Shown here: positions 1 to 64,000 of the stretch, in pieces
Position numbering within the stretch: position 1 is the first letter of the stretch
How the letters are laid out: every line of letters starts with the position of its first letter
From: Miltoncostaea oceani
GTDB lineage: Bacteria > Actinomycetota > Thermoleophilia > Miltoncostaeales > Miltoncostaeaceae
NCBI RefSeq assembly: GCF_018141545.1
Contig: NZ_CP064357.1
Location: 372,001 to 436,000, forward strand
Length of the DNA: 64,000 nucleotides
Reading direction: 5' to 3'
Notes under the pieces: model-generated
What the model was told of the DNA's origin: nothing
The model's input: only the letters and a program-made list of their open reading frames with translations
Databases searched by the model: none
Position numbers and translations under genes: made by a program

Positions 1-141
1 GAGCCCCGGGTGTCCGAGACGCTGCGGTCGCAGGTCGCCGAGTCTAAGCCATCCTGGCGGGAGCAGCCAACGTGATCCTCTCGACCCCTTCGCTGTCGTC
101 TCGATCGAGCGGCGACGTCGGTCCGCTAACTCCGCCCCGAG

Positions 142-867
142 TCAGTGGGGCGCGTCCCGTGGCCCTTGCCCCGGCTCGCCTGACATCTCCTCATCGAGGG
201 AGTCGAGCAACTGTGCGCGCGCCGGCCAGAGATCCCTGAAGCAGGGACCCTCGGCGTCAGCGGTGAGGGCATTGCCGCGGCGCTCGCCGAACCAGAGGGC
301 GAAGGCGTCTGCGAAGTCCTCACTCTCGGACGCGGTGCGCCCGGCGTGGTCGGTGACCCATCGGCCTCCCTGGATGAGCCCGATCCCGTCCGTCCGCTTC
401 CACCGCCGTTCTGTCAGCTGACCGTCGGCATCGCGCGCCGATTGCCAGCGGTGCGTGTACGCCTCCGGCCCATCTGGCAGATGCCGCTCGATCGCGTGAG
501 CGAGCTCGTGGTCGAGGACCAAGGGCGCGAGTGCGAGCGTGAAGGCCCCGTTCTCCTCATCGGCGAAGACGACGATCCGGCGATTCCTGGGGTCATAGAG
601 CGCGGCCGCCTGGGTGAATGCCTCGGGGCGGTGGTCGAGCAGGGTCACCGCGCCGAGCCAGAGTCCCGCCCCTGGGGGCCATCCGTCGACGATCGCGGTG
701 ATCGCGCGGTCGACCCCGGACGGGAGGCGCTCCGCGACCTCGATATCGACTCTGTTCGCGAGGAGACTTCGGGTCCTGGTCGTCCGGAGGGCTGTATCGA
801 GCGCCATCGTGCCATCCAGCCTGGGTGACGCGACCTGTGAGGCGCCTCCGGCCCGCCCCCGGCTCAT
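142..867 (-). CDS. HExxH zinc-peptidase-like protein with MSRGR tag
   Basis: A 241-residue protein with no signal peptide. Around residue 120 it has the zinc-peptidase signature LDHELAHAIE, and about 60 residues later an acidic stretch SESEDFADAF that could give the third zinc ligand, so a gluzincin-like metalloprotease fold is likely. I do not recognise the exact family. The N-terminus is MSRGRAGG, the tag shared by many unrelated proteins in this window. Its ATG overlaps the TAA stop of the upstream gene (TAATG), so the two are translationally coupled. The substrate is unknown. It could also be an inactive metalloprotease-like binding domain. Confidence 0.75.
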   Translation of the reverse strand: MSRGRAGGASQVASPRLDGTMALDTALRTTRTRSLLANRVDIEVAERLPSGVDRAITAIVDGWPPGAGLWLGAVTLLDHRPEAFTQAAALYDPRNRRIVVFADEENGAFTLALAPLVLDHELAHAIERHLPDGPEAYTHRWQSARDADGQLTERRWKRTDGIGLIQGGRWVTDHAGRTASESEDFADAFALWFGERRGNALTADAEGPCFRDLWPARAQLLDSLDEEMSGEPGQGPRDAPH

Positions 868-1286
868 TACGCCTTGAGGCCTGAGAAGGCGGTGTTGCGC
901 GCGTCCGGTCCGCGGGCGATGAGTGCCGCGCCGTCCAGATCGAGAAGGAGCAGCCCCGCGGTCTTGCCAGCCTCCTCATCCGCCGGCCAGGCGATCACGT
1001 CGAGGGCGCGGGAGGTCGAGGTCCAGAGCCCGAGCTTCTGCCGGTCCGCCGCGATGCTCGTCCGCTCGGCATAGGTGAGGCTGTGGATCCGGGCTGTGAA
1101 GGAGTGCTCGCTCACCCCCCGTACCCATCCGTCAGGGTCAGCCTGCTCGGATGCCGGATCGGACCAGGACGCGACCTCGCAGGTCATCGTGAGGGCGATC
1201 GCCCGTTGCGGCTCGTCGCGGACCTCGATGATCCTCGCGTTCACCGCGTAGAAGGAGTGGCCGCTGATCCGGTGGAGGATGTCCAT
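867..1286 (-). CDS. hypothetical protein, 139 aa
   Basis: A 139-residue soluble protein of no family I recognise. It starts with MDILHRISGHSFYAV and is rich in beta-type sequence. The ATG lies 6 nt downstream of a TACGGT box (minus strand, 1293-1298), which supports this start and a leaderless mRNA. It is the first gene of a two-gene operon with the zinc-peptidase-like gene; the stop TAA and next ATG overlap. It is one of the few genes here that ends in TAA. Confidence 0.75.
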   Translation of the reverse strand: MDILHRISGHSFYAVNARIIEVRDEPQRAIALTMTCEVASWSDPASEQADPDGWVRGVSEHSFTARIHSLTYAERTSIAADRQKLGLWTSTSRALDVIAWPADEEAGKTAGLLLLDLDGAALIARGPDARNTAFSGLKA

Positions 1287-1292
1287 GGGCCA

Positions 1293-1298
1293 ACCGTA
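1293..1298 (-). promoter_or_regulatory. -10 box of a leaderless promoter
   Basis: TACGGT on the minus strand, ending 6 nt before the ATG at 1286. The same TANNNT-N6-8-start arrangement recurs before most operon-leading genes of the window. Confidence 0.5.
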
Positions 1299-1340
1299 GG
1301 ACGGGTCCTTCTTCGCGCCTCGGTTCCCGCCGGTCCGGGG

Positions 1341-1601
1341 TCAGCCCCCGCGTGCTCCGAGCCAGCCCTTGCTGCGGCAGATCTCGGTTGCCTCTGTGAG
1401 GGTGAAGCGGGTCCGCGCGATGAAGTCGTCGCTGCGCGAGGAGGGGAGGGGCTCGTATTCCCACTGGCCTGAGCGGTTCATACAGAAGCCTCCAGAGCGG
1501 ACGATCGCCCAACGATCTCGGTCGCGCAGGGAGATCGTGACCCTCGTCTCCTCGAGCGAGAACTGACTGATGAACGGGACGAGCTCGGGCGGGATCTCCA
1601 T
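1341..1601 (-). CDS. hypothetical protein, 86 aa
   Basis: An 86-residue soluble protein of unknown family, MEIPPELVPF to LGARGG. The ATG at 1601 was chosen because a TATCTT box lies 6 nt upstream on the minus strand; longer in-frame starts would run through that promoter. No motif was recognised. Confidence 0.65.
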   Translation of the reverse strand: MEIPPELVPFISQFSLEETRVTISLRDRDRWAIVRSGGFCMNRSGQWEYEPLPSSRSDDFIARTRFTLTEATEICRSKGWLGARGG

Positions 1602-1717
1602 GAGGCGAAGATACGACCGCACTGTCCTGCGGCGCGCGAACTGGTGTGAGGCGCGAGGCAGGCGGGCCGTACCGAAGCTTGCCGCTTCGGGTCCCCGCCA
1701 CAGGCTACGGTGAGCAG

Positions 1718-2041
1718 GTGAGTGAACCCTTCCCCCGGGCGTCCGATGCCGACGAGAACGAACGCAACCTCGCCAGGCTGACTCTTGTCTGGGGGATGCT
1801 CGACCGGCTGGAGGTCGGTCCGAGCGGCCGGCTCGAGGGCCTCTCGGCATGCGAGAGGGATTGGCTTGGTCGCATCCTCATCTCCGGTCAGAGCGGCCTT
1901 GAGCTTCGGCTCGCTCTCGGGGTTGCGCTCAGTCTCTTCGAGTCCTCTCCGCGTCCGATGGTCAGGAACTCGATTGATCCTGGTCTCACGTCCGCCCTCG
2001 TGCGCTGCCACGCTCGTCGGTACTCACGCCGCGCCGGCTGA
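1718..2041 (+). CDS. hypothetical protein, 107 aa
   Basis: A 107-residue protein starting at GTG 1718 (VSEPFPRASDADENERN). It is acidic at the N-terminus, mostly helical afterwards, and ends in a basic tail. The start is placed 6 nt after a TACGGT box (1706-1711), matching the leaderless pattern of the window. No family was recognised. Confidence 0.6.
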   Translation: MSEPFPRASDADENERNLARLTLVWGMLDRLEVGPSGRLEGLSACERDWLGRILISGQSGLELRLALGVALSLFESSPRPMVRNSIDPGLTSALVRCHARRYSRRAG

Positions 2042-2095
2042 GACAACGAGCACAGATCCACCCTCGTCGGCTGTTCCCAGGCCCACCCTTGCCCG

Positions 2096-3196
2096 GTGTC
2101 CGCCCCGCTGCCATCCGCACTGCGTGTCCTCCGGGACGCGTCGATCTGGATCTCCACGGCCCTCGGCTTCCTGATCTCCCTCTGGCTCCTGCGCGAGCTG
2201 TCGTCGGTGGTCGTCCTTCTTGCCGTCTCCTCGATCATCGCCCTGTCCTTGGCGCCGTCCGTCGGCTGGGTCCAGCGGCACATCGGCGGCCGCCGCGGCC
2301 CGGCAGTCGCCGGCACGGTCGTCGGGGCCTTCGGCGTGATCGGCGGGGTGATCGCCGGCCTGATCGGTCCGCTCAACGACGCGATCCGCGAGTTCGCCGA
2401 CACGGCCCCATCCCGCCTCGAGTCGTTCGAGGGGTCGCCCTCCTACCACTGGCTCGACGAGCGGTTCGACCTCAACACCCGGCTGGACGAGCTGATCGGC
2501 AATCTGCCCGAGACACTCGGCGGCGCCGGCGGTGTGTTCGGGCTCGCCCAGGGCCTCGTGTCGGGGGTCTTCATGCTGATCACGGTGATCGTCATGTCGA
2601 TCATGCTCCTGATCTACGGACCGGCGATGAGGAGCGGAGTCCTCGCACTCCTGCGCCCGGCCAAGAGGCCGCGCTGGCAGCGCCTGTTCGGTGAGATGGA
2701 GCAGGTGGTGTCCGGCTATGCGATCGGGACACTCGGAGTCGCCACGATCGCCGCGCTGAGCGCCTGGGGCGCCTTGGCGCTGCTGGGCGTGCCCTACGCG
2801 CTCCTGCTGGCGGTCCTGGTCGGTCTGCTCGGCCTGATCCCGATGATCGGCGCCACGATCGGCGCGACCCTCGCGGTCGCGGTCGCCTTCGGAGTGGGGG
2901 TGAAGGTCGGGCTGATCGCCTTGGGCTTCTTCATCGCCTACCAGCAGCTGGAGAACCACCTGATCCAGCCGCAGATCATGCGCCGGACCGTGAACCTGAA
3001 CCCCCTTGTCGTTGTCGTCGCGATCGTCAGCGGAGTCTCCCTCTGGGGAATCCTCGGCGCGCTGATGGCGGTGCCGATCGCAGGGGTGCTACAAGTGCTC
3101 GTGAGAGACCTCTGGTGCGCGCGCCAGGCGGCGATCGCGGAGGACTCCGACCGGCCGATGATCGTCAGCCCCGAGCCCGGCGCAGGGGACGCCTGA
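2096..3196 (+). CDS. AI-2E family transporter (TqsA/PerM-like)
   Basis: A 366-residue inner-membrane protein with seven or eight hydrophobic segments. These are a hydrophobic hairpin near the N-terminus, one segment around residue 80, a non-membrane region at about 95-150, and a C-terminal bundle. The family signature is clear near residue 285-300 (QLENHLIQPQIM followed by LNPLVVVVA). Members export small molecules or ions, including autoinducer-2 in some species; the substrate cannot be read from sequence. Length matches the family norm (340-380). The start is a GTG. It stands alone, with the phosphoesterase beginning 113 nt downstream. Confidence 0.92.
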   Translation: MSAPLPSALRVLRDASIWISTALGFLISLWLLRELSSVVVLLAVSSIIALSLAPSVGWVQRHIGGRRGPAVAGTVVGAFGVIGGVIAGLIGPLNDAIREFADTAPSRLESFEGSPSYHWLDERFDLNTRLDELIGNLPETLGGAGGVFGLAQGLVSGVFMLITVIVMSIMLLIYGPAMRSGVLALLRPAKRPRWQRLFGEMEQVVSGYAIGTLGVATIAALSAWGALALLGVPYALLLAVLVGLLGLIPMIGATIGATLAVAVAFGVGVKVGLIALGFFIAYQQLENHLIQPQIMRRTVNLNPLVVVVAIVSGVSLWGILGALMAVPIAGVLQVLVRDLWCARQAAIAEDSDRPMIVSPEPGAGDA

Positions 3197-3309
3197 GGGC
3201 CCGGCAGGTGGGACGGGGCAGGAGGCAAACCACAGGCTCAGTCGCCAACGACGCCGGTGCCTGTGAGATCTCGGCTTCGGAGCCTCCGGGGCGACGTATC
3301 TTCGATTCC

Positions 3310-4056
3310 ATGAAGCTCGCCGTCCTCAGCGACACCCACGCCAACCCGCTGGCCCTCGAAGCGGTTCTCAGCGACGCGCATTCACGCGGCGTCGATGAGG
3401 TCTGGCACCTCGGGGATGCGGTCGACTGGGGCTGGGACCCCGAGACGGTGGTCACCCGACTGCGCGAGGAGGTGTCGCTCAACCTCGCCGGCAACCACGA
3501 CCTCCTGGTGCTCGGGAAGACCGACCCCGAGCCCTTCTCCGAGGCCTCCCATGAGAGCTCCAGGTACAGCTTCCCGCGCCTGAGCGGGGAGTCCCGCGCC
3601 TACCTGGACACCCTCGCCCCGCTCCAGGAGAGGGGCGACCTCGACCTGGTCGCCTGCCACGGGAGCCCGGTTGACCCGGTGTGGGGCTACTCCGACACCA
3701 ACAAGGCCGCCGAGTCGACCTTCGCCGCCCAGGGGGCGCGCCTGGTCGTCTGCGGGCACACCCACCTACCTCGCGCCCACCGTGAGCGCGCTGACACCAC
3801 CAGGCGGCGAGTCCGCCTCTACGACACACGCCCGATGGTGCCCTTCGACCTCGCAGACCATCGCTGGCAGCTGAACGCCGGGTCGGTCGGGATGCCTCGC
3901 GGCACCCGCGACCCGCGGGCGCAGTGGCTGCTGCTCGACCTGGCCGCCAACTCGGCGATGCTCGTGGCCACGACCTACGACGCGCGGGCAGCCCGGGCGG
4001 CGATGCTCGGGGCCGGCCTCGGCTCCGACTGGGCGAAGATGATCCCGGTCGGATGA
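3310..4056 (+). CDS. calcineurin-like metallophosphoesterase
   Basis: A 248-residue cytosolic phosphoesterase with the whole metal-binding set: SDTHANP at residues 7-13, HLGDAVDWG near 40, GNHD near 60, CHGSP near 118 and CGHTHLP near 150. This is the YfcE/PrpE type of binuclear metallophosphatase. The substrate is unknown; nucleotides, phosphodiesters or phosphoproteins are all possible. A TATCTT box sits 7 nt before the ATG. Its TGA stop overlaps the ATG of the glutamyl-tRNA synthetase gene (ATGA), so the two are coupled, a pairing I do not know as standard. Confidence 0.9.
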   Translation: MKLAVLSDTHANPLALEAVLSDAHSRGVDEVWHLGDAVDWGWDPETVVTRLREEVSLNLAGNHDLLVLGKTDPEPFSEASHESSRYSFPRLSGESRAYLDTLAPLQERGDLDLVACHGSPVDPVWGYSDTNKAAESTFAAQGARLVVCGHTHLPRAHRERADTTRRRVRLYDTRPMVPFDLADHRWQLNAGSVGMPRGTRDPRAQWLLLDLAANSAMLVATTYDARAARAAMLGAGLGSDWAKMIPVG

Positions 4057-5561
4057 CGGTGATGATCGACACACCGGCGCCCCCGGTTGTCCTCGAGTCG
4101 ACGGCCCGGCCTGTGACCTCGACCTCGAGGCTGAGGTTCGCGCCGTCCCCGACCGGGTTCCTGCATGTCGGGGCGGCGCGGACCGCCCTCTACAACCACC
4201 TGCTCGCGCGTCGTCACGGCGCGGCGTTCATCCTGCGCATCGAGGACACCGACCGCGAGCGACACGATGACAGTGCCGTGGCGCAGATCATCAGCGCCCT
4301 CGGTTGGCTCGGCATCGACTGGGACGAGGGCCCGGGCGCCCCAGGCCCCGATGGTCCGTATGCCTGCAGCGCCAGGGCGGACGTCTACGCCGCCGCCGCC
4401 GCGCATCTGCTTTCCGCCGCTCGCGCCTACCCGTGCTTCTGCTCTGCCGAGCAGCTTGCCGCGGACCGCGAGCTCGCCAAGACTGAGGGGCGCGCCCAGG
4501 TCTACTCCGGTCGTTGCCGGAACCTCACCGAGGCCGAGCGGGCAGCGCGGATCGCCGCCGGCGCGGCGCCGGCCCTGCGTCTGCTCATGCCGTCGCAGAC
4601 GATCAGGATCCAGGACATGGTCCGGGGCGAGGTGACGTTCGAGAGCGCGCAGCTCGGAGACCACATCATCGTCAGGCCCGACGGGACCCCGACCTACAAC
4701 TTCGCCAACCCGGTGGACGACCATGCGATGCGGATCAGTCACGTCCTCCGCGGTGAGGACCTGCTGCCGAGCACCGGACGCCAGATGGCGGTGATCGCGG
4801 CTCTCGGCGGCCAGTTGCCTTCCTACGGGCACCTGCCGATGGTCAACGGCGCCGACGGCCGGAAGCTCTCAAAGCGCCACGGAGACTGCGCGGTCGAGGA
4901 CTTCCAGACGCGCGGGATCTGCGCCGAGGCGCTTGTGAACCAGCTCGCTCTCGTGGGATGGAGCCCGGAGGGGGAGGAGCAGGTCATGACCCGCGCTGAG
5001 ATCCAGGATCGGTTCTCCCTCGGGCGCGTCCATCGCTCCGCAGCGGTCTTCGATGAGCGCAAGCTCGCCAGCCTGAACGGTGATCACCTCCGGGCGATGC
5101 CGGCGCCCCTGTTCCTCGAGCGCCTCCGCGACTATCTGCGTGCGGCCGACGCCGAGCTCCACGACGAGCCCCGCCTGCCTGAGTTGGCCTCCTTCATCCA
5201 GGAGAAGATCGGCCGCTCGCTCGAGGAGTTCCCCGGCCTCGCCCGCCCGCTCCTCGCCCGGCTGGGGCCGGAGGACAAGGCCGCCGCCGTCCTCGGCTCG
5301 GCGGACACGCCGCGCGTCCTCGCCGCGGCGCGCGAGTGCCTGTCCGAGCTGATGCCGTTCACCGTTCCGGTGGTCGAGGCGGGACTCCGGCAGCTCCCGG
5401 AGGCGCTCGGGCTGAGCATGCGAAAGTGCTTCGCCCCGATCCGGTGCGCGGTCAGCGGCCGAGTGGTGTCACCCGGGCTTGCCGAGTCGATCGTCTTCCT
5501 CGGACGCGACGAGTCCCTCGCGCGTCTCGGAGCCGCAGCCCGGGCGTCCCACCAGCCCTGA
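4053..5561 (+). CDS. gltX: glutamyl-tRNA synthetase
   Basis: A 502-residue class I synthetase that charges tRNA-Glu. The HIGH motif is HVGA at about residue 38 within APSPTGFLHVG. The KMSKS motif is KLSKR near residue 271. A cysteine cluster CFCS near 127 with YSGRC near 150 matches the zinc-binding insert of many GluRS enzymes. The C-terminal anticodon-binding helical domain is present and the length is normal. The first ATG (4053) overlaps the stop of the phosphoesterase; a second ATG lies at 4062. Whether it also charges tRNA-Gln cannot be told from sequence alone. It is immediately followed by the RNase P RNA gene. Confidence 0.95.
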   Translation: MTVMIDTPAPPVVLESTARPVTSTSRLRFAPSPTGFLHVGAARTALYNHLLARRHGAAFILRIEDTDRERHDDSAVAQIISALGWLGIDWDEGPGAPGPDGPYACSARADVYAAAAAHLLSAARAYPCFCSAEQLAADRELAKTEGRAQVYSGRCRNLTEAERAARIAAGAAPALRLLMPSQTIRIQDMVRGEVTFESAQLGDHIIVRPDGTPTYNFANPVDDHAMRISHVLRGEDLLPSTGRQMAVIAALGGQLPSYGHLPMVNGADGRKLSKRHGDCAVEDFQTRGICAEALVNQLALVGWSPEGEEQVMTRAEIQDRFSLGRVHRSAAVFDERKLASLNGDHLRAMPAPLFLERLRDYLRAADAELHDEPRLPELASFIQEKIGRSLEEFPGLARPLLARLGPEDKAAAVLGSADTPRVLAAARECLSELMPFTVPVVEAGLRQLPEALGLSMRKCFAPIRCAVSGRVVSPGLAESIVFLGRDESLARLGAAARASHQP

Positions 5562-5594
5562 CTCACGAAGGGCGTTCCGGGCGCCAGGGTGACG

Positions 5595-5600
5595 TATGGT
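5595..5600 (+). promoter_or_regulatory. -10 box for the RNase P RNA gene
   Basis: TATGGT, ending 8 nt before the first base of helix P1. The same hexamer, in the context CGTATGGTCA, precedes the tRNA gene at 18981, suggesting a shared stable-RNA promoter type. Confidence 0.5.
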
Positions 5601-5608
5601 CATCTCAC

Positions 5609-5874
5609 GGAGACGGCGCGTGCGGCCTGGCGCGGGGGTCCTGAGGGGCCTTCGAGGAAAGTCCGGACACGTCCCCGGCGCGAGTCGGGTGGAAACGTGG
5701 GTGTTCGTAGTGGGAGAGGCGCTTCGCGCACCTCGTTCGGACCACCAGAGCCTGCGGCGTGCAACCTCAAACAGGGCGGGTCACCGAGTCGCCCAGGTGG
5801 AGGGCACAGATGGATGTCAGGCTCGGCGCCGCGAGGCGCTAGACAGAATCCGGCTTACAGCCCGCGCCGTCTCC
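5609..5874 (+). ncRNA. rnpB: RNase P RNA, miniature bacterial type
   Basis: The catalytic RNA of RNase P, which removes tRNA 5' leaders. Helix P1 is a perfect 12-bp pairing of 5609-5620 with 5863-5874. The universal core is present: GAGGAAAGTCCGG at about 5654-5666 and AGACAGAATCCGGCTTACAG at 5841-5860, with AGATGGATG before it. The whole gene is only about 266 nt, against roughly 330-400 nt for ordinary bacterial genes. I cannot find the usual GUGCCACAGAAA block, so the specificity domain seems reduced. It follows the glutamyl-tRNA synthetase gene by 47 nt. It could be the only copy or an extra one carried by an element. Confidence 0.93.
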
Positions 5875-5955
5875 TCGCAGTGCCCTTCGTGTCTGAACCT
5901 ACGACCGATGCGCCGCGCATGCGGACCCCACGTCGCGGTGGGGGCGGCGATCGCT

Positions 5956-6795
5956 TCAGTCAGCCGGGGGGAGCGCGTATTCGTCGACCGCCTCGACCGG
6001 GAAGGCGACCGGCCCCGGTGTTGATGCGGTGGTGCGCCCGGCGGCGGGCGCACCACCGAAGCTCAGCCCGACGGCGGCCATCGCCCGGACCCGTCCGTAC
6101 ACCGCGCTCCATGCGAGCTCACGCTGGCGGTGCCAGGCCGGGGTTCCGGCGTCCTGGCCGGCCCAGCACCGGTACACGCCGACCTCCCGGGGGAGCCAAT
6201 ACCCGGGCACGAGCTCCGAGAGCGCGCCGACGAGCAGGAGGTCGTCGGAGCGGGGGAGGGCTCCCCATCCACCGAGCGCGCGGACCATCGTGCTGCGCAT
6301 CACCAGGTTGCCGCACCAGAGGGGGAACGAGGGTCGGCGGGCGAACTCGTCCATGACCCATCCCGGCTCGACCTGGCCCTCGGAGATGTCGGATGAGTGA
6401 TCGGCCTCGGTCTGCCCGTCCTCGCGCAGGATGTGCATCAGCCCCCCGACCCAGGAGATCTCCGGGAGGGCGCCGATCCGCTCGAGCTGGTGCTCGAGCC
6501 CTTCGGGGAAGATCAGGCTGTCCTGGTCGAGGACGCGGATCCAGTCCCCGCGCGCTCGTGCGAGCGCCAGGTTGCGGGTCCCTGCGACGCCGGCGCGGAT
6601 GTGGTTCGCTCCGTAACGGGTCCGGGGATCGTCACCGACGACCTCGTGGAGGTGGGGGTGCTCCCCGTCCTCCTGGACGATCCATTCGAGTTCCCAACCC
6701 GCCGGAAGGCGCTCGGCGAACAGGCTCTCCCGAGCCTCGGTGATGAACCGCGCACTCGGAGCCCATGCGGCGGTGATGACTGACAGGAGGGGCAC
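5956..6795 (-). CDS. family 2 glycosyltransferase
   Basis: A 279-residue GT-A fold protein. The N-terminus LSVITAAW is the nucleotide-sugar binding strand, RNLALARARGDWI is the typical helix, and VLDQDSL near residue 92 stands at the DxD metal site. A later stretch LPRSDDLLLVGAL would be the acceptor-side acidic motif. It probably transfers a sugar from a nucleotide sugar; the acceptor is unknown. The GTG start follows a TAGGAT box by 9 nt. No polysaccharide cluster surrounds it. Confidence 0.82.
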   Translation of the reverse strand: MPLLSVITAAWAPSARFITEARESLFAERLPAGWELEWIVQEDGEHPHLHEVVGDDPRTRYGANHIRAGVAGTRNLALARARGDWIRVLDQDSLIFPEGLEHQLERIGALPEISWVGGLMHILREDGQTEADHSSDISEGQVEPGWVMDEFARRPSFPLWCGNLVMRSTMVRALGGWGALPRSDDLLLVGALSELVPGYWLPREVGVYRCWAGQDAGTPAWHRQRELAWSAVYGRVRAMAAVGLSFGGAPAAGRTTASTPGPVAFPVEAVDEYALPPAD

Positions 6796-6838
6796 GCCGG
6801 AGCCATCCTAGGAGAGGTCCCCCGACCAGCGGGCGTTC

Positions 6839-7183
6839 TCACTCAACGCGCGGGATGACCCGGTAGAGCCAGCTCGGCAGTCCCTTGGAGCAGAGTCCGG
6901 GGATCGCCTGGACCTCATCCCCCTCGAGGGACAGCGCGGCGAGGAGCTCGCCAGCGAGTGAACGCTCGATGCCGAGGTCGTCGCCGATCTCGCGCGCGCT
7001 CGCCACTTCATCGGAGGGGAGGCCCCTGAGGTAGTAGACGATCCGCTCACACAGCCGGGCGAGCGACTCGTCGAAGGTGCGGCAGTGGGCATCGACCACT
7101 TTGTCAGCGTGGACGACGAAGGCTTCCCAACCGCCGAAGCGACTGACGATCTGCGCGACGAGGGTCTCGGATGGCTCGGTCAT
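6839..7183 (-). CDS. hypothetical protein with winged-helix-like region
   Basis: A 114-residue soluble protein. Residues about 55-100 (SARE-IGDDLGIERSLAGELLAAL followed by a short wing-like stretch) look like a winged helix-turn-helix, so a DNA-binding role is possible. The N-terminal half is helical with several cysteine and histidine residues. Confidence in the fold is modest. Confidence 0.65.
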   Translation of the reverse strand: MTEPSETLVAQIVSRFGGWEAFVVHADKVVDAHCRTFDESLARLCERIVYYLRGLPSDEVASAREIGDDLGIERSLAGELLAALSLEGDEVQAIPGLCSKGLPSWLYRVIPRVE

Positions 7184-7434
7184 CAGTCCCGCCCTTTCGC
7201 CGGATCACTTCGGGCACAGTGCGCCGAGACGCAACCCGCCGGGTGGCGGTTACATCACAGAGCGGGCGCATCTTCCGCCTTCCTGGGTCGCCTCAGGGCC
7301 GTACCTAGTGCAGACACCTACTCATCGCCAGGCCACACTGCTGGACCGGCAGCCTGCACCGCTGCGGATCCGGCGTATCCCTTTGAGTAGGCGGCGCGAG
7401 CCGCAGGACGGATCGCCCAAGGGAGCCCCGAGTC
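7184..7434. other. divergent intergenic region with a distant inverted repeat
   Basis: A 251-nt gap between divergent genes. It contains CCTACTCA at 7317-7324 and its complement TGAGTAGG at 7384-7391, enclosing about 59 nt. This could be the base stem of a structured leader of the downstream secreted protein or an operator pair. A ribosome-binding sequence (AAGGGAG) precedes the ATG at 7435, so that mRNA has a leader. No known riboswitch class was recognised. Confidence 0.3.
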
Positions 7435-8076
7435 ATGAGATCGATCGCCGCAGTCCTCCTCGCCCTCGGAGCCTGCGCGGCCTCCGCCGCCTTCGCAGCC
7501 CCTTCCCCCGAGCGCGTCTCGGGCAACGGCGCCGTGGCCGTCGACAGCTCGGCCGGTGAGCGCCTGTATGAGATCCGCCTCGGCGCCGGCGACCTGCTGC
7601 GGATCACCCAGCGCGATCCGGACCGCGCCCGGGTGGAGGTCCTCGCCCCGGACATGGAGGGCAACTGGGTCCGCTCGCTGCCCTTCGCGTCCCCCCGCGG
7701 CGCCGTCCGCGCCCCTCGCACCGGCGTCTACCTGATGCGCGTCAGCCCGGGCTCCCAGCCCGGGCACGCCACCATCGCCCTCTCCACCCGGCGCCGCGTC
7801 CTTCTCGACCTGCGGGCCGCGAGCCTGCCGGGGCACCGGTTGCGGATCTCCCTCTCCGCCCGGGATGCCTTCCGGTCCACCGTGCCTGTACGCGCCAGGA
7901 TCCTCGCCCGCGGGGCGACCGGCCCTGAGCGACTGGTCGGGATCGTCGGCCCCGGAAGCCGCACGCTCTCGATCCCGAAGGCACTGCGCGACCAGGAGAG
8001 CCTCACAATCACCGCCCGAGTGGCCGCCGGTGGCGGCTACGCCCTGTCCAGCGACTCCCTCCGCCTCGCACGATGA
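7435..8076 (+). CDS. secreted beta-rich protein of unknown function
   Basis: A 213-residue exported protein. The N-terminal 21 residues are a signal peptide (MRSIAAVLLALGACAASAA, cleavage near AFA-AP). The rest is predicted beta-sandwich-like, with alternating hydrophobic strands and no cysteine in the mature part. It may be a carbohydrate- or wall-binding domain; I do not recognise the family. The stop overlaps the ATG of the next gene (ATGA). Confidence 0.75.
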   Translation: MRSIAAVLLALGACAASAAFAAPSPERVSGNGAVAVDSSAGERLYEIRLGAGDLLRITQRDPDRARVEVLAPDMEGNWVRSLPFASPRGAVRAPRTGVYLMRVSPGSQPGHATIALSTRRRVLLDLRAASLPGHRLRISLSARDAFRSTVPVRARILARGATGPERLVGIVGPGSRTLSIPKALRDQESLTITARVAAGGGYALSSDSLRLAR

Positions 8077-8348
8077 GCGACGCCGAGCGCGCCGGGGCGG
8101 CGGAACCGACGGCACGAAAGGACCTGAGCGGCTGTCCGGAGTGCGGGGGATGGATCACCCAGGTCGGAAAACTGACGACCCACCAACGGGTCGTGATCCA
8201 CGACGGCGAGCCGCGCTACGAGGAGGAGTGGGAGCCCCAGCTCGATGATCACGACGTGGTCGGCTATCTCTGCGAGGAGGATCCCTCGCACCGCTGGGCC
8301 GGTCTCGATGATCTGCTGGCGAACGTGATCGACGGCGTCGACCGCTGA
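8073..8348 (+). CDS. small zinc-ribbon-like protein
   Basis: A 91-residue acidic protein. CPEC near residue 21 is a zinc knuckle; a single later cysteine and histidine (YLCEEDPSHRW) could complete the site. It is coupled by a 4-nt overlap to the secreted protein upstream. No function is assigned. Confidence 0.65.
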   Translation: MSDAERAGAAEPTARKDLSGCPECGGWITQVGKLTTHQRVVIHDGEPRYEEEWEPQLDDHDVVGYLCEEDPSHRWAGLDDLLANVIDGVDR

Positions 8349-8361
8349 GGATGCGAAGGCG

Positions 8362-8802
8362 GTGAACACCCGGATCACCTACGGGAGCAAGCGCGCTGAC
8401 GGCCAGGAGGTGGAGACCTCCCTCATCCTCGAGGGCTTCGACCTGGGTGGACTCGTGCTGATCGGCGAGTGCCTGGTGAACGGGGACTTCATCCCGACAC
8501 AGGTCGGCCTACCCGCCCCTGGGGGAGCGGGTCCCCGAACACCGGGGCCCGACGATGTCTGGCACGAGTGGAGGACGCCCGCGGCGACGCGAGAGCCGTC
8601 GTCCCACCCCATGTCGATGGCGGCGCTGGTCTGCGAGTTCGACAACCTCTACGAGTGGGATGAGGACACGGCTCTCACCACCCTGCTCCCGCGTCGCCAC
8701 CTCGCCCAAGTGTCTCCGGCCGTGGGGTCGGGCGTTGATGGCTCTCCACGTCGTCTGCGTGCCCGGGATCTGCTCCGCGACTCACGGCGGCGCCGGCCCT
8801 GA
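8362..8802 (+). CDS. hypothetical protein, 146 aa
   Basis: A 146-residue soluble protein starting at GTG 8362, 13 nt after the previous stop. The N-terminal part alternates strands; the C-terminal 40 residues are Arg-rich and may be disordered. No family was recognised. A hairpin overlaps its stop codon. Confidence 0.55.
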   Translation: MNTRITYGSKRADGQEVETSLILEGFDLGGLVLIGECLVNGDFIPTQVGLPAPGGAGPRTPGPDDVWHEWRTPAATREPSSHPMSMAALVCEFDNLYEWDEDTALTTLLPRRHLAQVSPAVGSGVDGSPRRLRARDLLRDSRRRRP

Positions 8803-8815
8803 CGAAGAGCCGGCG
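8791..8815 (+). terminator. GC-rich hairpin at gene end
   Basis: CGCCGGC (8791-8797) pairs with GCCGGCG (8809-8815), a 7-bp stem with an 11-nt loop spanning the stop codon. There is no T tract; this type is common in high-GC genomes. Confidence 0.4.
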
Positions 8816-8832
8816 TCCCGCACGGGCAGAGG

Positions 8833-8838
8833 TAAGGT
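8833..8838 (+). promoter_or_regulatory. -10 box of a leaderless promoter
   Basis: TAAGGT followed by CAGGGC and the ATG at 8845. The same six-base spacer CAGGGC separates TAGAAT from the ATG of the HNH-RNA ligase gene at 17022. Confidence 0.5.
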
Positions 8839-8844
8839 CAGGGC

Positions 8845-9078
8845 ATGGCGAGAGGACGCAAGAAGAGCGGCTCACCCAAGGTGAGCGTCGACCGGCACGC
8901 TTCCGGCGTGACGATCCGGGTAGAGGGGACCTCCGCCCGCGCCGGTCTTCCCGGACGGGGCGAGCCGATCCCGCCGGTGCGCATCCACGACGCCGAGAAG
9001 GGCTCGCGCTACAAGCGCCGCCGCCAGGGCGCCAGTGATCGCCAGGCCCTCCGCGGCCGCGACTTCGACGCGCTCTGA
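8845..9078 (+). CDS. small basic protein with MARGR tag
   Basis: A 77-residue basic protein, MARGRKKSGSPKVSVD at the N-terminus, with a central beta hairpin-like stretch and a second basic patch (GSRYKRRRQ). It is probably a nucleic-acid-binding or tag-carrying protein; no family was recognised. The leaderless promoter at 8833 fixes the start. It carries the N-terminal tag shared with the RNA ligases and the zinc-ribbon paralogue family. Confidence 0.7.
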   Translation: MARGRKKSGSPKVSVDRHASGVTIRVEGTSARAGLPGRGEPIPPVRIHDAEKGSRYKRRRQGASDRQALRGRDFDAL

Positions 9079-9139
9079 TGCACTGAGGTCCGCCCGTCCT
9101 AGGTTCGCCGTGTCAGGTCCGGCGAATCGGGAGCGATGG

Positions 9140-9454
9140 ATGTCAGCCAGGTCGTTGCAAGAGGTCGAGCGGGCGATGGAGATCTTCATCGGCGAGTTCA
9201 GCCACAGGACCGACAGCCCCGTCGAGCCGGCCCGAGCGGTCGCCGCCGCCGTGGCCGACTTCGCACGTCAGCCCCGTCGCCCCGAGATCGCGCGCCGTCT
9301 CACCACCCATCTGGGCGATCCGGTCCGCCTCCACTCCCTCATCGCCGCCCAGGCGGGAGCTGAGCCGTGGGACGGCTACCTGGCGACGCGCCAGAGCCTG
9401 CTCGTGCTGGAGCGCCGCATGGCGCGCCGGTCGCGGGGGTGGGTCGGGGGCTAG
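9140..9454 (+). CDS. hypothetical helical protein, 104 aa
   Basis: A 104-residue protein, almost wholly helical (SLQEVERAMEIFIGEF and on). Starts at ATG 9140 after a GGGAG sequence; a GTG at 9110 is an alternative start. Its 3' end overlaps the convergent RNA ligase gene by 4 nt. The function is unknown. Confidence 0.6.
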   Translation: MSARSLQEVERAMEIFIGEFSHRTDSPVEPARAVAAAVADFARQPRRPEIARRLTTHLGDPVRLHSLIAAQAGAEPWDGYLATRQSLLVLERRMARRSRGWVGG

Positions 9455-10659
9455 GCCTCGACCGGCCCGAAGTCGCGACCGTCGCGCTCTGCGGCGATCT
9501 TGTCGGGCAGCCGCTTCTCCAGGTACTCGCGCGCCTTCTCGGGGCGGCCGTCGAGCACGGAGAAGTAGAGCGGCAGGTCCGGGCCGGCGTGGTCGCGGGC
9601 GGCCAGGGCGAAGCTCTTGCGGTCGAGGTGGCGGTTCGCGGCGACCCACTCAGAGACCGATGAGAGCAGCGTGTCGATGCGCTCGCGCTCGACCATGGAC
9701 GAGCGGAAGTGCCCGAGCACCTCCTCCTCGAGCTCGAAGTCGTAGCCGCCGGCGAGCTCGCGCACCTTCGCGCGGAAGGCCTGCTCGTCGCGGATGTCGT
9801 GCTCGAGGCAGAGCTCGGCCACCCGGCGCGGGGAGAAGGCGAAGAGGATCGCGTGGGCCGCGAGGTACGAGGCGGCCTTGACCTTGACCATCGTCTGGCC
9901 ACCGGCGCAGCGGGCGACGATCCCCTCGCTTCCCTCGAGGTCGCGGATCACCTCCGCCATCTGGCCGATGTCGCGCGGGAGCTCGCGCTCCTCGACCAGC
10001 TTCAGGCCGCCCTCGCGTGCGATCGCCTCGACCTCGTCGCGGTGGCTGAGGCTCGCGTCGACGTGCGATACCGCACCGAGGAACGTGAGGTCTGGCTCGG
10101 TGTAGGGGAGGACGATCCGAAAGCGCGGGCTGGTGAACTCGAACAGCAGGGACCCCTCGGGCGCGAAGGCCGGGTCGAGAAGCTGGGGGTAGTTCGCCGC
10201 CGCGCACGCGCGCATCGCCGGCCCGTGGGCGCCGCCGTCGGTGGTGCCACGGGTCCGGAAGATGACCGAGCCGCCGATCACCGAGCGGATGCAGAGCGAG
10301 CCGTCCATCTTCTCGGTCAGCCAGACCTCCTCACCGGCCTCGAGGGCGCGCTCGAGGCGCGCGCTGTCGTCCGCGTTCTCACCGAGGTTGAAGAACTTCG
10401 GCCAGCCGAGGGACGCCACCCGGCCGTCCGAGTCGAACACGGCGGAGCGGAGCCAGAGCTCCTCCGGCTTCCAGTCGTACTTCGCCCGGCTCGGCGTCAC
10501 GAGCACCAGTCCGTCGCGGTTGCTCACCGCGAACTGGCGCTCGGCAAGTGCCTCGGGGTCTCGCGCCCATGCCAGATCGGCGATCGGCGGTCGTGCTGCC
10601 ACGACCTGCTCGCGGATCGCGGGTGCCTGTGAGATGCGTCCTGAGTGTCCTCGTCCCAT
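9451..10659 (-). CDS. T4 Rnl1-like RNA ligase
   Basis: A 402-residue ATP-dependent RNA ligase. Nucleotidyltransferase motif I is TEKMDGSL with Lys117 as the adenylated lysine. Motif III is LFEFTSP near 172, motif IV EGIVAR near 240 and motif V VKVKAASYL near 255; a C-terminal helical domain follows. The enzyme family reseals cut tRNA anticodon loops in phage T4. The start is set at ATG 10659, giving MGRGHSGR, because a TACTGT box lies 8 nt upstream; an in-frame ATG further upstream would place the promoter inside the gene. With Thg1, the RlaP-like enzyme and a second ligase in this window, an RNA-repair role is likely. Confidence 0.88.
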   Translation of the reverse strand: MGRGHSGRISQAPAIREQVVAARPPIADLAWARDPEALAERQFAVSNRDGLVLVTPSRAKYDWKPEELWLRSAVFDSDGRVASLGWPKFFNLGENADDSARLERALEAGEEVWLTEKMDGSLCIRSVIGGSVIFRTRGTTDGGAHGPAMRACAAANYPQLLDPAFAPEGSLLFEFTSPRFRIVLPYTEPDLTFLGAVSHVDASLSHRDEVEAIAREGGLKLVEERELPRDIGQMAEVIRDLEGSEGIVARCAGGQTMVKVKAASYLAAHAILFAFSPRRVAELCLEHDIRDEQAFRAKVRELAGGYDFELEEEVLGHFRSSMVERERIDTLLSSVSEWVAANRHLDRKSFALAARDHAGPDLPLYFSVLDGRPEKAREYLEKRLPDKIAAERDGRDFGPVEA

Positions 10660-10838
10660 GGACGGTGACAGTAGGAGCGGTATGGACACTCGATGCCGAT
10701 TATTGGCGTGGGCGGTCGATGGAGTCGTCGTCCGGACTCACATCGGGCCGGTCCATACGCCCCCGGGACTCACACGTCGTAGATTCGAGGAGACCGCGAT
10801 GTCCCTGATCGTTCCGGGACCGACAAGAGGACAGCACC

Positions 10839-11405
10839 ATGAACAAGGCGAGCCTGGCTCGGATCATCACCGCCCACCGCCGTAGCTACGTCCATCAGGC
10901 GACGGGGCGTCGACTGGTCTCCGACCACCTGTCCTTCGAGCTTCTGCCGGTCCTCGTCGCCGCCGGCGCGGTCGCCCTGATCCTCACCGGCTTCGATCTC
11001 CCCTCCCAGGTGCGCATCGGCGCCCTCGCACTCGTCGGCCTCACCGGCGCGATGCTCTTCGCGGCCTTCCTCTTCGTCAGCGCGACAGCGCACGGCGTCG
11101 CGGCGCGGATGTCGCAGATCGACAACTCGCCCCGGGAGTGGAGCCAGCGCCGAACCCTCCTCGGCGAGATGGCGGCGAACTCGGCCTACGGCGTCCTCGT
11201 GGGCTCCGTGGCAGGTGTCCTGTTCGTGGTCGGCTCTGGTTCCGGCTGGTTCGCACTCGCGGACGGACTCGCCATCGGCATGGGCGTCCACCTCGCGCTG
11301 GTCTTTGCGATGGTGATGAAGCGGCTGATGGCCCTCACCGAAGGCACGCTGAACGAGACGCTGAAGATCCGCGAGCGTGAGCCCGAGCAGGAGATCGCCG
11401 CATGA
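10839..11405 (+). CDS. multi-pass membrane protein
   Basis: A 188-residue protein with four membrane segments in two pairs (about residues 33-50, 55-75, 110-130, 135-155) and a charged C-terminus. AAGAGGAC upstream of the ATG is a ribosome-binding site. The stop overlaps the start of the next membrane gene (ATGA), so the two products may form a complex. The family is not recognised. Confidence 0.75.
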   Translation: MNKASLARIITAHRRSYVHQATGRRLVSDHLSFELLPVLVAAGAVALILTGFDLPSQVRIGALALVGLTGAMLFAAFLFVSATAHGVAARMSQIDNSPREWSQRRTLLGEMAANSAYGVLVGSVAGVLFVVGSGSGWFALADGLAIGMGVHLALVFAMVMKRLMALTEGTLNETLKIREREPEQEIAA

Positions 11406-11794
11406 GGGCTATGTCGCATCCTTTCGAGGACCACGGCGCGGCTCCGGCGCACGGCCGGCGCAGCCGCCTGTTCCCCGGCCTCGACGCCCTCGTGATGAGC
11501 GCCCTCACCCTCTGGATCGGCGTGGAGTTCTCGGCCACGGTGCGCGCCGGTGCCCTCGTGGTCCTCGGTCTGGTCGGCGCGACGCTGCTTGTCGCGTCCG
11601 CGCGCGCGTCATCGCCCGGCAGGCCCTCCCGGCAGCTGGTGCTCTACGGGGCGGCCACCGCCGGCCTGATCGGCGTCGTCGGCCTGGGGGCGCTTGCGGG
11701 CTGGTCGGCTTGGGGCGATCCCCTGGCACTCGGCGCCTTCTACTTCGTGGCCTGCCACGCGGCCCTGCTGGCCAAGGCCGCGCGCTCGCGCTAG
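11402..11794 (+). CDS. membrane protein coupled to the preceding one
   Basis: A 130-residue protein with four hydrophobic segments and a basic cytoplasmic N-terminus (HGRRSRLF). It is coupled to the upstream gene by a 4-nt overlap; a second ATG lies three codons in. The 3' end overlaps the convergent ung gene by 4 nt. The function is unknown. Confidence 0.7.
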   Translation: MRAMSHPFEDHGAAPAHGRRSRLFPGLDALVMSALTLWIGVEFSATVRAGALVVLGLVGATLLVASARASSPGRPSRQLVLYGAATAGLIGVVGLGALAGWSAWGDPLALGAFYFVACHAALLAKAARSR

Positions 11795-12486
11795 GGGAGC
11801 GACCCCGCCCATGCGATCGGCGTTTGCCCCTGGGACTCGAGGATCCGGTTGACCTCCGAGAAGTGTCCGCAACCGAAGAAGCCGCGGTAGGCCGACAGGG
11901 GAGACGGATGCGGGGCGCGCAGGACATGGTGGCGCCCGGTGTCGATGAGCGGCTCCTTGGCGCCGGCCGGGGCGCCCCAGAGCAGGAAGATGACGTCCGC
12001 GCGCTCGCGTGAGACGGTCCGGATCGCCTCGTCGGTGAACTGCTCCCATCCGCGGCCCCGGTGCGCCGCGGCCTCATGGAGTTTGGTGGTCATGATCGTG
12101 TTCAGCAGGAGGACGCCCTGGGCGGCCCAGTCGCGCAGGTCGCCGTCGGTGCGCGGCTCTCCGCCGCAGTCGCTTGCGATCTCCCGGAAGATGTTGCGCA
12201 GCGACGGGGGCACCGGCGTCGAGGGCGGCACCGAGAAGGACAGGCCCATCGCCTGGTCTGGGCCGTGGTAGGGGTCCTGTCCGAGGATGACGACCCGGAC
12301 CTGCTCGAGGGGCGTCGCGGTGAAGGCGGCGAAGATCGCGCCGGGTGAGGGGCAGATCTTCTTCGGGCGCTGGGCCCGCAGGAACTCGGCGAGCTCGCGC
12401 ATGTAGTCCTTCGCGAGCTCCGGGCCGAGGTGGCGCGCCCACCCCTCACCGAGCTGCGCGACGGGATCTGGCGGGGGAAGCGTCAT
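11791..12486 (-). CDS. ung: uracil-DNA glycosylase, family 1
   Basis: A 231-residue base-excision repair enzyme that removes uracil from DNA. The water-activating loop GQDPYHGP is present near residue 65 and the Leu-loop HPSPLSAYRGFFGC near 190, both diagnostic of family 1. Length is standard. The start ATG 12486 sits 7 nt from an upstream TACGCT box. Confidence 0.96.
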   Translation of the reverse strand: MTLPPPDPVAQLGEGWARHLGPELAKDYMRELAEFLRAQRPKKICPSPGAIFAAFTATPLEQVRVVILGQDPYHGPDQAMGLSFSVPPSTPVPPSLRNIFREIASDCGGEPRTDGDLRDWAAQGVLLLNTIMTTKLHEAAAHRGRGWEQFTDEAIRTVSRERADVIFLLWGAPAGAKEPLIDTGRHHVLRAPHPSPLSAYRGFFGCGHFSEVNRILESQGQTPIAWAGSLP

Positions 12487-12506
12487 GGGGGCGAGCGTAG
12501 ACGGGC

Positions 12507-12638
12507 GTGAAGGCCGTTCGCGCACCCTCTCGCGGCGACATGCTGCAGCGCGTCCGTGACCTGGCCGTCCAGGCCTCGAACGGCACGCTGACCGACGGGC
12601 AGCGCAAGAACCTCGACACCGTTCTCACACCTTCTTAG
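12507..12638 (+). pseudogene. flagellin N-terminal fragment
   Basis: A 43-codon open frame (GTG 12507 to TAG 12638). Its middle part, MLQRVRDLAVQASNGTLTDG, is very close to the conserved first-helix region of bacterial flagellins. The rest of flagellin is absent on both sides, and the frame lies in the gap between ung and a secreted protein gene. I read it as a remnant of a fliC-type gene; an alternative is a short independent ORF that mimics the motif. Confidence 0.6.
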
Positions 12639-12704
12639 GGAACGGCGGGATTTCCTCACGGATCCCTGACGGAACGAATCCCCCGCCGGTCGTAGCCTGG
12701 TCGC

Positions 12705-13904
12705 ATGAGAACGATCCTCGTCGCCGCCCTCCTGGCCTTCGCGGCCTCGGCCACCGCGGCGGTCGCCGCCCCGCCGTCTCCCCCGCCGGCACCGGGCTGG
12801 CCGAAGTCCCTTCCCGCGGGCACAGTGATCCAGGGACCGGGGGGCGGCTTGGTGCTGGTCTCCGCCCGGTCGAGCGGCGGCTTCGCCGCCCGGGCCTTCC
12901 GGCGCGACGGGCGGCGGATCTGGACCGCCGCCCGCGAGGCGGGATGCGGGGACTGCAACGACGGCCCCCAGCCGGTGCGGCTGCAGCCCGACGGCACGTT
13001 CGGTCCGATCGGATTCGACGGCGACTACATCTGGGCCGTCGACCGGCGTGGACGGCCGGCGGAGGCGTGCGCCGGGGTCATGTCACCCGACGGCTCGTGC
13101 GTGGTGGGGCGCAGCGGCTTCGCCCCTCCGATCGAGGCCGGTCCGCGTCCGGTCGTCCGCGGCCTGGCGAGGGGCGTCCCGTTCGACTCCTGGCAACTCG
13201 TGGTGCCCGGGTACCTGTGGCAGGACGAGTTCGACGTCCCGGCGATGACCGTCGCCGACGCCCGCGGGATCGTCTACGTCGCGTTCCGGAACCCCGTGCC
13301 CGGCGTGGTCGTCGGACGCGCCATCTCGGGGATCCTGGTGGCCGTGGATCCCGTCGCCCGCACGATCCTGTGGGTCTCGGAGGGCCCCTTCCAGGCCCTC
13401 ACCGGCCTCACGTCGGGGGTGCTCGTCGCCGAGCCCGGCGGGATCGCGGCATACCGCGCCGACGGCACGGTGGCCTGGCGTCAGGCGATCCCGCTCGGCC
13501 AGGGGGTCGTCCCCGGCACGGTGGTCCACGACCCCTCCCGGGGGCGGGTCTACCTCGGGAGGCTCCCGGTCGGGCGGCCGTTGTCCCTGCCGGGGGTCAC
13601 CGCGCTCGACGCGGCGACCGGTGACGAGGTGTGGAACAGCCCCTACACCGACCGGGCACGCCTGTTGTCGGTCGGGCGGGGTGGGCGCGTGTACCTCGCC
13701 GTGGACCGGGCCGGCGGGGTCGCGGAGACGGCGTTGCGGGGTGTGCGGGCTGTCCGATGGAGCGACGGGAGGGCGGTATGGGAACGGCGCACTCGGCTGC
13801 CGGTGCAGGGGGCGCGGGAGCTCGTGAACGGCACCGTCGCGATCTCGGCGGGCGACCCCTCGGGCAGCGGTCACGGCGTCCTGACCCTCCTCGATCCGCG
13901 ATGA
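12705..13904 (+). CDS. secreted PQQ-type beta-propeller protein
   Basis: A 399-residue exported protein. The signal peptide is residues 1-21 (MRTILVAALLAFAASATAA). The mature part has repeated blade units with motifs such as VTALDAATGDEVW and RADGTVAWRQ, typical of PQQ/quinoprotein-like propellers without obvious PQQ ligands. A CGDC motif near residue 86 and a second cysteine pair suggest disulphides. It probably acts as an extracellular binding or scaffold protein. A TAGCCT box lies 6 nt before the ATG. It is coupled to the next gene by ATGA overlap. Confidence 0.82.
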   Translation: MRTILVAALLAFAASATAAVAAPPSPPPAPGWPKSLPAGTVIQGPGGGLVLVSARSSGGFAARAFRRDGRRIWTAAREAGCGDCNDGPQPVRLQPDGTFGPIGFDGDYIWAVDRRGRPAEACAGVMSPDGSCVVGRSGFAPPIEAGPRPVVRGLARGVPFDSWQLVVPGYLWQDEFDVPAMTVADARGIVYVAFRNPVPGVVVGRAISGILVAVDPVARTILWVSEGPFQALTGLTSGVLVAEPGGIAAYRADGTVAWRQAIPLGQGVVPGTVVHDPSRGRVYLGRLPVGRPLSLPGVTALDAATGDEVWNSPYTDRARLLSVGRGGRVYLAVDRAGGVAETALRGVRAVRWSDGRAVWERRTRLPVQGARELVNGTVAISAGDPSGSGHGVLTLLDPR

Positions 13905-14215
13905 GACGCCTCCTCGGCGCGACCGCCCTCGCCCTCCTCGCGGCGGCGCCGGTCCTCGGCGCGACCACCACGGTCCGCCTCGACGTTGAGCCGCGCGTCG
14001 GCGTGAACGCCGACGGCCACCTCTGGGCGCTCGCCGACCGCGGCGACACCCGCGTCCTCGTCGAGGCGGGACGGTTCACCGGGCGGCCGACGGGCCGCGA
14101 GGTCGTCGTCGCCACCGGGATCTCGCCGGACGTCGGGGTCGGGGTCGGGGTCGGCCGCCCGTCGCTGACGGCCGCGGGTCGGGGTGTCTGGACGGCCGCG
14201 GTGTCTGGGTGCTGA
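13901..14215 (+). CDS. secreted protein, probably truncated by frameshift
   Basis: A 104-residue exported protein with signal peptide MRRLLGATALALLAAAP and a start of beta-propeller-like sequence (VNADGHLWALADRG). It contains a GTCGGG triplet repeat encoding Gly-Val units and then stops. In another frame the sequence continues sensibly (RGVWVLSRSDRMLTRVAARW) up to about 14290. The duplicated GGTGTCTGG around 14183-14205 suggests a slippage or duplication event that broke the gene. Confidence 0.5.
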   Translation: MRRLLGATALALLAAAPVLGATTTVRLDVEPRVGVNADGHLWALADRGDTRVLVEAGRFTGRPTGREVVVATGISPDVGVGVGVGRPSLTAAGRGVWTAAVSGC

Positions 14216-14296
14216 GCCGATCCGACCGCATGCTGACACGGGTCGCGGCGCGGTGGCAGATCCGGCGGGAGCCGAGGGCGCTGGCATGATCGCGGC

Positions 14297-14632
14297 ATGT
14301 CCCGGGGCCGCTCACACCCACCCTCACGACTGCTTGTCTCGCCCCTCGTGGGCGGGACCGCGGGGGCTCCGATGCTGTTCGAGATCTCCTCGCCGGCGTC
14401 GGGCCGTCTCCTCGACCTCGTCGACCAGTGGAGCAAGCGATACCCCGAGGACCTACCCCTGCGCCGGGCGCTGAGGGGGCTGCTCGCCGACCTCCACGCG
14501 GACCCTGCGCTGATCGAGCTGGACTCCGAGGCGCTCGAGGCCATCCGCTCCCGCGCGGCCGATCTGCTCGCGGCCTTCCCGGATGACCGCGAGCTCGTGC
14601 TGATCGACGCGGCACTCACGGCCGCGGTCTAG
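14297..14632 (+). CDS. small helical protein with MSRGR tag
   Basis: A 111-residue protein beginning MSRGRSHPPSRL and then mostly helical and acidic. A CATGAT box lies 6 nt upstream of the ATG. The family is unknown; it is listed among the tag-bearing proteins. Its stop overlaps the convergent ThrRS-like gene. Confidence 0.7.
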   Translation: MSRGRSHPPSRLLVSPLVGGTAGAPMLFEISSPASGRLLDLVDQWSKRYPEDLPLRRALRGLLADLHADPALIELDSEALEAIRSRAADLLAAFPDDRELVLIDAALTAAV

Positions 14633-15861
14633 GCGACCTCCAGCGGGGACGAGGCTCTGTCACTGGCCGCACGCCCGATCTCGTCGAGGACCTCACCCCA
14701 CGGGCGCTGATCCGAGGCCGATGCGCCGCGCATGCGCACCTGGACTGCGCCCTGCGCTGCCTCATCGGGTCCGATGATGAGCATGTAGGGCGCCCGGGCC
14801 TTCACCGCGCGCCGGATCCTCGCCCCCAGACCGCCGGCGCCGGCTTCCACCTCGACGCCGACCCTGCGCTGTCGCAGGGAACCGGCGACCGCAACGGCAT
14901 GGGCCCGAGAGGCCTCATCGTCGAGGGGGACGACCATCACGGGGACCGGTGCGCACCAGACAGGTAGGTCGCCCTGGGAGGCCTCCAGCATGATCGCCAC
15001 CATCCTCTCGATCGAGCCGAAGCCCGCCCGGTGGAGGACCCACGGATGGTGGGCGGCGTTGTCGGGCCCGACGTAGGAGAGCCCGAGCCGGACCGGCAGC
15101 TGCAGGTCGAGCTGGACCGAGCCCATCTGCCAGCGGCGCCCGAGCGCGTCGTCAGCGAAGAGGTCGATCTTCGGCCCGTAGAAGGCGCCCTCCCCCCGGA
15201 CCTCATGTGCGTCGACGCCGGCGGCGCGAAGGCCCTCGCGCAGGGCCGCCTGTGCCTTCGCCCAGTCCTGCTCGGATCCGAAGGAGAGCGCCGGCCTCAG
15301 GGACAGCTGGGCGGAGATCTCCAACCCGAGGAGACGGTAGGCCTCACGAGACATCTCCAGACAGCGCGCCACCTCAGCGCCCACCTGATCGGGCGCGCAG
15401 AACAGATGCGAGTCGTCCTGGACGAACTGGCGCGCCCGCAGCAGGCCGAGCAGCGACCCCGAGGGCTCGTTGCGGTGGACAAGGCCCGCCTCGGCGAAGC
15501 GCACCGGGAGCTCACGCCAGGAGCGCAACCGTGAGCCGAAGATGGCCATGTGGGCGGGGCAGCTCATCGGCTTCAGCCCCCAGCCGCGCTCCCCGTGGGA
15601 GAAGAGGTACATGTCATCGCTGTACTTGTCGAGGTGCCCGGAGGCCTCCCACGAGGACGCCGAGTGGAGGACGGGCGTACAGACCTCCTCGAAGCCCTCG
15701 CAGGCCAGCTGCTCACGCCAGAGCCCGAGGAGGGCCTCGCGCATGCGCTGCCCGCGCGGATGCCAGAAGCACCCCGCGGCCTCGGGGGAGAAGTGGAAGA
15801 GGTCGAGCTCGACGCCGAGCTGCTGATGCGAGCGCGGATGCGCCGGGGATGAGTGGGACAC
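14629..15861 (-). CDS. thrS: threonyl-tRNA synthetase, miniature (no TGS or editing domain)
   Basis: A 410-residue class II synthetase with the catalytic and anticodon-binding domains of ThrRS only. The three zinc ligands that select threonine are all present: Cys in MSCPAHM, His in QDDSHLFC and His in WVLHRAGFGS. The C-terminal anticodon domain starts near VWCAPVPVMVVPL. The TGS and N2 editing domains (about 240 residues in ordinary bacterial ThrRS) are missing, so it should not clear Ser-tRNA-Thr in cis. The GTG start is fixed by a perfect AAGGAG at 15868-15873 with a 6-nt spacer. It may be a second, accessory ThrRS. Confidence 0.92.
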   Translation of the reverse strand: MSHSSPAHPRSHQQLGVELDLFHFSPEAAGCFWHPRGQRMREALLGLWREQLACEGFEEVCTPVLHSASSWEASGHLDKYSDDMYLFSHGERGWGLKPMSCPAHMAIFGSRLRSWRELPVRFAEAGLVHRNEPSGSLLGLLRARQFVQDDSHLFCAPDQVGAEVARCLEMSREAYRLLGLEISAQLSLRPALSFGSEQDWAKAQAALREGLRAAGVDAHEVRGEGAFYGPKIDLFADDALGRRWQMGSVQLDLQLPVRLGLSYVGPDNAAHHPWVLHRAGFGSIERMVAIMLEASQGDLPVWCAPVPVMVVPLDDEASRAHAVAVAGSLRQRRVGVEVEAGAGGLGARIRRAVKARAPYMLIIGPDEAAQGAVQVRMRGASASDQRPWGEVLDEIGRAASDRASSPLEVA

Positions 15862-15867
15862 GGGAGA

Positions 15868-15873
15868 CTCCTT
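15868..15873 (-). promoter_or_regulatory. ribosome-binding site deciding the ThrRS start
   Basis: AAGGAG on the minus strand, 6 nt before GTG 15861. It excludes the longer in-frame N-terminus. The remaining intergenic sequence to 16105 shows no T-box or other leader structure I recognise. Confidence 0.7.
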
Positions 15874-16105
15874 GGAGAGAGATGACGGCGCTCCCCGTCT
15901 GAGGGGCGCGGAGGCGGGCCTCATGGGCCCATGGCACCCTCATCCCTGCGCGCGCCGGCGAACGAAGCCCGCGCGTGGTGGTCCGAGGGCGCCTACAGAG
16001 TTCGTGTCGTTCCGAGCGCGAGCGTCAGCAAGGAGCAGCGACGGATCTCGAGCGCACCGGACATGACCACACCCTACGACGCCCCGGCGGGGCGCCGCCG
16101 CATTC

Positions 16106-16918
16106 TCACCGGGGGTCGCAGAGAGTGATCATCTCGCCGAGGGCATCGGATAGCTCACGCTCGGCCGATTCGGCGATCAACGCCCTCTCGCGCCAGTGCG
16201 CGGCGGCGCGCAGCTCCTCGAGGGCCTCGGCGGAGCTCAGGCGGTGCTCGACGCGGAAGACATCGGCGTCGGGAGGGATCCGGTAGCGGATGTAGAGCTG
16301 CTTGCCCCCGCTCGTCCAGCGCAGCGCGGCCGGCCGCGTCGGTCCGTCGGGGTCGATGGTGCGCCGATAGGCGCAGATGTTGCGGTTGCCGGGGCGGGCG
16401 CGTCCCGAGTCGCGCCACCACCACTGGGCCGGGTCGTAGGTCTGGGCGGGTTGGGTCCAGTAGATGAACTCGCTCAGCTGCGGGCCGGGGAGTCTCAGGA
16501 GGATGGCGATCCGGTCCCAGGCGTAGCGCCCGACGACCCGCTCGTTGAAGGCCTCGATCACCCGCGCCCCGAGGATGTCCGCGCTGACGGTCTCAAGGCG
16601 CTCACCCGGACCGAACAGGCTCTCCGGCGCCGGCCTGGCGATGATCAGGTCCTCGCTCTGGCCGAGCAGGTCCCAGGCGCGGAGCGCGCCGCGACGGACG
16701 GCCTCTGTCTTCACCGAGACGCCGACCGGGGGATGCCCGGCCGGTCCGGGAAGATAGACGTCGGGCCATGGGCGGTTACACCCGGTGATGCGGCGCTCCC
16801 CGCCCGCGACTGCCGCGAGGACGTTCTCCCAGTCCCGGCCGCTCAGATCATCGATGAAGGGGGATGACAGGTGCAGTGTGAGCAGCTCGCGCGCAGCGTC
16901 CAGCTGCTGTCTGCTCAT
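16106..16918 (-). CDS. putative PD-(D/E)xK nuclease-like protein
   Basis: A 270-residue soluble protein. Around residues 35-70 the order WENVLAAVAGG, PWPDVYLPG and VSVKTEAVRR resembles the helix and PD-(D/E)xK core of type II restriction-like nucleases. The C-terminal part is rich in aromatic residues (QWWWRDSGR) and helical at the end. No methyltransferase partner is adjacent, so it may act on RNA or on DNA without modification. Start at ATG 16918; ATG 16927 is an alternative. The family assignment is tentative. Confidence 0.6.
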   Translation of the reverse strand: MSRQQLDAARELLTLHLSSPFIDDLSGRDWENVLAAVAGGERRITGCNRPWPDVYLPGPAGHPPVGVSVKTEAVRRGALRAWDLLGQSEDLIIARPAPESLFGPGERLETVSADILGARVIEAFNERVVGRYAWDRIAILLRLPGPQLSEFIYWTQPAQTYDPAQWWWRDSGRARPGNRNICAYRRTIDPDGPTRPAALRWTSGGKQLYIRYRIPPDADVFRVEHRLSSAEALEELRAAAHWRERALIAESAERELSDALGEMITLCDPR

Positions 16919-17009
16919 GTATCCCACGCCGCGACGGTAGGTGCGACTGTTGGCCGCTCCGGGCGAATCTCGCCCAGATCAGATCTGCGCCTGATCGCAG
17001 ACCTCGCAG

Positions 17010-17015
17010 TAGAAT
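17010..17015 (+). promoter_or_regulatory. -10 box of a leaderless promoter
   Basis: TAGAAT followed by the spacer CAGGGC and the ATG at 17022, identical in layout and spacer to the promoter at 8833. Confidence 0.55.
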
Positions 17016-17021
17016 CAGGGC

Positions 17022-18131
17022 ATGGGACGGGGCAAGAGACAGAGCGGTGCGTCATCGGCCACTGGGGCAGCGCCCTCGCCCGTGCTCCTGGCGCGCGCTG
17101 ACTTCCGCGCCCAGGTGTTCGCTCGCGATGGCGGGCTGTGCGTCGTCTGCGGAGCGGAGGGGGCGGACGCCCATCACATCCTCGAGCGCCGCCTCTTCCA
17201 TGACGGCGGCTACTACCTCGACAACGGCGTCTGCCTCTGCTCGCCTTGCCACCTGAAGGCCGAGCAGACCCTGATCGATCCGAGCCTCCTGCGCGAGCGC
17301 GCCGGCATCAAGACCCAGATCAGGCCGGCTCACTTCGCCGCGGCTGAGACCACCGACAAGTGGGGCAACCCGATCCACCCCAACGGCCGGCGCTCACGTG
17401 GGGAGCTCTTCTATGAGGAGCAGGTGCAGAAGATGCTCCGTGCCGGCGCTGTCCTCGATCTCTATGACGTGCGGGTCAAGTATCCGCGCTCATGGCACCT
17501 TCCGAGCTCACCGGGCGCGACGAACGATGACAAGGTCCTGCCCGACACGAGCCACCTGGACGGCCGTGAGATCGTCGCCTCGCTGAAGCTCGACGGCGAG
17601 GCCACCTCGCTCTACCGCGAGCACTTCCACGCGCGCTCGCTCGAGTCGTCGACCCACCCGTCCCAGAGCTGGCTGCGCAGCTTCCACGCAGCGATCGCCC
17701 ATGAGATCCCGGAGGGCTGGAGGATCTGCGGAGAGAACCTGTTCGCTCGCCACTCCATCGCCTACGACGGGCTGCCGAGCTACTTCTTCGTGTACTCGAT
17801 CTGGGACGAGCGCAACCAGGCGCTGCCGGTCGACCAGACCATCGAGTGGTGCGACCTGCTCGGCCTCCAGATGGTGCCGACCTTCTACCGAGGGCCCTTC
17901 GATGAGGATGCCGTCCGGGCGCTGATGCCCGACACGACCCCCTGGAGCGCGCGCAACGAGGGCTTTGTCGTGCGCCTCGCCGACGGCTTCCACTACCGCG
18001 ACTTCGGCCGGAGCCTCGCCAAGTGGGTGATTCCGAACTTCGTCCCCGGCGGCACCGGGCACTGGCGGACCGCCGCGGTGGTCCCCAACGGGATCACCGC
18101 CGGCTCAGACGATCAGTCGCTGAACCAGTAG
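17022..18131 (+). CDS. HNH nuclease-RNA ligase fusion protein
   Basis: A 369-residue fusion. Residues 1-10 are the tag MGRGKRQSG. Residues about 25-80 form an HNH domain (LCVVCG, DAHHILERRLF, LCSPCH). From about 130 comes an ATP-dependent RNA ligase of the PF09414 type: motif I SLKLDGEAT with Lys188, motif III YFFVYSIWD near 255, motif IV EGFVVRL near 312 and motif V KWVIPNF near 334. The combination of a nuclease with a ligase suggests cut-and-seal repair of damaged RNA ends, or a zinc-bearing HNH remnant used for RNA binding. A leaderless promoter precedes it. The 3' end overlaps the convergent gene by 19 nt. Confidence 0.88.
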   Translation: MGRGKRQSGASSATGAAPSPVLLARADFRAQVFARDGGLCVVCGAEGADAHHILERRLFHDGGYYLDNGVCLCSPCHLKAEQTLIDPSLLRERAGIKTQIRPAHFAAAETTDKWGNPIHPNGRRSRGELFYEEQVQKMLRAGAVLDLYDVRVKYPRSWHLPSSPGATNDDKVLPDTSHLDGREIVASLKLDGEATSLYREHFHARSLESSTHPSQSWLRSFHAAIAHEIPEGWRICGENLFARHSIAYDGLPSYFFVYSIWDERNQALPVDQTIEWCDLLGLQMVPTFYRGPFDEDAVRALMPDTTPWSARNEGFVVRLADGFHYRDFGRSLAKWVIPNFVPGGTGHWRTAAVVPNGITAGSDDQSLNQ

Positions 18132-18877
18132 ACCATCTGCGGGTTCTGCCCGGCCTGATCGAGCACGACCATCCGCTCCAGCGCCTCCTGGAGAAGGGGC
18201 GCCGGGCTGCGCCGGACGCCGGCGTGCGGATCACCGATCCGCTCGAGGACCAGGGCTCCGCTCTCGTGCAGCAGGGAGTAGGCCGCATCCATCAGGCGAG
18301 CGGGGAGGATGCTCCTGCTGAAGAGAACCGCCAGCTCCTCGGGCGCGCTGATCACCGGACCGGGGACGCCCTCCCACGGCTCGAAGAAGGGGAGAGGCGA
18401 ACCCGGGGCCCCCTCGCTCGTCCTCCCCAGCCCGACGACCTCGACGTGGCTCGGCCCGTAGTCGGTCGAGCCGTTGTGGATCGTGAGCAGGCGGGTCAGC
18501 TCGGTCGGGCCCATCCAGCTGAAGCCGAAGGGGGCGGGGTCGACCTGCCACCAGCCTCCGTCGGGGAACCGGCTGACGGCGGAGAGGGGAGTGGAGTCGA
18601 GGATCTCCCCGTCGCCGGTGAGCCCGACCATCCGGCCACGGTCAAGGCGTGCTGTGTGCGGGTCATCGACCTCGAACAGCAGATCGCCTGCGATCGCTCC
18701 GGTGAGACGCGGAGGGAGTCCCCGCAGCTGATGGGCGAAGGGTGGTGCGCCGCCGCGGATCGGACCACCGAGCAGACCGAACAACCAGTGGTCCCGCTTG
18801 AGCGCCCCGAGCCGGATCGCCGGATCGCCATCCGCCTGGAGGTACAGCTTCAGCCATCTCGCCACGCCGACCAGCAT
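18113..18877 (-). CDS. conserved hypothetical protein, paralogue of 49691-50452
   Basis: A 254-residue soluble protein of unknown function. It shares landmarks with the protein at 49691: KRDHWLFGLLGG near 27-38, a FSWMGPTEL-type motif near 125, DYGPSHVEVVGLG, LPFFEPWEGVPGPVIS and a C-terminus PQMVYWFSD (PQLVFWFDN in the other). The acidic-aromatic motifs suggest a binding pocket, not a membrane protein. It sits between the RNA ligase fusion and the tRNA gene. Confidence 0.75.
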   Translation of the reverse strand: MLVGVARWLKLYLQADGDPAIRLGALKRDHWLFGLLGGPIRGGAPPFAHQLRGLPPRLTGAIAGDLLFEVDDPHTARLDRGRMVGLTGDGEILDSTPLSAVSRFPDGGWWQVDPAPFGFSWMGPTELTRLLTIHNGSTDYGPSHVEVVGLGRTSEGAPGSPLPFFEPWEGVPGPVISAPEELAVLFSRSILPARLMDAAYSLLHESGALVLERIGDPHAGVRRSPAPLLQEALERMVVLDQAGQNPQMVYWFSD

Positions 18878-18960
18878 GGGACGCCCCAGGGCGCGCCCGT
18901 GCGATCTTCGTCAGCGCCGGGCCGATGCCAGGTCTCGGCGGCGATGTCCCTCGCTCGCCG

Positions 18961-18966
18961 TATGGT
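18961..18966 (+). promoter_or_regulatory. -10 box for the tRNA gene
   Basis: TATGGT, 14 nt upstream of the tRNA 5' end, in the same CGTATGGTCA context as the RNase P RNA promoter at 5595. Confidence 0.4.
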
Positions 18967-18980
18967 CACTGACAGAGCAC

Positions 18981-19054
18981 GAGCGTGAGGCTGAATGGAT
19001 CAGCAACCGGATTTATACCCGGCCCCAAAGCGGGTTCGATCCCCGTCGCGCTCT
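18981..19054 (+). tRNA. tRNA with UUA or UAU anticodon (suppressor or Ile)
   Basis: A 74-nt tRNA. The acceptor pairs 18981-18987 with 19047-19053 (7 bp, one wobble). The D arm is GCTG/CAGC around a 7-nt loop with GG. The T arm is GCGGG-TTCGATC-CCCGT. The discriminator is T and no CCA is encoded. The anticodon arm is irregular: CCGG pairs with CCGG around ATTTATAC, with one extra C. Reading the 7-nt loop as ATTTATA gives anticodon UUA (reads the UAA stop codon) but leaves U at position 37. Shifting by one gives UAU (Ile, AUA codon) with A37 but a worse stem. It is adjacent to two Pth2-like genes and RNA ligases. Confidence 0.78.
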
Positions 19055-19069
19055 CTCGCATGGACGGCG

Positions 19070-19114
19070 GCCCGCGTCGCCGAATGGCTGGCGGGCCCCG
19101 ATCTCAGGAGTCGG
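19070..19114 (+). other. tRNA-Leu(CAG)-like 5' half
   Basis: Sequence resembling the 5' half of a tRNA-Leu: acceptor strand GCCCGCG, D arm GCC-GAATGGCT-GGC with the GAATGG typical of tRNA-Leu, and an anticodon arm CCGAT-CTCAGGA-GTCGG giving anticodon CAG with U33 and G37. No variable arm, T arm or matching 3' acceptor strand (CGCGGGC) follows. The end overlaps the stop codon of the convergent Pth2-like gene. The acceptor strand GCCCGCG is identical to that of the three tRNA-like elements at 20670-21193. Confidence 0.45.
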
Positions 19115-19835
19115 AGCCGCCGAGGCTGATCGCCACCGTCTCGGTCCCGGCCGAGACCTCGGTCAGGCCGGCATCGCGCACGAATCCGACGTCGCCGTCG
19201 TGGAGGGACCGCCAGCGGTCGGCGTCCGCGGTCGCGATGCCAAGGGGATAGCCGGCCTCAGCCCAGGCCACGAGCCGCGCCGAAGCGTCGGTGCGCTCCC
19301 ACTCGAGCGTCTCGACCATCAGGGCGGCGTGTCCGACCTGGGCCATCGTCTTGCCGACGCTCATGCCGGCAGCGTCGTTGATCCAGAGCTGGACGGCGTC
19401 CGGATGAGCGGGCGCCTCGGCGCCCTGGTGTCCGGCGAGGGTGGAGCGGTCGGGGTCGTAGACGCGGAGCTTGCCGAGGAGCGGGCTGCGGCCTGAGCGC
19501 AGGATCGGGGGCAGCGCCATCAGGGCCGCCTCCCCGACTGCCGGGACGGCGCAGTGGTGCTCGTCGGACAGCAGGCTCGCCCACTCGCTCTCGCGGGCCC
19601 GCAGCACGACCTTGCGAAACGACAGCGCCCGCCAGGCCTCATAGCGCGAGCGCCACGGCTCGGTCTGCAGCACGGGGGCGTCGAGGATGTCCAGGCACGC
19701 GCGCGCCGAGGCATCCAGCAGCTCGGCCTCAGACAGCTGATGCGAGCGTCGGACGATCAGATACATGACCCAGGGGTCGCTCTGGGCCATCCGCGCGAGT
19801 GATGCCGTCGGGAGGTCATGGTGGTTGAACGCCAT
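19104..19835 (-). CDS. two-domain Pth2-like peptidyl-tRNA hydrolase
   Basis: A 243-residue protein. The C-terminal half is a Pth2 (PTH2/COG1990) domain: GMSVGKTMAQVGHAALM near 152-168, with the catalytic-type Lys and Gln, and VRDAGLTEVSAGTETVAI near 222. The N-terminal half (MYLIVRR to SPLLGKLRVY) has the same order of strands and helices without the GKxxAQ motif, so it looks like a degenerate second Pth2 domain. The enzyme class frees tRNA from stalled peptidyl-tRNA. The start ATG 19835 follows TATCGT by 7 nt; the longer ORF would overlap that box. Confidence 0.82.
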   Translation of the reverse strand: MAFNHHDLPTASLARMAQSDPWVMYLIVRRSHQLSEAELLDASARACLDILDAPVLQTEPWRSRYEAWRALSFRKVVLRARESEWASLLSDEHHCAVPAVGEAALMALPPILRSGRSPLLGKLRVYDPDRSTLAGHQGAEAPAHPDAVQLWINDAAGMSVGKTMAQVGHAALMVETLEWERTDASARLVAWAEAGYPLGIATADADRWRSLHDGDVGFVRDAGLTEVSAGTETVAISLGGSDS

Positions 19836-20019
19836 CACTGAGACGATACGACGGCGGCTCCCCGATGTGAGCGAAATGAGACACGCGAGAATCCACCCGT
19901 GCTGTCCAATGAGCCTGTTAGTGTTCTCATCGATGTCCATAAGAGTCCGCTAGTTCCTCACCCCGGCTCGCCTCACGGCTGAGCCACTCCGGCGCCCGGC
20001 GCTCCCCCAAGGAGCTGTC

Positions 20020-20604
20020 ATGGCTCCGATGACGCTGACTCTGGATTCGCGGATGCGTCCGATCGGCCTGATCCGTGAGCGGACGGCTGCACGGCATCTT
20101 GCCTGCGCGCTCTCTGAGGGACGCTCTCCCTCCTGCGAGCTGGTCCTCGCCGATCGCACCCGCCGCTACCGCACGCCCCGGATCGACGTGCCGGCTCCGG
20201 TCATCGTCCGGTGGCCAGCCTTTCAGGAGCTCACGCTCGCGGAGCGTTCACGTGTGACGCGACGGGTCCTGCTCGCACGCGACCAGTGGACCTGCCAGTA
20301 CTGCGGCTTCGTCGCGCACGGGTCCCATGACCGGGCGAGGCTCACCGTCGACCACGTCAAGCCCGCGCACCTGTTCGACTCCCGGGCCGCGGCGACCACC
20401 TGGGAGAACGTCACCACCGCCTGCCGGGCCTGCAACAGCGAGAAGGCCGGGATGCTGCCGTTCGAGTGCGGGATGTACCCGGCGCGGGCACCCCGTGAGC
20501 CGCACTTCGTCCAGATCCGCTTCGCCGGCCGCCTGAACGGCGCCCAGCGCGACTACGTCCGCTCCTTCTACCAGCTGGGAGATGGCGATGATCTCCCGCT
20601 CTGA
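20020..20604 (+). CDS. HNH endonuclease
   Basis: A 194-residue protein with a complete HNH domain in its second half: RDQWTCQYCG near 88-97, LTVDHVKPAHLF near 108-119 and NVTTACRACNSEKAG near 130-145, with two zinc-binding CxxC pairs. The N-terminal 70 residues are unassigned. The ribosome-binding site AAGGAG precedes the ATG by 6 nt, so this mRNA has a leader. It stands directly upstream of the hairpin array and shares its direction; it might be the nuclease of a mobile or conflict module. Confidence 0.88.
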   Translation: MAPMTLTLDSRMRPIGLIRERTAARHLACALSEGRSPSCELVLADRTRRYRTPRIDVPAPVIVRWPAFQELTLAERSRVTRRVLLARDQWTCQYCGFVAHGSHDRARLTVDHVKPAHLFDSRAAATTWENVTTACRACNSEKAGMLPFECGMYPARAPREPHFVQIRFAGRLNGAQRDYVRSFYQLGDGDDLPL

Positions 20605-20608
20605 GTCG

Positions 20609-20630
20609 TCTGCGCCCCGATGGGCGCAGA
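20609..20630 (+). terminator. hairpin after the HNH gene
   Basis: TCTGCGCCC and GGGCGCAGA form a perfect 9-bp stem around CGAT, starting 5 nt after the HNH stop codon. There is no T tract, so it may equally be the first structural unit of the downstream array. Confidence 0.4.
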
Positions 20631-20669
20631 TCAAGGCCCCGTGCGTCCTCACCGGCGCGCGGGGCGCCA

Positions 20670-20740
20670 TGCCCGCGGTGGTTCCGGGCTCCGGCAGCAG
20701 GTCCGCCGTCGCCCCCGAGGTTCGAGTCCTCGGGCGGGCA
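20670..20740 (+). ncRNA. tRNA-like element 1 of the array
   Basis: A 71-nt unit. TGCCCGC pairs with GCGGGCA at its ends, and CCGAGG-TTCGAGT-CCTCGG is a canonical T arm (6-bp stem). The middle part contains TTCCGGGCTCCGG, which could be a weak D arm, but there is no regular anticodon arm. No CCA follows; CTC leads into the next hairpin. It could be a degenerate tRNA, a tRNA mimic, or a substrate of the neighbouring enzymes. Confidence 0.55.
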
Positions 20741-20913
20741 CTCGCCCCGGCCAGCTCACTGGTCGGGGCGCCATGCCCTGCGCGCCCTCACCGGCACGCA
20801 GGGCACCAGGCCCCGGACGCCCTCACCGGCGCCCGGGGCTCCACGCCTCGGTCGCCCTCACCGGCGCCCGGGGCTCCACGCCTCGGTCGCCCTCACCGGC
20901 GCCCGGGGCGCCA

Positions 20914-20984
20914 TGCCCGCGGTGGCAACGGGCGCCTGCAGAAGGTTCGCCGGCGCCTCCGAGGTTCGAGTCCTCGGGCGGGCA
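20914..20984 (+). ncRNA. tRNA-like element 2 of the array
   Basis: A 71-nt unit with the same ends and T arm as element 1. Here a D-like arm GGC-AACGGGC-GCC is well formed, and the middle reads TGCAGAAGGTTCGCC, again without a 5-bp anticodon stem. The differences from element 1 are scattered through the middle, while acceptor and T arm are identical. Confidence 0.55.
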
Positions 20985-21122
20985 CTCGCCCCGGCCAGAC
21001 GGCTGGTCGGGGCGCCACGCCCCGCGCGCCCTCACCGGCTCGCAGGGCACCACGCCCCGCCTGTCCTCACCGGCAGGCGGGGCGCCATGTCCCGTGCGTC
21101 CTCACCGGCGCCCGGGGCACCA

Positions 21123-21193
21123 CGCCCGCGGTGGTTCCGGGCTCCGGTGGCAGGTCTGCCGGCGCCCCCGAGGTTCGAGTCCTCAGGCGGGCA
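21123..21193 (+). ncRNA. tRNA-like element 3 of the array, abutting pth2
   Basis: A 71-nt unit with GCCCGC paired to GCGGGC and a T arm with one mismatch (CCGAGG/CCTCAG). It is followed by A-TCCA and then, two bases later, by the GTG start of the Pth2 gene at 21199. The array therefore forms, or is cut from, the 5' leader of the pth2 mRNA. Confidence 0.5.
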
Positions 21194-21198
21194 TCCAC

Positions 21199-21651
21199 GT
21201 GAGCGAGCGCGATCACGAGCTGGCGGTCTACCTGGTCGTCAACGGGCCCCTGGAGATGTCGACGGGGAAGATCGCCGCGCAGGCCTTCCAGGCCGCCCAG
21301 CGGCTGTTCCGGGCGGCGTCGCATCCGGACTGCCCTCTCCACCTGATCGAGGCCCTGCGCGCCTGGGAGGCTGAGGGCACCCGGACGATCACACGGGTCG
21401 CGCAGACCGCCCACGTCTTCTCCCGCGTCGTCGCGGAGGTCGAGGGCGTGGTGATGGTCGATGAGGGCCTGACCGAGGTCGAGCCCGGATCTGTGACCGT
21501 GTTCGCCAGCTGGCCGATCCCGATGGGGGACGCGCCGCGCGCGCTACGCCACCGACGTTGTCCGCTACTGCGAGGTGTGCGCGGGAGTGACCTCGAGTCT
21601 CAGCCCGAGAGCCCCGCCGATCCGGAGAATCGTCTCCAGGTGGGGGTCTGA
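21199..21651 (+). CDS. Pth2-family peptidyl-tRNA hydrolase
   Basis: A 150-residue cytosolic enzyme of the archaeal/eukaryotic-type Pth2 family. AVYLVVNGPLEMSTGKIAAQAFQAA gives the first strand and the GKxAAQ motif (Lys24, Gln28). VVMVDEGLTEVEPGSVTV near 95-112 is the second signature, with Val-Asp in place of the usual Arg-Asp. The family ends near residue 120; the last 30 residues look unnatural and overlap the convergent XRE gene, so a late frameshift is possible. It hydrolyses peptidyl-tRNA or a related tRNA conjugate. It directly follows the tRNA-like array. Confidence 0.85.
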   Translation: MSERDHELAVYLVVNGPLEMSTGKIAAQAFQAAQRLFRAASHPDCPLHLIEALRAWEAEGTRTITRVAQTAHVFSRVVAEVEGVVMVDEGLTEVEPGSVTVFASWPIPMGDAPRALRHRRCPLLRGVRGSDLESQPESPADPENRLQVGV

Positions 21652-21846
21652 GCGCACCTCGAGCACGGCGGCGACGGTCCCCGGATCGAGGCCGGCGCGG
21701 CGGGCGAGCTCGCGGCGGCTGATCCCCGCCGCCATGCGTGCCTTCTCGAGCTGATCACACAGCGCGAGAGAGCGTTCGGCGAGACTCTCAGGGCTCAGCC
21801 GAGGCTCATCGTCGGACACCCGCAGGCTCAACTGGCACATACTCAC
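21565..21846 (-). CDS. XRE-type helix-turn-helix regulator
   Basis: A 93-residue protein with a Cro/C1-type HTH at about residues 33-88 (GISRRELARRAGLDPGTVAAVL then a helix to LGLRLEV). It is probably an antitoxin-like or autoregulatory repressor; no toxin gene is next to it on the same strand. It overlaps the 3' end of the convergent pth2 gene by 87 nt. Confidence 0.85.
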   Translation of the reverse strand: MSMCQLSLRVSDDEPRLSPESLAERSLALCDQLEKARMAAGISRRELARRAGLDPGTVAAVLEVRSDPHLETILRIGGALGLRLEVTPAHTSQ

Positions 21847-21984
21847 ATCATGCCTGGCCGATGGTCCGGCCAGCTGGATGTGTGAGTGCTGACATCCACG
21901 TCAGCGGGGGGATCATCGACGGGGCGCCCGGGGGCCGGGGAACGGGGTCGGCGAAGGCCGGCGGCGGGTAGCCTCGTAGAGGCG

Positions 21985-22575
21985 ATGGCGAGCACACACC
22001 CATGGGTGATCGACGCCGCCGGCCTTCCCCCGGTGCACGGCCGCGTGGCAGTGATCGGAACCCGGCGGGTCACCCGGACTGACGCCGATCGCTGTCGGGC
22101 GGTCGGGGTCGCCCTGGCCCACCAGGGGGTGAGGGTGGTGTCCGGCGGCGCCCCCGGTGCCGACCAGGCCTTTGCGGAGGGGGTCGCCTCGGTCGACCCA
22201 CACCTGCTCGAGGTCGTGCTCCCATGGGAGGGCTTTCATCGTGCTGATCATCCCGATGGGGCACGGCTGGTCGTCTATGACCCCGAGCTCCATCCCGGCT
22301 GGGCGCACCATGCCGCCGCGGCCCACCCGGCCTGGGACATTGCGCGCAGCGACGGCCGTCCGGTCCTGAGCCCCGCGATGAAGAGGCTCCATTCCCGGAA
22401 CACCGGGATCCTGCTCGGCTCCGGACCCGGCCAGACCGCATGCCTTGTGATCGCCTGCGTGGCTCCCGGACGCACCGGGGGGACCGAGCAGGGGATCCGC
22501 CTCGCCGAGCAGCTGGAGGTGCCGATCGTGCTGCTGGGTGAGGGGCCGCCGGCGCCCCTGACCCTCTTCGACTGA
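21985..22575 (+). CDS. SLOG/Rossmann-fold protein (DprA/LOG-related)
   Basis: A 196-residue protein. VAVIGTRRVTRTDADRC is the first Rossmann strand and loop, and VRVVSGGAPGADQAFAEGV is the phosphate-binding signature of the DprA/SMF and SLOG superfamily. A later stretch GQTACLVIACVAPGRTGGTEQGI matches the second nucleotide-contacting region. Such proteins bind nucleotide-derived ligands or single-stranded DNA; SLOG proteins also serve as sensors in conflict systems. The ATG lies 10 nt after TAGCCT. Confidence 0.78.
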   Translation: MASTHPWVIDAAGLPPVHGRVAVIGTRRVTRTDADRCRAVGVALAHQGVRVVSGGAPGADQAFAEGVASVDPHLLEVVLPWEGFHRADHPDGARLVVYDPELHPGWAHHAAAAHPAWDIARSDGRPVLSPAMKRLHSRNTGILLGSGPGQTACLVIACVAPGRTGGTEQGIRLAEQLEVPIVLLGEGPPAPLTLFD

Positions 22576-22596
22576 GACGAGTGTGGGACGGCGCGG

Positions 22597-22618
22597 CCCC
22601 CGGGAGTTCACTCCGGGG
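22597..22618. terminator. bidirectional hairpin between convergent genes
   Basis: CCCCGG-G-AG and CTCCGGGG form an 8-bp stem with one bulged G and loop TTCA, between the SLOG gene and the convergent gene whose stop codon lies in the loop. Confidence 0.45.
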
Positions 22619-24038
22619 CGGGGTGCACCACCGGGTAGACCGCGGTCCCGTTCGCGGCGCGCTCCCAACCGAGCATCAGCGTGTCCGGAAGGTCCGCTCG
22701 GGCGCCACCGGTCTTGCCGCTGAAGGCCCCGGCACGGCGCAGGCGCGCGGCCAGAGCCGGATCGGCGATGGCGATCCCGTGGACGAGCTCGGGCTCAGCG
22801 CGGGCGATCTCGATCGGCGTCGGTGAGCGGGGCCCGACCCAGCCGGTCGCCAGGGCGTCCACGGAGAGGGTCGTGGCCTTGGCGATGATGTCGTTGCGGC
22901 CCTGCTCCGCCTCGCCGGCGATGACCGTCCAGGGATGGGGGAGCGCGGAGAACATCCGCGTGTCCTCGTGGAGCTCCTCACCCAACGCGCGATAGCCCCA
23001 GACCAGGTCCGATGCCATCAGGCGGGCGGCCTTGCCCGGCAGGTAGGCGTCGAGGGCGTCCTCGAGGTCCGCGGCGCGCATCGCGGCGATCCAGGCGGAG
23101 CGCATCGTGTTGAAGGAGCCCGCGTAGGCGTTCCAGCGTGAGGAGTCGACGTCGCGGACCATCACCATCTCCTCGCGCATGCGCTCGGGGAGAGAGCTCC
23201 AGAGGACCCCCAGGCGGTTCGCACTGACCACCATCTGCTCATGGAAGAGCCCGATCAGGCTCCCGCGCTCGGCCACCGACAGGCGACCGATCACCGGGGT
23301 GGTCGGCATGACGTGGGCCACGGCGAACCAGTTCACACCCTCGCGCTCGCGCATGACCGCGTGGAGGGCCTCGCTGATCGAGTCGAAGGCCCTGCTCTGG
23401 GCGCCGAAGAGGAACATCGACCGCCGGTTGGCGCGCGCGGCGAGGTAGCTGACGAACGCGAGCGTCAGGTCATCACAGTCGCGCCCGCCGACCGCGTGGG
23501 CCAGGCGGCTCTTGGCCTGCATCTGGGCCTGCCGGAACTCGGTGTTCAGGCGCATGCGCTCGATCTTCTGCTCGAAGCGGCGCAGGAAGCGAAGACGCTT
23601 GTGGAGTGCGCCGGGGGAGGGGGCATTGCCCGCGCGGGCCAGCTCGGCCCGAGCACGCAGGGCATCGAGGGCGGACGCGCCGGCCGGTGCACCGAGCATC
23701 GTGAGGGCGACGACCAGACGCCCTTCGAGGTAGGACGGCTCACCGGCCCGGGTGTGGTCGACGTCGAGGCCATCGAACAGGCGCTCGAGGGTCCTCAGCT
23801 GGTCGTCGGCCGCCACCACCCGCTCGAAGTCGCTCGGCATGCTCGTCTCGAAGCTGAAGTCCGAGCGGCTGCCTGCCAGCTGCTCCAGCTCGCGCCGGAG
23901 GGGGACGGGAAGGCCGGGGATCTCGAGGGCGACGATCGCCCGCGCGACATCAGGGGTCGCGGCGCGGCGGCCGAGGCTCTCCTCGAGGAACGTGCGCGGG
24001 TCTTCGATGCTCGCCACGCGCTTCTCCCTCGTGATCAC
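22608..24038 (-). CDS. hypothetical helical protein, 476 aa
   Basis: A 476-residue soluble protein, almost entirely helical, starting at GTG 24038. It has an acidic-basic N-terminal region, a long coiled-coil-like stretch near residues 145-175 (LHKRLRFLRRFEQKIERMRLN), and a central region with RDCDDLTLAFVSYLAARANRRS. The C-terminal part has AFSGKTGG. I do not recognise the family. It may be a scaffold or a HEAT-like repeat protein; neighbours point to RNA metabolism. Confidence 0.8.
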   Translation of the reverse strand: MITREKRVASIEDPRTFLEESLGRRAATPDVARAIVALEIPGLPVPLRRELEQLAGSRSDFSFETSMPSDFERVVAADDQLRTLERLFDGLDVDHTRAGEPSYLEGRLVVALTMLGAPAGASALDALRARAELARAGNAPSPGALHKRLRFLRRFEQKIERMRLNTEFRQAQMQAKSRLAHAVGGRDCDDLTLAFVSYLAARANRRSMFLFGAQSRAFDSISEALHAVMREREGVNWFAVAHVMPTTPVIGRLSVAERGSLIGLFHEQMVVSANRLGVLWSSLPERMREEMVMVRDVDSSRWNAYAGSFNTMRSAWIAAMRAADLEDALDAYLPGKAARLMASDLVWGYRALGEELHEDTRMFSALPHPWTVIAGEAEQGRNDIIAKATTLSVDALATGWVGPRSPTPIEIARAEPELVHGIAIADPALAARLRRAGAFSGKTGGARADLPDTLMLGWERAANGTAVYPVVHPAPE

Positions 24039-24205
24039 CGTGGATGAAAGACATGCGTCCGGCGGGACTCGATACCCGCAACCACCCGGAATGTCGGAAA
24101 GAGCCAGGCGCTCTGGCGGAGCGTTGAGCTACGGACGCGTCACGACCATACGGCGCCATCGGCGATATGCATCAACGTCCCGGGCGCAGGGACTCGATGA
24201 CATGC

Positions 24206-24631
24206 CTAACGGCCGAAGGACTCCAGTGCGGCGCGGTCCTGCTCGAGCGAGCGCCGGCACTCATCGATGATGTCGCGTTCGGCCACCGATCGCGTTCGGC
24301 CGAGCTCCTCAGTGAGCTCCTGGAGGGCCCAGGCGGTGCGCTGCTCCAGGTAGGGGCGCATGTGTGGCATCTCCGCGGCGATCGCAACTGCGCTGGAGCG
24401 CCGGCCGCGCAGGCACCAGAACCAGAGGTTCGCCTGGAGCATCACCTCACCCATGCGTGTCAGCACGCGCTCGTATCCCGAACCCGAGTGGATGACCACG
24501 CGGAGCGTCTCATGGGACGCGGTCTCGGCTGCGCGCAGCGCCTGCTCTGCGGCGTTGAGGGCGGCCTGGGTGTGCATCAGCCTCAGGTCCGCACGCAGGC
24601 CGGAGACGTCGAGGGCGTCATCTGTGTTCAT
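24206..24631 (-). CDS. hypothetical helical protein, 141 aa
   Basis: A 141-residue helical protein beginning MNTDDALDVSGLRADL. Helix-rich throughout, with a Trp-Phe-Trp-Cys cluster near residue 74. No family was recognised. Confidence 0.65.
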   Translation of the reverse strand: MNTDDALDVSGLRADLRLMHTQAALNAAEQALRAAETASHETLRVVIHSGSGYERVLTRMGEVMLQANLWFWCLRGRRSSAVAIAAEMPHMRPYLEQRTAWALQELTEELGRTRSVAERDIIDECRRSLEQDRAALESFGR

Positions 24632-24733
24632 GCGTCTGAGCATAGTCCGCGCGGTGGCGCCAGCCGCGATGTCCTCTCATGACGCGAGGAAAACCGAGCG
24701 CGGCGACGCGGCACACCTACCCTCGGATCCGAC

Positions 24734-25516
24734 ATGGGACGCGGACGATCACACGGCTCTCTCACCGTGCCCAACGGCACCTCTCGTCCGGGAGAGGTCG
24801 ATCACGCTGCGCTGATCCGCTCCCTGCCGGTGATGGCCGGCCAGGAGCTACCCCTCGTCGCGCTCGTCGGATCACACGCCTACGGGCTCGCGACCCCGGA
24901 GTCCGACCACGACTACCGCGGCCTCTACCTCGCCCCGACCCGTCAGCTGCTCGGTCTGACCTCTCCGGTCGACCAGCTGGAGATGAAGGATCCGGACATC
25001 TGCTGCTTCGAGTTGGAGAAGTTCTGCCGCCTCTGCCTCGCCGCGAACCCCAACGTGCTCGAGATCCTCTGGGCCGAGCCCGTCATCGACTCACCTCTTG
25101 GCCGCCGGCTGCGCGAGATGCGCTTCTCCTTCCTCTCGGAGAAGGTGCGCACGACCTACACCGGCTACGCGGTCTCCCAGCTCAAGCGGGCCCTCGCGAC
25201 ACCTCCGGAGTCCCCGAGACGGCGCGAGAAGGCGGTCCGGCATCTGTTCCGGCTCTACGAGCAGGTACGGGCGTTGCTCGAGACCGGGGACATGCAGCTG
25301 CGTGTCGCTGATCCTGATCGGCTGCGTGCCTACGCGCGCCTGGACGACGCGCAGCTGAACGCCGAGTTCGAGCGGATGTTCGAGCGGGTCAAGTCGATCC
25401 CGAGCGCATTGGCCCCCGAGCCGGCGCGCGCGGAGGTGGAGGCCTTCCTGATCGAGGTGAGGCTGGACCAGCTTCATCGGGAGGGCGGCTCCAGCCGCCC
25501 TCCCGATGAGTCCTAG
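24734..25516 (+). CDS. RlaP-like Pol-beta superfamily nucleotidyltransferase
   Basis: A 260-residue enzyme. The nucleotidyltransferase signature is VGSHAYGLATPESDHDYRG: Gly46-Ser47 followed by the metal-binding pair Asp58 and Asp60. Next come FELEKFCRLCLAANPNVLEILW and a helical C-terminal domain. This matches predicted nucleotidyltransferases (YcgL/RlaP type) that accompany RNA ligases in repair operons; an activity adding nucleotides to RNA ends is inferred. It begins MGRGRSHG, the shared tag. A TACCCT box lies 10 nt before the ATG. Confidence 0.85.
   Translation: MGRGRSHGSLTVPNGTSRPGEVDHAALIRSLPVMAGQELPLVALVGSHAYGLATPESDHDYRGLYLAPTRQLLGLTSPVDQLEMKDPDICCFELEKFCRLCLAANPNVLEILWAEPVIDSPLGRRLREMRFSFLSEKVRTTYTGYAVSQLKRALATPPESPRRREKAVRHLFRLYEQVRALLETGDMQLRVADPDRLRAYARLDDAQLNAEFERMFERVKSIPSALAPEPARAEVEAFLIEVRLDQLHREGGSSRPPDES
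25473..25510. terminator. very strong bidirectional hairpin
   Basis: ATCGGGAGGGCGGCT pairs perfectly with AGCCGCCCTCCCGAT around CC, extending to about 17 bp at the 3' end of the RlaP-like gene and just before the convergent stop codon at 25513. It probably terminates both genes; it is also partly coding. Confidence 0.6.
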
Positions 25517-25941
25517 CGCAGCGCGGAGAGGATCTTCGCGGCGGTCTCCGCGTCGGTGCGCTCCGGGCCACGGCCGCTGATGATCCCATGGAGCACGCCG
25601 GGCGCGATCTCGGCGCGGGTGGCGAAGCCGATCCAGGTCTCGCCGCCATCGGCCAGGTGGCGCTCGACGCGGACCATCAGGTCCCGGCTGTCCATCGGAG
25701 CGCCGACGAGGATCTGCTCGACCTCGACCTCGACCTCGGCGGTCGGAGCGGACTCGTTCGACTCCACGGACTCGGCCGCGGCGGCCTTCTTGCGCGCCCG
25801 GTAGTCGCGGATCCGGGCCGCGACGCAGTCGAGGCACTGGTAGGGGTTGACGCCGAAGCGGGCGCCGTCGGCCTCGGTGCGCGAACACTTGGAGCACCGG
25901 CAGGTCCTGGTGCTCGTGCGCGGCTCTCTCATCTTGGACAT
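25513..25941 (-). CDS. zinc-binding protein with small C-terminal domain
   Basis: A 142-residue protein. The N-terminal part has CRCSKC near residue 14 and YQCLDC near 35, a four-cysteine zinc site followed by a basic helix (RIRDYRARKK), then an acidic linker. The C-terminal 50 residues look like a small regulatory fold. It is likely a nucleic-acid-binding protein. The second ATG (MREPRTS) is an alternative start. Confidence 0.7.
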   Translation of the reverse strand: MSKMREPRTSTRTCRCSKCSRTEADGARFGVNPYQCLDCVAARIRDYRARKKAAAAESVESNESAPTAEVEVEVEQILVGAPMDSRDLMVRVERHLADGGETWIGFATRAEIAPGVLHGIISGRGPERTDAETAAKILSALR

Positions 25942-26103
25942 CCCTCTCTGATCGGATCGTCGGGAGCCGCCGTCTGGATACTCGGCTCACCGCGTTCACC
26001 AGCAACGTACGACACGTAAGCGCCGATGCAGCTGCGATCTGGAGAGGATCGCGAGTGACAGTGAGATCCGCGCCCCGGGCAACCGCAGCCCTAGACTCAA
26101 TGA

Positions 26104-27870
26104 GTGCCCAGGGGTCGCCAGCAGACAATTCTCGGAGCGCGCGCCCGGGCGCGGCGGGCGGTGTCATCGGCACCCGACGGGCAGGCGTTGCTGGAACAGG
26201 CGCTCACCGATGGCGTCGATGCGCTCGTGCGGTCTGACATCGCAGGACTGAGCGGGGAGAAGGGCCACGAACGTCCGGCACTTCAGATGATCGAGATCAT
26301 CCGGACACTCGACGACACGACCGAGGGCGGTCTCGCGCTGATGGAGGCATCGATGATCCAGGCCGAGTTCGGCCGGCCCGATGCGACGCCATCGCCCGAG
26401 CAGCTGGCGGAACGGGCGATCGCCGCCCACGAGCAGCTGCTCGACCAGATCCATGAGGCGCTGATCTTCCCCGATGAGACAAAGCTCCTTGGCGGCATGT
26501 CCCGCGCCGTGGCGAACGCTCTAGAGCATGCTGTATCTGATGAGCTCGAGACGATGATGGGCGCGGGGTTCCCCGTGCGGGCGCCCCGTCAGATGGCCCG
26601 CTACCAGACACGGGCCATCGATCAGCTGCTGCGGACATGCGCCCTTGAGGCCCCCGAGCAGGTGATCCCCCTCGTGGAGGCGGTCGCATCCTGGAAGGGG
26701 ATCGACGACCTGGAGCCCTGGCGTCTGCTGACCGTCGCGGCTCTCGTCCGTGCGGAGGCGATGGCGCCGGGCCAGAACATCACGGCGCGTGGCTCGATGT
26801 CGGCGCTCCTGGATCTCCGCGACGAGCAGTTGAAGTGGTTCCACGCCGAGGAGACCGCTTATCACCGCAGCGGAGACCAGCACGAGCGGCACCTCCATGA
26901 TCTCGGTGTCGCCGCGCCCTACGAGCACGTGCCGGTGTGTGAGGATCTCGACACCGCGCTGGCTCAGGCGCGGGCACTGGTGAATCGGCCCTGGATCGCC
27001 TGCTCGGAGTTCAAGCTGCTCGAAGGGGAGAGCCCCCACCGGCTCCAGGCCCACGTGGTCGTCGAGTCGACGGTGATGCAGACGCTGATCGAGAGGATCG
27101 AGGGCGCCGGTGGGCAGTGCGACCTGATCCTTCTCAGCCAGTTCGACGGGGCCGCGAGCAAGACGCGGGAGCTCAGGGTCGACACCCGTGTCAGAGGCGG
27201 GGCCGAACGCTTCGGTGAGGTCCGGCCGATGCTCGGTCTGCGTCTGTCCCGCCGAGACGGGGACCGGGAGCAGGAGGTCGTGTTCACGACTCCTCTCGGC
27301 GAGCCGGCCGAAGCCCGGGCTGCGTCGGTGCTTCAGCGTGAAGGCACTGCGCGTGCGGTGCGAGCATTCGGTGATCGGTGCGCCGGCCTGTCCTCCGGGC
27401 GCCAGAACCTGCGCCACTGGGATGGTCATCTGGTGTCGGCGATCGGAATCTCGGGAGTGCCGGAGTCGGCTGGCGATGGGGTCTCTCTCGGGGTCTTCGC
27501 CGCTGAGCGGTGCGACCATCACGGGGCCAGCTGGGACGCAGTGCCTCAACGCGCCCTGCGCGCCAAGGTGCTCGTGCTCTCATGCCCCCGCTGCCTGCGC
27601 CGCCAGGCGGCGAGTGTGCCGGTCCAGAGCATCCCCGACCCGGCGCAGCGAGATCAGCTGGCATTGGGTCAGGAGAAGCGGCTGCTCGGCGCCGAGCGCC
27701 GGCGACGCGCCCTCTCCGGCGAGCCGGACTTCCACGGCAGCTGGGAGGACCTGGTCGCCCATTCGCCCGTGGCGTCGCTCGACCCGGCCGACTACGCGGT
27801 CACGCCGCGATCCCAGCAGACGCGGACGGCGACGACAGTCCGTGAGTCGCTTCGCCGCGGCTCCCGGTAG
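26104..27870 (+). CDS. tagged zinc-ribbon paralogue 1 (novel family)
   Basis: A 588-residue soluble protein of a family I do not recognise, present five times in this window. The N-terminus is VPRGRQQTIL (the shared tag) at GTG 26104, 6 nt after TAGACT. Most of the protein is helical. Near residue 470 it has the family zinc site CDHHGASW...CPRCLRR, although the usual EPLHR that follows is VPVQS here. The C-terminus TTVRESLRRGSR matches the family tail SV-x-x-[IL]-[LM]-x-Ser/Arg-Arg. It is the most divergent copy. The position after the RlaP-like gene suggests a role in the same pathway. Confidence 0.82.
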   Translation: MPRGRQQTILGARARARRAVSSAPDGQALLEQALTDGVDALVRSDIAGLSGEKGHERPALQMIEIIRTLDDTTEGGLALMEASMIQAEFGRPDATPSPEQLAERAIAAHEQLLDQIHEALIFPDETKLLGGMSRAVANALEHAVSDELETMMGAGFPVRAPRQMARYQTRAIDQLLRTCALEAPEQVIPLVEAVASWKGIDDLEPWRLLTVAALVRAEAMAPGQNITARGSMSALLDLRDEQLKWFHAEETAYHRSGDQHERHLHDLGVAAPYEHVPVCEDLDTALAQARALVNRPWIACSEFKLLEGESPHRLQAHVVVESTVMQTLIERIEGAGGQCDLILLSQFDGAASKTRELRVDTRVRGGAERFGEVRPMLGLRLSRRDGDREQEVVFTTPLGEPAEARAASVLQREGTARAVRAFGDRCAGLSSGRQNLRHWDGHLVSAIGISGVPESAGDGVSLGVFAAERCDHHGASWDAVPQRALRAKVLVLSCPRCLRRQAASVPVQSIPDPAQRDQLALGQEKRLLGAERRRRALSGEPDFHGSWEDLVAHSPVASLDPADYAVTPRSQQTRTATTVRESLRRGSR

Positions 27871-27939
27871 CCGGCGAGCTGCTGCACGTTTGCCGGCAGT
27901 CGTGCGGCAACCACATGGGCCCACGGGACCGCGAGACGA

Positions 27940-28113
27940 TCAGGGGCGGCGGGACTCCGAGTCATCGCGGGCCTGGGCGAGGGTGATCATCAGCTCGATC
28001 GCCATCTGCTCCCGCCGGCGCTCGGCCGAGTCGATGTGACGGCGCCGCTGACGGAGCCAGATGATGCCGGCTCCCGTCATCAGGAAGCTGATGAGGATGA
28101 CCGCGAGGATCAT
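27940..28113 (-). CDS. small single-pass membrane protein, 57 aa
   Basis: A 57-residue protein with one N-terminal membrane helix (MILAVILISFLMTGAGIIWL) followed by a basic turn and an amphipathic helix. Its ATG overlaps the stop of the upstream gene (ATGA), so the two are coupled and the products may associate. Confidence 0.6.
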   Translation of the reverse strand: MILAVILISFLMTGAGIIWLRQRRRHIDSAERRREQMAIELMITLAQARDDSESRRP

Positions 28114-28325
28114 CCCTGCTGCTCCTGCGCCGCGCGTGCGGCAGCTCGCAGCCTGGCGATCGATGCGCGCGCGTCCTCGAGGGTCGGCTCACCGTCCGAG
28201 CCCCAGGTGCGATCCTCGGACACGGTCTGAGGCTCGGCGGCGGCGGCGCCGCGGCGGATGACGAGACGCCAGACCGTGAAGGCGAGCGCAGCACCGATGA
28301 ACAAGGAGGGAAGGGCCCGACGCAT
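28110..28325 (-). CDS. small single-pass membrane protein, 71 aa
   Basis: A 71-residue protein with an N-terminal membrane helix (LPSLFIGAALAFTVWRLVI) and a helical cytoplasmic tail ending in a Gln-rich stretch. The ATG lies 7 nt after TACCGT on the minus strand. It is first of a two-gene operon with the 57-residue membrane protein. Confidence 0.65.
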   Translation of the reverse strand: MRRALPSLFIGAALAFTVWRLVIRRGAAAAEPQTVSEDRTWGSDGEPTLEDARASIARLRAAARAAQEQQG

Positions 28326-28371
28326 GTCGGTGACGGTAGGCGTCGCGCGTCGCCGCCCGCCGGGTTCTGAG

Positions 28372-28674
28372 CTATCGCCGTCGTCGCTTGTCGCGCCGGG
28401 TCGCTGTCTTCACTCTGACGCTCACCGGCTGGCGCGCGATGAAGCGCAGCTGACGGGCGAAGGCGGGATCGGCGCGGAGGGATTCGATGCTCGAGTACTC
28501 GCGCTCGATCTGGCGGTTGTCGAAGAAGGCGTGGATCGCCCGATGGCAGTCCTCACAGACCCCTTCGGTCTCGGAGCCGTCGCGCGATCGCGGGACCAGG
28601 TGGTGTCTCGTCAGCCGATGTCCGAACACCCGATGACACAGGGGACACTGGAACTCAGCCGCGGGTTCCCTCAT
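28372..28674 (-). CDS. HNH endonuclease-like protein
   Basis: A 100-residue HNH protein: CPLCHRVFG near residue 10, LTRHHLVPRSRDGS near 22 and VCEDCHRAIHAFFDN near 42, giving two zinc-binding CxxC pairs and the HH catalytic motif. The C-terminus is strongly basic (ATRRDKRRRR). A TAGGTT box 7 nt upstream supports ATG 28674 as the start. Confidence 0.82.
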   Translation of the reverse strand: MREPAAEFQCPLCHRVFGHRLTRHHLVPRSRDGSETEGVCEDCHRAIHAFFDNRQIEREYSSIESLRADPAFARQLRFIARQPVSVRVKTATRRDKRRRR

Positions 28675-28820
28675 CGGTGACAACCTAGCCGACCTCTGGA
28701 GGCCGGCCGTCGAGAACTCCTCGTTCGCCGATTACCCGTGTCTGGTTCCTCCACGTCGACCTCCTGGCCGGCGGCGCGATAACGCGTGTGCGCGTCTGCG
28801 GCATTCGCATCATCGCTTCG

Positions 28821-28949
28821 ATGAAGAACCTCACCCCGGTCCGGCGCTCCATGCGCCGACACGCCATGACGCTCTACTGCGTCGCGGCCGGGTTCGCGGT
28901 CCTTGCGAGCGCATCCGCCGCACAGGCCGCGACCTGGATCCGCCGCTAG
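28821..28949 (+). CDS. possible 42-aa signal-peptide-like peptide
   Basis: A 42-residue frame: basic start (MKNLTPVRRSMRRHA), a hydrophobic core ending in Ala-rich sequence (SASAAQAA) and only five residues after. It resembles a bare signal peptide. It could be a small secreted peptide precursor, a decayed gene or chance. The hairpin right after the stop favours a real transcript. Confidence 0.35.
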   Translation: MKNLTPVRRSMRRHAMTLYCVAAGFAVLASASAAQAATWIRR

Positions 28950-28995
28950 CCCCTTCGGGGCCCGCGTTGGCGACACCGTTCAGATGCCGACCTTG

Positions 28996-29018
28996 GAGGG
29001 CCGCCGCGCGCGGCCCTC
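28996..29018 (+). terminator. strong GC hairpin
   Basis: GAGGGCCGC pairs with GCGGCCCTC (9 bp) around CGCGC. It lies between the small frame and the GNAT-like gene; no T tract. Confidence 0.45.
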
Positions 29019-29073
29019 AGGCGTTCACGGAGATCCGGGGAGGTGGCGATCCCGGGCGTAGGATCCGGTCACG

Positions 29074-29904
29074 ATGGCGCGCGGACGAGGAACCAGTCGA
29101 GCAGGCACCGCGACCCTCAGGGCCCCCTCAGGACCGGCTTCGGTCTGTCGTGCGCTGGATCTCGAGCGGATCACGACACACAAGGGCGTCGAGCTCGAGC
29201 TCGGCTACGCCTGGGACGTCGACGACGGCATCGCTGAGGGCTGGACGGTCCACCGCCTCGGGGTCCAGGCGCGTGGGCGCGAGGCGGGTTATCTGAAGAT
29301 CTCCTACGTCCCCGCAGACAGGGCGGCCCGGCTGTTCCCCGACCCCTTCCACTACGCGCTGGAGCGGTCGGGGTCCTTCTACGCCCTGAAGCGGCTCCTG
29401 GAGCGGGCCCCGGAGGCCGAGTGGGATGAGCCGGAGCTGCGGGCCGCGGTCGAATCCGGTCGCGGGTGGGTCCCCTGGGATGAGCAGCAGCGCCTGAAGG
29501 GTCTCGGTGCATGCGGTCTCCGCGACGAATGGGCGGCGGTCAGGTCGAGGATCCAGGAGGACTTCGCCGAGCAGCACCGCTCCTTCCTCGAGTTCCACGT
29601 CGACAAGCCCCTGGTGGACTACATCCGAGTCTTCGACGGCTACGACTGCGATGGTGAGGACGACTTCCGCCGCCAGGGCATCGCGTTGTCGCTCTACGCG
29701 GTCGGCGCCCGCTGGATGGCCGCGAACGGCATGTGCCTCTGGGCGAGCGGGCTCCAGAGCGAGGAGGCTGCAGAGGCCTGGGAGCGGCTGGGACAGACCC
29801 TGCCGATCGGGGTCGCTCCGTCGACCAACATGGCGGGCGAGTCCCGGACGCGCAGGTTCCTGGACGGCGCGCTTCTCGATCCGATCGAGGCGCAGGCGCC
29901 CTAG
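29074..29904 (+). CDS. GNAT-like acetyltransferase with MARGR tag
   Basis: A 276-residue protein. After the tag MARGRGTSRAG there is a beta-rich region. The C-terminal part has VDYIRVFDGYDCDGEDDFRRQGIALSLY, in which RRQGIA resembles the acetyl-CoA-binding R/Q-x-x-G-x-A motif. It is followed by ARWMAANGMCLWAS and EAAEAWERLG, the order seen in GNAT enzymes. The acceptor is unknown; GNAT proteins in conflict settings often modify aminoacyl-tRNA or proteins. A TAGGAT box precedes the ATG by 9 nt. It overlaps the convergent antitoxin-like gene by 4 nt. Confidence 0.7.
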   Translation: MARGRGTSRAGTATLRAPSGPASVCRALDLERITTHKGVELELGYAWDVDDGIAEGWTVHRLGVQARGREAGYLKISYVPADRAARLFPDPFHYALERSGSFYALKRLLERAPEAEWDEPELRAAVESGRGWVPWDEQQRLKGLGACGLRDEWAAVRSRIQEDFAEQHRSFLEFHVDKPLVDYIRVFDGYDCDGEDDFRRQGIALSLYAVGARWMAANGMCLWASGLQSEEAAEAWERLGQTLPIGVAPSTNMAGESRTRRFLDGALLDPIEAQAP

Positions 29905-30233
29905 GTCAGGAAGTGGTCCGCCGCGGCCGACACAGCGGACATGTCGCCTGCGCGCAGGGCGTCGCTCGGTGTCCTGTCGCCCAGCAGGTCGTTGCGGCCG
30001 ATGAAGAAGGCCCGCGCCTGTTCGGGTGAGGTCGCCGCCTCGATGCGCCCGAAGACCGCGCTCGCGGCCTGGAGGCGCCGGATCTGCTCATGGTCCGGCC
30101 GCGAGGACTCCGCGTTCCAGGCCGCGACATGCGGGCGGCCGGCGGCGGCGATGTATCCGACGAGCGCCGGCCCGAGTCGCTCGGTGAGCGCACGGCTGAG
30201 CGTTCCGGTGGTCGAGAGGGGGATGCCAGGCAC
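29901..30233 (-). CDS. MbcA/ParS-type antitoxin-like protein
   Basis: A 110-residue protein. The C-terminal half (ARAFFIGRNDLLGDRTPSDALRAGD) matches the DUF2384 toxin-binding domain of Xre/MbcA/ParS antitoxins; the N-terminal half has a HTH-like helical region. The usual RES-domain toxin is not adjacent. The convergent GNAT-like gene is the only neighbour and is not co-directional, so this may be an orphan antitoxin. Confidence 0.72.
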   Translation of the reverse strand: MPGIPLSTTGTLSRALTERLGPALVGYIAAAGRPHVAAWNAESSRPDHEQIRRLQAASAVFGRIEAATSPEQARAFFIGRNDLLGDRTPSDALRAGDMSAVSAAADHFLT

Positions 30234-30336
30234 AGACCGACCCTAGGTCTGGTCCTTGCGCCCCCGCTGGTTCCTCGCAGTGTTTCCCTGCCCCGGCCCA
30301 CAACCGCGCAGCTATGGAACCGGGGCAGAGCTTTAC

Positions 30337-30362
30337 GGCCTGAGCCTCGGAGGCGTCAGGCC
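30337..30362 (-). terminator. hairpin at the end of the secreted-protein gene
   Basis: GGCCTGA pairs with TCAGGCC, and inside it GCCT with AGGC around CGG, giving about 11 bp. It overlaps the stop codon of the minus-strand gene. A second inverted repeat (CTGCCCCGG / CCGGGGCAG) lies just beyond, around 30289-30329. Confidence 0.45.
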
Positions 30363-30709
30363 AATTCGATGTAGAAGCTGCTCGGGTTGCCGCTGCCCCG
30401 GTTGTCGAACTGTCCGGTGATCAGACCCGAGAGGTTCAGCCCGATGACGTGGTACTGGGTGCTGGTCCATTCCCAGTAGCCCCAGGTCGCCCCGTCGGAG
30501 CTGCGCAGGAGCTTGAAGCGGTAGGGCAGCCCCGTTGAGCTGTTGGCCTTCGCAACCTCCTGGACCGGGTTGTTCAGCGACAGGCAGCTGACGTAGTCGG
30601 CGGAGGCGTTGACGTTGCAGTTAGTCGAGGCACCCTGTGCCGGCGTCGCGAGTAGGGCCATGCCGACGGAGGCGCCACAGATGGCCGTGAGGAGGCGACG
30701 TGTCAGCAT
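30356..30709 (-). CDS. small secreted protein
   Basis: A 117-residue exported protein with signal peptide MLTRRLLTAICGASVGMALL and cleavage near AQG-AS. The mature part has cysteines (NCNVNASADYVSC) and Trp/Tyr-rich strands (WGYWEWTST). It probably binds something at the cell surface; the family is unknown. It overlaps the end of the upstream lipoprotein gene, so it is probably in the same operon. Confidence 0.65.
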   Translation of the reverse strand: MLTRRLLTAICGASVGMALLATPAQGASTNCNVNASADYVSCLSLNNPVQEVAKANSSTGLPYRFKLLRSSDGATWGYWEWTSTQYHVIGLNLSGLITGQFDNRGSGNPSSFYIELA

Positions 30710-31269
30710 GAGGGGCGCTCCTCGACCGAGCCGACCGGGAACTGGCATGCGGGCATCGGCGGGATGTCGATCGCCGCTCCCTCGGGGAGGGCGCGGCCCG
30801 CGGCTTTGGCCTCATCCAGGCGCTGGCGGAACTCCTCGGGCGTGAGGCTGCCGGGGAGCGCGTAGCTCGGCGGACGGATGCGTCGTTCATCGACAGACCA
30901 GCCCCAGGGTGCGGTCAGGGACAGACGGAGCCCCTGGCTGTCATCGGCGGGCAGCACCGCAACCACCTCGGAGGGAAGCGGCTCGGCGATCGATGTGCCG
31001 GGGGGCAGGGCTCCCCGCTCAGCGACGCTGATGTAGAGCTCTCGCAGGGCCTCGGGGTAGTCCGTCCCCGCGGTGAAGACCAGAGACGGCTCGCCAGGCA
31101 CCTCATCGATGGCGGGGGAGCCGTCCGGCTGGCTGATCCAAGGCATGTCCTCGAGCTGTGGATCATCGGCTGACTGAGGGGCCGCTGATGCCGCGCATGC
31201 CGACAGAACCGGGACCAGGATCAGGAGGATGAGCAGTCGTGGGGTGAATCGGGGATTGGGCATGCTCAC
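30703..31269 (-). CDS. lipoprotein sharing an ectodomain with the anti-sigma protein
   Basis: A 188-residue lipoprotein: hydrophobic signal then lipobox LSAC near residue 24. The mature domain resembles the extracellular part of the anti-sigma-like protein at 31866: PWISQPDGSPAIDEV against PWLKQADGSPHILEV, PSLVFTAGT against PSLAFPPRT, and APWGWSV against APFGYSL, ending in Pro-rich ACQ/PCQ. It is divergent from the sigma factor gene across 73 nt, so it may be part of its regulon and compete with or tune the anti-sigma sensor. Confidence 0.8.
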   Translation of the reverse strand: MSMPNPRFTPRLLILLILVPVLSACAASAAPQSADDPQLEDMPWISQPDGSPAIDEVPGEPSLVFTAGTDYPEALRELYISVAERGALPPGTSIAEPLPSEVVAVLPADDSQGLRLSLTAPWGWSVDERRIRPPSYALPGSLTPEEFRQRLDEAKAAGRALPEGAAIDIPPMPACQFPVGSVEERPSC

Positions 31270-31342
31270 GCATACCTCCGAGCAGGTGCTCTGCTTCCCG
31301 TGCGAGTGAAAGAATCTTCCCGCGAAAGGTAGGCTCCCTCGC

Positions 31343-31876
31343 GTGAGGTCCGATGAGAGCGATCGGGATCTGATTCTCCGAGCGCGCTCTGGTGACCGGA
31401 GGGCGGCAGGGGATCTCGCTTCGCGTCACTTCGCGATGGCGTGGCGTGCTGCGTATCTGGTCGTCGGGAGCCGGGAAGGGGCGGACGACGCCGTCCAGGA
31501 CGCCTTCGAGCGGGTCTTCCGCAACCTCTCACGCTTCGATGTCGATCGCCCCTTCGCGCCGTGGCTGCGCCGGATCGTCATCAACTGCGCGATCGATCAC
31601 GCGCGCGGGTCTCAGCGGCACGCCGAGCTCGATGAGAACGTCATCGGCTCCCTCGACGGGGGATTGGAGGTCGCCGACGACCTTCGCCTCGCGATCAGCG
31701 CGATCGCCCAGCTCCCGCTGGATCACCGGGTGGCGGTGGTACTCCGACTGATCTACGGTTTCAGCCCGGATGAGGCAGCCGACATACTCGGGGTGAGAGT
31801 GGGAACCATCCACTCGCGCCTCTCCCGAGCCCTCAAGGATCTGCGCGAGCGGATCGAGGTCGGCGATGACCGCTGA
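31343..31876 (+). CDS. ECF-type RNA polymerase sigma factor
   Basis: A 177-residue sigma-70 family protein with regions 2 and 4. Region 2 has the helix DDAVQDAFERVFRNLSRF near 50-67 and PFAPWLRRIVINCAIDHARG. Region 4 is LPLDHRVAVVLRLIYGFSPDEAADILGVRVGTIHSRLSRALKDLR, the -35-binding HTH. The GTG start lies 7 nt after TAGGCT. Its stop overlaps the next gene by 11 nt, the cognate anti-sigma candidate. Confidence 0.94.
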   Translation: MRSDESDRDLILRARSGDRRAAGDLASRHFAMAWRAAYLVVGSREGADDAVQDAFERVFRNLSRFDVDRPFAPWLRRIVINCAIDHARGSQRHAELDENVIGSLDGGLEVADDLRLAISAIAQLPLDHRVAVVLRLIYGFSPDEAADILGVRVGTIHSRLSRALKDLRERIEVGDDR

Positions 31877-32684
31877 AGAAGACGAGATGGAGCGGGTCCT
31901 CCGGGAACGGCTCGAGCGGCTCCAGGCCCCTGAGGAGTCCCGGGAGCAGATCCTCCGTGCGAGCGTCGAGGCCTTCGATCAAGGTGTCGAGGAGGCCGAG
32001 GCCGAGGAGCGCCAACGACGCCAACGGCGACGGGGCGGGGCAGCGACCTGCTTCGCCGTGATCGCTCTCAGTGGGGCGGCCATCGCCGCTGCCGTCCACT
32101 ACGCGGATCGCGAAGGGCTCGCGCTGCCGCTCTCCGAAGGTCCCCGCGCCGCCGTCGCTGAATCCGCGGTGCTCGCGCGCGCCCCCTGGCTGAAGCAGGC
32201 CGACGGCTCACCCCACATCCTCGAGGTGCAGGAGCTACCCTCCCTCGCCTTCCCTCCGCGCACGAGCTACGCGAAAGCCGTCAGGTCCCTCGTGCGATCC
32301 GTGGTCAGCGACGGGACCCTGCCCGATGAGGTGCGACTCGCAGCACCCCTGGGGGCCGGCGTCGTCTGGCGTTCAGGGACTCGGAAGGTGCGACCCCGTC
32401 TGGACCTGAGGGCCCCGTTCGGATACTCGCTGCCGGAGGGTCTGGTGCGGACCCCCGTCCTGAGGATCGATGGGTCGATCCCGCCCGCTCAGGCGCGCCG
32501 GATCACCCGGGCGCTACGTGAGGGAGTACCGGCCGGCAAGGGCGCGGCGCGATCCGTGACGCTGCTGATCCCCCGCCTGAGGCCCTGCCAGCGGACCACC
32601 GCGCGCGCTGCCGAACGCCGGATTCCGGCCTGTCGGATCGCACCGCCGAAGGCCGATGCCCCGGCGCGGGAGAACGCCGACTAG
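31866..32684 (+). CDS. membrane anti-sigma factor-like protein
   Basis: A 272-residue protein: a charged cytoplasmic helix region (residues 1-57, no zinc HxxxCxxC motif seen), one membrane helix at about 58-80 (GGAATCFAVIALSGAAIAAAV) and an extracytoplasmic domain of about 190 residues. That domain is related to the lipoprotein encoded divergently at 30703. Overlap with the ECF sigma gene supports an anti-sigma role: it would hold the sigma factor until an outside signal acts. Confidence 0.82.
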   Translation: MTAEEDEMERVLRERLERLQAPEESREQILRASVEAFDQGVEEAEAEERQRRQRRRGGAATCFAVIALSGAAIAAAVHYADREGLALPLSEGPRAAVAESAVLARAPWLKQADGSPHILEVQELPSLAFPPRTSYAKAVRSLVRSVVSDGTLPDEVRLAAPLGAGVVWRSGTRKVRPRLDLRAPFGYSLPEGLVRTPVLRIDGSIPPAQARRITRALREGVPAGKGAARSVTLLIPRLRPCQRTTARAAERRIPACRIAPPKADAPARENAD

Positions 32685-32748
32685 CTTCGAGGCATTCGAG
32701 GCGGGTGAGAATCCGTCCGCGCCGCCAGGTCGTCCTACCCTCGGGTCT

Positions 32749-34527
32749 GTGAGCAGGGGCCGCGGCATAAGGACCAGCGACCTCGAAAGACGCGTCGCGA
32801 GCCAGGAGTCGCTCACCGAGCGACGCCGGGCCCGAACGCGCGAGGATCTCGAGCTGGCGCGAGAGCTCGTCCCCGAGCTCGATCGAACTCTCCTCGTGGC
32901 GCTCCTGGCGGGGTGCCCTCCGCCACGCGCGCTCGCGCCCACCACTCCGCCGTCGACCAGGCCCTTCACCGACGGACAGGCGGACCTCCTGATCGCGGCG
33001 ATCCTCTTCCGTCGAGAGACCGGAGAGGAGACGACAGCGAGGGTCGCTGAGCAGTTGCAGCGGGCACTGGAACTCCAGAAGGCCCACCTCGGTCTGTTGG
33101 AGGGTGCGATCGAGCGCCCACGCCTCAAAGGATCCATCGACCTGCTCGCGGCCTGGAACCGCACCGGCGCACTCGCCGCGCGCGACCTTCACCAGGAAGC
33201 CCGCGTTCGACTGCGGCAGATCGAGGAGTGCATCCTCGATCACACGCGACTCGACCCGGTGGCCGCCCGGATCGCGGGGCACCACCTCGATGGCGCCGTC
33301 TCGAAGCGGCTCGCGGCGCTCTTCTCGGATGGGCAGCCCCGGCGAGCCGCGGATCTCGTTGAGGCCTTTCGTGCAGAGGATGTGAGCGATCCGCCGGTGG
33401 CAACCGACGCCGAGAGCCTGTCGATGCTCAGGGGGCTCGCCCTGTTCGCGGGTTCGGTGAGTGCCTCCGACCGGAACTGGGTCGCCGAGCTGCGCTCCCC
33501 ACGGGAACTGCGCCGAAGCTGGCTGTCGCTCGCAGGGGGCCGGCTCGCAGGCGATCAGTGGGAGGCGGACCTCTATGAACACGGCATCCTGAACCGCTGG
33601 CTGGTGATCCCCCCGAGCCACGACGCGCAGACCGCGCGGGCGTGTGTCGGTGCGTTGCTGCGGTGTCCGCAGATGGCCGGAGCCGGCGCTCCCGGCGCGG
33701 GTTGGAGGCTCTCCGCCGAGCGGGAGATCCACACCCACGTCCGCGCCGAGGCCGAGCTGCCGGCCTTCAAGGAGCTGATCGCGGCGCACCTCGGATCTCC
33801 GGAGAGTCTCGGGCTCGTGATCCTGGAGGAGGCGTACGACCCCGAGCCCCAGCTCCAGCCCCGGGCGCGCGCGACGCAGACGGAGGTCCGTGCCGCCCAC
33901 CGGGCCCAGTCCCTGGCCCTTCGCCTGCGGATGCGCCTCGAGACCGGGCTGACGACCATCGACTACGTCCTCCCGCTCGGCCAGTCGCGGGCCCGCTCGC
34001 CCGAGCGACGCCGTCAGGAGGCGGAGAGCCAGATCGAGGCGCTCGGTGTCGATCCCCGCGCCATGGGCACCCTGGCGCCCGAGAGCGAGACCTGGGACGG
34101 CCGGGCGATCCTCCAGAGGCGGCACGCGATCGATGATCAGGCACCAGCGGTTTCCCGTGCTGCGGTCCTCGGCGATGAGGGTTGCTCGCATCCGGGGGCC
34201 AAGTGGAGGCCCGTCGTCCGCGCGCCGGGTTCATCAGGGGTCATCCATGCCCAGTCGCTTCGGTGCCATCGCTGCATGCGCGCCAAGGTGGCCGTCGAGC
34301 CCCTTCACCGATCCGCCCCCGGGCTGATCCGAAAGCCTGATGCCTATCTCACGGTCCAGGCCGGCTTCGACGCCCTCGAGGGTCGTCCCCCGGTGGGATC
34401 GATCTCGGAGCTGATCGAGCGGGACGGCCGCGCCGATCTGCGCCCGGCGATCTACTCGACCCCATCAGCGGTCGAGCCGCCCACCACGGGGAGCGTCTCG
34501 TCGATCCTCTCACGAGGCGCGCGGTGA
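32749..34527 (+). CDS. tagged zinc-ribbon paralogue 2 (novel family)
   Basis: A 592-residue family member. The start GTG 32749 (VSRGRGIRTS) is 7 nt after TACCCT, and an earlier in-frame start would overlap the anti-sigma gene. Largely helical with charged helices near residues 20-45. The zinc site is CSHPGAKW near 478 and CHRCMRAKVAVEPLHR near 505. The tail is GSVSSILSRGAR. It overlaps paralogue 3 by 4 nt (GTGA), so the two are made together and may form a heteromer. Confidence 0.85.
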   Translation: MSRGRGIRTSDLERRVASQESLTERRRARTREDLELARELVPELDRTLLVALLAGCPPPRALAPTTPPSTRPFTDGQADLLIAAILFRRETGEETTARVAEQLQRALELQKAHLGLLEGAIERPRLKGSIDLLAAWNRTGALAARDLHQEARVRLRQIEECILDHTRLDPVAARIAGHHLDGAVSKRLAALFSDGQPRRAADLVEAFRAEDVSDPPVATDAESLSMLRGLALFAGSVSASDRNWVAELRSPRELRRSWLSLAGGRLAGDQWEADLYEHGILNRWLVIPPSHDAQTARACVGALLRCPQMAGAGAPGAGWRLSAEREIHTHVRAEAELPAFKELIAAHLGSPESLGLVILEEAYDPEPQLQPRARATQTEVRAAHRAQSLALRLRMRLETGLTTIDYVLPLGQSRARSPERRRQEAESQIEALGVDPRAMGTLAPESETWDGRAILQRRHAIDDQAPAVSRAAVLGDEGCSHPGAKWRPVVRAPGSSGVIHAQSLRCHRCMRAKVAVEPLHRSAPGLIRKPDAYLTVQAGFDALEGRPPVGSISELIERDGRADLRPAIYSTPSAVEPPTTGSVSSILSRGAR

Positions 34528-36329
34528 GCCGCGGGCGCGGCAGTGCGGACCGGGTCGTACGCGGTCTCGGCGCTCCCCGGACCCCGCTGTCGGTGAGTCA
34601 GGCGCCCGATGACTTCGCCCAGCTCATCGAGGCGTCCGAGCAGCACTACGCGGTCATGATCGATGGGATCCTCAACTCCGGTACGCCCGTGCGCCAGATC
34701 GGTGGCGCCCTGCTGGGCCTGGATCACGAGTTCGCTGACGGTGAGGGCTACGTCCAGGTCGCCGGCTACCGCCTCCTCACAGGCTGCCCCGGAGATGAGG
34801 TCCTCGACACCCTCGTCCAGGCGCGGGAGCGGCATCTGTCGTTGCTCGAGCGGGCCGGCGCGATAGGCGATCCGCCCAGCTGGAGCGCCTTCGCCTCCGC
34901 GATCGGACTCGAGCGCCTCGACTTCGAGTGCTTCCAGGCCTTTCGCGAGAAGGTGCGACAGCGCGTGGCCGAGTTGGAAGTGATGGCCCCGGACTCCCCG
35001 TACCTGGAGTCGCTGGCAAGGAGTCTGCGTATCGGCGTCCTCGGTCACTTGGGCAACGAGCGCCTCGGCGCGCTGCTCATCGGCGGTGAGGCGGAGCGGG
35101 CCCGTGTCCTTGCGACGCAGATCATCGCCCACAGGACAGGCATCGCCCCGGCGGGGCCGTTCGCCACTGATGGGACGCTCGTCGGACTGGCGCGCTTCGC
35201 CGCGCACATGGGCCAGGACCTCGACGCACACTGGGTCGATCTGATCTGTGATCCGGATTCAGCCCGGGAGGTCCATGCCGAGCTCTACAACTCCAGGCTC
35301 GGTGGCGATCGCAATGAGGACATGCTGTACCGGATCGGAGTCCTGAGTCCTCAGAAGACCCCGATCGCAACCACCGAGCAGATGGCGGTGGCCCAGGTCC
35401 ACGCACTGCTCCGCTGCCCCCGGATCGTCGGCGGCGGCGACCGGGCGGGGATAGGGGAGCATGTGAGGGTGGGCGTCGACGAGGCGACGTTCCGTGCCCT
35501 CGAGCATCGCTACCGGAACGCTCCTGAGCGGGTCGGTCTCCAGATCCACCGCCAGGTGCGTGGCCCCTGGGCGCCGGAGGAGGGTCGCGACCCGATGGGC
35601 CCCGACTTCTCCGCCCTGGAGGACGACTCGGTGCGGATCCTGCTCGGACTGAGGCTGAAGGCCAACCTCGACGGCCGGGGGACCACCATCGAGTTCATGC
35701 TCGAGCTCGAGGAGATGCCTCACGCCAACGACACTCACCTGCGGGGGGTCGCAGCCGAGGCGACCGCCCGGCTGCTCGGACCGAGCGCCGCCGAGGGGAT
35801 GACCGAGGAGACAACCCGGCTGCCCGTCTGGTCCGGCGCCGGTCACCTGCCGACCTACGGGGCGGACACCCATGGCGTGCCGGCACTCCATGAGGATCTG
35901 CTCGGACCGCGGCAGTGCGCCCACGAGGGCGCCACCTGGCAGCTCGTCCCCGGCCGTTCCCCGATCGAGCCCTCGAGGGCGCGCGTCGATTCGTTCGCGC
36001 TCAACTGCCCGTCTTGCCTGCGAAAGCGCGTGGTCGTCGAGCCCCTCCACCGATCGCCCGCCGAGCTGGGTGACTTCATCGGGAAGGTCATCTCCCCGGA
36101 GGACTATCTGGCAGCCGAGACCGAGATGGCTCTCCTGCGGTCTGATGAGCGCCCGGTGGAGGACCTCGCGGGGTTGATCGCTCGCGACGGCACGTTCGAT
36201 CCGGATCCCGCGGCCTACACCAGCGACATCCCCTCCGGACCGCCCGCGCCGAGCGCGAGCGTGCGGGAACTGCTCCTGCGCACACGACGGGGCGGGGAAG
36301 CGATCGGGGCAAGGACCCGTATTACCTGA
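34524..36329 (+). CDS. tagged zinc-ribbon paralogue 3 (novel family)
   Basis: A 601-residue family member starting VSRGRGSADR at a GTG overlapping the previous stop. The middle part has a stretch common to copies 3, 4 and 5 (a short helix with CPR or RNP, then V-x-V-x-x-x-T-[FL] and a DP/ER-LGL segment). The zinc site is CAHEGATW near 465 and CPSCLRKRVVVEPLHR near 495. The family tail ASVRELLLRTRR is followed by a short extension. A C-terminal LIARDGTFDPDP motif is shared as LRARDGVIDP in copies 4 and 5. Confidence 0.85.
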   Translation: MSRGRGSADRVVRGLGAPRTPLSVSQAPDDFAQLIEASEQHYAVMIDGILNSGTPVRQIGGALLGLDHEFADGEGYVQVAGYRLLTGCPGDEVLDTLVQARERHLSLLERAGAIGDPPSWSAFASAIGLERLDFECFQAFREKVRQRVAELEVMAPDSPYLESLARSLRIGVLGHLGNERLGALLIGGEAERARVLATQIIAHRTGIAPAGPFATDGTLVGLARFAAHMGQDLDAHWVDLICDPDSAREVHAELYNSRLGGDRNEDMLYRIGVLSPQKTPIATTEQMAVAQVHALLRCPRIVGGGDRAGIGEHVRVGVDEATFRALEHRYRNAPERVGLQIHRQVRGPWAPEEGRDPMGPDFSALEDDSVRILLGLRLKANLDGRGTTIEFMLELEEMPHANDTHLRGVAAEATARLLGPSAAEGMTEETTRLPVWSGAGHLPTYGADTHGVPALHEDLLGPRQCAHEGATWQLVPGRSPIEPSRARVDSFALNCPSCLRKRVVVEPLHRSPAELGDFIGKVISPEDYLAAETEMALLRSDERPVEDLAGLIARDGTFDPDPAAYTSDIPSGPPAPSASVRELLLRTRRGGEAIGARTRIT

Positions 36330-36360
36330 GAGCCTGAACCCCGAACGACGTTGAGTGCCC

Positions 36361-36900
36361 ATGATCATCACTGCGGTACTCGTCATCGGCGTCGCTGAGC
36401 AGCCCGCTGGCGGATTCCCCTCGCTGATGGCCGGGAGCGACCTGATCATCGCGGCGAGAGTGGAGGCCGTCCACGGTGTCCCGTGGCCGGGGCAGCCGAT
36501 CGCCGCGAGCGCCTACCTGATCACCTTCGCCGCGAGCTCCACCATCGCCGGTGAGCCGATCGCCATGGCGACCGACCGCTCCGCCGCGGCCGTGTGGGGA
36601 GTCCCCGACGCGAGCGCCTTGCGGGCCGAGCCCCTCGGCGTCGGCATCGCCTTCGTGCGGAGGATCACACCGACCCTCTGCGAGGCCCTCGTCCCCGGAT
36701 TGCCGGCGGGGGTGGACGACGTCTTCCTGCTGGCCGGCGCGACGGGCTTCTGGTCGCAGACACCGCGCGCATCGCTCGACACCCCCTTCACCGAGATACC
36801 GGTGTCCGATGAGCGTCACCCGATGGCGGGGCGGCTCGGGGCGGTGCGCGACGTCGAGGATCTACGGGCTCGACTCACCCCGCGACACCGGCTGTCGTAG
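36361..36900 (+). CDS. hypothetical beta-rich protein, 179 aa
   Basis: A 179-residue protein beginning MIITAVLVIGVAEQPAGG (GTG 36355 is an alternative start). Hydrophobic first strand, then alternating strands and a C-terminal charged helix. It could be an exported protein without a clear cleavage site or a soluble enzyme; no family was recognised. It lies between paralogues 3 and 4. Confidence 0.6.
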   Translation: MIITAVLVIGVAEQPAGGFPSLMAGSDLIIAARVEAVHGVPWPGQPIAASAYLITFAASSTIAGEPIAMATDRSAAAVWGVPDASALRAEPLGVGIAFVRRITPTLCEALVPGLPAGVDDVFLLAGATGFWSQTPRASLDTPFTEIPVSDERHPMAGRLGAVRDVEDLRARLTPRHRLS

Positions 36901-36918
36901 CGGACAGAGCGCCCGGTG

Positions 36919-38601
36919 TCAGCGTGATCGGCTGTTCAGGAGATCGCGCACGGAGCCCCTGGCGCCAGCGCGCGCCGGAACATCCACCTGGACGCGGGGG
37001 GAAGGCCTCGGGTCGATCACCCCGTCGCGAGCACGGAGCTGCGCGATCGTGAGGGTCTCGGAGCTCTCTTCACCGCGCAGGCGCGCTGCGAGAACGACCC
37101 TCTCGCAGTAGTGCCGGCGGCGCTCGAGGGCGTCGGCCACACTCGTCGTCCCGGTCCCGGACTCCGAGGAGTGGGCCACGATTCTCAGGTCGTCAGGAAG
37201 TCGGTGGAGGGGCTCAGCGCGCAGACGCAGGCGCAGGCAGTCCGGACAGGACAGCAGAGCGGTCTGGTGGCCGCTCTCGCGCCACTGGGCGTTCTCGTGC
37301 CTGCAGGAGTCCGGCCCGAGGAACGACGTCCGCGACGCCGGCTCGGAATCGGGTCGGTCGCTCTCGACCTGCCTCAGCGAGAACAGACCCCGGGTCCGAT
37401 CCTCTTTGACCGCCAGCTCGCTCCAGGAGACCGGCACGTCAAACCCGAGTGCCTGCACGGCCTCGCTCATGCTGTCATCGGGCCGACCCCGGAAGGAACC
37501 GGCGTCCAGGATGAACCGGACCTCCACCTCGCCCATCTCAGGCACCTGGGCCGCCTTGCGCGCGCAGGCGTAGAGGTTCGCCCTGCTGTGGCCCGTCAGG
37601 CCCGGAGATGGTCTCCCAGTGCGGCCACCGGCCCCGCCACCGGCGATGAAGCCCCCGAGCTCGAGGGCCGGGTCCTCGCGCAGCAGCCGGCGAAGCGTCG
37701 GGTGGTCGACCTCCACGATCGCCTGGAGAACGGTCCCGGCCTTCCGGGGCTCGCCCCCCATCATCATGTAGGGGTTCCGGAGCAGCCCCTGGGCCCGTGC
37801 CCGAGCCTGCCTGGCGCTGGTGGCGGTCGGCTGCCAGCCGAACCAGTGCGGCCGGTGTTCCTCGCGGTGGAGGACCGACTCTGCCTCATCCCCGAAGGAC
37901 CGCTCCGCCCGCTCCATCCGGGCGAGCTCGCTGAAGACCCCCTCGCTGAGGCTCTCCCAGATGCCTGAGGGGACACAGGCGACGCGCGCGTCATGCTCGA
38001 GCGCGATCCTCGCGAGCTCGACCTCGCGTTCGTCGATCGTCGCGTCCCAGGCCTCGGAGTCACCGAAATAGGCGACTGCAAGCGCCCGCAACCAGTCGAT
38101 CTTGCCCTCGCGGATCGCCTTCTCGACCTGATCGTCGAAGGCGGACGCGCGCAGTTGCTCCTCGAACCGGACCATCCGGCGCTGGGCGATCCCGAGGGCC
38201 TTCTGATCGACGGGCTCGGTGGTCGGGAAACCCATCGCGGCCTGCAGGCTCCGGCACTGGAGCAGGGTCCCGAGGAGCGTCTTCTCCCTGTTCGTGCCCT
38301 CCTGGGGGTTGTTCTTCGTGATCCTGCGAGCCCTGATAGCGGCGAGCTCCTCCTCGATCTCCTGGTCGCGCGCCTCGAGAGTCTCCTTCGCCCGCCCGCG
38401 CGAGTCGGGCGTCGCGGCGTGGAAGTCGTAGAGAGCCGTGAGGGCGGGCTGGCTTCTCTCACTGGCCCGGAGCAGGCACAGGTCTCGATACGCTGCGTCC
38501 AGGTGTGCCCGCGCCTCGACGATCGCCTCGTCTCGTGAGCTACCGCGCGGCTGCGCTGATGCGGCGGCGGCACTTGCAGGTGTGCGGGATCCCCGGGCCA
38601 T
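36919..38601 (-). CDS. tagged zinc-ribbon paralogue 4 (novel family)
   Basis: A 560-residue family member. ATG 38601 gives MARGSRTPAS; a CATCCT box lies 7 nt upstream, and a longer in-frame start would pass through it. Helical N-terminal two thirds. The zinc site is CRHENAQW near 430 and CPDCLRLRLRAEPLHR near 448. A stretch LRARDGVIDPRPS and the tail GSVRDLLNSRSR follow. It is divergent from the gene pair that encodes the Thg1-like enzyme, with a 104-nt intergenic region holding both promoters. Confidence 0.85.
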   Translation of the reverse strand: MARGSRTPASAAAASAQPRGSSRDEAIVEARAHLDAAYRDLCLLRASERSQPALTALYDFHAATPDSRGRAKETLEARDQEIEEELAAIRARRITKNNPQEGTNREKTLLGTLLQCRSLQAAMGFPTTEPVDQKALGIAQRRMVRFEEQLRASAFDDQVEKAIREGKIDWLRALAVAYFGDSEAWDATIDEREVELARIALEHDARVACVPSGIWESLSEGVFSELARMERAERSFGDEAESVLHREEHRPHWFGWQPTATSARQARARAQGLLRNPYMMMGGEPRKAGTVLQAIVEVDHPTLRRLLREDPALELGGFIAGGGAGGRTGRPSPGLTGHSRANLYACARKAAQVPEMGEVEVRFILDAGSFRGRPDDSMSEAVQALGFDVPVSWSELAVKEDRTRGLFSLRQVESDRPDSEPASRTSFLGPDSCRHENAQWRESGHQTALLSCPDCLRLRLRAEPLHRLPDDLRIVAHSSESGTGTTSVADALERRRHYCERVVLAARLRGEESSETLTIAQLRARDGVIDPRPSPRVQVDVPARAGARGSVRDLLNSRSR

Positions 38602-38705
38602 TCCACCCAGGATGCGGCCGGTGCCCCCACCTCGCGCGGATTCCTCACAGCTCACGAGTCGGATGACCCCGATGCAAGTCCCACTACCCGTCGTAGATTC
38701 ACTTC

Positions 38706-39491
38706 GTGCCCCGCGGTCGCTCCACCCAGACACGCAAGTCCCCTCACGCCCTGCGCCCGGCGGGCTTTCGCCGGCCCGCCGGAGGCACCCCTCTCACCGC
38801 GCGGGCAGGGGTCATCCTCTCCACCTCAGCGCCCTCCCGGGCGACGATCAACATCGACTCGCTCCCGCGTGCCTGGCGCGCGCATCTGGACGAGTTCAAC
38901 ATCGTGATCGGCGACGACGCCGATGAGGTCCTCGCCCGGTTCACCGGCACCCCGTATCTGCACATCGGATCCTCCGGCCGCGTCTCCTTCCCGAGCCTCT
39001 GCGCCCTCGCCGAGTACTGCTGCCAGACCGCCGCCGAGGAGTTCGACGAGGACGAGTGGCAGCGCCTGCGAGCAAAGGACAGCGGTGCGCTTCGCACGAT
39101 CCGCATCCTGTCGCGCGTCCGCGGCCTTCTGCGAGCCGAGGGAGAGGGACCCTTTGACGTGAAGGCCCTCGAGTCGGCGAGCCGGGTGATGCTCGGATCG
39201 CCGAGCGACCGGCTCACGCCCTTCGAGGACTTCGTCGGAGAGCACACGTGTGTGCTCGGCGAGCGCCTCGGCTACCCGATCCTCGAGCTGCACGGCGACG
39301 GCGTGGTCTCGGTGGCGAGTCGGGAGACCGGACATCAGGTGGTCGAGCTGAGCGCCTCCGAGTACCGCCACCTGAGGGCCTATGTGGCTGCGATCGAGGG
39401 TGGACCGGCGAGCCGGCTTACGATCAGGGCGGCGAACCCCAACCGTTGGAAGGTCATGGAGCGGATGTGGCCCGAGACGGCCTGGTCGTGA
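38706..39491 (+). CDS. tagged hypothetical protein coupled to Thg1
   Basis: A 261-residue protein starting VPRGRSTQTRK, then a Pro/Arg-rich flexible region to about residue 50 and a mixed alpha/beta domain after it (FNIVIGDDADEVLARF, YLHIGSSGRVSF). No family was recognised. The GTG is 6 nt after TAGATT in a CGTCGTAGATTC context that also occurs before the membrane operon at about 10780. Its TGA overlaps the GTG of the Thg1-like gene, so the two are made together. Confidence 0.75.
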   Translation: MPRGRSTQTRKSPHALRPAGFRRPAGGTPLTARAGVILSTSAPSRATINIDSLPRAWRAHLDEFNIVIGDDADEVLARFTGTPYLHIGSSGRVSFPSLCALAEYCCQTAAEEFDEDEWQRLRAKDSGALRTIRILSRVRGLLRAEGEGPFDVKALESASRVMLGSPSDRLTPFEDFVGEHTCVLGERLGYPILELHGDGVVSVASRETGHQVVELSASEYRHLRAYVAAIEGGPASRLTIRAANPNRWKVMERMWPETAWS

Positions 39492-40294
39492 GCGCGCCCT
39501 CGCTCACGGACGCGCTCACGGCACCGACCCGCGACGGCCTGGGCGACCGCATGAAAAGCTATGAGGTGCAGACGCGAACGGTCCTGCCGAGTCGCTCATG
39601 GACGATGATCCGTCTCGACGGAAAGGCGTTCCACTCCTGGACGCGCGGCCTGGAGCGCCCCTGCTCCATCCGACTCGTTGATGCGATGGGCGAGGTGATG
39701 GTCGCACTCTGTGAGCAGATCCCGAACGTCTGCTGCGCCCTCCAACAGTCGGATGAGCTGTCGCTGGTCACCCACGACTTCGCGCGCCCCGGGACGGAGG
39801 CCTGGCACGGAGGGCAGGTCCAGAAGATCGTCTCGGTGTCGGCGTCGCTGATGACGGCGCTCTTCGCCCGTCACTTCCCCGATCGAGCGCCCGCGGTCTT
39901 CGACGCGCGTGTGTTCACGCTGCCGAGCCGCGTCGAGGTCGCCAACGCCCTTCACTGGCGCTACCTCGACGGCAGGCGCAACGCGGTCAACGCCGTCGCC
40001 TCCTCGATGTTCTCCACCAGGCAGCTGCATGGTGTGCCGACCGTTCAGCGCAGGGAGATGATCGAGGCGGCCGGCGTCAGCCTCGGCAGCTTCGATCCCC
40101 GGTTCATGTCCGGTCAGTTCGCGCGGCAGGTCCCGCGGCTGCGCACCAGCTACACCGACAAGCGCACCGGCGAGACCGTCCAGCTGGACCCGCCGGCGAT
40201 CAGCCGGGAGTGGCAGGTCGGCCCGGCGCCCGAGCTGAACGCCCAGCCGGGCGGAATCCTGCTCTCGGAGCTGCTGCCCGCCGACCCGGAGTAG
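39488..40294 (+). CDS. Thg1-like 3'-5' RNA polymerase
   Basis: A 268-residue member of the tRNA-His guanylyltransferase family, which adds nucleotides to RNA 5' ends in the reverse direction. LGDRMKSYEVQ opens the domain. MIRLDGKAFHSWTRGL carries the first metal ligand (Asp44), and LQQSDELSLV the second (Asp89-Glu90). PAVFDARVFTLPS and the WR-x-x-D-RRNAVNAVA region match later family signatures. Bacterial Thg1-like proteins repair 5'-truncated tRNAs, which fits the two RNA ligases and RlaP-like protein nearby. The start GTG overlaps the upstream stop; about 20 residues precede the domain. Confidence 0.93.
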   Translation: MSAPSLTDALTAPTRDGLGDRMKSYEVQTRTVLPSRSWTMIRLDGKAFHSWTRGLERPCSIRLVDAMGEVMVALCEQIPNVCCALQQSDELSLVTHDFARPGTEAWHGGQVQKIVSVSASLMTALFARHFPDRAPAVFDARVFTLPSRVEVANALHWRYLDGRRNAVNAVASSMFSTRQLHGVPTVQRREMIEAAGVSLGSFDPRFMSGQFARQVPRLRTSYTDKRTGETVQLDPPAISREWQVGPAPELNAQPGGILLSELLPADPE

Positions 40295-40350
40295 CGCAGG
40301 GCGTCGAAGCGCGGCATCTGGCACACGCCGCCGCGCATCTGATCCCCCTC

Positions 40351-40665
40351 CTAGAGGGCTCGGCCCTGCTGCGGCTCCACGATGTGCACCTCGGAGGCAA
40401 GGCACGTGACCTGGATGCTCTCGAGGGTGGCGATGCCGTCGGAGATCACGGGAGCACCCGGCGACCAGAGGCGGAGCTCGATGGTGCCGGTGGTCTGGGT
40501 CAAGGCGGCGATCTGCCCGATCAGGACCTGGCCGTCGGGCATCCGGTAGGCGACGATCAGCCCGTTCTTGAGGGCGCGGCCGTCCGGGGTCCTGACGCGA
40601 GGCTTTCGCCCGTAGCCGCTGACGAACACGCTCCCGTCGGGGCCCGTGGTGACCTTCTCGCTCAC
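40351..40665 (-). CDS. hypothetical beta-rich protein, 104 aa
   Basis: A 104-residue protein of beta-barrel-like character (VAYRMPDGQVLIGQIAAL, TGTIELRLWSPG), starting at a GTG that overlaps the stop of the RNase AS-like gene. It may be an accessory factor of that nuclease; no family was recognised. Confidence 0.65.
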   Translation of the reverse strand: MSEKVTTGPDGSVFVSGYGRKPRVRTPDGRALKNGLIVAYRMPDGQVLIGQIAALTQTTGTIELRLWSPGAPVISDGIATLESIQVTCLASEVHIVEPQQGRAL

Positions 40666-41165
40666 AAGGAGGCCGCCGCCATGAAGCAGGTGCGGTCCCA
40701 GAGCGCGTCAGCGAGCGCGTGGTGCTCGGGTCCGTCGTGAGGCGGCAGGTCCGCCTTCGCGACGCCGAGCGCCTCGAAGTAGTGCTTGAGGTCCCGGAAG
40801 GCCGAGGGCCAGCCGGCGGGGCGGTTGAGCATGTCGCCGAAGAGGCTCATCAGCACGACCCAGTCGCTCGCGCCGTTGTAGGCCCAGAACTGCGGGTCAG
40901 GGGCCGAGCCGACGAAGGAGGTGATCGTTCCTGCCATCTGCTGCGCGGGGACCGATACCGCCGCGCCGGGCCCGTCGAGGTGCGGCCGGACGTTCTCGGA
41001 GAGCCATGGGCTTACGCGCGGATCCGACCAGTCGAAGTCCGCGTTTTCGAGGTAGAGCTCCCTGCCATCCTCGGCGGCGATGCCGATCGAGATCAGGTGG
41101 TAGCTCGCGTGCCCCGGGGTGGACGCAGCGAGGAACTCGGTGTCGAAGAAGAAGCGTGTCGGCAT
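40662..41165 (-). CDS. RNase AS-like 3'-5' exoribonuclease
   Basis: A 167-residue DEDD-superfamily exonuclease. TRFFFDTEF carries the first acidic pair (Asp8, Glu10), FWAYNGASDWVVLMSLFG the middle Asp, and PEHHALADALWD the final His and Asp. The layout, including YHLISIGIAAEDGRELY, matches RNase AS of mycobacteria, which trims adenylate-rich RNA 3' ends and matures tRNAs. In this neighbourhood it could clean damaged RNA 3' ends before ligation. It is coupled to the small gene downstream. Confidence 0.87.
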   Translation of the reverse strand: MPTRFFFDTEFLAASTPGHASYHLISIGIAAEDGRELYLENADFDWSDPRVSPWLSENVRPHLDGPGAAVSVPAQQMAGTITSFVGSAPDPQFWAYNGASDWVVLMSLFGDMLNRPAGWPSAFRDLKHYFEALGVAKADLPPHDGPEHHALADALWDRTCFMAAASL

Positions 41166-41276
41166 CAGCTCACGGGAAGGGTGGGGGTGAGGTGCTGGCC
41201 CCGATCGCGACGGACCGCCGCGGGGACTGGAACCAAGATACGACGGGATCCCGGAGCGACCTGACTCGGTCCCTGC

Positions 41277-43076
41277 CTAGCGGCGACGGCTCATCATGAT
41301 GGCGCTGACGCTTCGCGGTGACTGGGGGGTCGAGTCGGGCGCGGGGGTGCTGGCATAGCGTGCCGGGCTCGGGTCGATGACCCCATCGCGTGCCCGGAGC
41401 TCATCGAGGCCTTCGAAGGGCCGGTCGTCGTGGCGCAGGAACGCGTGCACGCGTTCCTGGCGCAGGTAGGCCGCCTCATCGAAATCGAGGAGCCCTGCGA
41501 TCGACCGCTCGGGGAAGCGGTGGACGGGCTCGACCGCGATCCTGCGGCGAAGGCAGGTCTCGCAGGAGAGACCGAAGGTGTCCGGGCAGTCGCCCTCGGC
41601 GCCACGGATCGGCCGCCAGCTGCCGCCGGGGTGATCGCACTCATCGGGGCCGAGCAACTCGAGGGGGCGCCGCCAGTAGCGCGGCTGGTCCGCGCCGGGC
41701 GGCGTGGATCGCACCGACATGGAGCTCCAGGCGTCCTCCACCAGATGACTCTCTGGTGAGCGCCACGACGGCCAGTGAGGATGAAGCTCGGCCTCCGCGA
41801 GAAGGTCCTCCGGCGTCGAGGCGGTGCTCTCCCCGAGATCCATCAGGTAGCGGACCTCGACCTCTGTGCCGTCGACCACCGCGTGCCCGCGGGCGACCCC
41901 GAGAAGGAGGTCGTGGTCCGCGCGGCCGAGGCCGGGGCGCGGCCGATCCGCCGCGACGGTGCTTCCCACTTCGTCATCCGCCCGGAGCCTCAGGACTCCG
42001 AGCTCGAGATCGGGGTCCTCGCGCACGAGGTCCGCGAAGGTCGCCTCGTGGACGGCGACCGAGACGCAGATCCCCTGCGCCGCGATGTTGGTGACGCCGA
42101 ACCGGTCGGCGTCGCGGATCAGCCCGCGCGCCTGGGCGCGCGCATCGGCCGGGCGGTGGCAGAGCGGCAGCCGGTCCGAGACCGCGGCCTTGATGGGCTC
42201 AGGCTCCAGCTCGACCGCCTCCTGGCCGAGCCTCCTGCGAGCGGCGAAGCGGTGGAAGCGACGGACCGCCATCTCCCGGGAGAGTCCGTGGAGCAAGTTC
42301 TGGGTCGGGGCGTGAGTCCGGTTGTTGAGGGAGTAGTCGGTTGCGAGGGCACCGAGGACGGTGAGCTCCTCATGGGTGATCCCCTCGTATTCGCTCGGCT
42401 TCCCCATCGGGACCCGCCGGGCGAGCTCTGAGACCAGGGAGCGCACCGAGTCCGTATCCCGCGCAAGCAGGCGCTCCTGAACCGCCGGATCGACCCCCTC
42501 GGTCATGAGGCGCCGACGCAGTCCCGTCATCTCCTCGAGGGCGTGTGAGGTCGGCCTGGGGGCTTGTTGATGCAGCGTGCTCCAGCTGAGCTGGACGGGT
42601 CCGCTTTCTGGGACGTCGCCCATTGACGCGATCACCGCCCGGGCGTCGGCGTAGTTGTTCCTGGCCTGGGACAGCTTCTTCTCGAGCTCGACGAGCCCTG
42701 GAGTCCCGACGGGGAGCCCATACTGGGCGCAGCGGGTCTTCGCCTTCAGCGGCTCGGGCCAGCCGAGATCCCCCCGGATGTCCCTCTGAGCGTTCTCGGC
42801 CTCCTGATCGAGCATGCTGAGAAGAGAAGCCGCTTTCAGGATGGTCGCGCCATCGCGACTGGCGATCCCCGCAAGGACAGCGTTGAACAGCTCGTCCTGC
42901 CTGGAGCCAGTACTGACGTCCGTGTCGGCTGACTCACGCAGGAACTGCGCCCGGCATTCGGCCTCGGCTGCGGTTTCGATCTCGTCCATCGCCACCACAG
43001 CGGCCCACCGGTCATGACCCGCGGCGCGGCTTGCGGCACCGCCGGCCAGCCGGCGTGAGGCTCGTCCGCGGGGCAC
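41277..43076 (-). CDS. tagged zinc-ribbon paralogue 5 (novel family)
   Basis: A 599-residue family member starting VPRGRASRRL at GTG 43076, only 9 nt after the PP2C gene, so probably in one operon with it. Helical N-terminal region, then AQARGLIRDADRFG and VRYLMDLG (matching RARAQGLLRNP and VRFILDAG in copy 4). The zinc site is CDHPGGSW near 480 and CETCLRRRIAVEPVHR near 505. LRARDGVIDPSPA and the tail RSVSAIMMSRRR end the protein. The operon link suggests control by phosphorylation. Confidence 0.85.
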   Translation of the reverse strand: MPRGRASRRLAGGAASRAAGHDRWAAVVAMDEIETAAEAECRAQFLRESADTDVSTGSRQDELFNAVLAGIASRDGATILKAASLLSMLDQEAENAQRDIRGDLGWPEPLKAKTRCAQYGLPVGTPGLVELEKKLSQARNNYADARAVIASMGDVPESGPVQLSWSTLHQQAPRPTSHALEEMTGLRRRLMTEGVDPAVQERLLARDTDSVRSLVSELARRVPMGKPSEYEGITHEELTVLGALATDYSLNNRTHAPTQNLLHGLSREMAVRRFHRFAARRRLGQEAVELEPEPIKAAVSDRLPLCHRPADARAQARGLIRDADRFGVTNIAAQGICVSVAVHEATFADLVREDPDLELGVLRLRADDEVGSTVAADRPRPGLGRADHDLLLGVARGHAVVDGTEVEVRYLMDLGESTASTPEDLLAEAELHPHWPSWRSPESHLVEDAWSSMSVRSTPPGADQPRYWRRPLELLGPDECDHPGGSWRPIRGAEGDCPDTFGLSCETCLRRRIAVEPVHRFPERSIAGLLDFDEAAYLRQERVHAFLRHDDRPFEGLDELRARDGVIDPSPARYASTPAPDSTPQSPRSVSAIMMSRRR

Positions 43077-43085
43077 GCCCGGATG

Positions 43086-43976
43086 CTAGGGCCGGCCCCC
43101 CGGCGTCGCGGGACTTTCGTGGCCGGTGGCGCCCCCTTCGGCTCTCAGCCGCAGGCGGAGGTAGCTCCGGTCGTCAAAGGATGCCGCGCCCGGGGCGATG
43201 CCCTTCGTCCCACGCAGCGTTCCGATCCGCAAAGGGTCCTCCCCGAGGGCGCGCGCCAGCGCCTGCTCTGATGCCGCGAGCTCCGGGAGTAGCGTCGGAT
43301 AGCCGTCTGAGGCGAGCACAAGATCGCCGGTCCCCTCGAGCTGTGTCACCTCGACGTAGCGGTCCGGAACCGGCCGGCCGTCGATCGCCCCGAAACCGAG
43401 TGGGTGGTCGAGGTGGTTCTGGAAGTTCCCCTGCTCTCGTAGGAGGGGCATGATCATCTGCCGGCCGGGGTCCGAGGCCCGGAGCTCCCCGTGATCCGCG
43501 CCGCCTGCGATCAATGCTTGGAGCAGAGCCGCGCGCGCCTCGGCGTTGATGCGGTCGATCAGCTTCTGCGGTGCGTTCGGCGATCCGGCCCAGTGGTAGG
43601 CGCAGTCGCCGACGCGCAGCAGCAGACGCTGGCTGGGGGAGAAACACACGACCACCGCGGCGGGCCGCGTCGGCGCGTTGGGATCTGCCCCGAACCTCTC
43701 CAGCCGCTCGGCGAGCGCATCCGTCATATCCGAGACAAGCAGGCCCGGCTCTCGATCGCCGGGTGCCTGCGCGAGGCACTCCGCGACCGCCTCAGCGGCG
43801 ATGACCCCTGAGCTCCTGCCGCCGTATCGCATCCCGCTCTTGTCGGTGGCCCCGTCGACGACTCCGAACCAGCCGGGGCCGAGGATCACCCGGTCCTCGT
43901 TGCCGGCGGGGTCCGGCCCCTTGGCCACGCAGGACCATTCGAGGAGGGAGCACGAGCCATCGGCACCATCGGTCAT
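43086..43976 (-). CDS. PP2C-type protein phosphatase
   Basis: A 296-residue protein phosphatase-like protein. PAGNEDRVILGPGWFGVVDGATDKSG carries the first metal-binding Asp residues (DRV, VDGAT), LLLRVGDCAYHW stands at the second motif and GTGDLVLASDGYPTLLPE at the third, with a late SFDDRSYLRLRL. It should dephosphorylate Ser/Thr in the cytosol. ATG 43976 was chosen because the domain begins there. It leads the operon with paralogue 5 and is divergent from the subtilase operon. Confidence 0.86.
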   Translation of the reverse strand: MTDGADGSCSLLEWSCVAKGPDPAGNEDRVILGPGWFGVVDGATDKSGMRYGGRSSGVIAAEAVAECLAQAPGDREPGLLVSDMTDALAERLERFGADPNAPTRPAAVVVCFSPSQRLLLRVGDCAYHWAGSPNAPQKLIDRINAEARAALLQALIAGGADHGELRASDPGRQMIMPLLREQGNFQNHLDHPLGFGAIDGRPVPDRYVEVTQLEGTGDLVLASDGYPTLLPELAASEQALARALGEDPLRIGTLRGTKGIAPGAASFDDRSYLRLRLRAEGGATGHESPATPGGRP

Positions 43977-44449
43977 GGGTGGAGCCTCTCCGATCCGCCG
44001 GCCAGGTCGCAGGATCCTCCCATCGGAGAAGGGCCCTCGTCCGCGGACTCCCGTGTCCGCGAAGCCAAGAAGGTACGCGCCGCCCCTGCGGTAACCGGCT
44101 GAGCCTGCTGGGGCCGCATTCGGCGCGGTCTCAGTGGGGCGGCCGCTCACGCTGTAAGTCGGGAGCGATCTCTGACGGTGGGGTAGAGGGACGCGAGTGG
44201 GTGTTTACAGACGACACCCTGGTTGCCTATCCTGACGCGCAGGGAGACCGTGAGTCTGACCACGTTGCCAGGCCTCTCATCCGACGCATCGCGGCGACCC
44301 CCGTTGGCCGAAAGGGGCCTGCTCCATGGCGCGCGCAGCGCATCGACGCCCTCACTCCCGCCCGGACGCCGACATCGTCGGTCCGCCCGAGGCCTCACCT
44401 GAGGCGCGCACCCCGCCGCCCACCCCGCCGCCCGCACGATCCCGACGGA
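43977..44449. other. divergent region between PP2C and subtilase genes
   Basis: A 473-nt region with no well-supported gene. It contains the promoter at 44204-44233 and, from 44326, an out-of-frame ORF starting MARAAHRRPHS that ends at 44466. Coding preference in 44326-44440 is similar in two frames, so an upstream N-terminal extension of the subtilase is possible. Confidence 0.5.
44204..44233 (+). promoter_or_regulatory. sigma-70-like promoter of the subtilase operon
   Basis: TTTACA (44204-44209) and TATCCT (44228-44233) with an 18-nt spacer. One of the few places with a recognisable -35 box; transcription would start near 44240 and give a long leader. Confidence 0.5.
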
Positions 44450-46267
44450 GTGCCCGAGGTGGATGAGTCCGCCGGCTCGTCGCTGCCGCGGGAGCGGAGC
44501 ATCCCCGATCTGAAGTTCCGGAACATCGTCTTCGGCGTCCATCCGAGGCGGAGGTTCACCCAGGACTCCCCGGTGATGCCGGACGTCTGGATCCAGTTCG
44601 CCGAGGAGCCCGACACCCCACAGGACCTGATCCTGACCCCGCACTTCGACGCCGGAGCCTGTGTCCTCACCGACCACCTCCACCGCCGGCTGGGGGCTCA
44701 GGCGCCGCCGGCGCACCTGATGCACAACGGAAGCTCGGTCGTCGCCCGGCTCACGCTCGAATCCCTCATCGTGGACGCCCTGCCGCTCACTCCGTGGTGG
44801 CGAAAGAGGATCGCCCCTTTGCTGAAGACGATGCCCGAACTCCGCAGGGAGCTTCTCAAGGCCCCTCACACGCCCTGTGGCTTTGAGAGGGAGGGATGGC
44901 GTTCGGACGCGCTGTGGCTGATCCGGATCATCGAGGCGATCGCCACGCGCTCCAAGTCAACGCTTCCGCGCCCCGGACCCACCGGGGGGTTGGACCTCCT
45001 GCGCGAGGCGGATGCGAAACCCACGCAGCCCAGGGATGGGCGGGACGACAACGAGCCGATCCTGCCGTCGCTGTGGCGCGTGGATCGCAACCGGCTTGCG
45101 AGCACCTCCCTCGACCGTTCGCGGCTGACCGTCAAAGCCGACGCGGTCGATCGGCTGTTCGAGGTCGACTGCAGCCCGATCCGCTGGGCGATCATCGACT
45201 CGGGGATCGACGCCACCCACCCTGCCTTCCGCCGCCGGGAGGCTTCAGGAAAACCGAAGAGCCTCGGCCCGGGATCGCGTCCCCTGGATCGCACCCGGAT
45301 CCGCGCGACCTACGACTTCACGCGTCTGCGGGCGATTCCCACATCCCCGAACCCGGATGACGGCCCCGAGATCGCCGCGATGCGGAGCGAACTGGCGCAG
45401 GGGGCGCCGGTGGACTGGAACCGGCTCGCGAGGCTCCTGGAGGTCCCGCACGGGCCCGGTTACCGACCCCCGGTAAACGAGCACGGCACCCATGTGGCCG
45501 GCATCCTGACCGGCGACTGGCGCGCCGGCGAGAAGGGCCGCCCCAACGGCCCGGACCTTCGGGGAGTCGCGCCGGGGGTCGAGGTCTATGACCTGCGCGT
45601 CTTCGACGACGACGGGAAGGCCGATGAGTTCACCGTGCTCTCCGCCCTCCAGTTCGTCCGTCATCTGAACGCCCGGCAGGACTACGTCGTGGTCCACGGC
45701 GTCAACCTGAGCATGTCGCTCCACCATGCCGTCGCGAACTACGCCTGCGGGCGGACCCCAGTCTGCGACGAGAGCAATCGCGTGGTCTCCGCCGGCACGG
45801 TGGTTGTGGCAGCCGCCGGCAACTACGGCTATGGGCGCTTCCAGAACCACCTCGACAACGAGGTGGAGGGCTTCCGCGCCCTGAGCATCACCGATCCGGG
45901 CAACGCCGAGGGGGTGATCACCGTCGGCTCGACGCACCGCCACCAGCCGCACGCCTACGGCGTCTCGTTCTTCTCCAGTCGCGGGCCGACAGGGGATGGC
46001 CGCTCGAAACCGGATCTTGTCGCCCCCGGGGAGAAGATCACCGCTCCGGTCCCTGACGGAGCCGCCAAGGAGCTCGACGGGACCAGCCAGGCGGCCCCCC
46101 ATGTCAGTGGGGCCGCGGCGCTCCTCATGGCGCGATACCCCGAGCTGATCGGGGATCCGGCGCGGATCAAGCAGGTCCTCATGGACAGCTGCACCGACCT
46201 CGGGCGGCGGCGCGACTTCCAGGGCGCCGGTGCCCTTGATGTCCTCCGTGCCCTCCAGGCGATCTGA
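44450..46267 (+). CDS. S8 family serine peptidase (subtilase)
   Basis: A 605-residue cytoplasmic-type subtilisin-like protease. The triad is visible: Asp in AIIDSGIDATHP near 248, His in NEHGTHVAGIL near 345 and Ser in DGTSQAAPHVSGAAALL near 545 (Gln replaces the usual Met after Ser). The oxyanion-site AAAGNYG is near 455. About 200 residues of unassigned sequence precede the catalytic domain. No signal peptide was seen. GTG 44450 is a provisional start. First gene of a three-gene operon with MBL and DUF2235 hydrolases, likely a conflict or effector module. Confidence 0.9.
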   Translation: MPEVDESAGSSLPRERSIPDLKFRNIVFGVHPRRRFTQDSPVMPDVWIQFAEEPDTPQDLILTPHFDAGACVLTDHLHRRLGAQAPPAHLMHNGSSVVARLTLESLIVDALPLTPWWRKRIAPLLKTMPELRRELLKAPHTPCGFEREGWRSDALWLIRIIEAIATRSKSTLPRPGPTGGLDLLREADAKPTQPRDGRDDNEPILPSLWRVDRNRLASTSLDRSRLTVKADAVDRLFEVDCSPIRWAIIDSGIDATHPAFRRREASGKPKSLGPGSRPLDRTRIRATYDFTRLRAIPTSPNPDDGPEIAAMRSELAQGAPVDWNRLARLLEVPHGPGYRPPVNEHGTHVAGILTGDWRAGEKGRPNGPDLRGVAPGVEVYDLRVFDDDGKADEFTVLSALQFVRHLNARQDYVVVHGVNLSMSLHHAVANYACGRTPVCDESNRVVSAGTVVVAAAGNYGYGRFQNHLDNEVEGFRALSITDPGNAEGVITVGSTHRHQPHAYGVSFFSSRGPTGDGRSKPDLVAPGEKITAPVPDGAAKELDGTSQAAPHVSGAAALLMARYPELIGDPARIKQVLMDSCTDLGRRRDFQGAGALDVLRALQAI

Positions 46268-46274
46268 GGCGACG

Positions 46275-47399
46275 ATGATCTTCACGCTCGAGGCGCTCCA
46301 GGCCAAGGAGGGCGACTGCCTGCTCATCCACTACGGGCCAGACGAGCCGACGGGGCTGATGCTGATCGACGGCGGCCCGCCCGGTACCTTCAGGCGGGTA
46401 CTCGCACCGCGCCTCGAGGAGCTCCGCCCGGCGGTGGCCGATGCCGCTGTGGAGATCGACCTCGGCATGGTCAGCCACATCGACGCCGATCACATCGCCG
46501 GGCTGCTTGACCTCACCCGCGTCCTCACCGAGGCAAAGCGGGATCAGCGGCCGCCTCCCTACGTCCTCCGGCGGTTCTGGCACAACAGCCTGGAGGCGAT
46601 GATCGGCGACGTCTCAGGGCCCGCCAGCCTGAGCCGGCTCGCCTCGGCAGCCAGCACCAGTAGGCCAGTCCCGAGGGCAACGAGGGAAGACGTCTCCGCC
46701 GTGATCGCGAGCGTGCCCCAGGGCCAGAGGCTCGCCGACGACCTTGAGTTCCTGTTGCCGGCGAACCAGGCCGGCGTGATCGCGAGCGGCCACACCCTCC
46801 CGCTGCCGGACGGGCCGACCCTGACCGTCATCGGCCCCGACCAGGAGGAGCTCGCCGCGCTACGCGAGCAGTGGGAGCGCGAGGTGCCGCGGGACGAGGA
46901 CGCCGAGGTCGCCGCCTACCTCGACGATTCGATCCCGAACCTCTCGAGCATCGTCTGCCTGGTGGAGTTCGAAGGTAAACGGATCCTGCTGACAGGCGAC
47001 GCCCGAGGCGACCACGTCCTCGAGGGCCTTGAGAGGGCCGGCCTCCTCAAAGGTCGGCGCCGGACTCTGAGTGTCGACATCCTGAAGCTCCCCCACCACG
47101 GCAGTGAGCACAACGTCGATCAGGACTTCTTCGATCGAATCCAGGCGCGCCACTACGTCATCTCCGCCGACGGCGCCCATGGCAATCCCGAGGATGAGAC
47201 CCTCACGATGCTGCTCGCCTCGCGCCCCAAGGACGACAAGTTCACCATCTGGCTGACGAACCGCACCGGACGCAAGGGACTCGGCCCCCGCCTCGAGGCC
47301 TACCTCGAGGCGCATCCGGACCGCACGTGGGAGATGCGGTTCCGTGATTCGGACGCGCTCTCGCTACGCATCGATCTCGGCGACCCCCTGACGATCTGA
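46275..47399 (+). CDS. ComEC-type metallo-beta-lactamase-fold hydrolase
   Basis: A 374-residue MBL-fold protein. LQAKEGDCLLIHYG opens the fold, SHIDADHIAGLLDL near 69-82 is the metal-binding motif (a variant of HxHxDH), ILLTGDARGDHV near 237 gives the bridging Asp, and LKLPHHGSEHN near 272 the later His pair. This is the type found in ComEC C-terminal nucleases and in stand-alone proteins near proteases and conflict genes. It starts 7 nt after the subtilase stop; the next gene follows by 7 nt. Confidence 0.88.
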   Translation: MIFTLEALQAKEGDCLLIHYGPDEPTGLMLIDGGPPGTFRRVLAPRLEELRPAVADAAVEIDLGMVSHIDADHIAGLLDLTRVLTEAKRDQRPPPYVLRRFWHNSLEAMIGDVSGPASLSRLASAASTSRPVPRATREDVSAVIASVPQGQRLADDLEFLLPANQAGVIASGHTLPLPDGPTLTVIGPDQEELAALREQWEREVPRDEDAEVAAYLDDSIPNLSSIVCLVEFEGKRILLTGDARGDHVLEGLERAGLLKGRRRTLSVDILKLPHHGSEHNVDQDFFDRIQARHYVISADGAHGNPEDETLTMLLASRPKDDKFTIWLTNRTGRKGLGPRLEAYLEAHPDRTWEMRFRDSDALSLRIDLGDPLTI

Positions 47400-47406
47400 G
47401 GATGCG

Positions 47407-48714
47407 ATGACCACGACGCCCCCGGCGGCCGAAGCCGCACCGAAAACGCCGAAGGCGCGCCCGGGCCGGCGGATCGTGATCGGGCTTGACGGGACCTGGA
47501 ACAACGCCTTCAAGGAGACCCAGCGCCTCGACGGCCACACCGTCCTCAAGCCGAGCAACGTCCTGAAGCTCTGCCGGGCCGTCCTGCCGGTAGACCCGGT
47601 CAGCGGCCGCACGCAGATCACCTACTACGACGTCGGGGTCGGCGGCCTCGCGAGCTACCCGGGCTTCGCGAACCAGCTCCTGCGTCGCACCGACCGCTTC
47701 CTCGGCGGCATCCACGGCGCCGGCTTCGAAGAGAACGCCGAGAGCGCCCTCCACTTCCTCGCGCTCAACCTCGAGAAGGGCGACGAGGTCTTCATCTTCG
47801 GCTTCAGCCGCGGCGCCGCGACCTCCCGGGCGGTGACCCGATTCATCGAATGGGCGGGAGGGCTCCCCACCAAGGACGACTCCTACTACCTGCCACGACT
47901 CTTCCGCGAGTTCGTCCGATCCCGCGCCACCACGAAGATCTCCACAGAGCTCGATGCCATCAATAAGGACAAGCCGGAGGAGAAACGGCTGCGGCTCGCG
48001 CCGGTCAACGTGCGCCTCCTCGGGGTCTTCGACACGGTGATGGCGCTCGGGTTCCGGGCACTCGCCCGTGGGAGCGCGACCTCAGGTAAAGCCCAGGCGT
48101 TCTATGCGGGCGAGCGCCCGGCGACCTGTGTGGCCCACGCCCGCCAGGCCCTGGCGATCGACGAGCGCCGGTTCGACTTCCGCCCGGAGATCTGGCGCGC
48201 CGCGCATCCGCACCAGACGATCGAGCAACGGTGGTTCCCCGGCGCTCACGTCAACATCGGCGGTGGCTACACCGAGGACGGCCTCGGGAACCTCGCGCTC
48301 GAGTGGATGCTCAAGGAGGTCGCCGCCCTCAAAGACGGGATCGCCTTCGATCAGGAGTACCTCGGGTTCTACCGGCCCTGGTCCGGCCACCCGGTGAACC
48401 AGTCAGAGACGGTCTGGTACAAGATCGGAGATGCGGCTCGACTCCGCTTCGGCAAGGGCCGGCGGCAGCTGCTCAAGGCCGACCAGGCCGTGGCCGCCGG
48501 CCAGAAACTCGACAAGTCGGTCATCCGCCGCATGCAACTGGACCCGACGGATCTGACCGATACGGATGAGCCCTACCGTCCCCAGAACGTGATCGACCAC
48601 CTGGCGCGGCAACCGGACCTCCCCGCCTACATCGATCAGCTCAAACTGGACCCGAAGCACCCGGATCTGCCACCGGATGTCCTCGAGCGGATCGAGGCGG
48701 CCCGGCGCGCCTGA
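47407..48714 (+). CDS. DUF2235 (Tle1-like) alpha/beta hydrolase
   Basis: A 435-residue protein of the DUF2235 family, which includes type VI phospholipase effectors of the Tle1 type. RIVIGLDGTWNN near 20-32 and FIFGFSRGAATSRAV near 128-142 (nucleophile Ser in GFSRGA) are diagnostic; WFPGAHVNIGGGY near 275 contains the later catalytic His/Asp region. No secretion signal. Third gene of the subtilase-MBL operon; all three are hydrolases of different substrates. Confidence 0.9.
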   Translation: MTTTPPAAEAAPKTPKARPGRRIVIGLDGTWNNAFKETQRLDGHTVLKPSNVLKLCRAVLPVDPVSGRTQITYYDVGVGGLASYPGFANQLLRRTDRFLGGIHGAGFEENAESALHFLALNLEKGDEVFIFGFSRGAATSRAVTRFIEWAGGLPTKDDSYYLPRLFREFVRSRATTKISTELDAINKDKPEEKRLRLAPVNVRLLGVFDTVMALGFRALARGSATSGKAQAFYAGERPATCVAHARQALAIDERRFDFRPEIWRAAHPHQTIEQRWFPGAHVNIGGGYTEDGLGNLALEWMLKEVAALKDGIAFDQEYLGFYRPWSGHPVNQSETVWYKIGDAARLRFGKGRRQLLKADQAVAAGQKLDKSVIRRMQLDPTDLTDTDEPYRPQNVIDHLARQPDLPAYIDQLKLDPKHPDLPPDVLERIEAARRA

Positions 48715-48726
48715 GGTCCGGTTCGC

Positions 48727-49200
48727 CTACTCGTCGTCCTGCTTGGAGCGGAGCACGATCGTGGTGTCCTCGCTGACGCGGGAGCCGGGCGCCGGGCTCT
48801 GGGAGACAACGACCCAGTTGCGATCCCAGATCAGATTGCGCCCCTGGCCGGTGGCGTCCTCCTCGGTCAGGTTGTAGAGCCCAGCGGCCTGCATCGTGTC
48901 CTGGGCGAGCTGGTGGTCCTTACCAACGACGTTCGGGACCCGGATCCCGCCTGAGTCCTGTGAGGGCGGCGCCGGGTCGGCCGCGGGGGCGGGCGCCGGG
49001 TCAGACGGCGGGGTGGCCGGCGGGTCCGGGGGAGTCGGAGGGGGAGAGACGACCGTCTGTGTCTCGGTCACCGTGACAGGCGCGGGCGCTGGCTCGGGCT
49101 GAGCGGAACCGACGTCCTCCGAGGAGGCGCATCCGGTCAGCGCGACCGCACCGAGGATGCATGCCAGAAGGACGGCGAGTCGGGGGGTCGGGCGAAGCAT
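48727..49200 (-). CDS. PASTA-domain lipoprotein
   Basis: A 157-residue lipoprotein: signal with lipobox LTGC near residue 21-24, a Pro/Ala/Thr-rich linker of about 60 residues, and one C-terminal PASTA domain (VPNVVGKDHQLAQDTMQAAG to SQSPAPGSRV). PASTA domains bind peptidoglycan fragments or beta-lactams. The ribosome-binding site GGAGGAAG precedes the ATG. Confidence 0.88.
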   Translation of the reverse strand: MLRPTPRLAVLLACILGAVALTGCASSEDVGSAQPEPAPAPVTVTETQTVVSPPPTPPDPPATPPSDPAPAPAADPAPPSQDSGGIRVPNVVGKDHQLAQDTMQAAGLYNLTEEDATGQGRNLIWDRNWVVVSQSPAPGSRVSEDTTIVLRSKQDDE

Positions 49201-49373
49201 GCTTCCTCCAGCTCGAACACAGAAGTCTGTCTCCGAGAACCTAACCGAGCCCCCTGGCGCTGCCTCTCACCCGTAGGACCAGACTGCGCCGACAACCGTC
49301 TAGGTGGGCGCCTGCAGGTGGGCCGCGGCGGCCTATCTTGATCTGGGAAGGTCACGACACGGGAGCCGATCAC

Positions 49374-49634
49374 ATGGGCGAGCAGATCTCAGCGGTGCAG
49401 GACGAGTTCCGCTTCCACTCGCCGGCGGCGAAGGACGGCATCTTCATGATCCGCGCGCTCGAGGACGAGGCTCTCCTCGCCGCGGCCCGCGACAACGCGA
49501 GCTCCGAGCACGCGGAGCTGATGGCGGCGCTCGGCACGGCGACGAATCCGACCTGGGTAACGTCGTCCTGCGCGGAGACCGCCTACGACCGTGGCTTGAT
49601 CGATGGGCAGGAACTCGACTGGCTCTGCAAGTAG
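49374..49634 (+). CDS. hypothetical protein, 86 aa
   Basis: An 86-residue soluble protein beginning MGEQISAVQDEFRFHS, acidic and largely helical, with two Cys residues. ATG 49338 is an in-frame alternative. No family was recognised. Confidence 0.6.
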   Translation: MGEQISAVQDEFRFHSPAAKDGIFMIRALEDEALLAAARDNASSEHAELMAALGTATNPTWVTSSCAETAYDRGLIDGQELDWLCK

Positions 49635-49690
49635 GGTCTCGCTCCCCGTGCGAGTGCGTCGGGCGTCCTCCGGCCCACGGCTCGCGGAGG

Positions 49691-50452
49691 TCAGTTGTCG
49701 AACCAGAAGACCAGTTGTGGCCGTCGACCGCGCCGCTCGAGTTCCCGCATCCGGTCGATGATCGGTGACAGGATCGGGTGCGGCCCACGCCGCTGCCACT
49801 GGTCTCCCATCGACGGAGCCCGGTGAGCATGCCGGGTCAGGTCCAGGCGCCCGGTCCGTCGAAGCAGGGAGGCGAGCCCCTCGACCTCTGAGACGGGCAG
49901 GAGGTCCGCGATCAGGAGCCGGCGGAGCTCATCGACACTCGTGACGCGCGGGCCGGGAAGGTCCATCCAACCCTCGAACCAGGGAATCTCCACCTCAGGG
50001 CCGCAGAGGGCCAGCCACTGCGCGGCGCGCTCGGGATCATCGGTCCGCCGGACGAGTTCGTAGCCCGCCACCCGGCAGTGCGTGGGGCCGTAGTCGATGC
50101 CACCGGCCCAGAGCCCATGGATCCGCTCGGCCTCCGCGGGATCCATCCAGGTGAAGCTGTGCAAGTCCGGATTGCTCTGCCAACCAGCAGCCGGCTCGTG
50201 GACCCCGCTCAGCCTCGCGCGAGCCTCTGTGCCATCGGGAGCGTCAACGGAACCCGGGTCGAGGATCAGCTCACACATTCGGGAGCTGAGCCATGACGGG
50301 ATGCCTCGAGGTGCGTGCCCCTCGTCTGTCTCGCCCCAGCCCATGACGAGGTCGAAGAGAGCGTGGTCGCGCCGTATGGAACCGGCCTCGAGCGTCGCTT
50401 CACCGGGGGCCTGCAGCGCGGCGTGGATGTCCTGTCCCATGCCACGGAACAT
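49691..50452 (-). CDS. conserved hypothetical protein, paralogue of 18113-18877
   Basis: A 253-residue soluble protein related to the one at 18113. Shared landmarks are IRRDHALFDLVMGWG, SFTWMDPAEA, DYGPTHCRVAGYE, IPWFEGWMDLPGPRVTSVDELRRLL and the C-terminus PQLVFWFDN. The function is unknown. It sits between a small gene and the topoisomerase pair. Two copies 31 kb apart in one window point to an element-specific family. Confidence 0.72.
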   Translation of the reverse strand: MFRGMGQDIHAALQAPGEATLEAGSIRRDHALFDLVMGWGETDEGHAPRGIPSWLSSRMCELILDPGSVDAPDGTEARARLSGVHEPAAGWQSNPDLHSFTWMDPAEAERIHGLWAGGIDYGPTHCRVAGYELVRRTDDPERAAQWLALCGPEVEIPWFEGWMDLPGPRVTSVDELRRLLIADLLPVSEVEGLASLLRRTGRLDLTRHAHRAPSMGDQWQRRGPHPILSPIIDRMRELERRGRRPQLVFWFDN

Positions 50453-50515
50453 AGGACCGACCGTCATCGCTGCAGCTCACTCCGCCGATCCGCGGCGCGC
50501 TCGGCCCAGCAGGGC

Positions 50516-53104
50516 CTAGAACGCGACGCAGACGCCGGCCAGGGCATCGCCCGGGCCGACTTCGATGGCCCGCTTTGCGACCACGGCGCGGCCGACCGGC
50601 GCAAGCGCCGCCGGATCCAGGCTGAAGACCTGCCCACGCTCGGAGTAGAAGACGACGCTCGCCCCCTCGATGGAGGGCGCCGAGAAGGCCACCTCCCCGG
50701 CGGGGTCGCGGGTCGGCTTCTTCGGATCCGAGGAGGCCACACCGCCGCCGCCGCGGCCCTTGGCCGGGTACTCGGTCATCGGGACCTTCTTCGCGAAGCC
50801 CTGGGCGTGGACGGTCAGCAGGTCCTCCCCGTGGTCGAGGCAGGCGGACACGACCCGGTCGGCGCCCTTCAGGCCCATCCCGGCGACGCCACCCGCGGAT
50901 CCGGTGGCGACGGGCCGCAACTTGGAGGTCTCGATCCGCAGTGCCTGGCCGTTGGCGCTGGCCATGATGACCTCGTCGCCCTCTGCGTGGCCGACGACGG
51001 CGATGATCCGGTCCCCGTCCGGGACCTTCATGCAGGGGACGCCGCCGGCGTGCGAGCCGGCGAGCATCGCCCAGTCGATCCGCTTGATCAGACCCTTCTC
51101 GGTCACGATCAGCGCGTGGGTGTGGGTGGAGCCGTCGGCGATGACCGTCGCGACCCCGTCGCCACGCTCGAGCCCGACGAGGGCCACTCCCTTGGTCTTT
51201 CGGCTCTCGAGGGCCGGCACCTGGACGCGGAACGCGGTGCCGCGCTCGGTGACCACCACGAGCGGCACGTCGGTGCGGCTCTCGATCGCGGCGACCAGAC
51301 GTGCCGAGTCCGACATGGTGATCGGAGCCGTGTTCGGCACCTTCGATGAGCGGGCGACGGCGACGGCGAAGCCGTTCGATGCCGCGTAGAGGGTGATGTC
51401 GGTCGCCGGCCCCGAGTGGACGGCGAGGCCGACCGCGCCGGCGCCTGAGGTCGCCTCTGCGGCCCCGTCAGCCGAGGGGGCGTTGAGATCCCCGTCGGAG
51501 AAGACCGTCTTGCGGGGAGATCCGAACTTGCGCTTGGTCTCCTTGAGCTCGGTGACCATGATCTCGCGGACACCCGACTCGGAGGTCAGGATCCCGGTGA
51601 TCACGTCGATCCGGGCCGCCTTGGTCTCGGCGTCCGCGCGCAGGCTGTCGTTGTTGAGCTTCGACAGGCGCTTGAGCGGCATGTCGATGATCCACTGGGC
51701 CTGCTGGTCATCGATCGGCAGGGCCTTCTTGGCGCCGTGCGGGGTGTAGCGCAGCTTGGCGATGAGCTTGGTCTTCGCGTCATCGTCATCGTCGGAGCCG
51801 CGGATGATCTTGACGACCAGGTCGATCATGTCGAGAGCCGCGAGCAGCCCGAGCAGGCGGTGGAGGTCGCGCTCGAGGACGCTGCGCTCGTGCTCCAGGC
51901 GCTTGGTGATGACGCCGTGGCGGAAGTCGTTGAAGCGGCCGAGGATCTCCAGCAGCCCGAGGACCTTCGGCTTGCCGTCGACGACCACGTTCATGTTGAA
52001 GGAGGAGCTGTCGCGCAGGCTCGTGAAGCGCAGCAGGTCCGCGATCAGCTTCTGGACGTTGCCGCCGCGCTTGCAGGCGATCATCACCCGGGCCGGCTGG
52101 CCCTTGTCGGCGATGTCCTTCGGCATCTCGGTGATCTCGGTGATCTTGCCGTCGCGGGCGCCCTTGACGATCTGGGACACGAGCTGCGACGGGCCCACCT
52201 GGTAGGGGAGCTCGGTCACGATCACTGCCTGGCGGTTGCCCGGCAGGTTCTCGAGGTGGAAGCGGCCCTGGACCTGGATCGTGCCCTGCCCGGTCTCGTA
52301 GCAGCCCTCGAGCTTCTCGGGGTTGACGATCACGCCGCCGCCGGGGAAGTCCGGGCCGGGCAGCCGCTTCATGATCTGCTTGAGCGTCGCCTCGGGGTGC
52401 TCGGCCAGATAGACGGCGGCGTCGATCACCTCAGCCATGTTGTGGGTGGGGATCGAGCAGCCCATGGCCCAGCCGATGCCGGACTGGCCCATGGTGAGGA
52501 GGGTCGGGAACGTGACCGGCAGCAGCGCCGCCTCGTCCTCGGTCTCGGAGAAGTTCGGCCGGTAGGGGACGACCTCGGGCCTCAGGTCCGACAGGAACTC
52601 GGAGGCGATCGCCGACAGACGGGACTCGGTGTACCGCTGGGCGGCCGCCGGGTCGCCGTCAAGGGAGCCCCAGTTGCCCTGGCCCTCGATCATCGGCGTG
52701 GTGCTCTGGAAGTCCTGGGCCATGCGGACCATCGCGTCATAGACGGCACTGTCGCCATGAGGATGGAACCGGCCGATCACCGCCCCGACGGTGAGGGCGG
52801 ACTTCTTGAAGGCCCGGTCGTTGCGCACCCCGAGGGCGTTCATCGCGAAGATGATCCGCCGCTGGACGGGCTTCAGACCGTCGATCGCCGGCAGGGCGCG
52901 GTGGAGGTTCACATACGACCCGTAGGCGTGGCCACGCGACTTCATCGCCTCGGAGATCTCGGCGGTGGCCCCGTCCCACGGGAAGTGGACCAGTTCGGCC
53001 TGCTCGTCGCCGTTGGTCTCGGGCGGGGGCGCCTCGAGGTCGTCTGTGAGGGTGATGTCGGTGTCGGGCATGTCGTCGCTCATAGGGGTTGTCTCATCGC
53101 TCAT
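50516..53104 (-). CDS. type IIA DNA topoisomerase subunit A (GyrA/ParC-like)
   Basis: An 862-residue DNA cleavage subunit. The catalytic tyrosine is Tyr158 in [10 protein letters not shown], with the preceding Arg. [27 protein letters not shown] is the DNA-gate helix, and [10 protein letters not shown] is present. The C-terminal part has six beta-pinwheel blades with the family repeats ([25 protein letters not shown] and others), but I see no clear GyrA box, so it may be topoisomerase IV-like. The start overlaps the stop of the B subunit (TGATG). Confidence 0.92.
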
Positions 53105-55242
53105 CAGGCGACCTCGTCGTTCAGGCCGATGTCCTCGAGCCAGAGTCGTCGCGGTTCGGGCCGTGAGCCCATGATCAGGTTCAGGGTGTCAGCGGCCTCA
53201 GTCGGATCCTCCACGGTCACCTGGAGCAGCGAGCGGGTCTCTGGATCCAGCGTCGTCCGCGCCAGGTCCGAGGCGTTCATCTCGCCCAGTCCCTTGAAGC
53301 GCGAGACGTCGTCACCGCTTCGCTTGTGCTTCTTCACAAGGTCGGCGCGTTCCTGGTCTGTGAGCGCATAGACGAACTTCTCCCCACGCGAGTCGAGGTT
53401 GATCCGGTAGAGCGGGGGGTTCGCGATGAAGATGCGCCCCTCGGCGATCATCTGCGGGAACAGCTCCGAGAACATGGTCAGGAGCAGGTTGGTGATGTGC
53501 GCGCCGTCGACGTCGGCGTCCGCGAGGATCACGACCTTGCCGTAGCGGCGCATCTGCGGCTCGAGAGTGGCCACGACCGCCCGGCCGATCACGTCCTTAC
53601 GGCCGCCGAGAGCGGTGAGGATGCCCTCGATCTCGACGTTGTCGAAGGCGCGCCCGTTCTTGGCGCCGAGCACGTTCAGCACCTTGCCTCGGATCGGCAT
53701 GATCGCCTGATAGGCGGCGTCGCGGGCGGCCTTGGCCGACCCCATCGCGGAGTCTCCCTCGACGATGAACAGCTCCCGCTCCTCGACCGGGCGCGTCTCG
53801 AGGCAGTCGGCCAGCTTGCCGGGCAGGTTCGAGTCGCTGAAGATGCTGGTCGCGTTGTCGCGCAGCTTCTTGGAGATCTTGCCCTTGGCCAGGCGGATCT
53901 CGCGGGCGAGCAGGCACCGCTCGAGGATGGCCTTGGCCTGCTTGGCGTTCGCCTTGTCGGACAGCCAGGCGCTGAGGACCGCGTAGGCGTAGGTCGCGAC
54001 GGCGGTCTGGCCCTCGGGGTTGTTCAGCCGGCCCTTGGTCTGGCCTTCGAACTGCGGGTTCTCGATCTTGACAGTGACCGCGGCGGTGAGCCCCTCGAAG
54101 ATGTCGCGACCGTCAAAGGCCTCCTTCTTGTCCTTCTTGAGCTTGCCCTCGGAGTAGGCGAAGGCGCTGACGGCGCGCGTCACGGCGCGCCGCAGGCCTG
54201 AGACGTGGGTGCTGCCGTCGCCAGTCGGGACGACGTTGGCGAAGGAGAAGATCCGCTCGTCCGCCGACTTGGTCCACTGGAGGGCGATCTCGACCGGGAT
54301 CGCCGCGGCGGCCTCGTCGATCGCCTCGCGCTCGACCGGGTCGATCTCGGAGGAGAAGTTCAGGATCCCCGGGTGGATCGCCTCGCGCTCGGCGTTCATC
54401 TCGGCGATCAGGTCGGCGATGCCGTTCTTGGAGACGAAGACCTGCTGGGGCTTGCCCGGGATCTGCAGCACGAAGCGCAGGCCGCGCACGAGGTAGCTCT
54501 TCTCGCGCAGTCGCTGCTCGATCGTGGAGGCGCTGTAGCGCACGTCCGAGTCGAAGATGGTCGAGTCGAAGAGCCACGAGACGGTGGTCCCGGTGCCCTC
54601 GCCCTTCTTCAGCTTGCGGCCCTGGGTGACGGCCTGGGTGGACTTGCCGCGGGCGTAGGCGGCGGTCCAGGCGTGCCCGTCGCGGCGCACCTCGACCCGC
54701 AGCCACTCCGAGAGGGCGTTGGTGACCGAGGCGCCGACGCCGTGGAGGCCACCGGACACCTTGTAGCCCCCTCCGCCGAACTTGCCGCCGGCGTGGAGCT
54801 TGGTGAAGACCAGGTCGAGCGCCGACTCGCCGCTCTTGGTGTGAGTGGCGACGGGGATGCCGCGGCCGTTGTCAGTGACCTCGAGTGTGTTGTCCTCACC
54901 GAGGGTGACGGTGATCTCGGTGCAGTGTCCGGCGAGTGCCTCGTCGACGGCGTTGTCGACGATCTCCCAGATCAGGTGATGGAGACCGCGCGAGGTCGTC
55001 GAGCCGATGTACATGCCCGGTCGGACACGGACGGGATCGAGTCCCTCGAGGACGGTGATCTCATCGGCGCCGTAGTCCTCTGACGGCTCGGGCGTGCTCT
55101 TCGGCTTGGTCAAGGCGGTCGGTTTCTCCGGGGTCGTCGCGCGTTCTCGAGCCGACTGTACCAAGGCATCTCGGCCGTCCTGCTCGATGTCTTGCTCCGG
55201 CGGAGCGAAGGCGCCCACGACTGTATGGCCGCCTCGACGCAC
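53104..55242 (-). CDS. type IIA DNA topoisomerase subunit B (GyrB/ParE-like)
   Basis: The ATPase subunit (up to 712 residues). [15 protein letters not shown] near 91 and [11 protein letters not shown] near 118 bind ATP and Mg. [15 protein letters not shown] is the next signature. The TOPRIM metal site is [20 protein letters not shown] near 495 and [12 protein letters not shown] near 572; PLRGK is replaced by PIRGKVLNV as in ParE-like enzymes. The true start is uncertain: the first 45 residues are poorly conserved in character and a TACAGT box lies within them. Operon with subunit A. Confidence 0.93.
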
Positions 55243-55634
55243 TCGCCCGGAGTTCCCCTACTGCGACCGACCGGGATGGGACGGACACGCCTCACGCCGC
55301 CACAGTCGGTTCCGCAGACGGCATCGCTTCGCGGCGCTGACATCGGTGAGGAGGTGGCGCCGGGCGATGACAGTCGCCGTCGACCTCGCGACTCACATGC
55401 TCGAGCTGAGTCTCACCATGGTCGGCCGCCGATGACATCCAGGAGGATGACGATGCCGAGGACCAGGATCACCATGATCGCGATCGCGACCCTGTCGCGG
55501 CGTCGGCTCAATGGGGGCGGGGGAGAGGGCCGCCCGGTCATCGAGTGGAGTACCCCGCCCAGGTCGCTCCGTCACCGGGACCCGCCGGGGCGAGAGAGAG
55601 GCGCCGGGGCGCCGGCGTCCTACGGTGACCGGAG
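55243..55634. other. divergent intergenic region upstream of the topoisomerase operon
   Basis: A 392-nt gap. It contains a possible 32-codon membrane-peptide frame on the minus strand (55413-55511) and the TACGGT box (8 nt before ATG 55635). No other structure was recognised. Confidence 0.5.
55413..55511 (-). CDS. possible single-pass membrane peptide, 32 aa
   Basis: TTG-initiated frame: MSRRRDRVAIAIMVILVLGI and a further 12 residues ending in Pro-Trp. It has the basic start and single hydrophobic helix expected of small membrane proteins, but is short and rests on a TTG start. Confidence 0.35.
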   Translation of the reverse strand: MSRRRDRVAIAIMVILVLGIVILLDVIGGRPW

Positions 55635-56198
55635 ATGGCACGGGGAAAGTCAGGAACCACGGGAGGGCCACGACGCGATCCGGCGAGGCGGATCCTGGTG
55701 GCGGATGTTCCGCGCCTCGATCGTCCCTACGGCGCGCGGGTCCTCCTCGGCGACGGCGATGTGAGGGGCTGGGACGGAGCGGATCCCGCCGCGCGATCCG
55801 TCTTCAACATCCTCAAGCGGGCCTACTTCGTCCCGCACGGCGAGGCCGGTCTCTACTGCAACGGCCGCGAACAGGGCTTCCGGATCACGCGCGGTGGCGC
55901 TCGCCCGACGACCGTCTGGTTCTCGGAGAACCGCAACAGCGACCACGTCGTCGTCTACGTCCTGCCCCGCACGGCGAGCGACGCGATCAGCATGGCTCGG
56001 ATCGCTGAGGGCGACACCGTCTATGAGCAGCGCACCATGTTCGATCATGACAAGCGTGCCGAGGCGGCGAGGTTCATCGCGGCCAAGCTCGGAGCGATCC
56101 CCGCCAGCAAGGTCTGGCCCGAGGATCTCCTCGACGCCCCGGCGCCGGTCCTTCATCGCTCCGTCTCGGCAGCCCTGCGCGCCGGCTCACGCATCTGA
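55635..56198 (+). CDS. tagged hypothetical protein, 187 aa
   Basis: A 187-residue protein starting MARGKSGTTGGPRRDPARR, a basic flexible tail that includes the shared tag, followed by an alpha/beta domain (ARSVFNILKRAYFVPH, TVWFSENRNSDHVVVYV). No family was recognised. A TACGGT box lies 8 nt upstream. It overlaps the convergent secreted-protein gene by 12 nt. Confidence 0.7.
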   Translation: MARGKSGTTGGPRRDPARRILVADVPRLDRPYGARVLLGDGDVRGWDGADPAARSVFNILKRAYFVPHGEAGLYCNGREQGFRITRGGARPTTVWFSENRNSDHVVVYVLPRTASDAISMARIAEGDTVYEQRTMFDHDKRAEAARFIAAKLGAIPASKVWPEDLLDAPAPVLHRSVSAALRAGSRI

Positions 56199-57536
56199 GC
56201 GGGATGCGAGGCTCTCGAGTCGGCTGAGGTCGCGCAACGCAGCCTGGGCGATCCACTGGGTCCTCGACAGCTGGGTGACGTTCACCCGGACCGAGCGCAC
56301 CGGCACGCGCCGGGAGAGGGAGGGCAGTCCCCCTCCTGTGATCCGGGCACAGAGGACGGCGACCTGGTGCCGGGCCTCCAGGCTGATCCGGTGGTTGATG
56401 GCCAGCTGACCGCGGCTGACGGTGATGCGCCCGGCGCGCTGGCGCGGTCGCGGAGGCGCTGGTCGCCCATCAAGGCGCGCGGTGAGCCGCTTGGCCCTCC
56501 AGAGGGCTCCCTGGCTGATCCGCTGGTTGATGCGCAGCTGGGAGACGCTCAGACGTACAGCCCCACGGCCGTTCGGCGCAGGAGTACTCGGCGTGCAGTC
56601 GGCCCGCGGGTTCGAGCCAGGGTCGGGACCGGGGGAGGGGGAGCCGCCGGCGCGCTGGCGGGGGGTTCCCTGACGAGCCCACTCCGCAGCCCCGAGTCCC
56701 TTCGCGACGCCACCCTCGATCACACGGCCGAGCATCAGATCCGACATGTAGGAGGGCAGGATCATGCAGCCGAAGCCGGGGTCCCTCGCCTGGTAGGAGC
56801 TATGGACGTTGCACCCGGCGTGGACGGCGTCGGAGTCGGTGCTGCTCGGCCATCCGTTGGGTGGGGTGTAGAAGGCGACGACCTGGTGGAGCCACTCATG
56901 GACCATCAGATGCGGGTTCGGGTCCGCTCCGCTGCCTGTCGGCCTGACCGGGAACATCGCCCGGTGGATGGTGCTGCTCCCCGTGGCCCGACCTGCTGGG
57001 CTCGAAGGGCCCGCAGGCACTCGGGCAAAGCCGGCGTCGTAACCGGCCGGCATCGGCACCGCATAGACGTCATCCCCGCCTGCCCAGGGCGTGTCGGCGA
57101 GCACCACGTCCATCTGGATCCCGACCGCGCACTCCGACAGCTGGCCGACCAGCTGGACGAAGGCATCCGCCCCCGCCAGCGCCCCGGAGGCTTGCGCCGC
57201 CGGCAGGGTCGCCCCGGAGCTCGAGCTCATGAACAGCTGGTAGTGGATCTTCCAGATGGGCACCTGGGCGGGGCACCCACTGGTGGCGACGCTTCCAAGC
57301 GGGGTCGGCGCTGCCATCGCCGGGGACCCGGACCCGAACGCGGCGGCGATCATCACCGAGGCGATCAGCCAGAACGTGATCCATCTGCGCGGGCAAGGTC
57401 GGGCTGGGGCGAGGATGGGAGCTCTCCTGAACGGGGGTTCGGTTCCCCGCGCGAGCCCTCCGGCGCGGCGACCTGGCGCGAGGGTAGCGGCATCACCGGC
57501 GCGTACGCTCCTCACCCGGGTCGAGCGGGTCGCCAC
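56187..57536 (-). CDS. secreted HExxH protein with QRISQ-type repeats
   Basis: Up to 449 residues. A hydrophobic export segment (FWLIASVMIAAAFGSG) lies about 50 residues into the longest frame, so the true start is uncertain. The exported part has HLMVHEWLHQVV, an HExxH zinc-protease motif. After a Pro/Gly-rich linker there are three tandem repeats of about 35-50 residues built on VSQLRINQRISQGALWRAKR, VSRGQLAINHRISLEAR and NVTQLSRTQWIAQAALRD. The repeats probably form helices that bind the cell wall. Likely a surface-anchored metalloprotease-like protein. Confidence 0.7.
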   Translation of the reverse strand: MATRSTRVRSVRAGDAATLAPGRRAGGLARGTEPPFRRAPILAPARPCPRRWITFWLIASVMIAAAFGSGSPAMAAPTPLGSVATSGCPAQVPIWKIHYQLFMSSSSGATLPAAQASGALAGADAFVQLVGQLSECAVGIQMDVVLADTPWAGGDDVYAVPMPAGYDAGFARVPAGPSSPAGRATGSSTIHRAMFPVRPTGSGADPNPHLMVHEWLHQVVAFYTPPNGWPSSTDSDAVHAGCNVHSSYQARDPGFGCMILPSYMSDLMLGRVIEGGVAKGLGAAEWARQGTPRQRAGGSPSPGPDPGSNPRADCTPSTPAPNGRGAVRLSVSQLRINQRISQGALWRAKRLTARLDGRPAPPRPRQRAGRITVSRGQLAINHRISLEARHQVAVLCARITGGGLPSLSRRVPVRSVRVNVTQLSRTQWIAQAALRDLSRLESLASRSDA

Positions 57537-57610
57537 GAGTAGTGATCTGGTCTATGAACTTTCCCCAGCTTGCCGATGCAACCGATCCGGGACGTCGTCT
57601 GTTGTGAGCA

Positions 57611-58000
57611 ATGACGACGACATCGACTACTCCGAGCTCCGACCCCAAGACGGGCAAGTCCGCCGTCATCCTCCAGATCCGCCTGAGCGGGGCCCTGCCG
57701 CGTAGCGGCGCCCTGGCCAGCTTCACGACCGAACCGGGCAAGCTCACCCGGGCGGAGATCGGCCGCGTCCGCGACCAGCTCGCCGAGATGCTCGGATTCG
57801 CCCTGACCGTGAGGCTCAACGACGCCGTGATCGAGCTCCTGAGCGAGGACGGTCGGGTGCTCCGCTCTAGCCGCCTGCTCGAGGCTCCGGCGCGTGATCG
57901 CTACCTCGCCGCCGAGGTCGCCCCGGGTGAGGGCGCGGGCCCGCTCGAGGCCTGGCTGGTCAAGGCCGCTCTCAGCTTCGGCAGAAAGCGCAGCGTCTGA
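57611..58000 (+). CDS. hypothetical protein, 129 aa
   Basis: A 129-residue soluble alpha/beta protein starting MTTTSTTPSSDPKTGK, with strand VILQIRLSG, helix TRAEIGRVRDQLAEML and strand ALTVRLNDAVIELL. No family was recognised. Confidence 0.65.
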   Translation: MTTTSTTPSSDPKTGKSAVILQIRLSGALPRSGALASFTTEPGKLTRAEIGRVRDQLAEMLGFALTVRLNDAVIELLSEDGRVLRSSRLLEAPARDRYLAAEVAPGEGAGPLEAWLVKAALSFGRKRSV

Positions 58001-58047
58001 GCCAGAGAGTCGGGTGATCGACCGCGGGCGGAGCCTAGGGTCGATCG

Positions 58048-58476
58048 ATGCGGTATCTGATCGCCGCCCTGCTCGGGCTCGTCATGGTCGCCGGCCTCGT
58101 CGCGCTCTCCCACACCTGGGCCGGTCGGATCGTCGCCGAACAAGCCCCTCTCGTCGCGGCGCCGAGCGCAGAGGCCCTTCGGGAGCCGAGTGAGGCCGAG
58201 ACCCGGGAGCGGGCTCGCGTCCTGGCTCAGGCGATCGCGCGGACCGCTGCCGGCGCCACGGACCCCCTGTCCGCTGTCCGAGAGGCCTTCCCCGGTGTGT
58301 CGGTGAACGGCGGGGAGGGGGAGGGGAGCGTCAGCCTGCTCCCTGCGGGACCGGGGTGCCTGGAGGTCTGCGTCGAAGCTTCCGAGGAGGTCACCGAGTG
58401 CGCGGAGTCGGGTCAGCTCACAAGCGCGTCGAGCATCCCGATGCCGAAGGCCAGCACGCTGGCGAGCGCCCAGTAG
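58048..58476 (+). CDS. secreted or membrane-anchored small protein
   Basis: A 142-residue protein with an N-terminal hydrophobic segment (MRYLIAALLGLVMVAGLVAL) acting as signal or anchor, then a helical region and two cysteines (GCLEVCVE). A TAGGGT box lies 6 nt before the ATG. Its 3' end overlaps the convergent membrane-protein gene by 64 nt. Confidence 0.6.
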   Translation: MRYLIAALLGLVMVAGLVALSHTWAGRIVAEQAPLVAAPSAEALREPSEAETRERARVLAQAIARTAAGATDPLSAVREAFPGVSVNGGEGEGSVSLLPAGPGCLEVCVEASEEVTECAESGQLTSASSIPMPKASTLASAQ

Positions 58477-58796
58477 ATCACCGCGCTGATCGTCCCCAGG
58501 GGCTCGATCAGCAGCAGGTAACCGACCGCTGACAGACCCCAGAACGTCAGCAGGGCCCCGCACATCATCAGGTAGAAGAAGCCGGCAATCCCCCGGGCCC
58601 CTGCCCAGCGCGCGCTGGCCAGGATCGCGAAGATGATGATCACCGGCATCGCCATCCATGCGTAGGGCGAGGCCAGGATCTCCTGTTCGATCAGCGCGGT
58701 CCTGAAGAGCAGGTAGAGGTAGAGGGCGAGCGCCCCCGGGACCAGGACCACGGCGCCGAGCAGGCACCGCAGGACCTTCTTCTCACCGTGGGCCAT
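58413..58796 (-). CDS. four-helix membrane protein, 127 aa
   Basis: A 127-residue protein with four hydrophobic helices (about residues 11-32, 44-62, 68-90, 98-120) and a basic cytoplasmic start (MAHGEKKVLR). No family was recognised; no catalytic motif. Confidence 0.72.
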   Translation of the reverse strand: MAHGEKKVLRCLLGAVVLVPGALALYLYLLFRTALIEQEILASPYAWMAMPVIIIFAILASARWAGARGIAGFFYLMMCGALLTFWGLSAVGYLLLIEPLGTISAVIYWALASVLAFGIGMLDALVS

Positions 58797-58874
58797 CGCG
58801 GCGAGGGTAGGAGCCGCTCATCGCCTCGAGGCGAAACCCCGGCGGCGCCATCGGCGGGTCGCACACTGGCGCCG

Positions 58875-59405
58875 ATGGCACGCACGCGCTTTCGCTTCCG
58901 CAAGACCTTCCCTCTCCTCGGCAGGCTCCTCACCGGGACCGTCAGTCGCCGCGGCGTCTCGCTGAACCTGAGGCTCGGGCTCTTCTCACGCAGCTGGGGG
59001 ACGCGCGGGACGACGACGACGATCGACGTCCCCGCCACCAGCGGCATCTTCTTCCGCAAGGAGGAGCGACGCAGGAAGCCCCCGTCGGACCCGTTGGAGC
59101 GCGAGCTCCACGAGGCCGAGGTCCGGCGCCGGCGCTGGAGGCGGGTCTGGATCTGCCTGCTCTGGCTCACCGCCCTCATCGGCCTCGGCCGCTACGGGAT
59201 CGAGGCCCTCGGGGGCTGCGCCGGCCTGGGAGGCCTGGTCAGGCTCGCGATCCTCATCGGGCTCCAGGCGGTGCTGATCTCCTACCTCTACCGGCGCGTC
59301 GCCCTGCTGCGGAGCATCCTCATCGTCGTGGTGATGATCGCCCTCGGCTACCTGCAGTGGCGCCTCCACGGCATCTGGATCAGCCCGCCGGGGACCTGTC
59401 CCTGA
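58875..59405 (+). CDS. DUF4236-containing membrane protein
   Basis: A 176-residue protein. The N-terminal 55 residues (FRFRKTFPLLG, SRRGVSLNLRLGLFS, TTTIDVPATSGIFFR) match the small DUF4236 domain. A basic helix follows, then three membrane helices at about 95-165. The function of the family is unknown. Its MARTRF start is part of the DUF4236 domain and is not the MxRGR tag. Confidence 0.8.
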   Translation: MARTRFRFRKTFPLLGRLLTGTVSRRGVSLNLRLGLFSRSWGTRGTTTTIDVPATSGIFFRKEERRRKPPSDPLERELHEAEVRRRRWRRVWICLLWLTALIGLGRYGIEALGGCAGLGGLVRLAILIGLQAVLISYLYRRVALLRSILIVVVMIALGYLQWRLHGIWISPPGTCP

Positions 59406-59766
59406 TCATCTGGTCGGCCTGCTCGAGGAGCCGGGCCGCCTGATCGGGGCTGAGCGCCGCGATCCGCTCCGCGATCCGGTCCACCTGCTCACGCTCGCCG
59501 GCCGTCCGCTCCCAGGGGCGCTCGGCCAGCAGGCGCGTCAGTCCCGCCTCGTCGCTGCCGAGGACCGCGAGCAACCGGGCCCTCATGGGCGGGCTCGGGA
59601 AGCGCAGACCCGACTCGATCTGCTGGTAGTAGACGGTGCTGAGGCTGCCCCCGGACTCCCGCACACGCTCGGCCAGACGCGCCTGGGTGAGCGTCGCGCG
59701 CCCCCTCAGGTAGCGGAGGGCGTGGGCGAGGTTCGGGACCTGTTCGGCCTGGGGGCCGCGACCCAC
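59380..59766 (-). CDS. XRE-type regulator
   Basis: A 128-residue protein with an N-terminal HTH of the Cro/C1 type (LAHALRYLRGRATLTQARLAERV, then the recognition helix STVYYQQIESG) and a helical C-terminal part. GTG 59766 overlaps the TAG of the upstream gene by one base and gives VGRGPQAEQV, a weak match to the shared N-terminal tag. It is typical of actinobacterial transcription regulators. Confidence 0.85.
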   Translation of the reverse strand: MGRGPQAEQVPNLAHALRYLRGRATLTQARLAERVRESGGSLSTVYYQQIESGLRFPSPPMRARLLAVLGSDEAGLTRLLAERPWERTAGEREQVDRIAERIAALSPDQAARLLEQADQMIRDRSPAG

Positions 59767-60803
59767 TACCAGCTCCCGTCGCGGACGTGGCCGGCCGGCA
59801 GCGGGCCGATCGGCCGGATCAGGGGCCGGACCAGCGACGAGTCGTCCATCAGGCCACTGAAGCCGTGCGCGGCGTCGGTCTCGGCGACGCTCGTCACGCC
59901 GTCGAGGACCTCGGAGCCCGGGACGCCCTGGATGTGCTCCTCGTAGAGTGAGAACCACGGGAGTCCGTGCTCGGCGTATGTCTGCGCGCTGACCGGGCTC
60001 GGCGGAGGCTCCTCGCCCGTGATCTGCCGATACATCTGCGAGTTGACGATGTGGACGTAGACGCGCTCGGCCGGCCGTGTCTTCCAGCGGCGCGGGTCGT
60101 GGTCGACGTGGATCTTCTGGTTCATCGAGCCGCCCGCAGCGAGGCCCATCTCCATGCCGGCGACGGATCCGAGCATCGGACCCGACGCCCCGGCGAGTGC
60201 GTTGACGCCCCCGAAACTCTGCGGGGCGCTGCGCAGGCCCGAGCCCGCCGAGAGTGCGTAGTAGCTCCGCGGCTGGGACTTGACCGGCGCCGGGAAGGCC
60301 CCGGGGCGAGGTGCGTAGGCGGCCAGCTGGATCCCGCCGAAGACCTCCTCGCCGCTCACCTGGCCCTCGACCGTGTAACCCATCCCGAGGGGCATCGCGA
60401 CGAACTGGCGGACGGTTCCGTTGCGGCCGCAGATCCCGTCGAGCCAGGACTGCCCCGGCACGACCAGATGGTCCTGCTCGCCCGTCGGGGAGAGCTCATC
60501 GCGGTAGGGGTTGCCGGTGAGGGCGCTGACCTTGCCGACGGCCACCTTGAGCGCGTGAGGGGAGCGCGGGGTGAAGCGCATCCAGAGGGCCTCGCGCTGG
60601 AGCATCGGCAGGAAGACGCCGCCGTGCTCGACCCAGGAGGCCGGGACGCGGTCGCGGTAGTCGTCGACACGCTTGATGGGGAAGAGGCCGAGACTCGGCG
60701 GCAGCGCGTGGATGTCACCGTTGTCGGGCAGCCGCAGGGTGCGGTTGAAGTGGACGGTCACGTCCCCGAGGCTGACACTCGTCCTGGTCGTTGTGATGCT
60801 CAT
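59766..60803 (-). CDS. conserved actinobacterial protein of unknown function
   Basis: A 345-residue soluble protein. Landmarks such as HGGVFLPMLQREALWMRF, VAVGKVSALTGNP, PGQSWLDGI, VRQFVAMPLGMGYTVEGQV and GGIQLAAY match, from memory, a conserved actinobacterial family sometimes labelled integral membrane protein, although no membrane helices are seen here. The middle part is Gly/Ala-rich. Coupled to the XRE regulator downstream. Confidence 0.78.
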   Translation of the reverse strand: MSITTTRTSVSLGDVTVHFNRTLRLPDNGDIHALPPSLGLFPIKRVDDYRDRVPASWVEHGGVFLPMLQREALWMRFTPRSPHALKVAVGKVSALTGNPYRDELSPTGEQDHLVVPGQSWLDGICGRNGTVRQFVAMPLGMGYTVEGQVSGEEVFGGIQLAAYAPRPGAFPAPVKSQPRSYYALSAGSGLRSAPQSFGGVNALAGASGPMLGSVAGMEMGLAAGGSMNQKIHVDHDPRRWKTRPAERVYVHIVNSQMYRQITGEEPPPSPVSAQTYAEHGLPWFSLYEEHIQGVPGSEVLDGVTSVAETDAAHGFSGLMDDSSLVRPLIRPIGPLPAGHVRDGSW

Positions 60804-60951
60804 GCGTGAGGCTCTCCTTGTCGCGGCGATCAGCCGTGTCCGAGGAATAGCATGTGCGATTCACGCTATGCGGAGTTCTCCGCAACTGACAGATCGCGGA
60901 CCTCGACGAAAACTGCCGACGCGCTGACACCGGGTCTATCGTCAGCTGACG

Positions 60952-63900
60952 ATGCCCCTCCTGTCGCCTCTCGTCCGCTCCCTGCTGCGGCTCACCGTCG
61001 CCTCCGCCCTCGTCAGCGCCATCGCGCTGTCACTGGCGCCGAGCGCGAGCGCGTATGTCTACCGCGGCGGCGCGAGCCAGGCGACCGAGCGGGTGCCGAC
61101 CAGCTTCAGCGGGGGCTTCTTCGGCTCGACCTACTACTACTACGACGTCCTGCGTGCCAGCGCGAACCCGCGCTTCCCATCGCCCGGGGACATCCGCAAC
61201 AACGTCTGCGGGGACCTCTTCTCGCGCGAGCGGGTCTCACCGAGTCTGAAGGAGGACTGCGCCAAGGACATCGCCGCCCAGACGCTGTCGATCCCGCGCA
61301 ACCAGGTCCAGTTCGACCGCGACAACGACATCTGCTTCCCGCTCGCAGGTGCGCCCTCGCCGTGCTGGACCAACAGCCCGCGGATCATCCGCAGTCAGCT
61401 GACCAACGAGCTCCACTACTCGCACTACAGCGAGAACAAGGTGCCGACGGCGCGCAGCACGATCGCCTGGAACGTCAAGGTCTGGCGCTTCAACGTCCAG
61501 GGCGCCAACAGCATCGACCGCACCCCGGAGCCCTTCTTCGAGCGACGGATCGACCTGAACAGCGCGGGCGACGCCAACACCAGCCAGCTCGCCTGGTGGT
61601 ACGGGGGTGCCGGCGCGGGCCAGAACGCCGCCCAGGCCCCGAACGGCCGCGGTGGCTACTGGTGGCTGCCGGGTCGCTCGGCGGGTCCGCTCGGTCCCGG
61701 TGAGCCGGGGAGCGGCGCGGTGCCTGGTGCCTGCAACTCGCGCTTCAACGCCTACCGTGCCGCCTACCCGGAGATCGGCCTTCCCGGTCAGCTTCGCACC
61801 TACCTGAACGCCTCGGCCAAGCAGCACATGTGCTTCTGGCCCTCCGGCGTGAACGCGACCTCGGGCTACGCACCGCAGGCCATCGAGTTCGACCGGAACC
61901 AGCGCCGCGCCGGCACCCAGACGGGCGCCGAGAGCGTCGCCCTCGCCTGGTCGTTCAACCGCCAGGGTGGCGCGGTCAACCTCGACTACAAGATCCAGGG
62001 GCAGCCCGGCTACGTCTACATGGTCCTCGTCAACAGCGTCGACAACCGCGAGGAGCTGATGGGCCAGTACGTCAAGTTCTTCTTCGCCGATGGCTGGGAG
62101 CCGAGCGAGTCCGCCGACTGCGTCGACACCACGAGCGCCGAGTGCAGCGGGATCACCGTCCGTCGCTCCGACGTGCCGCGTAGCGACCTGCGCAACCCCG
62201 ATGTCGTCCTCGAGGGTCCCGACACCTCGATCACGGGTCGCCCGAGCGACTACAGCCTCAGCGTCCAGCACCCCGAGGAGAAGCTCGCGCCGAACCAGAC
62301 GATCGTCGTCAAGAAGACCCGCCTGTCGATGAGCGACCCCAACGAGAAGACCGGAGTCTCCGACGCCGACCGCAACCAGATCTTCAACCAGGACTACTAC
62401 GGCCGCGCCGTGACCTTCAACGAGACCCTCGGTGGTCTCACCGACCCGCGCACCTGGCAGCCCCTCGCGGCGCCGGAGCACACCACGGCCCGCTCGGGCC
62501 TCGGCTCGAGCGCCAGCATCCAGGACGTCCTGCACCGCCGGGATGAGTCGGGCGCCTTCGACGGCAACGCCTTCATCAGCCAGGACCTGCCTCTCTCCGA
62601 GCGCGGCCAGCGTGTCAGCTGGCTGAACCCCTCCGACGAGCCGGGTGCCTTCGCCAGCGTCTTCGGTGAGGTCCAGTTCGACACCGCCGTGCGCACCGTG
62701 CGCATGACCTCGGACCCGGATCCGGCCAGCGCGCCGCAGCTTCCGTGCGCCGTGAACACCCCCTCCGGCCGCTACTGCGTCAACCAGGACGGGACGCTGC
62801 GTGCCTGGGCCGCGGACGGCACCAACGACGGCCGCCTCAACCTGTCGCCCCACTGGGTCGGCTCACACCAGCTCGCGACCGCCTACCAGCTCCACCCGGT
62901 CCCCGGCGCCTTCGTGCTGCGACTGACCACCAACAAGCCCGACCAGGTCGAGCACCTGTCGCTTTATGACCGCGCCTCGGAGAACGGTTCCCGTCGCCTG
63001 CGCGTCAGCGCCCAGACCGAAGGCGAGTGGGCGCTCTACTTCTGCCGCCCGGGCCGCTGGGCCGACGCTCGCGTCTACCGGGGGCCGGCGAACCTCGCCA
63101 GCCCTGAGACCGCCTTCAACCGCAACCCGGCTGAGACCACCCTCGGCGACTACGGCTGCCGCCGCGACTTCTGGGAGTGGGACTACGCCCCGACGCCGGC
63201 GGTCACCGACCTGAACGCCTGCCGTGCCGCGGCCCCCGCCTGGGGTGCCGTGCGCAGCTGGCTGAATCGCGACGGCGTCCCCCAGGCAGCTGACCTGCGC
63301 GGTCAGCTGCCGAGCGAGTCGCTGCGTCGCTGCAGCTACCAGAACTCCAACGGCTACATCCAGGACGGCTCGTGGAAGTCCACCGACTGGACCTGGCGCT
63401 GGGACTCGACCGACACCTGCTACGGCAACCGCCCCGCCACGGCGACGGTCCGCTACCCGGACTCGCCCCCTGACGGCAACGGCGACCGCAAGCCGGCGCC
63501 GCTCCCCTCCGCGCAGGGCAACCGTTGCGCGAACGCTCACCCCTCGGGCCCCGCCGCTGCGCGCAACGGGCACGTGGACGGCTACTGGTTCCGGGGCGGC
63601 TACACCTACGTGTGGGGCGACACCTGCGCGCGCAACGCGCCGAGTATCCCCGCGACCCCGAGCGGCTACGGCGACGAGGGCGGCTACCAGGCCTACAGCC
63701 ACAACGGCCGCAGCGGTAAGTTCCGTGCCGGCGATCGCTCGAACACCAACCGTCTCTTCTACGAGAACGACGGCCAGACCGTCTCCGCCTCGACGCGCCC
63801 GCGCTGCACGTTCATCGACCCGAGCGGCTACCAGTGGACCGGCGCCTTCACGCGCAAGGCCGCTGAGCCCGGTTTCGCCCAGGTCGTCGCCCGCCCGGGC

Positions 63901-64000
63901 TACGACGCCTCGGCTGTCGGCCGCGGCCGACTCCCCAGCGGTGAGTACGCGATCGTCGCGGACTTCGCCCCGGGCGCCGGCGCGGACACCACCTGGCGCA
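60952..64000 (+). CDS. large secreted protein, 3' end beyond window
   Basis: At least 1016 residues, open to the window edge. The signal peptide is residues 1-34 (basic start, hydrophobic core, cleavage near ASA-YV). The mature part is rich in Trp, Tyr, Asn and Cys, with motifs such as WWYGGAGAGQNAAQAPNG, YWWLPG and several Cys pairs, suggesting an extracellular beta-rich, disulphide-bonded structure. A stretch near residue 440-560 looks like an adhesin-type domain, and the later part contains repeated TWRWDSTDTCYGN-like segments. A TATCGT box is 9 nt upstream. Surface adhesin, sheath or appendage protein are possible. Confidence 0.85.
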   Translation, partial: MPLLSPLVRSLLRLTVASALVSAIALSLAPSASAYVYRGGASQATERVPTSFSGGFFGSTYYYYDVLRASANPRFPSPGDIRNNVCGDLFSRERVSPSLKEDCAKDIAAQTLSIPRNQVQFDRDNDICFPLAGAPSPCWTNSPRIIRSQLTNELHYSHYSENKVPTARSTIAWNVKVWRFNVQGANSIDRTPEPFFERRIDLNSAGDANTSQLAWWYGGAGAGQNAAQAPNGRGGYWWLPGRSAGPLGPGEPGSGAVPGACNSRFNAYRAAYPEIGLPGQLRTYLNASAKQHMCFWPSGVNATSGYAPQAIEFDRNQRRAGTQTGAESVALAWSFNRQGGAVNLDYKIQGQPGYVYMVLVNSVDNREELMGQYVKFFFADGWEPSESADCVDTTSAECSGITVRRSDVPRSDLRNPDVVLEGPDTSITGRPSDYSLSVQHPEEKLAPNQTIVVKKTRLSMSDPNEKTGVSDADRNQIFNQDYYGRAVTFNETLGGLTDPRTWQPLAAPEHTTARSGLGSSASIQDVLHRRDESGAFDGNAFISQDLPLSERGQRVSWLNPSDEPGAFASVFGEVQFDTAVRTVRMTSDPDPASAPQLPCAVNTPSGRYCVNQDGTLRAWAADGTNDGRLNLSPHWVGSHQLATAYQLHPVPGAFVLRLTTNKPDQVEHLSLYDRASENGSRRLRVSAQTEGEWALYFCRPGRWADARVYRGPANLASPETAFNRNPAETTLGDYGCRRDFWEWDYAPTPAVTDLNACRAAAPAWGAVRSWLNRDGVPQAADLRGQLPSESLRRCSYQNSNGYIQDGSWKSTDWTWRWDSTDTCYGNRPATATVRYPDSPPDGNGDRKPAPLPSAQGNRCANAHPSGPAAARNGHVDGYWFRGGYTYVWGDTCARNAPSIPATPSGYGDEGGYQAYSHNGRSGKFRAGDRSNTNRLFYENDGQTVSASTRPRCTFIDPSGYQWTGAFTRKAAEPGFAQVVARPGYDASAVGRGRLPSGEYAIVADFAPGAGADTTWR

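Follow-up and report, generated by a model that had tools for sequence, protein, structure and literature searches.

The window analysed here, a stretch of 64,000 nucleotides (positions 372001–436000 of contig C2, part of a three-contig genome), carries at 20636–21193 an array of 13 structured units: ten hairpins ending in CCA and three tRNA-like elements of 70 nt. The array lies on the coding strand and occupies the gap between an HNH endonuclease gene directly upstream (20020–20604, plus strand) and a Pth2 gene, Pth2-A (21199–21651, plus strand), which starts with GTG, matches PF01981 at an E value of 8e-12 and has the Pth2 structures 1wn2 and 1xty as nearest solved relatives. Nearly all of this gap is structured. 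A plain 10–12 bp hairpin that has no U tract (20606–20633, plus strand) directly follows the HNH stop codon at 20604. An earlier note on this DNA had placed the last element 5 nt before the Pth2 gene, with the HNH gene upstream, and so it was found, the element ending at 21193 and being followed by TCCAC and then the GTG at 21199.

Eight of the hairpins have 12-nt arms around the loop CTCACC and are followed by NCCA and one further base, with a pitch of 35 nt wherever two of them are adjacent. All on the plus strand, these are H1 (20636–20669, GCCA, 12 pairs), H3 (20775–20808, ACCA), H4 (20810–20843, TCCA), H5 (20845–20878, TCCA), H6 (20880–20913, GCCA), H8 (21019–21052, ACCA, two mismatches), H9 (21054–21087, GCCA, 12 pairs) and H10 (21089–21122, ACCA). 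The other two, h2 (20744–20773, loop CTCA) and h7 (20988–21017, loop ACGG), also on the plus strand, have the same 11-bp stem, 4-nt loops and GCCA. The earlier count of ten hairpins, each followed by N-CCA and eight of them sharing the loop, thus holds throughout, while the stem length of about 12 bp given there applies to the eight and not to h2 and h7. With G-U pairs counted, the stems of H1 and H9 are perfect; the other six 12-nt-arm hairpins have one or two mismatches each, and six of these seven mismatches fall at pairs 7–9, a cluster that would correspond to the junction of acceptor and T stem in a tRNA.

The tRNA-like elements T1 (20671–20740), T2 (20915–20984) and T3 (21124–21193), all on the plus strand, consist of an acceptor strand, 38 nt in the middle that can form a long arm, then the T arm and an A, with no D arm and no normal anticodon arm. 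T1 and T2 are each followed by CTC, T1 having no CCA. The earlier description of three such elements was accurate as to their number, T arm and missing anticodon arm, but they are 70 and not 71 nt long; the acceptor-like stem described as 7 bp pairs at six of seven positions, with a G7-G66 mismatch, and the T arm (CGAGG-TTCGAGT-CCTCG in T1) is canonical in T1 and T2 but short of one T-stem pair in T3. The 3′ acceptor strand of T3 contains the sole SD-like purines of Pth2, and a search of the array region for promoter- or terminator-like sites found none. The UCACC of the hairpin loops is complementary to GGUGG in T1–T3 and partly to the Pth2 start, a match too short to carry weight in DNA this rich in GC. 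The units follow each other in the order H-T-h-H-H-H, H-T-h-H-H and H-T, and form a higher-order repeat made of two diverged, 84% identical copies of a 244-nt block (H-T-h-H-H-H) and a third start (H-T).

This arrangement goes far beyond what chance would give, is under structural constraint and does not encode protein. Folding of the 601-nt array region gave a z score of −11.4, and nine hairpins followed by NCCA lie within 600 bp at the array, compared to at most one or two anywhere else in the 816-kb contig. A skeleton of T arm plus acceptor matched C2 at its tRNAs, at T1 and T2 and at one further tRNA-like sequence, with 0–1 matches in simulated sequence of 816 kb. Among the eight 12-nt-arm hairpins, 92.7% of the cells pair as compared with 86.8% in shuffles (a level reached in 1 of 500 shuffles), in four pairs both partners have changed, and three consecutive positions separate H4 from H9 on each of the two arms. 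When whole arms were re-paired, the real pairing gave the maximum, a value that 288 of the 40,320 re-pairings reach. Stems that vary while mostly keeping their pairing, as noted earlier, were thus confirmed, with compensatory changes among the repeats. An open frame (20620–21651) runs through the array into Pth2, and translation as a repeat protein, which the earlier note had named as a finding that would overturn its reading, was rejected: the pitch of 35 nt is not a multiple of 3 and shifts the frame in every unit, and GC by codon position is flat across the array (0.80/0.80/0.77), unlike the genes of this region (GC3 about 0.87, GC2 about 0.5). We consider a repeat protein here highly improbable, and the RNA nature of the array is well supported.

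Judged from the sequence, the units appear to be mimics of the acceptor/T-arm helix of tRNA, as proposed before. The earlier note had offered several functions side by side (decoy, primer, substrate, guide or sensing leader), and its interpretation as a whole is partly supported. This reading is supported by the length of the stacks, the variable base (N73) before an invariant CCA in all ten hairpins, the T arms and the Pth2 and RNA-repair neighbours, together with the compensatory changes and the lack of a coding signal. A 12-bp stack ending in N-CCA, as in an acceptor/T-arm minihelix, is formed by the eight 12-nt-arm hairpins with 0–2 mismatches, and one of 11 bp by h2 and h7. The T-loop pattern TTCRANY is not present in the hairpins and was found in T1–T3 only. 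Standard models did not recognise the array, as ARAGORN called no tRNA gene in the window, RF00005 gave no match to the array up to an E value of 10, YrlA (RF02553) did not match it, and mascRNA-menRNA (RF01684) reached at best 19.6 and 19.1 bits there against a gathering score of 42.5. No TROVE/Ro protein was found in the genome. A specific tRNA ancestor of T1–T3 was also sought and rejected, since none scored above shuffled controls.

The encoded CCA deserves separate mention, as it is found in none of the 40 tRNA genes of the C2 phage and in only 2 of 45 host tRNA genes (counts checked by eye), so that it was not inherited by duplication of a local tRNA gene. The hairpins being paralogues, their CCA may trace to one founder and could be an accident of that founder (about 2% by base composition), multiplied by duplication. 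We also considered that the entire array might be without function, made of one-time tRNA genes whose tandem duplication has run away or is decaying, which would account for the 244-nt higher-order duplication, the mismatched hairpins and the presence of other odd tRNA-like sequences elsewhere in the genome. This appears unlikely, given that pairing is retained above shuffled expectation, that all ten hairpins carry CCA though local tRNA genes do not, and that the middles of the T elements resemble no tRNA of the phage or of the host.

Type III antitoxin RNAs are built of repeats of about 35 nt in front of a gene, and the array has that geometry in common with them. Together with a hairpin loop that is not a T loop, this could point to an array unrelated to tRNA that binds protein as DNA or RNA, such as repeats of the type III toxin-antitoxin kind or a signal for recombination or packaging. 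The array nevertheless differs from the type III systems in its tRNA-like features, its two unit types and the absence of toxin homology downstream, where the gene is PTH2 rather than a ToxN/CptN/TenpN-type RNase. Such a reading would also have to account for NCCA, for the 12-bp stacks and for T arms that stand in register with acceptor strands in all three T elements, and we find it very unlikely.

C2 has a size of 815,643 bp and 70.1% GC, and ARAGORN found 40 tRNA genes and a tmRNA on it. Its PHROG matches include a DNA polymerase, two terminase-large-subunit-like genes, ribonucleotide reductase (RNR), tail/endolysin and virion proteins, and genes for gyrase A and gyrase B lie within the window. 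The 3.68-Mb contig C1 has its own tRNA set and is alone among the two in encoding ribosomal protein S9, and RpoB/RpoC motifs were not found among the called C2 genes. C2 gave no match to the Terminase_6N Pfam model, no major capsid gene was identified on it, and a search for terminal repeats found none. With phage hallmark genes present, there is a strong though still incomplete case for reading C2 as the genome of a giant phage that was binned together with a bacterium. Phage-like in content and carrying 40 tRNAs, tmRNA and gyrase, C2 as assembled exceeds in length the 735-kb phage of PMC7162821. Two further observations on C2 concern tRNA genes. At 602579–604485 (minus strand) a tRNA-Sec gene adjoins a gene with the GTP-binding motif GHVDHGKT, as in SelB. 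At 501,556–501,867 (5556–5867 of L090, minus strand) lie two modules in tandem that resemble YrlA or a circularly permuted tRNA-Thr(UGU), in which the 3′ half precedes the 5′ half with a linker of 12–14 nt and the breaks lie in the anticodon loop; another tRNA-like sequence sits between the two.

By its predicted genes, the neighbourhood of the array is an RNA-repair island, with two Pth2 proteins, two RNA ligases, RlaP and Thg1. In addition to Pth2-A these are a second Pth2-domain gene with a C-terminal PTH2 (19104–19940, minus strand), an HNH-RNA ligase fusion (17022–18131, plus strand, PF09414), an RNA ligase of the T4 Rnl1 type (9451–10689, minus strand), an RlaP RNA-repair nucleotidyltransferase (24734–25516, plus strand) and a Thg1-like 3′-5′ polymerase (39248–40294, plus strand). 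Beside the second Pth2 gene lies an unannotated tRNA-like cloverleaf with an enlarged anticodon loop (18981–19054, plus strand, RF00005 30.6 bits), and the window also has genes resembling aminoacyl-tRNA synthetases, a ThrRS-like one included. A 476-aa protein with no Pfam match (22608–24038, minus strand) has a 44% homologue in a viral contig (L110), adjoining RNA ligase, kinase-like and RlaP-like genes. Jumbo phages are known to carry PTH2, RlaP, Thg1 and ligases, described as serving repair after tRNA-directed defence (PMC7824862).

The closest relative of Pth2-A, at 59–60% identity, is encoded on a viral contig of 122.7 kb (L019), the only viral contig with a relative; none was found in phage and plasmid collections by tblastn or in genome contigs. 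Directly upstream of that Pth2 gene lie about 500 nt with tRNA-like RNAs (elements at 4565–4924), namely a YrlA-like element of 41 bits, a tRNA-like element of 41.6 bits and a tRNA of 61.9 bits whose D loop carries an insert of 25 nt, and the gene itself is preceded by a plain hairpin and then a good SD. The association of Pth2 with tRNA-like elements is hence one of two loci, C2 and L019. Another Pth/tRNA neighbourhood was seen in mycobacteriophage Yucca (L258, 197–895), where a tRNA cluster follows directly on a gene annotated as peptidyl-tRNA hydrolase.

The search for homologous arrays by covariance model, which the earlier note had suggested as a check, found no second array; a related, strongly covarying family emerged from BLAST pieces and a T-arm scan. 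The model built from the array hairpins (R1) matched, in the whole genome, only the array itself at E values below 0.01, and gave isolated matches only in 399 genomes of the class and 396 of the phylum (overlapping samples). None of four R1 matches that were inspected (L111–L113 and L114) was an array. The pattern of the hairpin loop occurred as 36 singletons in viral contigs and a pattern scan of genome contigs gave 39 singletons, again with no array, and when phages and plasmids were searched with the array by BLAST, short pieces were all that matched. As no homologous array was found, the covariation of the array is that among paralogues within one locus.

Some of the BLAST pieces of T1, falling in unannotated gaps of small phages, led to what we here call mini-tRNAs. 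Scanning viral contigs with the 19-nt T arm of T1 gave 53 matches at 49 loci, only five of them in ordinary tRNAs. Most of the others share the design of a mini-tRNA of about 41 nt, in which an acceptor of 5 bp leads through an 11-nt linker containing GG into a T stem of 6 bp with the loop TTCGAGT, followed by the closing strand and A and usually by CTC or CTG as 3′ flank; by analogy with tRNA structure, the GG may be what the D loop uses to dock the T loop. The carriers are small, mostly actinobacterial phages, with the elements located between early genes. In 37 diverse members all 407 of 407 cells pair, 102 of them with changes on both sides, and covariation was 0.716 compared to 0.151 in shuffles; these members were chosen by complete pairing, so that the percentage paired is built in, while the wealth of pair types is not. 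An acceptor was present for 148 of 179 T arms in the mini-tRNA loci, but for 5% when the upstream bases were shuffled. A covariance model of the mini-tRNAs (R2) gave 143 matches in 341 kb, model-building members included, with up to about ten per locus, at loci including L018, L198, L200–L207, L210–L219, L226–L229, L234, L241 and L246–L257. Rfam gave no match at the elements tested, and the mini-tRNAs are likely a new RNA family.

T1 and T2 resemble the mini-tRNAs of actinophages in having the same T arm, an acceptor closing followed by A, often CTC next, GG before the T arm, and an intergenic position on the gene strand. They match the T arm of R2 with 25.2 and 26.0 bits, the best scores in C2, in alignments that are partial only. 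The mini-tRNAs differ from them by an 11-nt linker and a 5-bp acceptor, compared with 38 nt and 6–7 bp in the T elements, and by standing as single copies between genes, as a rule lacking CCA, with no array. Since the scan was seeded with the T arm of T1, the T arm that T1 and the mini-tRNAs have in common reflects selection and is no proof of descent. In Arthrobacter phage BaileyBlu (L199, about 960–1035) we noted an intergenic tRNA-like sequence of about 73 nt that resembles T1–T3 in build, having an acceptor and a T arm while neither a D arm nor an anticodon arm could be recognised.

In annotated phage stretches, 23 of 28 gaps of more than 50 nt contain a mini-tRNA on the gene strand, typically 3–13 nt past a stop codon and 31–53 nt ahead of the next start, exceptions existing. 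Phage phiScoe10 (L261, 45199–49843) has nine at 45.2–49.8 kb, within an operon to which an Ocr-like gene belongs; a search of the other 45 kb gave no further one. We propose that the mini-tRNAs act as processing signals, a form of tRNA punctuation. By the same logic the array could act solely in cis, as a tRNA-mimicking leader at which tRNA-processing enzymes or Pth2 part the HNH message from that of Pth2 and control how Pth2 is translated, whatever is excised being idle. We regard this as possible, if doubtful. It agrees with the placement of mini-tRNAs at gene boundaries, with an array that fills its entire gap on the coding strand, with T3 ending 5 nt ahead of the GTG and covering the SD-like purines by its acceptor strand, and with the lack of promoter- or terminator-like sites in the region. 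A single element would however be enough for punctuation, and an array of 13 units, with its hairpins amplified and CCA encoded, suggests that the product itself is wanted; moreover, the Pth2 gene of L019 has its good SD.

Our preferred reading, to which we give a probability of about 0.4, is that the array is a non-coding polycistronic precursor that is cut into acceptor/T-arm mimics acting as decoys, with the Pth2 message being freed in the process. From its anatomy, constrained pairing, non-coding character and phage context we infer transcription, processing and decoy role in the following manner. The array would be transcribed together with HNH and Pth2 as one transcript, host RNase P would cut 5′ of each stem and 3′ enzymes would finish the ends. 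Products would be minihelices of about 34 nt already carrying NCCA, and 70-nt tRNA-likes maturing in the way of tRNAs that lack an encoded CCA. As NCCA is already encoded in the minihelices, RNase Z and CCA-adding enzyme would not be needed for them, and they would resist RNase Z. In trans, the products might act as decoys of the acceptor end and draw off host factors by which tRNA 3′ ends are attacked or held, such as toxSAS or MenT-type toxins, while Pth2, the ligases, RlaP and Thg1 would mend the real tRNAs; amplification to 13 units would suit a dose-dependent decoy. In cis, a cut after T3 would leave UCCAC-GUG, an almost leaderless Pth2 message with 5 nt ahead of its start, and would in this way link the output of Pth2 to the processing of tRNA.

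The decoy reading is supported by stems that change while pairing is kept, by the 12-bp stacks, T arms and NCCA, by the repair island, by the tRNA-like RNAs ahead of the Pth2 gene on L019 and by the covarying mini-tRNAs at gene boundaries of other phages; counted against it are the loop CTCACC in place of a T loop, the lack of a homologous array and a Pth2/tRNA-like link that comes from two loci. The toxSAS protein FaRel2 pyrophosphorylates CCA-ended tRNA minihelices, reading G1-C72, C2-G71, G4-C69 and pair 5-68, and Pth is listed among the acceptor-stem binders (PMC11559606). The array hairpins have G1-C72 and, in all but H10, C2-G71, but lack G4-C69, so that a target with a preference other than that of FaRel2 would be needed.

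We see in the array a new form of tRNA mimicry that probably has a wider class behind it. We tentatively suggest, as a possibility that may well prove too general, that phages generally use stripped-down tRNAs with acceptor and T arm but no anticodon, with mini-tRNAs punctuating the early operons of small phages and the 13-unit array of a giant phage releasing CCA-ended minihelix decoys against defence that targets tRNA 3′ ends. Genomically encoded tandem minihelices ending in CCA were undescribed in anything searched, with no Rfam family for them or for the mini-tRNAs, and a search of a literature collection found neither tandem minihelices nor intergenic tRNA-likes in phages. As decoys, the units would be a means of countering, with RNA, those toxins that modify the 3′ ends of tRNAs; as punctuation, they would mean that the logic of tRNA punctuation known from mitochondria holds for phages as well. 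The mini-tRNAs are directly testable in tractable phages, namely Phantastic of M. smegmatis and phiScoe10 of S. coelicolor.

Compared with known systems, the array shares with phage tRNA gene arrays and tRNA-repair modules (XacN1, PMC5852040; survey, PMC7824862) the setting of a giant phage with many tRNAs, PTH2, RNA ligases, RlaP, Thg1 and a presumed defence of translation, but its units have neither anticodon nor D arm, escape ARAGORN and RF00005, and in ten cases are bare hairpins with encoded CCA. YrlA and other bacterial Y RNAs are likewise non-coding tRNA mimics, and YrlA-like modules occur in the tRNA cluster of the C2 phage and upstream of the L019 Pth2 gene, whereas the array itself matches no YrlA and its genome has no Ro partner. 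The mascRNA and menRNA, which are excised by tRNA enzymes, combine acceptor and T arm with a reduced remainder much as T1–T3 do, which is a likeness in build. The minihelices used as FaRel2 substrates (PMC11559606), finally, have the acceptor/T stack with NCCA in common with the array hairpins, but those are synthetic, whereas the units described here are genomically encoded in tandem and carry the loop CTCACC where a T loop would be.

Follow-up and report, generated by a model that had tools for sequence, protein, structure and literature searches.

Many unrelated proteins encoded by C2, the megaplasmid of Miltoncostaea oceani, begin with the same short N-terminal tag, and the largest group among them is a ribbon family of about 16 members that appears to be previously unseen. 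A second tag is found at the C-terminus of most members of this family, and within this genome both tags are restricted to C2. Our preferred reading, held at about even confidence, is that plasmid-encoded proteins are brought together by the N-terminal tag, which would serve for docking or sorting, and that the ribbon family supplies the largest group of clients or hub components.

The replicon

C2, the contig bearing the family and the tags, is a conjugative, chromid-like megaplasmid of 816 kb; the chromosome (C1) is 3.7 Mb long. The T4SS of C2 includes PrgI, a VirB4/TraG-type ATPase with a TraG P-loop and a large peptidoglycan hydrolase (M23/NLPC_P60). When the ATPase profile was searched against contigs of other genomes, a distant clostridial relative was the sole match. 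A phage origin of C2 was considered and was not supported: a T4SS and ParB are present, and a PHROG search with 44 large C2 proteins gave no head or shell family among the 25 of 126 families listed. BMC shell proteins (PF00936) had 0 matches in the genome, positive controls being detected.

A family of putative zinc-ribbon proteins

Five members of the family lie in the window, the stretch of 64,000 nt of C2 that was analysed. Coordinates are positions in the window, unless preceded by "C2", which denotes positions on the contig. The initial annotation had described five genes here, all of which were confirmed in position and length; they are given below with the -10 boxes placed for predicted leaderless transcripts.

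26092..26097, + strand: -10 box TAGACT, for copy 1
26104..27870, + strand: family copy 1, 588 aa; N-tag MPRGRQQT; ribbon at 27511-27594; C-tail TVRESLRRGSR
32736..32741, + strand: -10 box TACCCT, for copy 2
32749..34527, + strand: family copy 2, 592 aa; N-tag MSRGRG; C-tail SVSSILSRGAR
34524..36329, + strand: family copy 3, 601 aa; N-tag MSRGRG; C-tail SVRELLLRTRR followed by 12 residues
36919..38601, - strand: family copy 4, 560 aa; N-tag MARGSR; C-tail SVRDLLNSRSR
41277..43076, - strand: family copy 5, 599 aa; N-tag MPRGRAS; C-tail SVSAIMMSRRR
43083..43088, - strand: -10 box TAGCAT, for copy 5

Copy 2 starts at a GTG codon (32749) preceded by its -10 box. Copies 2 and 3, described at first as translationally coupled, share 4 nt (GTGA). 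The features that had been claimed are present in the claimed order: the ribbon C-x-H-x-x-[GA]-x-x-W / C-x-x-C-[LM]-R (C465/H467/C495/C498 in copy 3), an E-P-x-H-R segment altered in copy 1, a DG-x-x-D-P motif and an SV[RS]x[IL][LM] tail. The ribbon C, H, C and C and one P are invariant across a 13-member alignment. Each protein would consist of a helical part, a small alpha/beta domain and a C-H-C-C ribbon that probably binds zinc. The gene before copy 5, taken at first for a PP2C gene, does have a weak likeness to that profile, and its match to PP2C_2 (E = 0.029) falls below the cut-off.

Is the ribbon alignment coincidental? Each of the five copies was recovered among 8145 C2 ORFs by an HMM built without that copy, with E = 1.6e-28, 7.8e-43, 6.6e-52, 2.9e-36 and 1.4e-47 for copies 1 to 5, which settles the question in favour of homology. 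With copy 3 as the query, tblastn matched copies 2, 4 and 5 at 9e-30, 2e-6 and 6e-21 and did not recover copy 1. All of the about 16 members are on C2, 13 of them with the N-terminal tag, and chromosome C1 has none. Members 12 and 14 were missed by the leave-one-out search and were matched by earlier models built without them.

The family was not recognised at the outset, and searches of Pfam, NCBIfam, PHROGs and PDB sequences likewise gave no meaningful match. No relatives of copy 3 were found in phage and plasmid collections, nor of copies 3 and 5 in IMG/VR. HMM searches of 398 other genomes of the class and 395 of the phylum yielded no family members, at a sensitivity limited by the few candidates (3 or 11) scored per genome. 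The AlphaFold model of full-length copy 3 was poor and unusable (pLDDT 43.5); that of the middle domain reached pLDDT 68, its best structural match (Z 5.6, Foldseek E 0.06) was not convincing, and no fold was assigned to the family by prediction. These proteins appear to be a new family without any known relative.

The N-terminal tag and its bearers

The MxRGR start, initially described as a feature of the family, proved to be far more widespread, as about 48 unrelated C2 proteins also begin with the tag. M-[AGSP]-R-G-[RKQSH] starts 62 of the 774 C2 genes, compared with 1-4 in scrambled or shifted controls, and the motif moved by one residue occurs in 1 case versus 62 at the proper position. 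Residue 2 is A, G, S or P in 62 cases and another residue in 2; residue 5 is R in 46 of 62, the remainder being K, S, Q, H or M. In an unbiased scan for terminal motifs, RGR at positions 3-5 ranked first among C2 N-terminal motifs (log10 p -14), and nothing comparable was found for C1. A strict pattern combining the -10 box and the tag occurs 33 times on C2 and 0 times in 360 kb of C1 and on C3, its swapped-order control also giving 0, and a related pattern has 14 matches in this genome, against no more than 2 in 398 others of the class.

The tag system is known from one genome. Scans of pBSY19_1 and of 400 kb each from a Priestia megaplasmid and an IMG/VR jumbo contig did not find the tag, and a literature search returned no papers on N-terminal tags common to plasmid proteins. 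Single matches in two genomes of the same genus correspond to one membrane-protein gene (ComEC-like by eye) and were judged coincidental.

Outside the family, the following tagged genes, and one untagged neighbour, are found in the window.

142..867, - strand: tagged protein with no assigned function, 241 aa, MSRGRAGG
3208..4056, + strand: tagged metallophosphoesterase-like protein, 282 aa, MGRGRRQTTG
8845..9078, + strand: tagged 77-aa protein, MARGRKKSG
9451..10659, - strand: tagged T4-Rnl1-type RNA ligase, 402 aa, MGRGHSGR
14297..14632, + strand: tagged 111-aa protein, MSRGRSHPP
17022..18131, + strand: tagged HNH + RNA_ligase protein, 369 aa, MGRGKRQSG
24734..25516, + strand: tagged RlaP, 260 aa, MGRGRSHG
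29074..29904, + strand: tagged protein with no assigned function, 276 aa, MARGRGTS
38706..39491, + strand: tagged protein with no assigned function, 261 aa, MPRGRSTQ; adjoins Thg1
39467-40294: untagged Thg1, adjoining the tagged 261-aa gene
55635..56198, + strand: tagged protein with no assigned function, 187 aa, MARGKSGT; C-tail SVSAALRAGSR

Domains among the tagged proteins are RNA_ligase (several RNA ligases), RlaP, PolyA_pol (a CCA enzyme), TyrRS, RecD2 (a RecD2-like helicase), Sigma70 (a sigma factor) and 3'-5' exonuclease. That the tag is common to the family and to RNA/DNA-repair enzymes (RlaP, RNA ligases, RecD2-like) therefore holds far above chance; that it is limited to repair enzymes does not, since a restriction enzyme, the sigma factor and an L,D-transpeptidase are tagged too. 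Conversely, there is no tag on Thg1, PTH2, GluRS, the gyrase-type genes, DnaE, DnaK or RNR, nor on one RNA ligase (C2 44996-45718). The earlier proposal, in which the family members would be structural or RNA-binding components assembling with each other and with repair enzymes, is supported as to the shared tag; assembly with the repair enzymes is too narrow, because non-repair proteins are tagged and Thg1, gyrase-type, DnaE, DnaK and RNR proteins are not.

Alignments indicate that the tag is an add-on to a working domain. The host's own TyrRS, 62% identical to the tagged TyrRS of C2, has no tag; viral and plasmid homologues of the RNA ligases do not align across it; and homologues of the HNH + RNA_ligase protein align from about residue 20 onward. 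Similarly, alignments to PDB chains begin at residue 20 (TyrRS), 44 (CCA enzyme) and 72 (exonuclease). About 18 flexible, acid-poor residues come after the tag, the first D or E lying at a median of 22 versus 9. Tag codons are enriched in A (GGA in 28 of 62, against 10% genome-wide), and each of the six codons for Arg occurs, as does each codon for Gly. Such variation of synonymous codons indicates that the tag acts at the protein level, and the retention of R3, G4 and the A/G/S/P rule though flanking and synonymous sites differ argues for selection on the protein.

The C-terminal tag and leaderless promoters

The C-terminal helix tag, SVRxLLxRxR, is present on the majority of the family and also on some four proteins unrelated to it. 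Scores of at least 12 bits were obtained for 18 C2 C-termini versus 0 of 1810 C1 ORFs. N-tagged proteins mostly lack it, and a few proteins outside the family have both tags. At the other end of the gene, TAnnnT is located 12-16 nt upstream of the start codon in 38 of the 62 tagged genes, and these 38 have a common A-rich stretch farther upstream. Leaderless-type starts with other first codons are found in about 118 untagged genes, and tagged genes are also found behind ribosome-binding sites or within operons (copy 3; C2 516183, 292723).

What does the tag do?

The docking or sorting signal that we favour could work as follows. About 60 C2 proteins start with M-[AGSP]-R-G-[RKQSH]-[GS]; a flexible, acid-poor linker comes next, and the working domain lies behind it. 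Residue 2 would permit methionine aminopeptidase to expose [AGSP]-R-G-R, as expected from established knowledge of Met removal. The label would be read at the protein level by a putative receptor, so that plasmid-encoded, mostly nucleic-acid-related proteins may be gathered at a common place. The ribbon family, the largest labelled group and mostly C-tagged too, would be the most likely hub or adaptor set. Counting against docking, the evidence comes from a single genome, a good number of the DNA/RNA enzymes that C2 encodes lack the tag, one RNA ligase among them, the L,D-transpeptidase is tagged, BMC shell proteins are missing and structure prediction assigned the ribbon family no fold.

A more elaborate form is a plasmid-run address system, which we regard as possible and clearly less probable: a plasmid-encoded receptor would recognise the free [AGSP]-R-G-R and collect the about 60 proteins in one body around the plasmid or at its transfer channel, built or organised by the ribbon family, which has the second, C-terminal label. 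Bacterial linear sorting signals are known for membrane crossing and for the loading of small compartments. If the address system exists, a mobile replicon labels dozens of soluble enzymes that it encodes, one of them closely related to the host TyrRS, and a plasmid can define its own protein territory inside the host. It becomes testable whether giant plasmids organise their own space, like nucleus-forming phages, and the tag would be a marker for locating such systems elsewhere.

Could the tag instead tether proteins to DNA? Lsr2/H-NS bind the minor groove by inserting a Q/RGR AT-hook-like motif, and low-AT hosts have silencers of the RGR type (PMC4466236); RG[RKQSH] with its acid-poor basic flank could likewise fasten plasmid-encoded proteins to DNA, and many of the cargoes are DNA/RNA enzymes. 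However, an AT-hook is independent of its position in the chain, whereas the tag is fixed to the residue; minor-groove binding does not explain the limit at residue 2, and S, Q and H are tolerated at position 5. No Lsr2/H-NS domain was matched by Pfam in the five copies, or for 49 tagged proteins among the 25 of 45 Pfam families listed. We consider this tether unlikely.

Less likely still is a label for delivery, by which the T4SS would carry tagged proteins with the plasmid into the recipient to protect and express incoming DNA. The T4SS genes of C2 fit this, and the putative cargo looks like a set of anti-restriction (ArdC-like by eye) and RNA-repair proteins plus a sigma factor. C-terminal Arg motifs are known as T4SS signals, among which no consensus covers all cargo (PMC10025392); the C-terminal tag, present on a minority of the N-tagged proteins, is Arg-rich. 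Nevertheless, the wider tag is N-terminal where T4SS signals are usually C-terminal, and a sequence-specific nuclease (Tsp45I-like) and TyrRS would be odd cargo.

It is very improbable that the tag is a relic, its peptide hitch-hiking without function in a module of promoter and gene start that recombination or gene conversion has spread: tag and leaderless promoter do frequently travel together, and the tag precedes an enzyme closely related to the TyrRS of the host, but the conserved residues outlast changes at flanking and synonymous sites, and tagged genes without the promoter exist. Least probable is an mRNA-level element whose first codons recruit the ribosome on leaderless transcripts, the peptide being a by-product, for which the upstream elements and A-enriched codons speak and against which stand the full range of Arg and Gly codons, the tagged genes behind ribosome-binding sites or inside operons and the about 118 leaderless-type genes that do without the tag.

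Comparison with known systems

Bosea pBSY19_1, Pseudomonas and other plasmids of 0.4-1.3 Mb encode an RNA ligase that shares about 40-48% identity with the HNH-RNA ligase of C2. Near its own ligase gene, pBSY19_1 has an annotated aminoacyl-tRNA hydrolase and a DUF262 gene. This plasmid, the sole one of them checked for tags, has neither the N-terminal tag nor a ribbon-family member. Bacterial compartments use short terminal cargo tags, namely encapsulation peptides, encapsulin cargo peptides and phage capsid-targeting peptides, which like the C2 tag are short terminal peptides with a linker on unrelated enzymes; they differ in that the host genome of C2 has no BMC shell gene, and to our knowledge their motifs are unlike that of C2. 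The Q/RGR motif of Lsr2/H-NS shares with most copies of the tag an RGR core, and with the tag in general a basic flank and a high-GC host, but it lies inside the DNA-binding domain of one regulator, whereas the tag has been added, always at the N-terminus, to about 60 proteins that are unrelated. VirF-type T4SS substrates have an Arg-rich C-tail and a plasmid-encoded T4SS, as on C2, with a C-terminal signal where the main tag of C2 is N-terminal. Import into the phage nucleus (Chimalliviridae, PicA) is similar in that a selfish replicon sorts its own nucleic-acid enzymes; there, no terminal signal sequence was found and a recognition surface has been proposed (PMC11087766), whereas the proteins of C2 carry a clear linear N-terminal motif.

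The replicon

C2, the contig that holds the window (at 372001-436000), is 815,643 bp long with a G+C content of 0.70 and is accompanied by C1 (3.68 Mb; G+C 0.75 in a 360-kb sample) and C3 (46.6 kb). Another genome of this genus, in one contig, has 3.4 Mb, near the size of C1 by itself, so C2 looks like an additional replicon beside C1. It carries about 40 tRNA genes and one tmRNA, encodes its own DnaE, DnaK, SecA, LigA, RNR and NAD synthetase, has gyrase-type genes by sequence, and includes transfer-type genes (PrgI, a VirB4/TraG-type ATPase and a large M23/NlpC peptidoglycan hydrolase) as well as ParB. The 16S rRNA signature was looked for on C2 and is absent, and no phage head gene was seen there among the families listed. 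C2 is read as a chromid-like conjugative megaplasmid.

Two large tRNA arrays are located at C2 351661-362802 and 489088-502222, and the tmRNA, at 455863-456215(-), encodes the tag ADNRLALAA. The window contains an RNA-repair set consisting of two RNA ligases (window positions 9451-10659(-) and 17022-18131), RlaP (24734-25516) and Thg1 (39467-40294); as it lies beside tRNA arrays, it may protect against defences that cut tRNAs. A 1642-residue protein with a LAGLIDADG domain is encoded at C2 736121-741049, and an intein splicing domain is matched by three of 44 large C2 proteins.

The putative zinc-ribbon family

The initial annotation described five window genes (copies 1-5, at 26104, 32749, 34524, 36919(-) and 41277(-)) as a family that it did not recognise. 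All five and their described features have been confirmed, including the start of copy 2 at 32749; leave-one-out HMM searches recover them with E values of 1e-28 to 1e-52, and no match is found in Pfam, NCBIfam, PHROGs or PDB sequences. An iterated family HMM, together with an HMM of the C-terminal domain, was run over C2, giving 14 firm members (copies 1-5 and nine further genes) and two more distant ones. Members 12 and 14 were missed in the leave-one-out run and detected by models built without them.

Family members on C2 outside copies 1-5 (C2 coordinates)
436231-438006, family member, HMM iteration
315510-317384, family member, HMM iteration
339406-340665 (-), family member, HMM iteration
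26681-27829, family member, HMM iteration
456842-458086 (-), family member, HMM iteration
504818-506533, family member, HMM iteration
23085-24629, family member, HMM iteration
287956-289746, family member, HMM iteration
367129-368691, family member, HMM iteration
120846-122549, more distant family member, E 6e-24
87672-89462, more distant family member, E 1e-8

Identity to copy 3 is 21-30%. From N- to C-terminus the layout is an N-terminal motif (N-tag; present in 13 of 16 members), a flexible linker, a helical region that diverges between members, an alpha/beta domain (modelled at pLDDT 68 as H-E-H-E-E-E-H), the C-H-C-C ribbon, a DG-x-x-D-P segment and an Arg-rich tail, SVRxLLxRxR (C-tag). 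Because the alignments are shallow, they yielded no useful structure. C1 has no member, and none was found in 398 class or 395 phylum genomes at the sensitivity used; as these collections were searched with single copies or by limited candidate scoring, absence outside this genome is provisional.

The N-terminal tag

All tag and family results concern one genome. The motif M-[AGSP]-R-G-[RKSQHM] was found at 62 of 774 C2 gene starts, which came from our own gene caller and were corrected by the tag; this could favour tags, and scrambled controls were treated identically. One tagged start (C2 583182), inside a GGDEF gene, is probably false, and the remaining 61 comprise 13 family members and 48 others. 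At the same starts the G-R order occurs 4 times and R-x-G 4 times; shifting the tag by one gives 1, by four 2, and by two 15, since the tag often reads RGRG. If position 2 of the motif is required to be anything but A/G/S/P, the count is 2. Combined with a -10 box 4-9 nt upstream, the tag occurs 33 times on C2 and is absent from 360 kb of C1 and from C3; the swapped order with the box gives none. An unbiased terminal-motif search returned RGR at residues 3-5 as the top motif on C2 and nothing like it on C1. Synonymous codons of the tag vary freely (CGA 16, CGC 15, CGG 11, AGA 10, AGG 6, CGT 4), with A-ending codons enriched. A rough consensus reads M-[AGS]-R-G-R-[GS]-x-[TRS]-[TAG], followed by few acidic and few hydrophobic residues until about residue 18 and normal composition by residue 25-30.

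Alignments show that the tag is an add-on. The C2 TyrRS, which starts with MARGRSHGTTGRPRHSGPALDPGE, matches the host TyrRS on C1 (62% identity) from residue 27 onward and not before. For the tagged HNH-RNA ligase, alignments to homologues from IMG/VR and from plasmids begin no earlier than residue 17-22, near which the viral proteins themselves start, and PDB alignments start at residue 20 for TyrRS, 44 for the CCA enzyme and 72 for the 3′-5′ exonuclease.

Pfam matches of tagged proteins include RNA_ligase, RNA_lig_T4_1, RlaP, CCA/poly(A) enzyme, TyrRS, RecD2-like helicase, sigma-70, 3′-5′ exonuclease, metallophosphoesterases, AAA_33, GmrSD_N, a Tsp45I-like enzyme and YkuD; the RNA ligases, RlaP and the helicase bear out the initial proposal that repair enzymes share the tag. 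Inspection by eye adds ArdC-like, DHH/RecJ-like and SWIM-like sequences. Tagging is selective, since Thg1, GluRS, two PTH2 proteins, DnaE, DnaK, the gyrase-type genes and one RNA ligase lack it. Tagged 'LHRxDGPAV' repeat proteins (toast-rack/MORN-like by eye; C2 294306, 524981 and 13153-14007) form a further small expanded group, and a tagged RNA ligase at C2 228076-230313(-) has a LAGLIDADG domain and, by eye, appears intein-split.

Tagged genes are dispersed over C2 except at about 538000-742000, a stretch of some 200 kb that includes the transfer-type genes and has no reliable tagged gene; C2 may thus be a mosaic.

The C-terminal tag

With a matrix built from 13 family tails (threshold 12 bits), 18 C2 C-termini score at least 12 bits, 13 of them the seeds, as against none of 1810 C1 ORFs. 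Four unrelated C2 proteins score 16-23 (302615, 524981, 13153 and 427635); 524981 and 427635 have the strict N-tag and one other the variant MARGAR. Entered as three of four tagged, variant included, the association of the two tags has p = 0.002 by Fisher test, which is indicative only. Two SWIM-like proteins with weaker C-tag scores are also N-tagged.

The unrelated Bosea megaplasmid pBSY19_1 has its own expanded family (about 18 paralogues of 300-400 residues) in which an acidic C-terminus, D-x-x-L-x-x-L, is conserved (12 occurrences against an expected 0.6), and the 424-kb viral contig IMGVR_UViG_3300017565_000001 has about 18 small ORFs, probably a paralogous family, ending in F-[KR]-[LM]-x-[FW].

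Leaderless-type starts

In 38 of 62 tagged genes TAnnnT occupies positions -16 to -12 relative to the start codon, a spacing as for leaderless mRNAs. The tagged genes of this type perhaps form a separate promoter class, marked by A-rich sequence that lies 25-29 nt upstream of the -10 box and is weaker in untagged genes. Leaderless translation does not require the tag peptide, because about 118 untagged C2 genes with leaderless-type starts encode other, unrelated N-termini, and some tagged genes lie within operons or behind a ribosome-binding site.

Possible role of the tags

What, then, could the N-tag do? Its fixed position at the extreme N-terminus, the strict restriction of residue 2 to A/G/S/P, the basic core, the flexible linker and the unrelated carriers are typical of docking or sorting peptides. 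Those four residues permit removal of Met. Known N-terminal membrane signals require a hydrophobic stretch, which is missing from the tag region, and we therefore favour a label for co-localisation within the cell. The ribbon family, being the largest labelled group and bearing both tags, would most likely serve as the hub or adaptors of the co-localised proteins. Less likely readings are an AT-hook-like DNA tether of the Q/RGR type (PMC4466236) and, with lower probability again, delivery of tagged proteins through the T4SS, for which C-terminal Arg motifs are known signals (PMC10025392). The favoured intracellular label would differ from phage-nucleus import: no terminal signal was found there (PMC11087766), whereas the C2 proteins carry a linear N-terminal tag.
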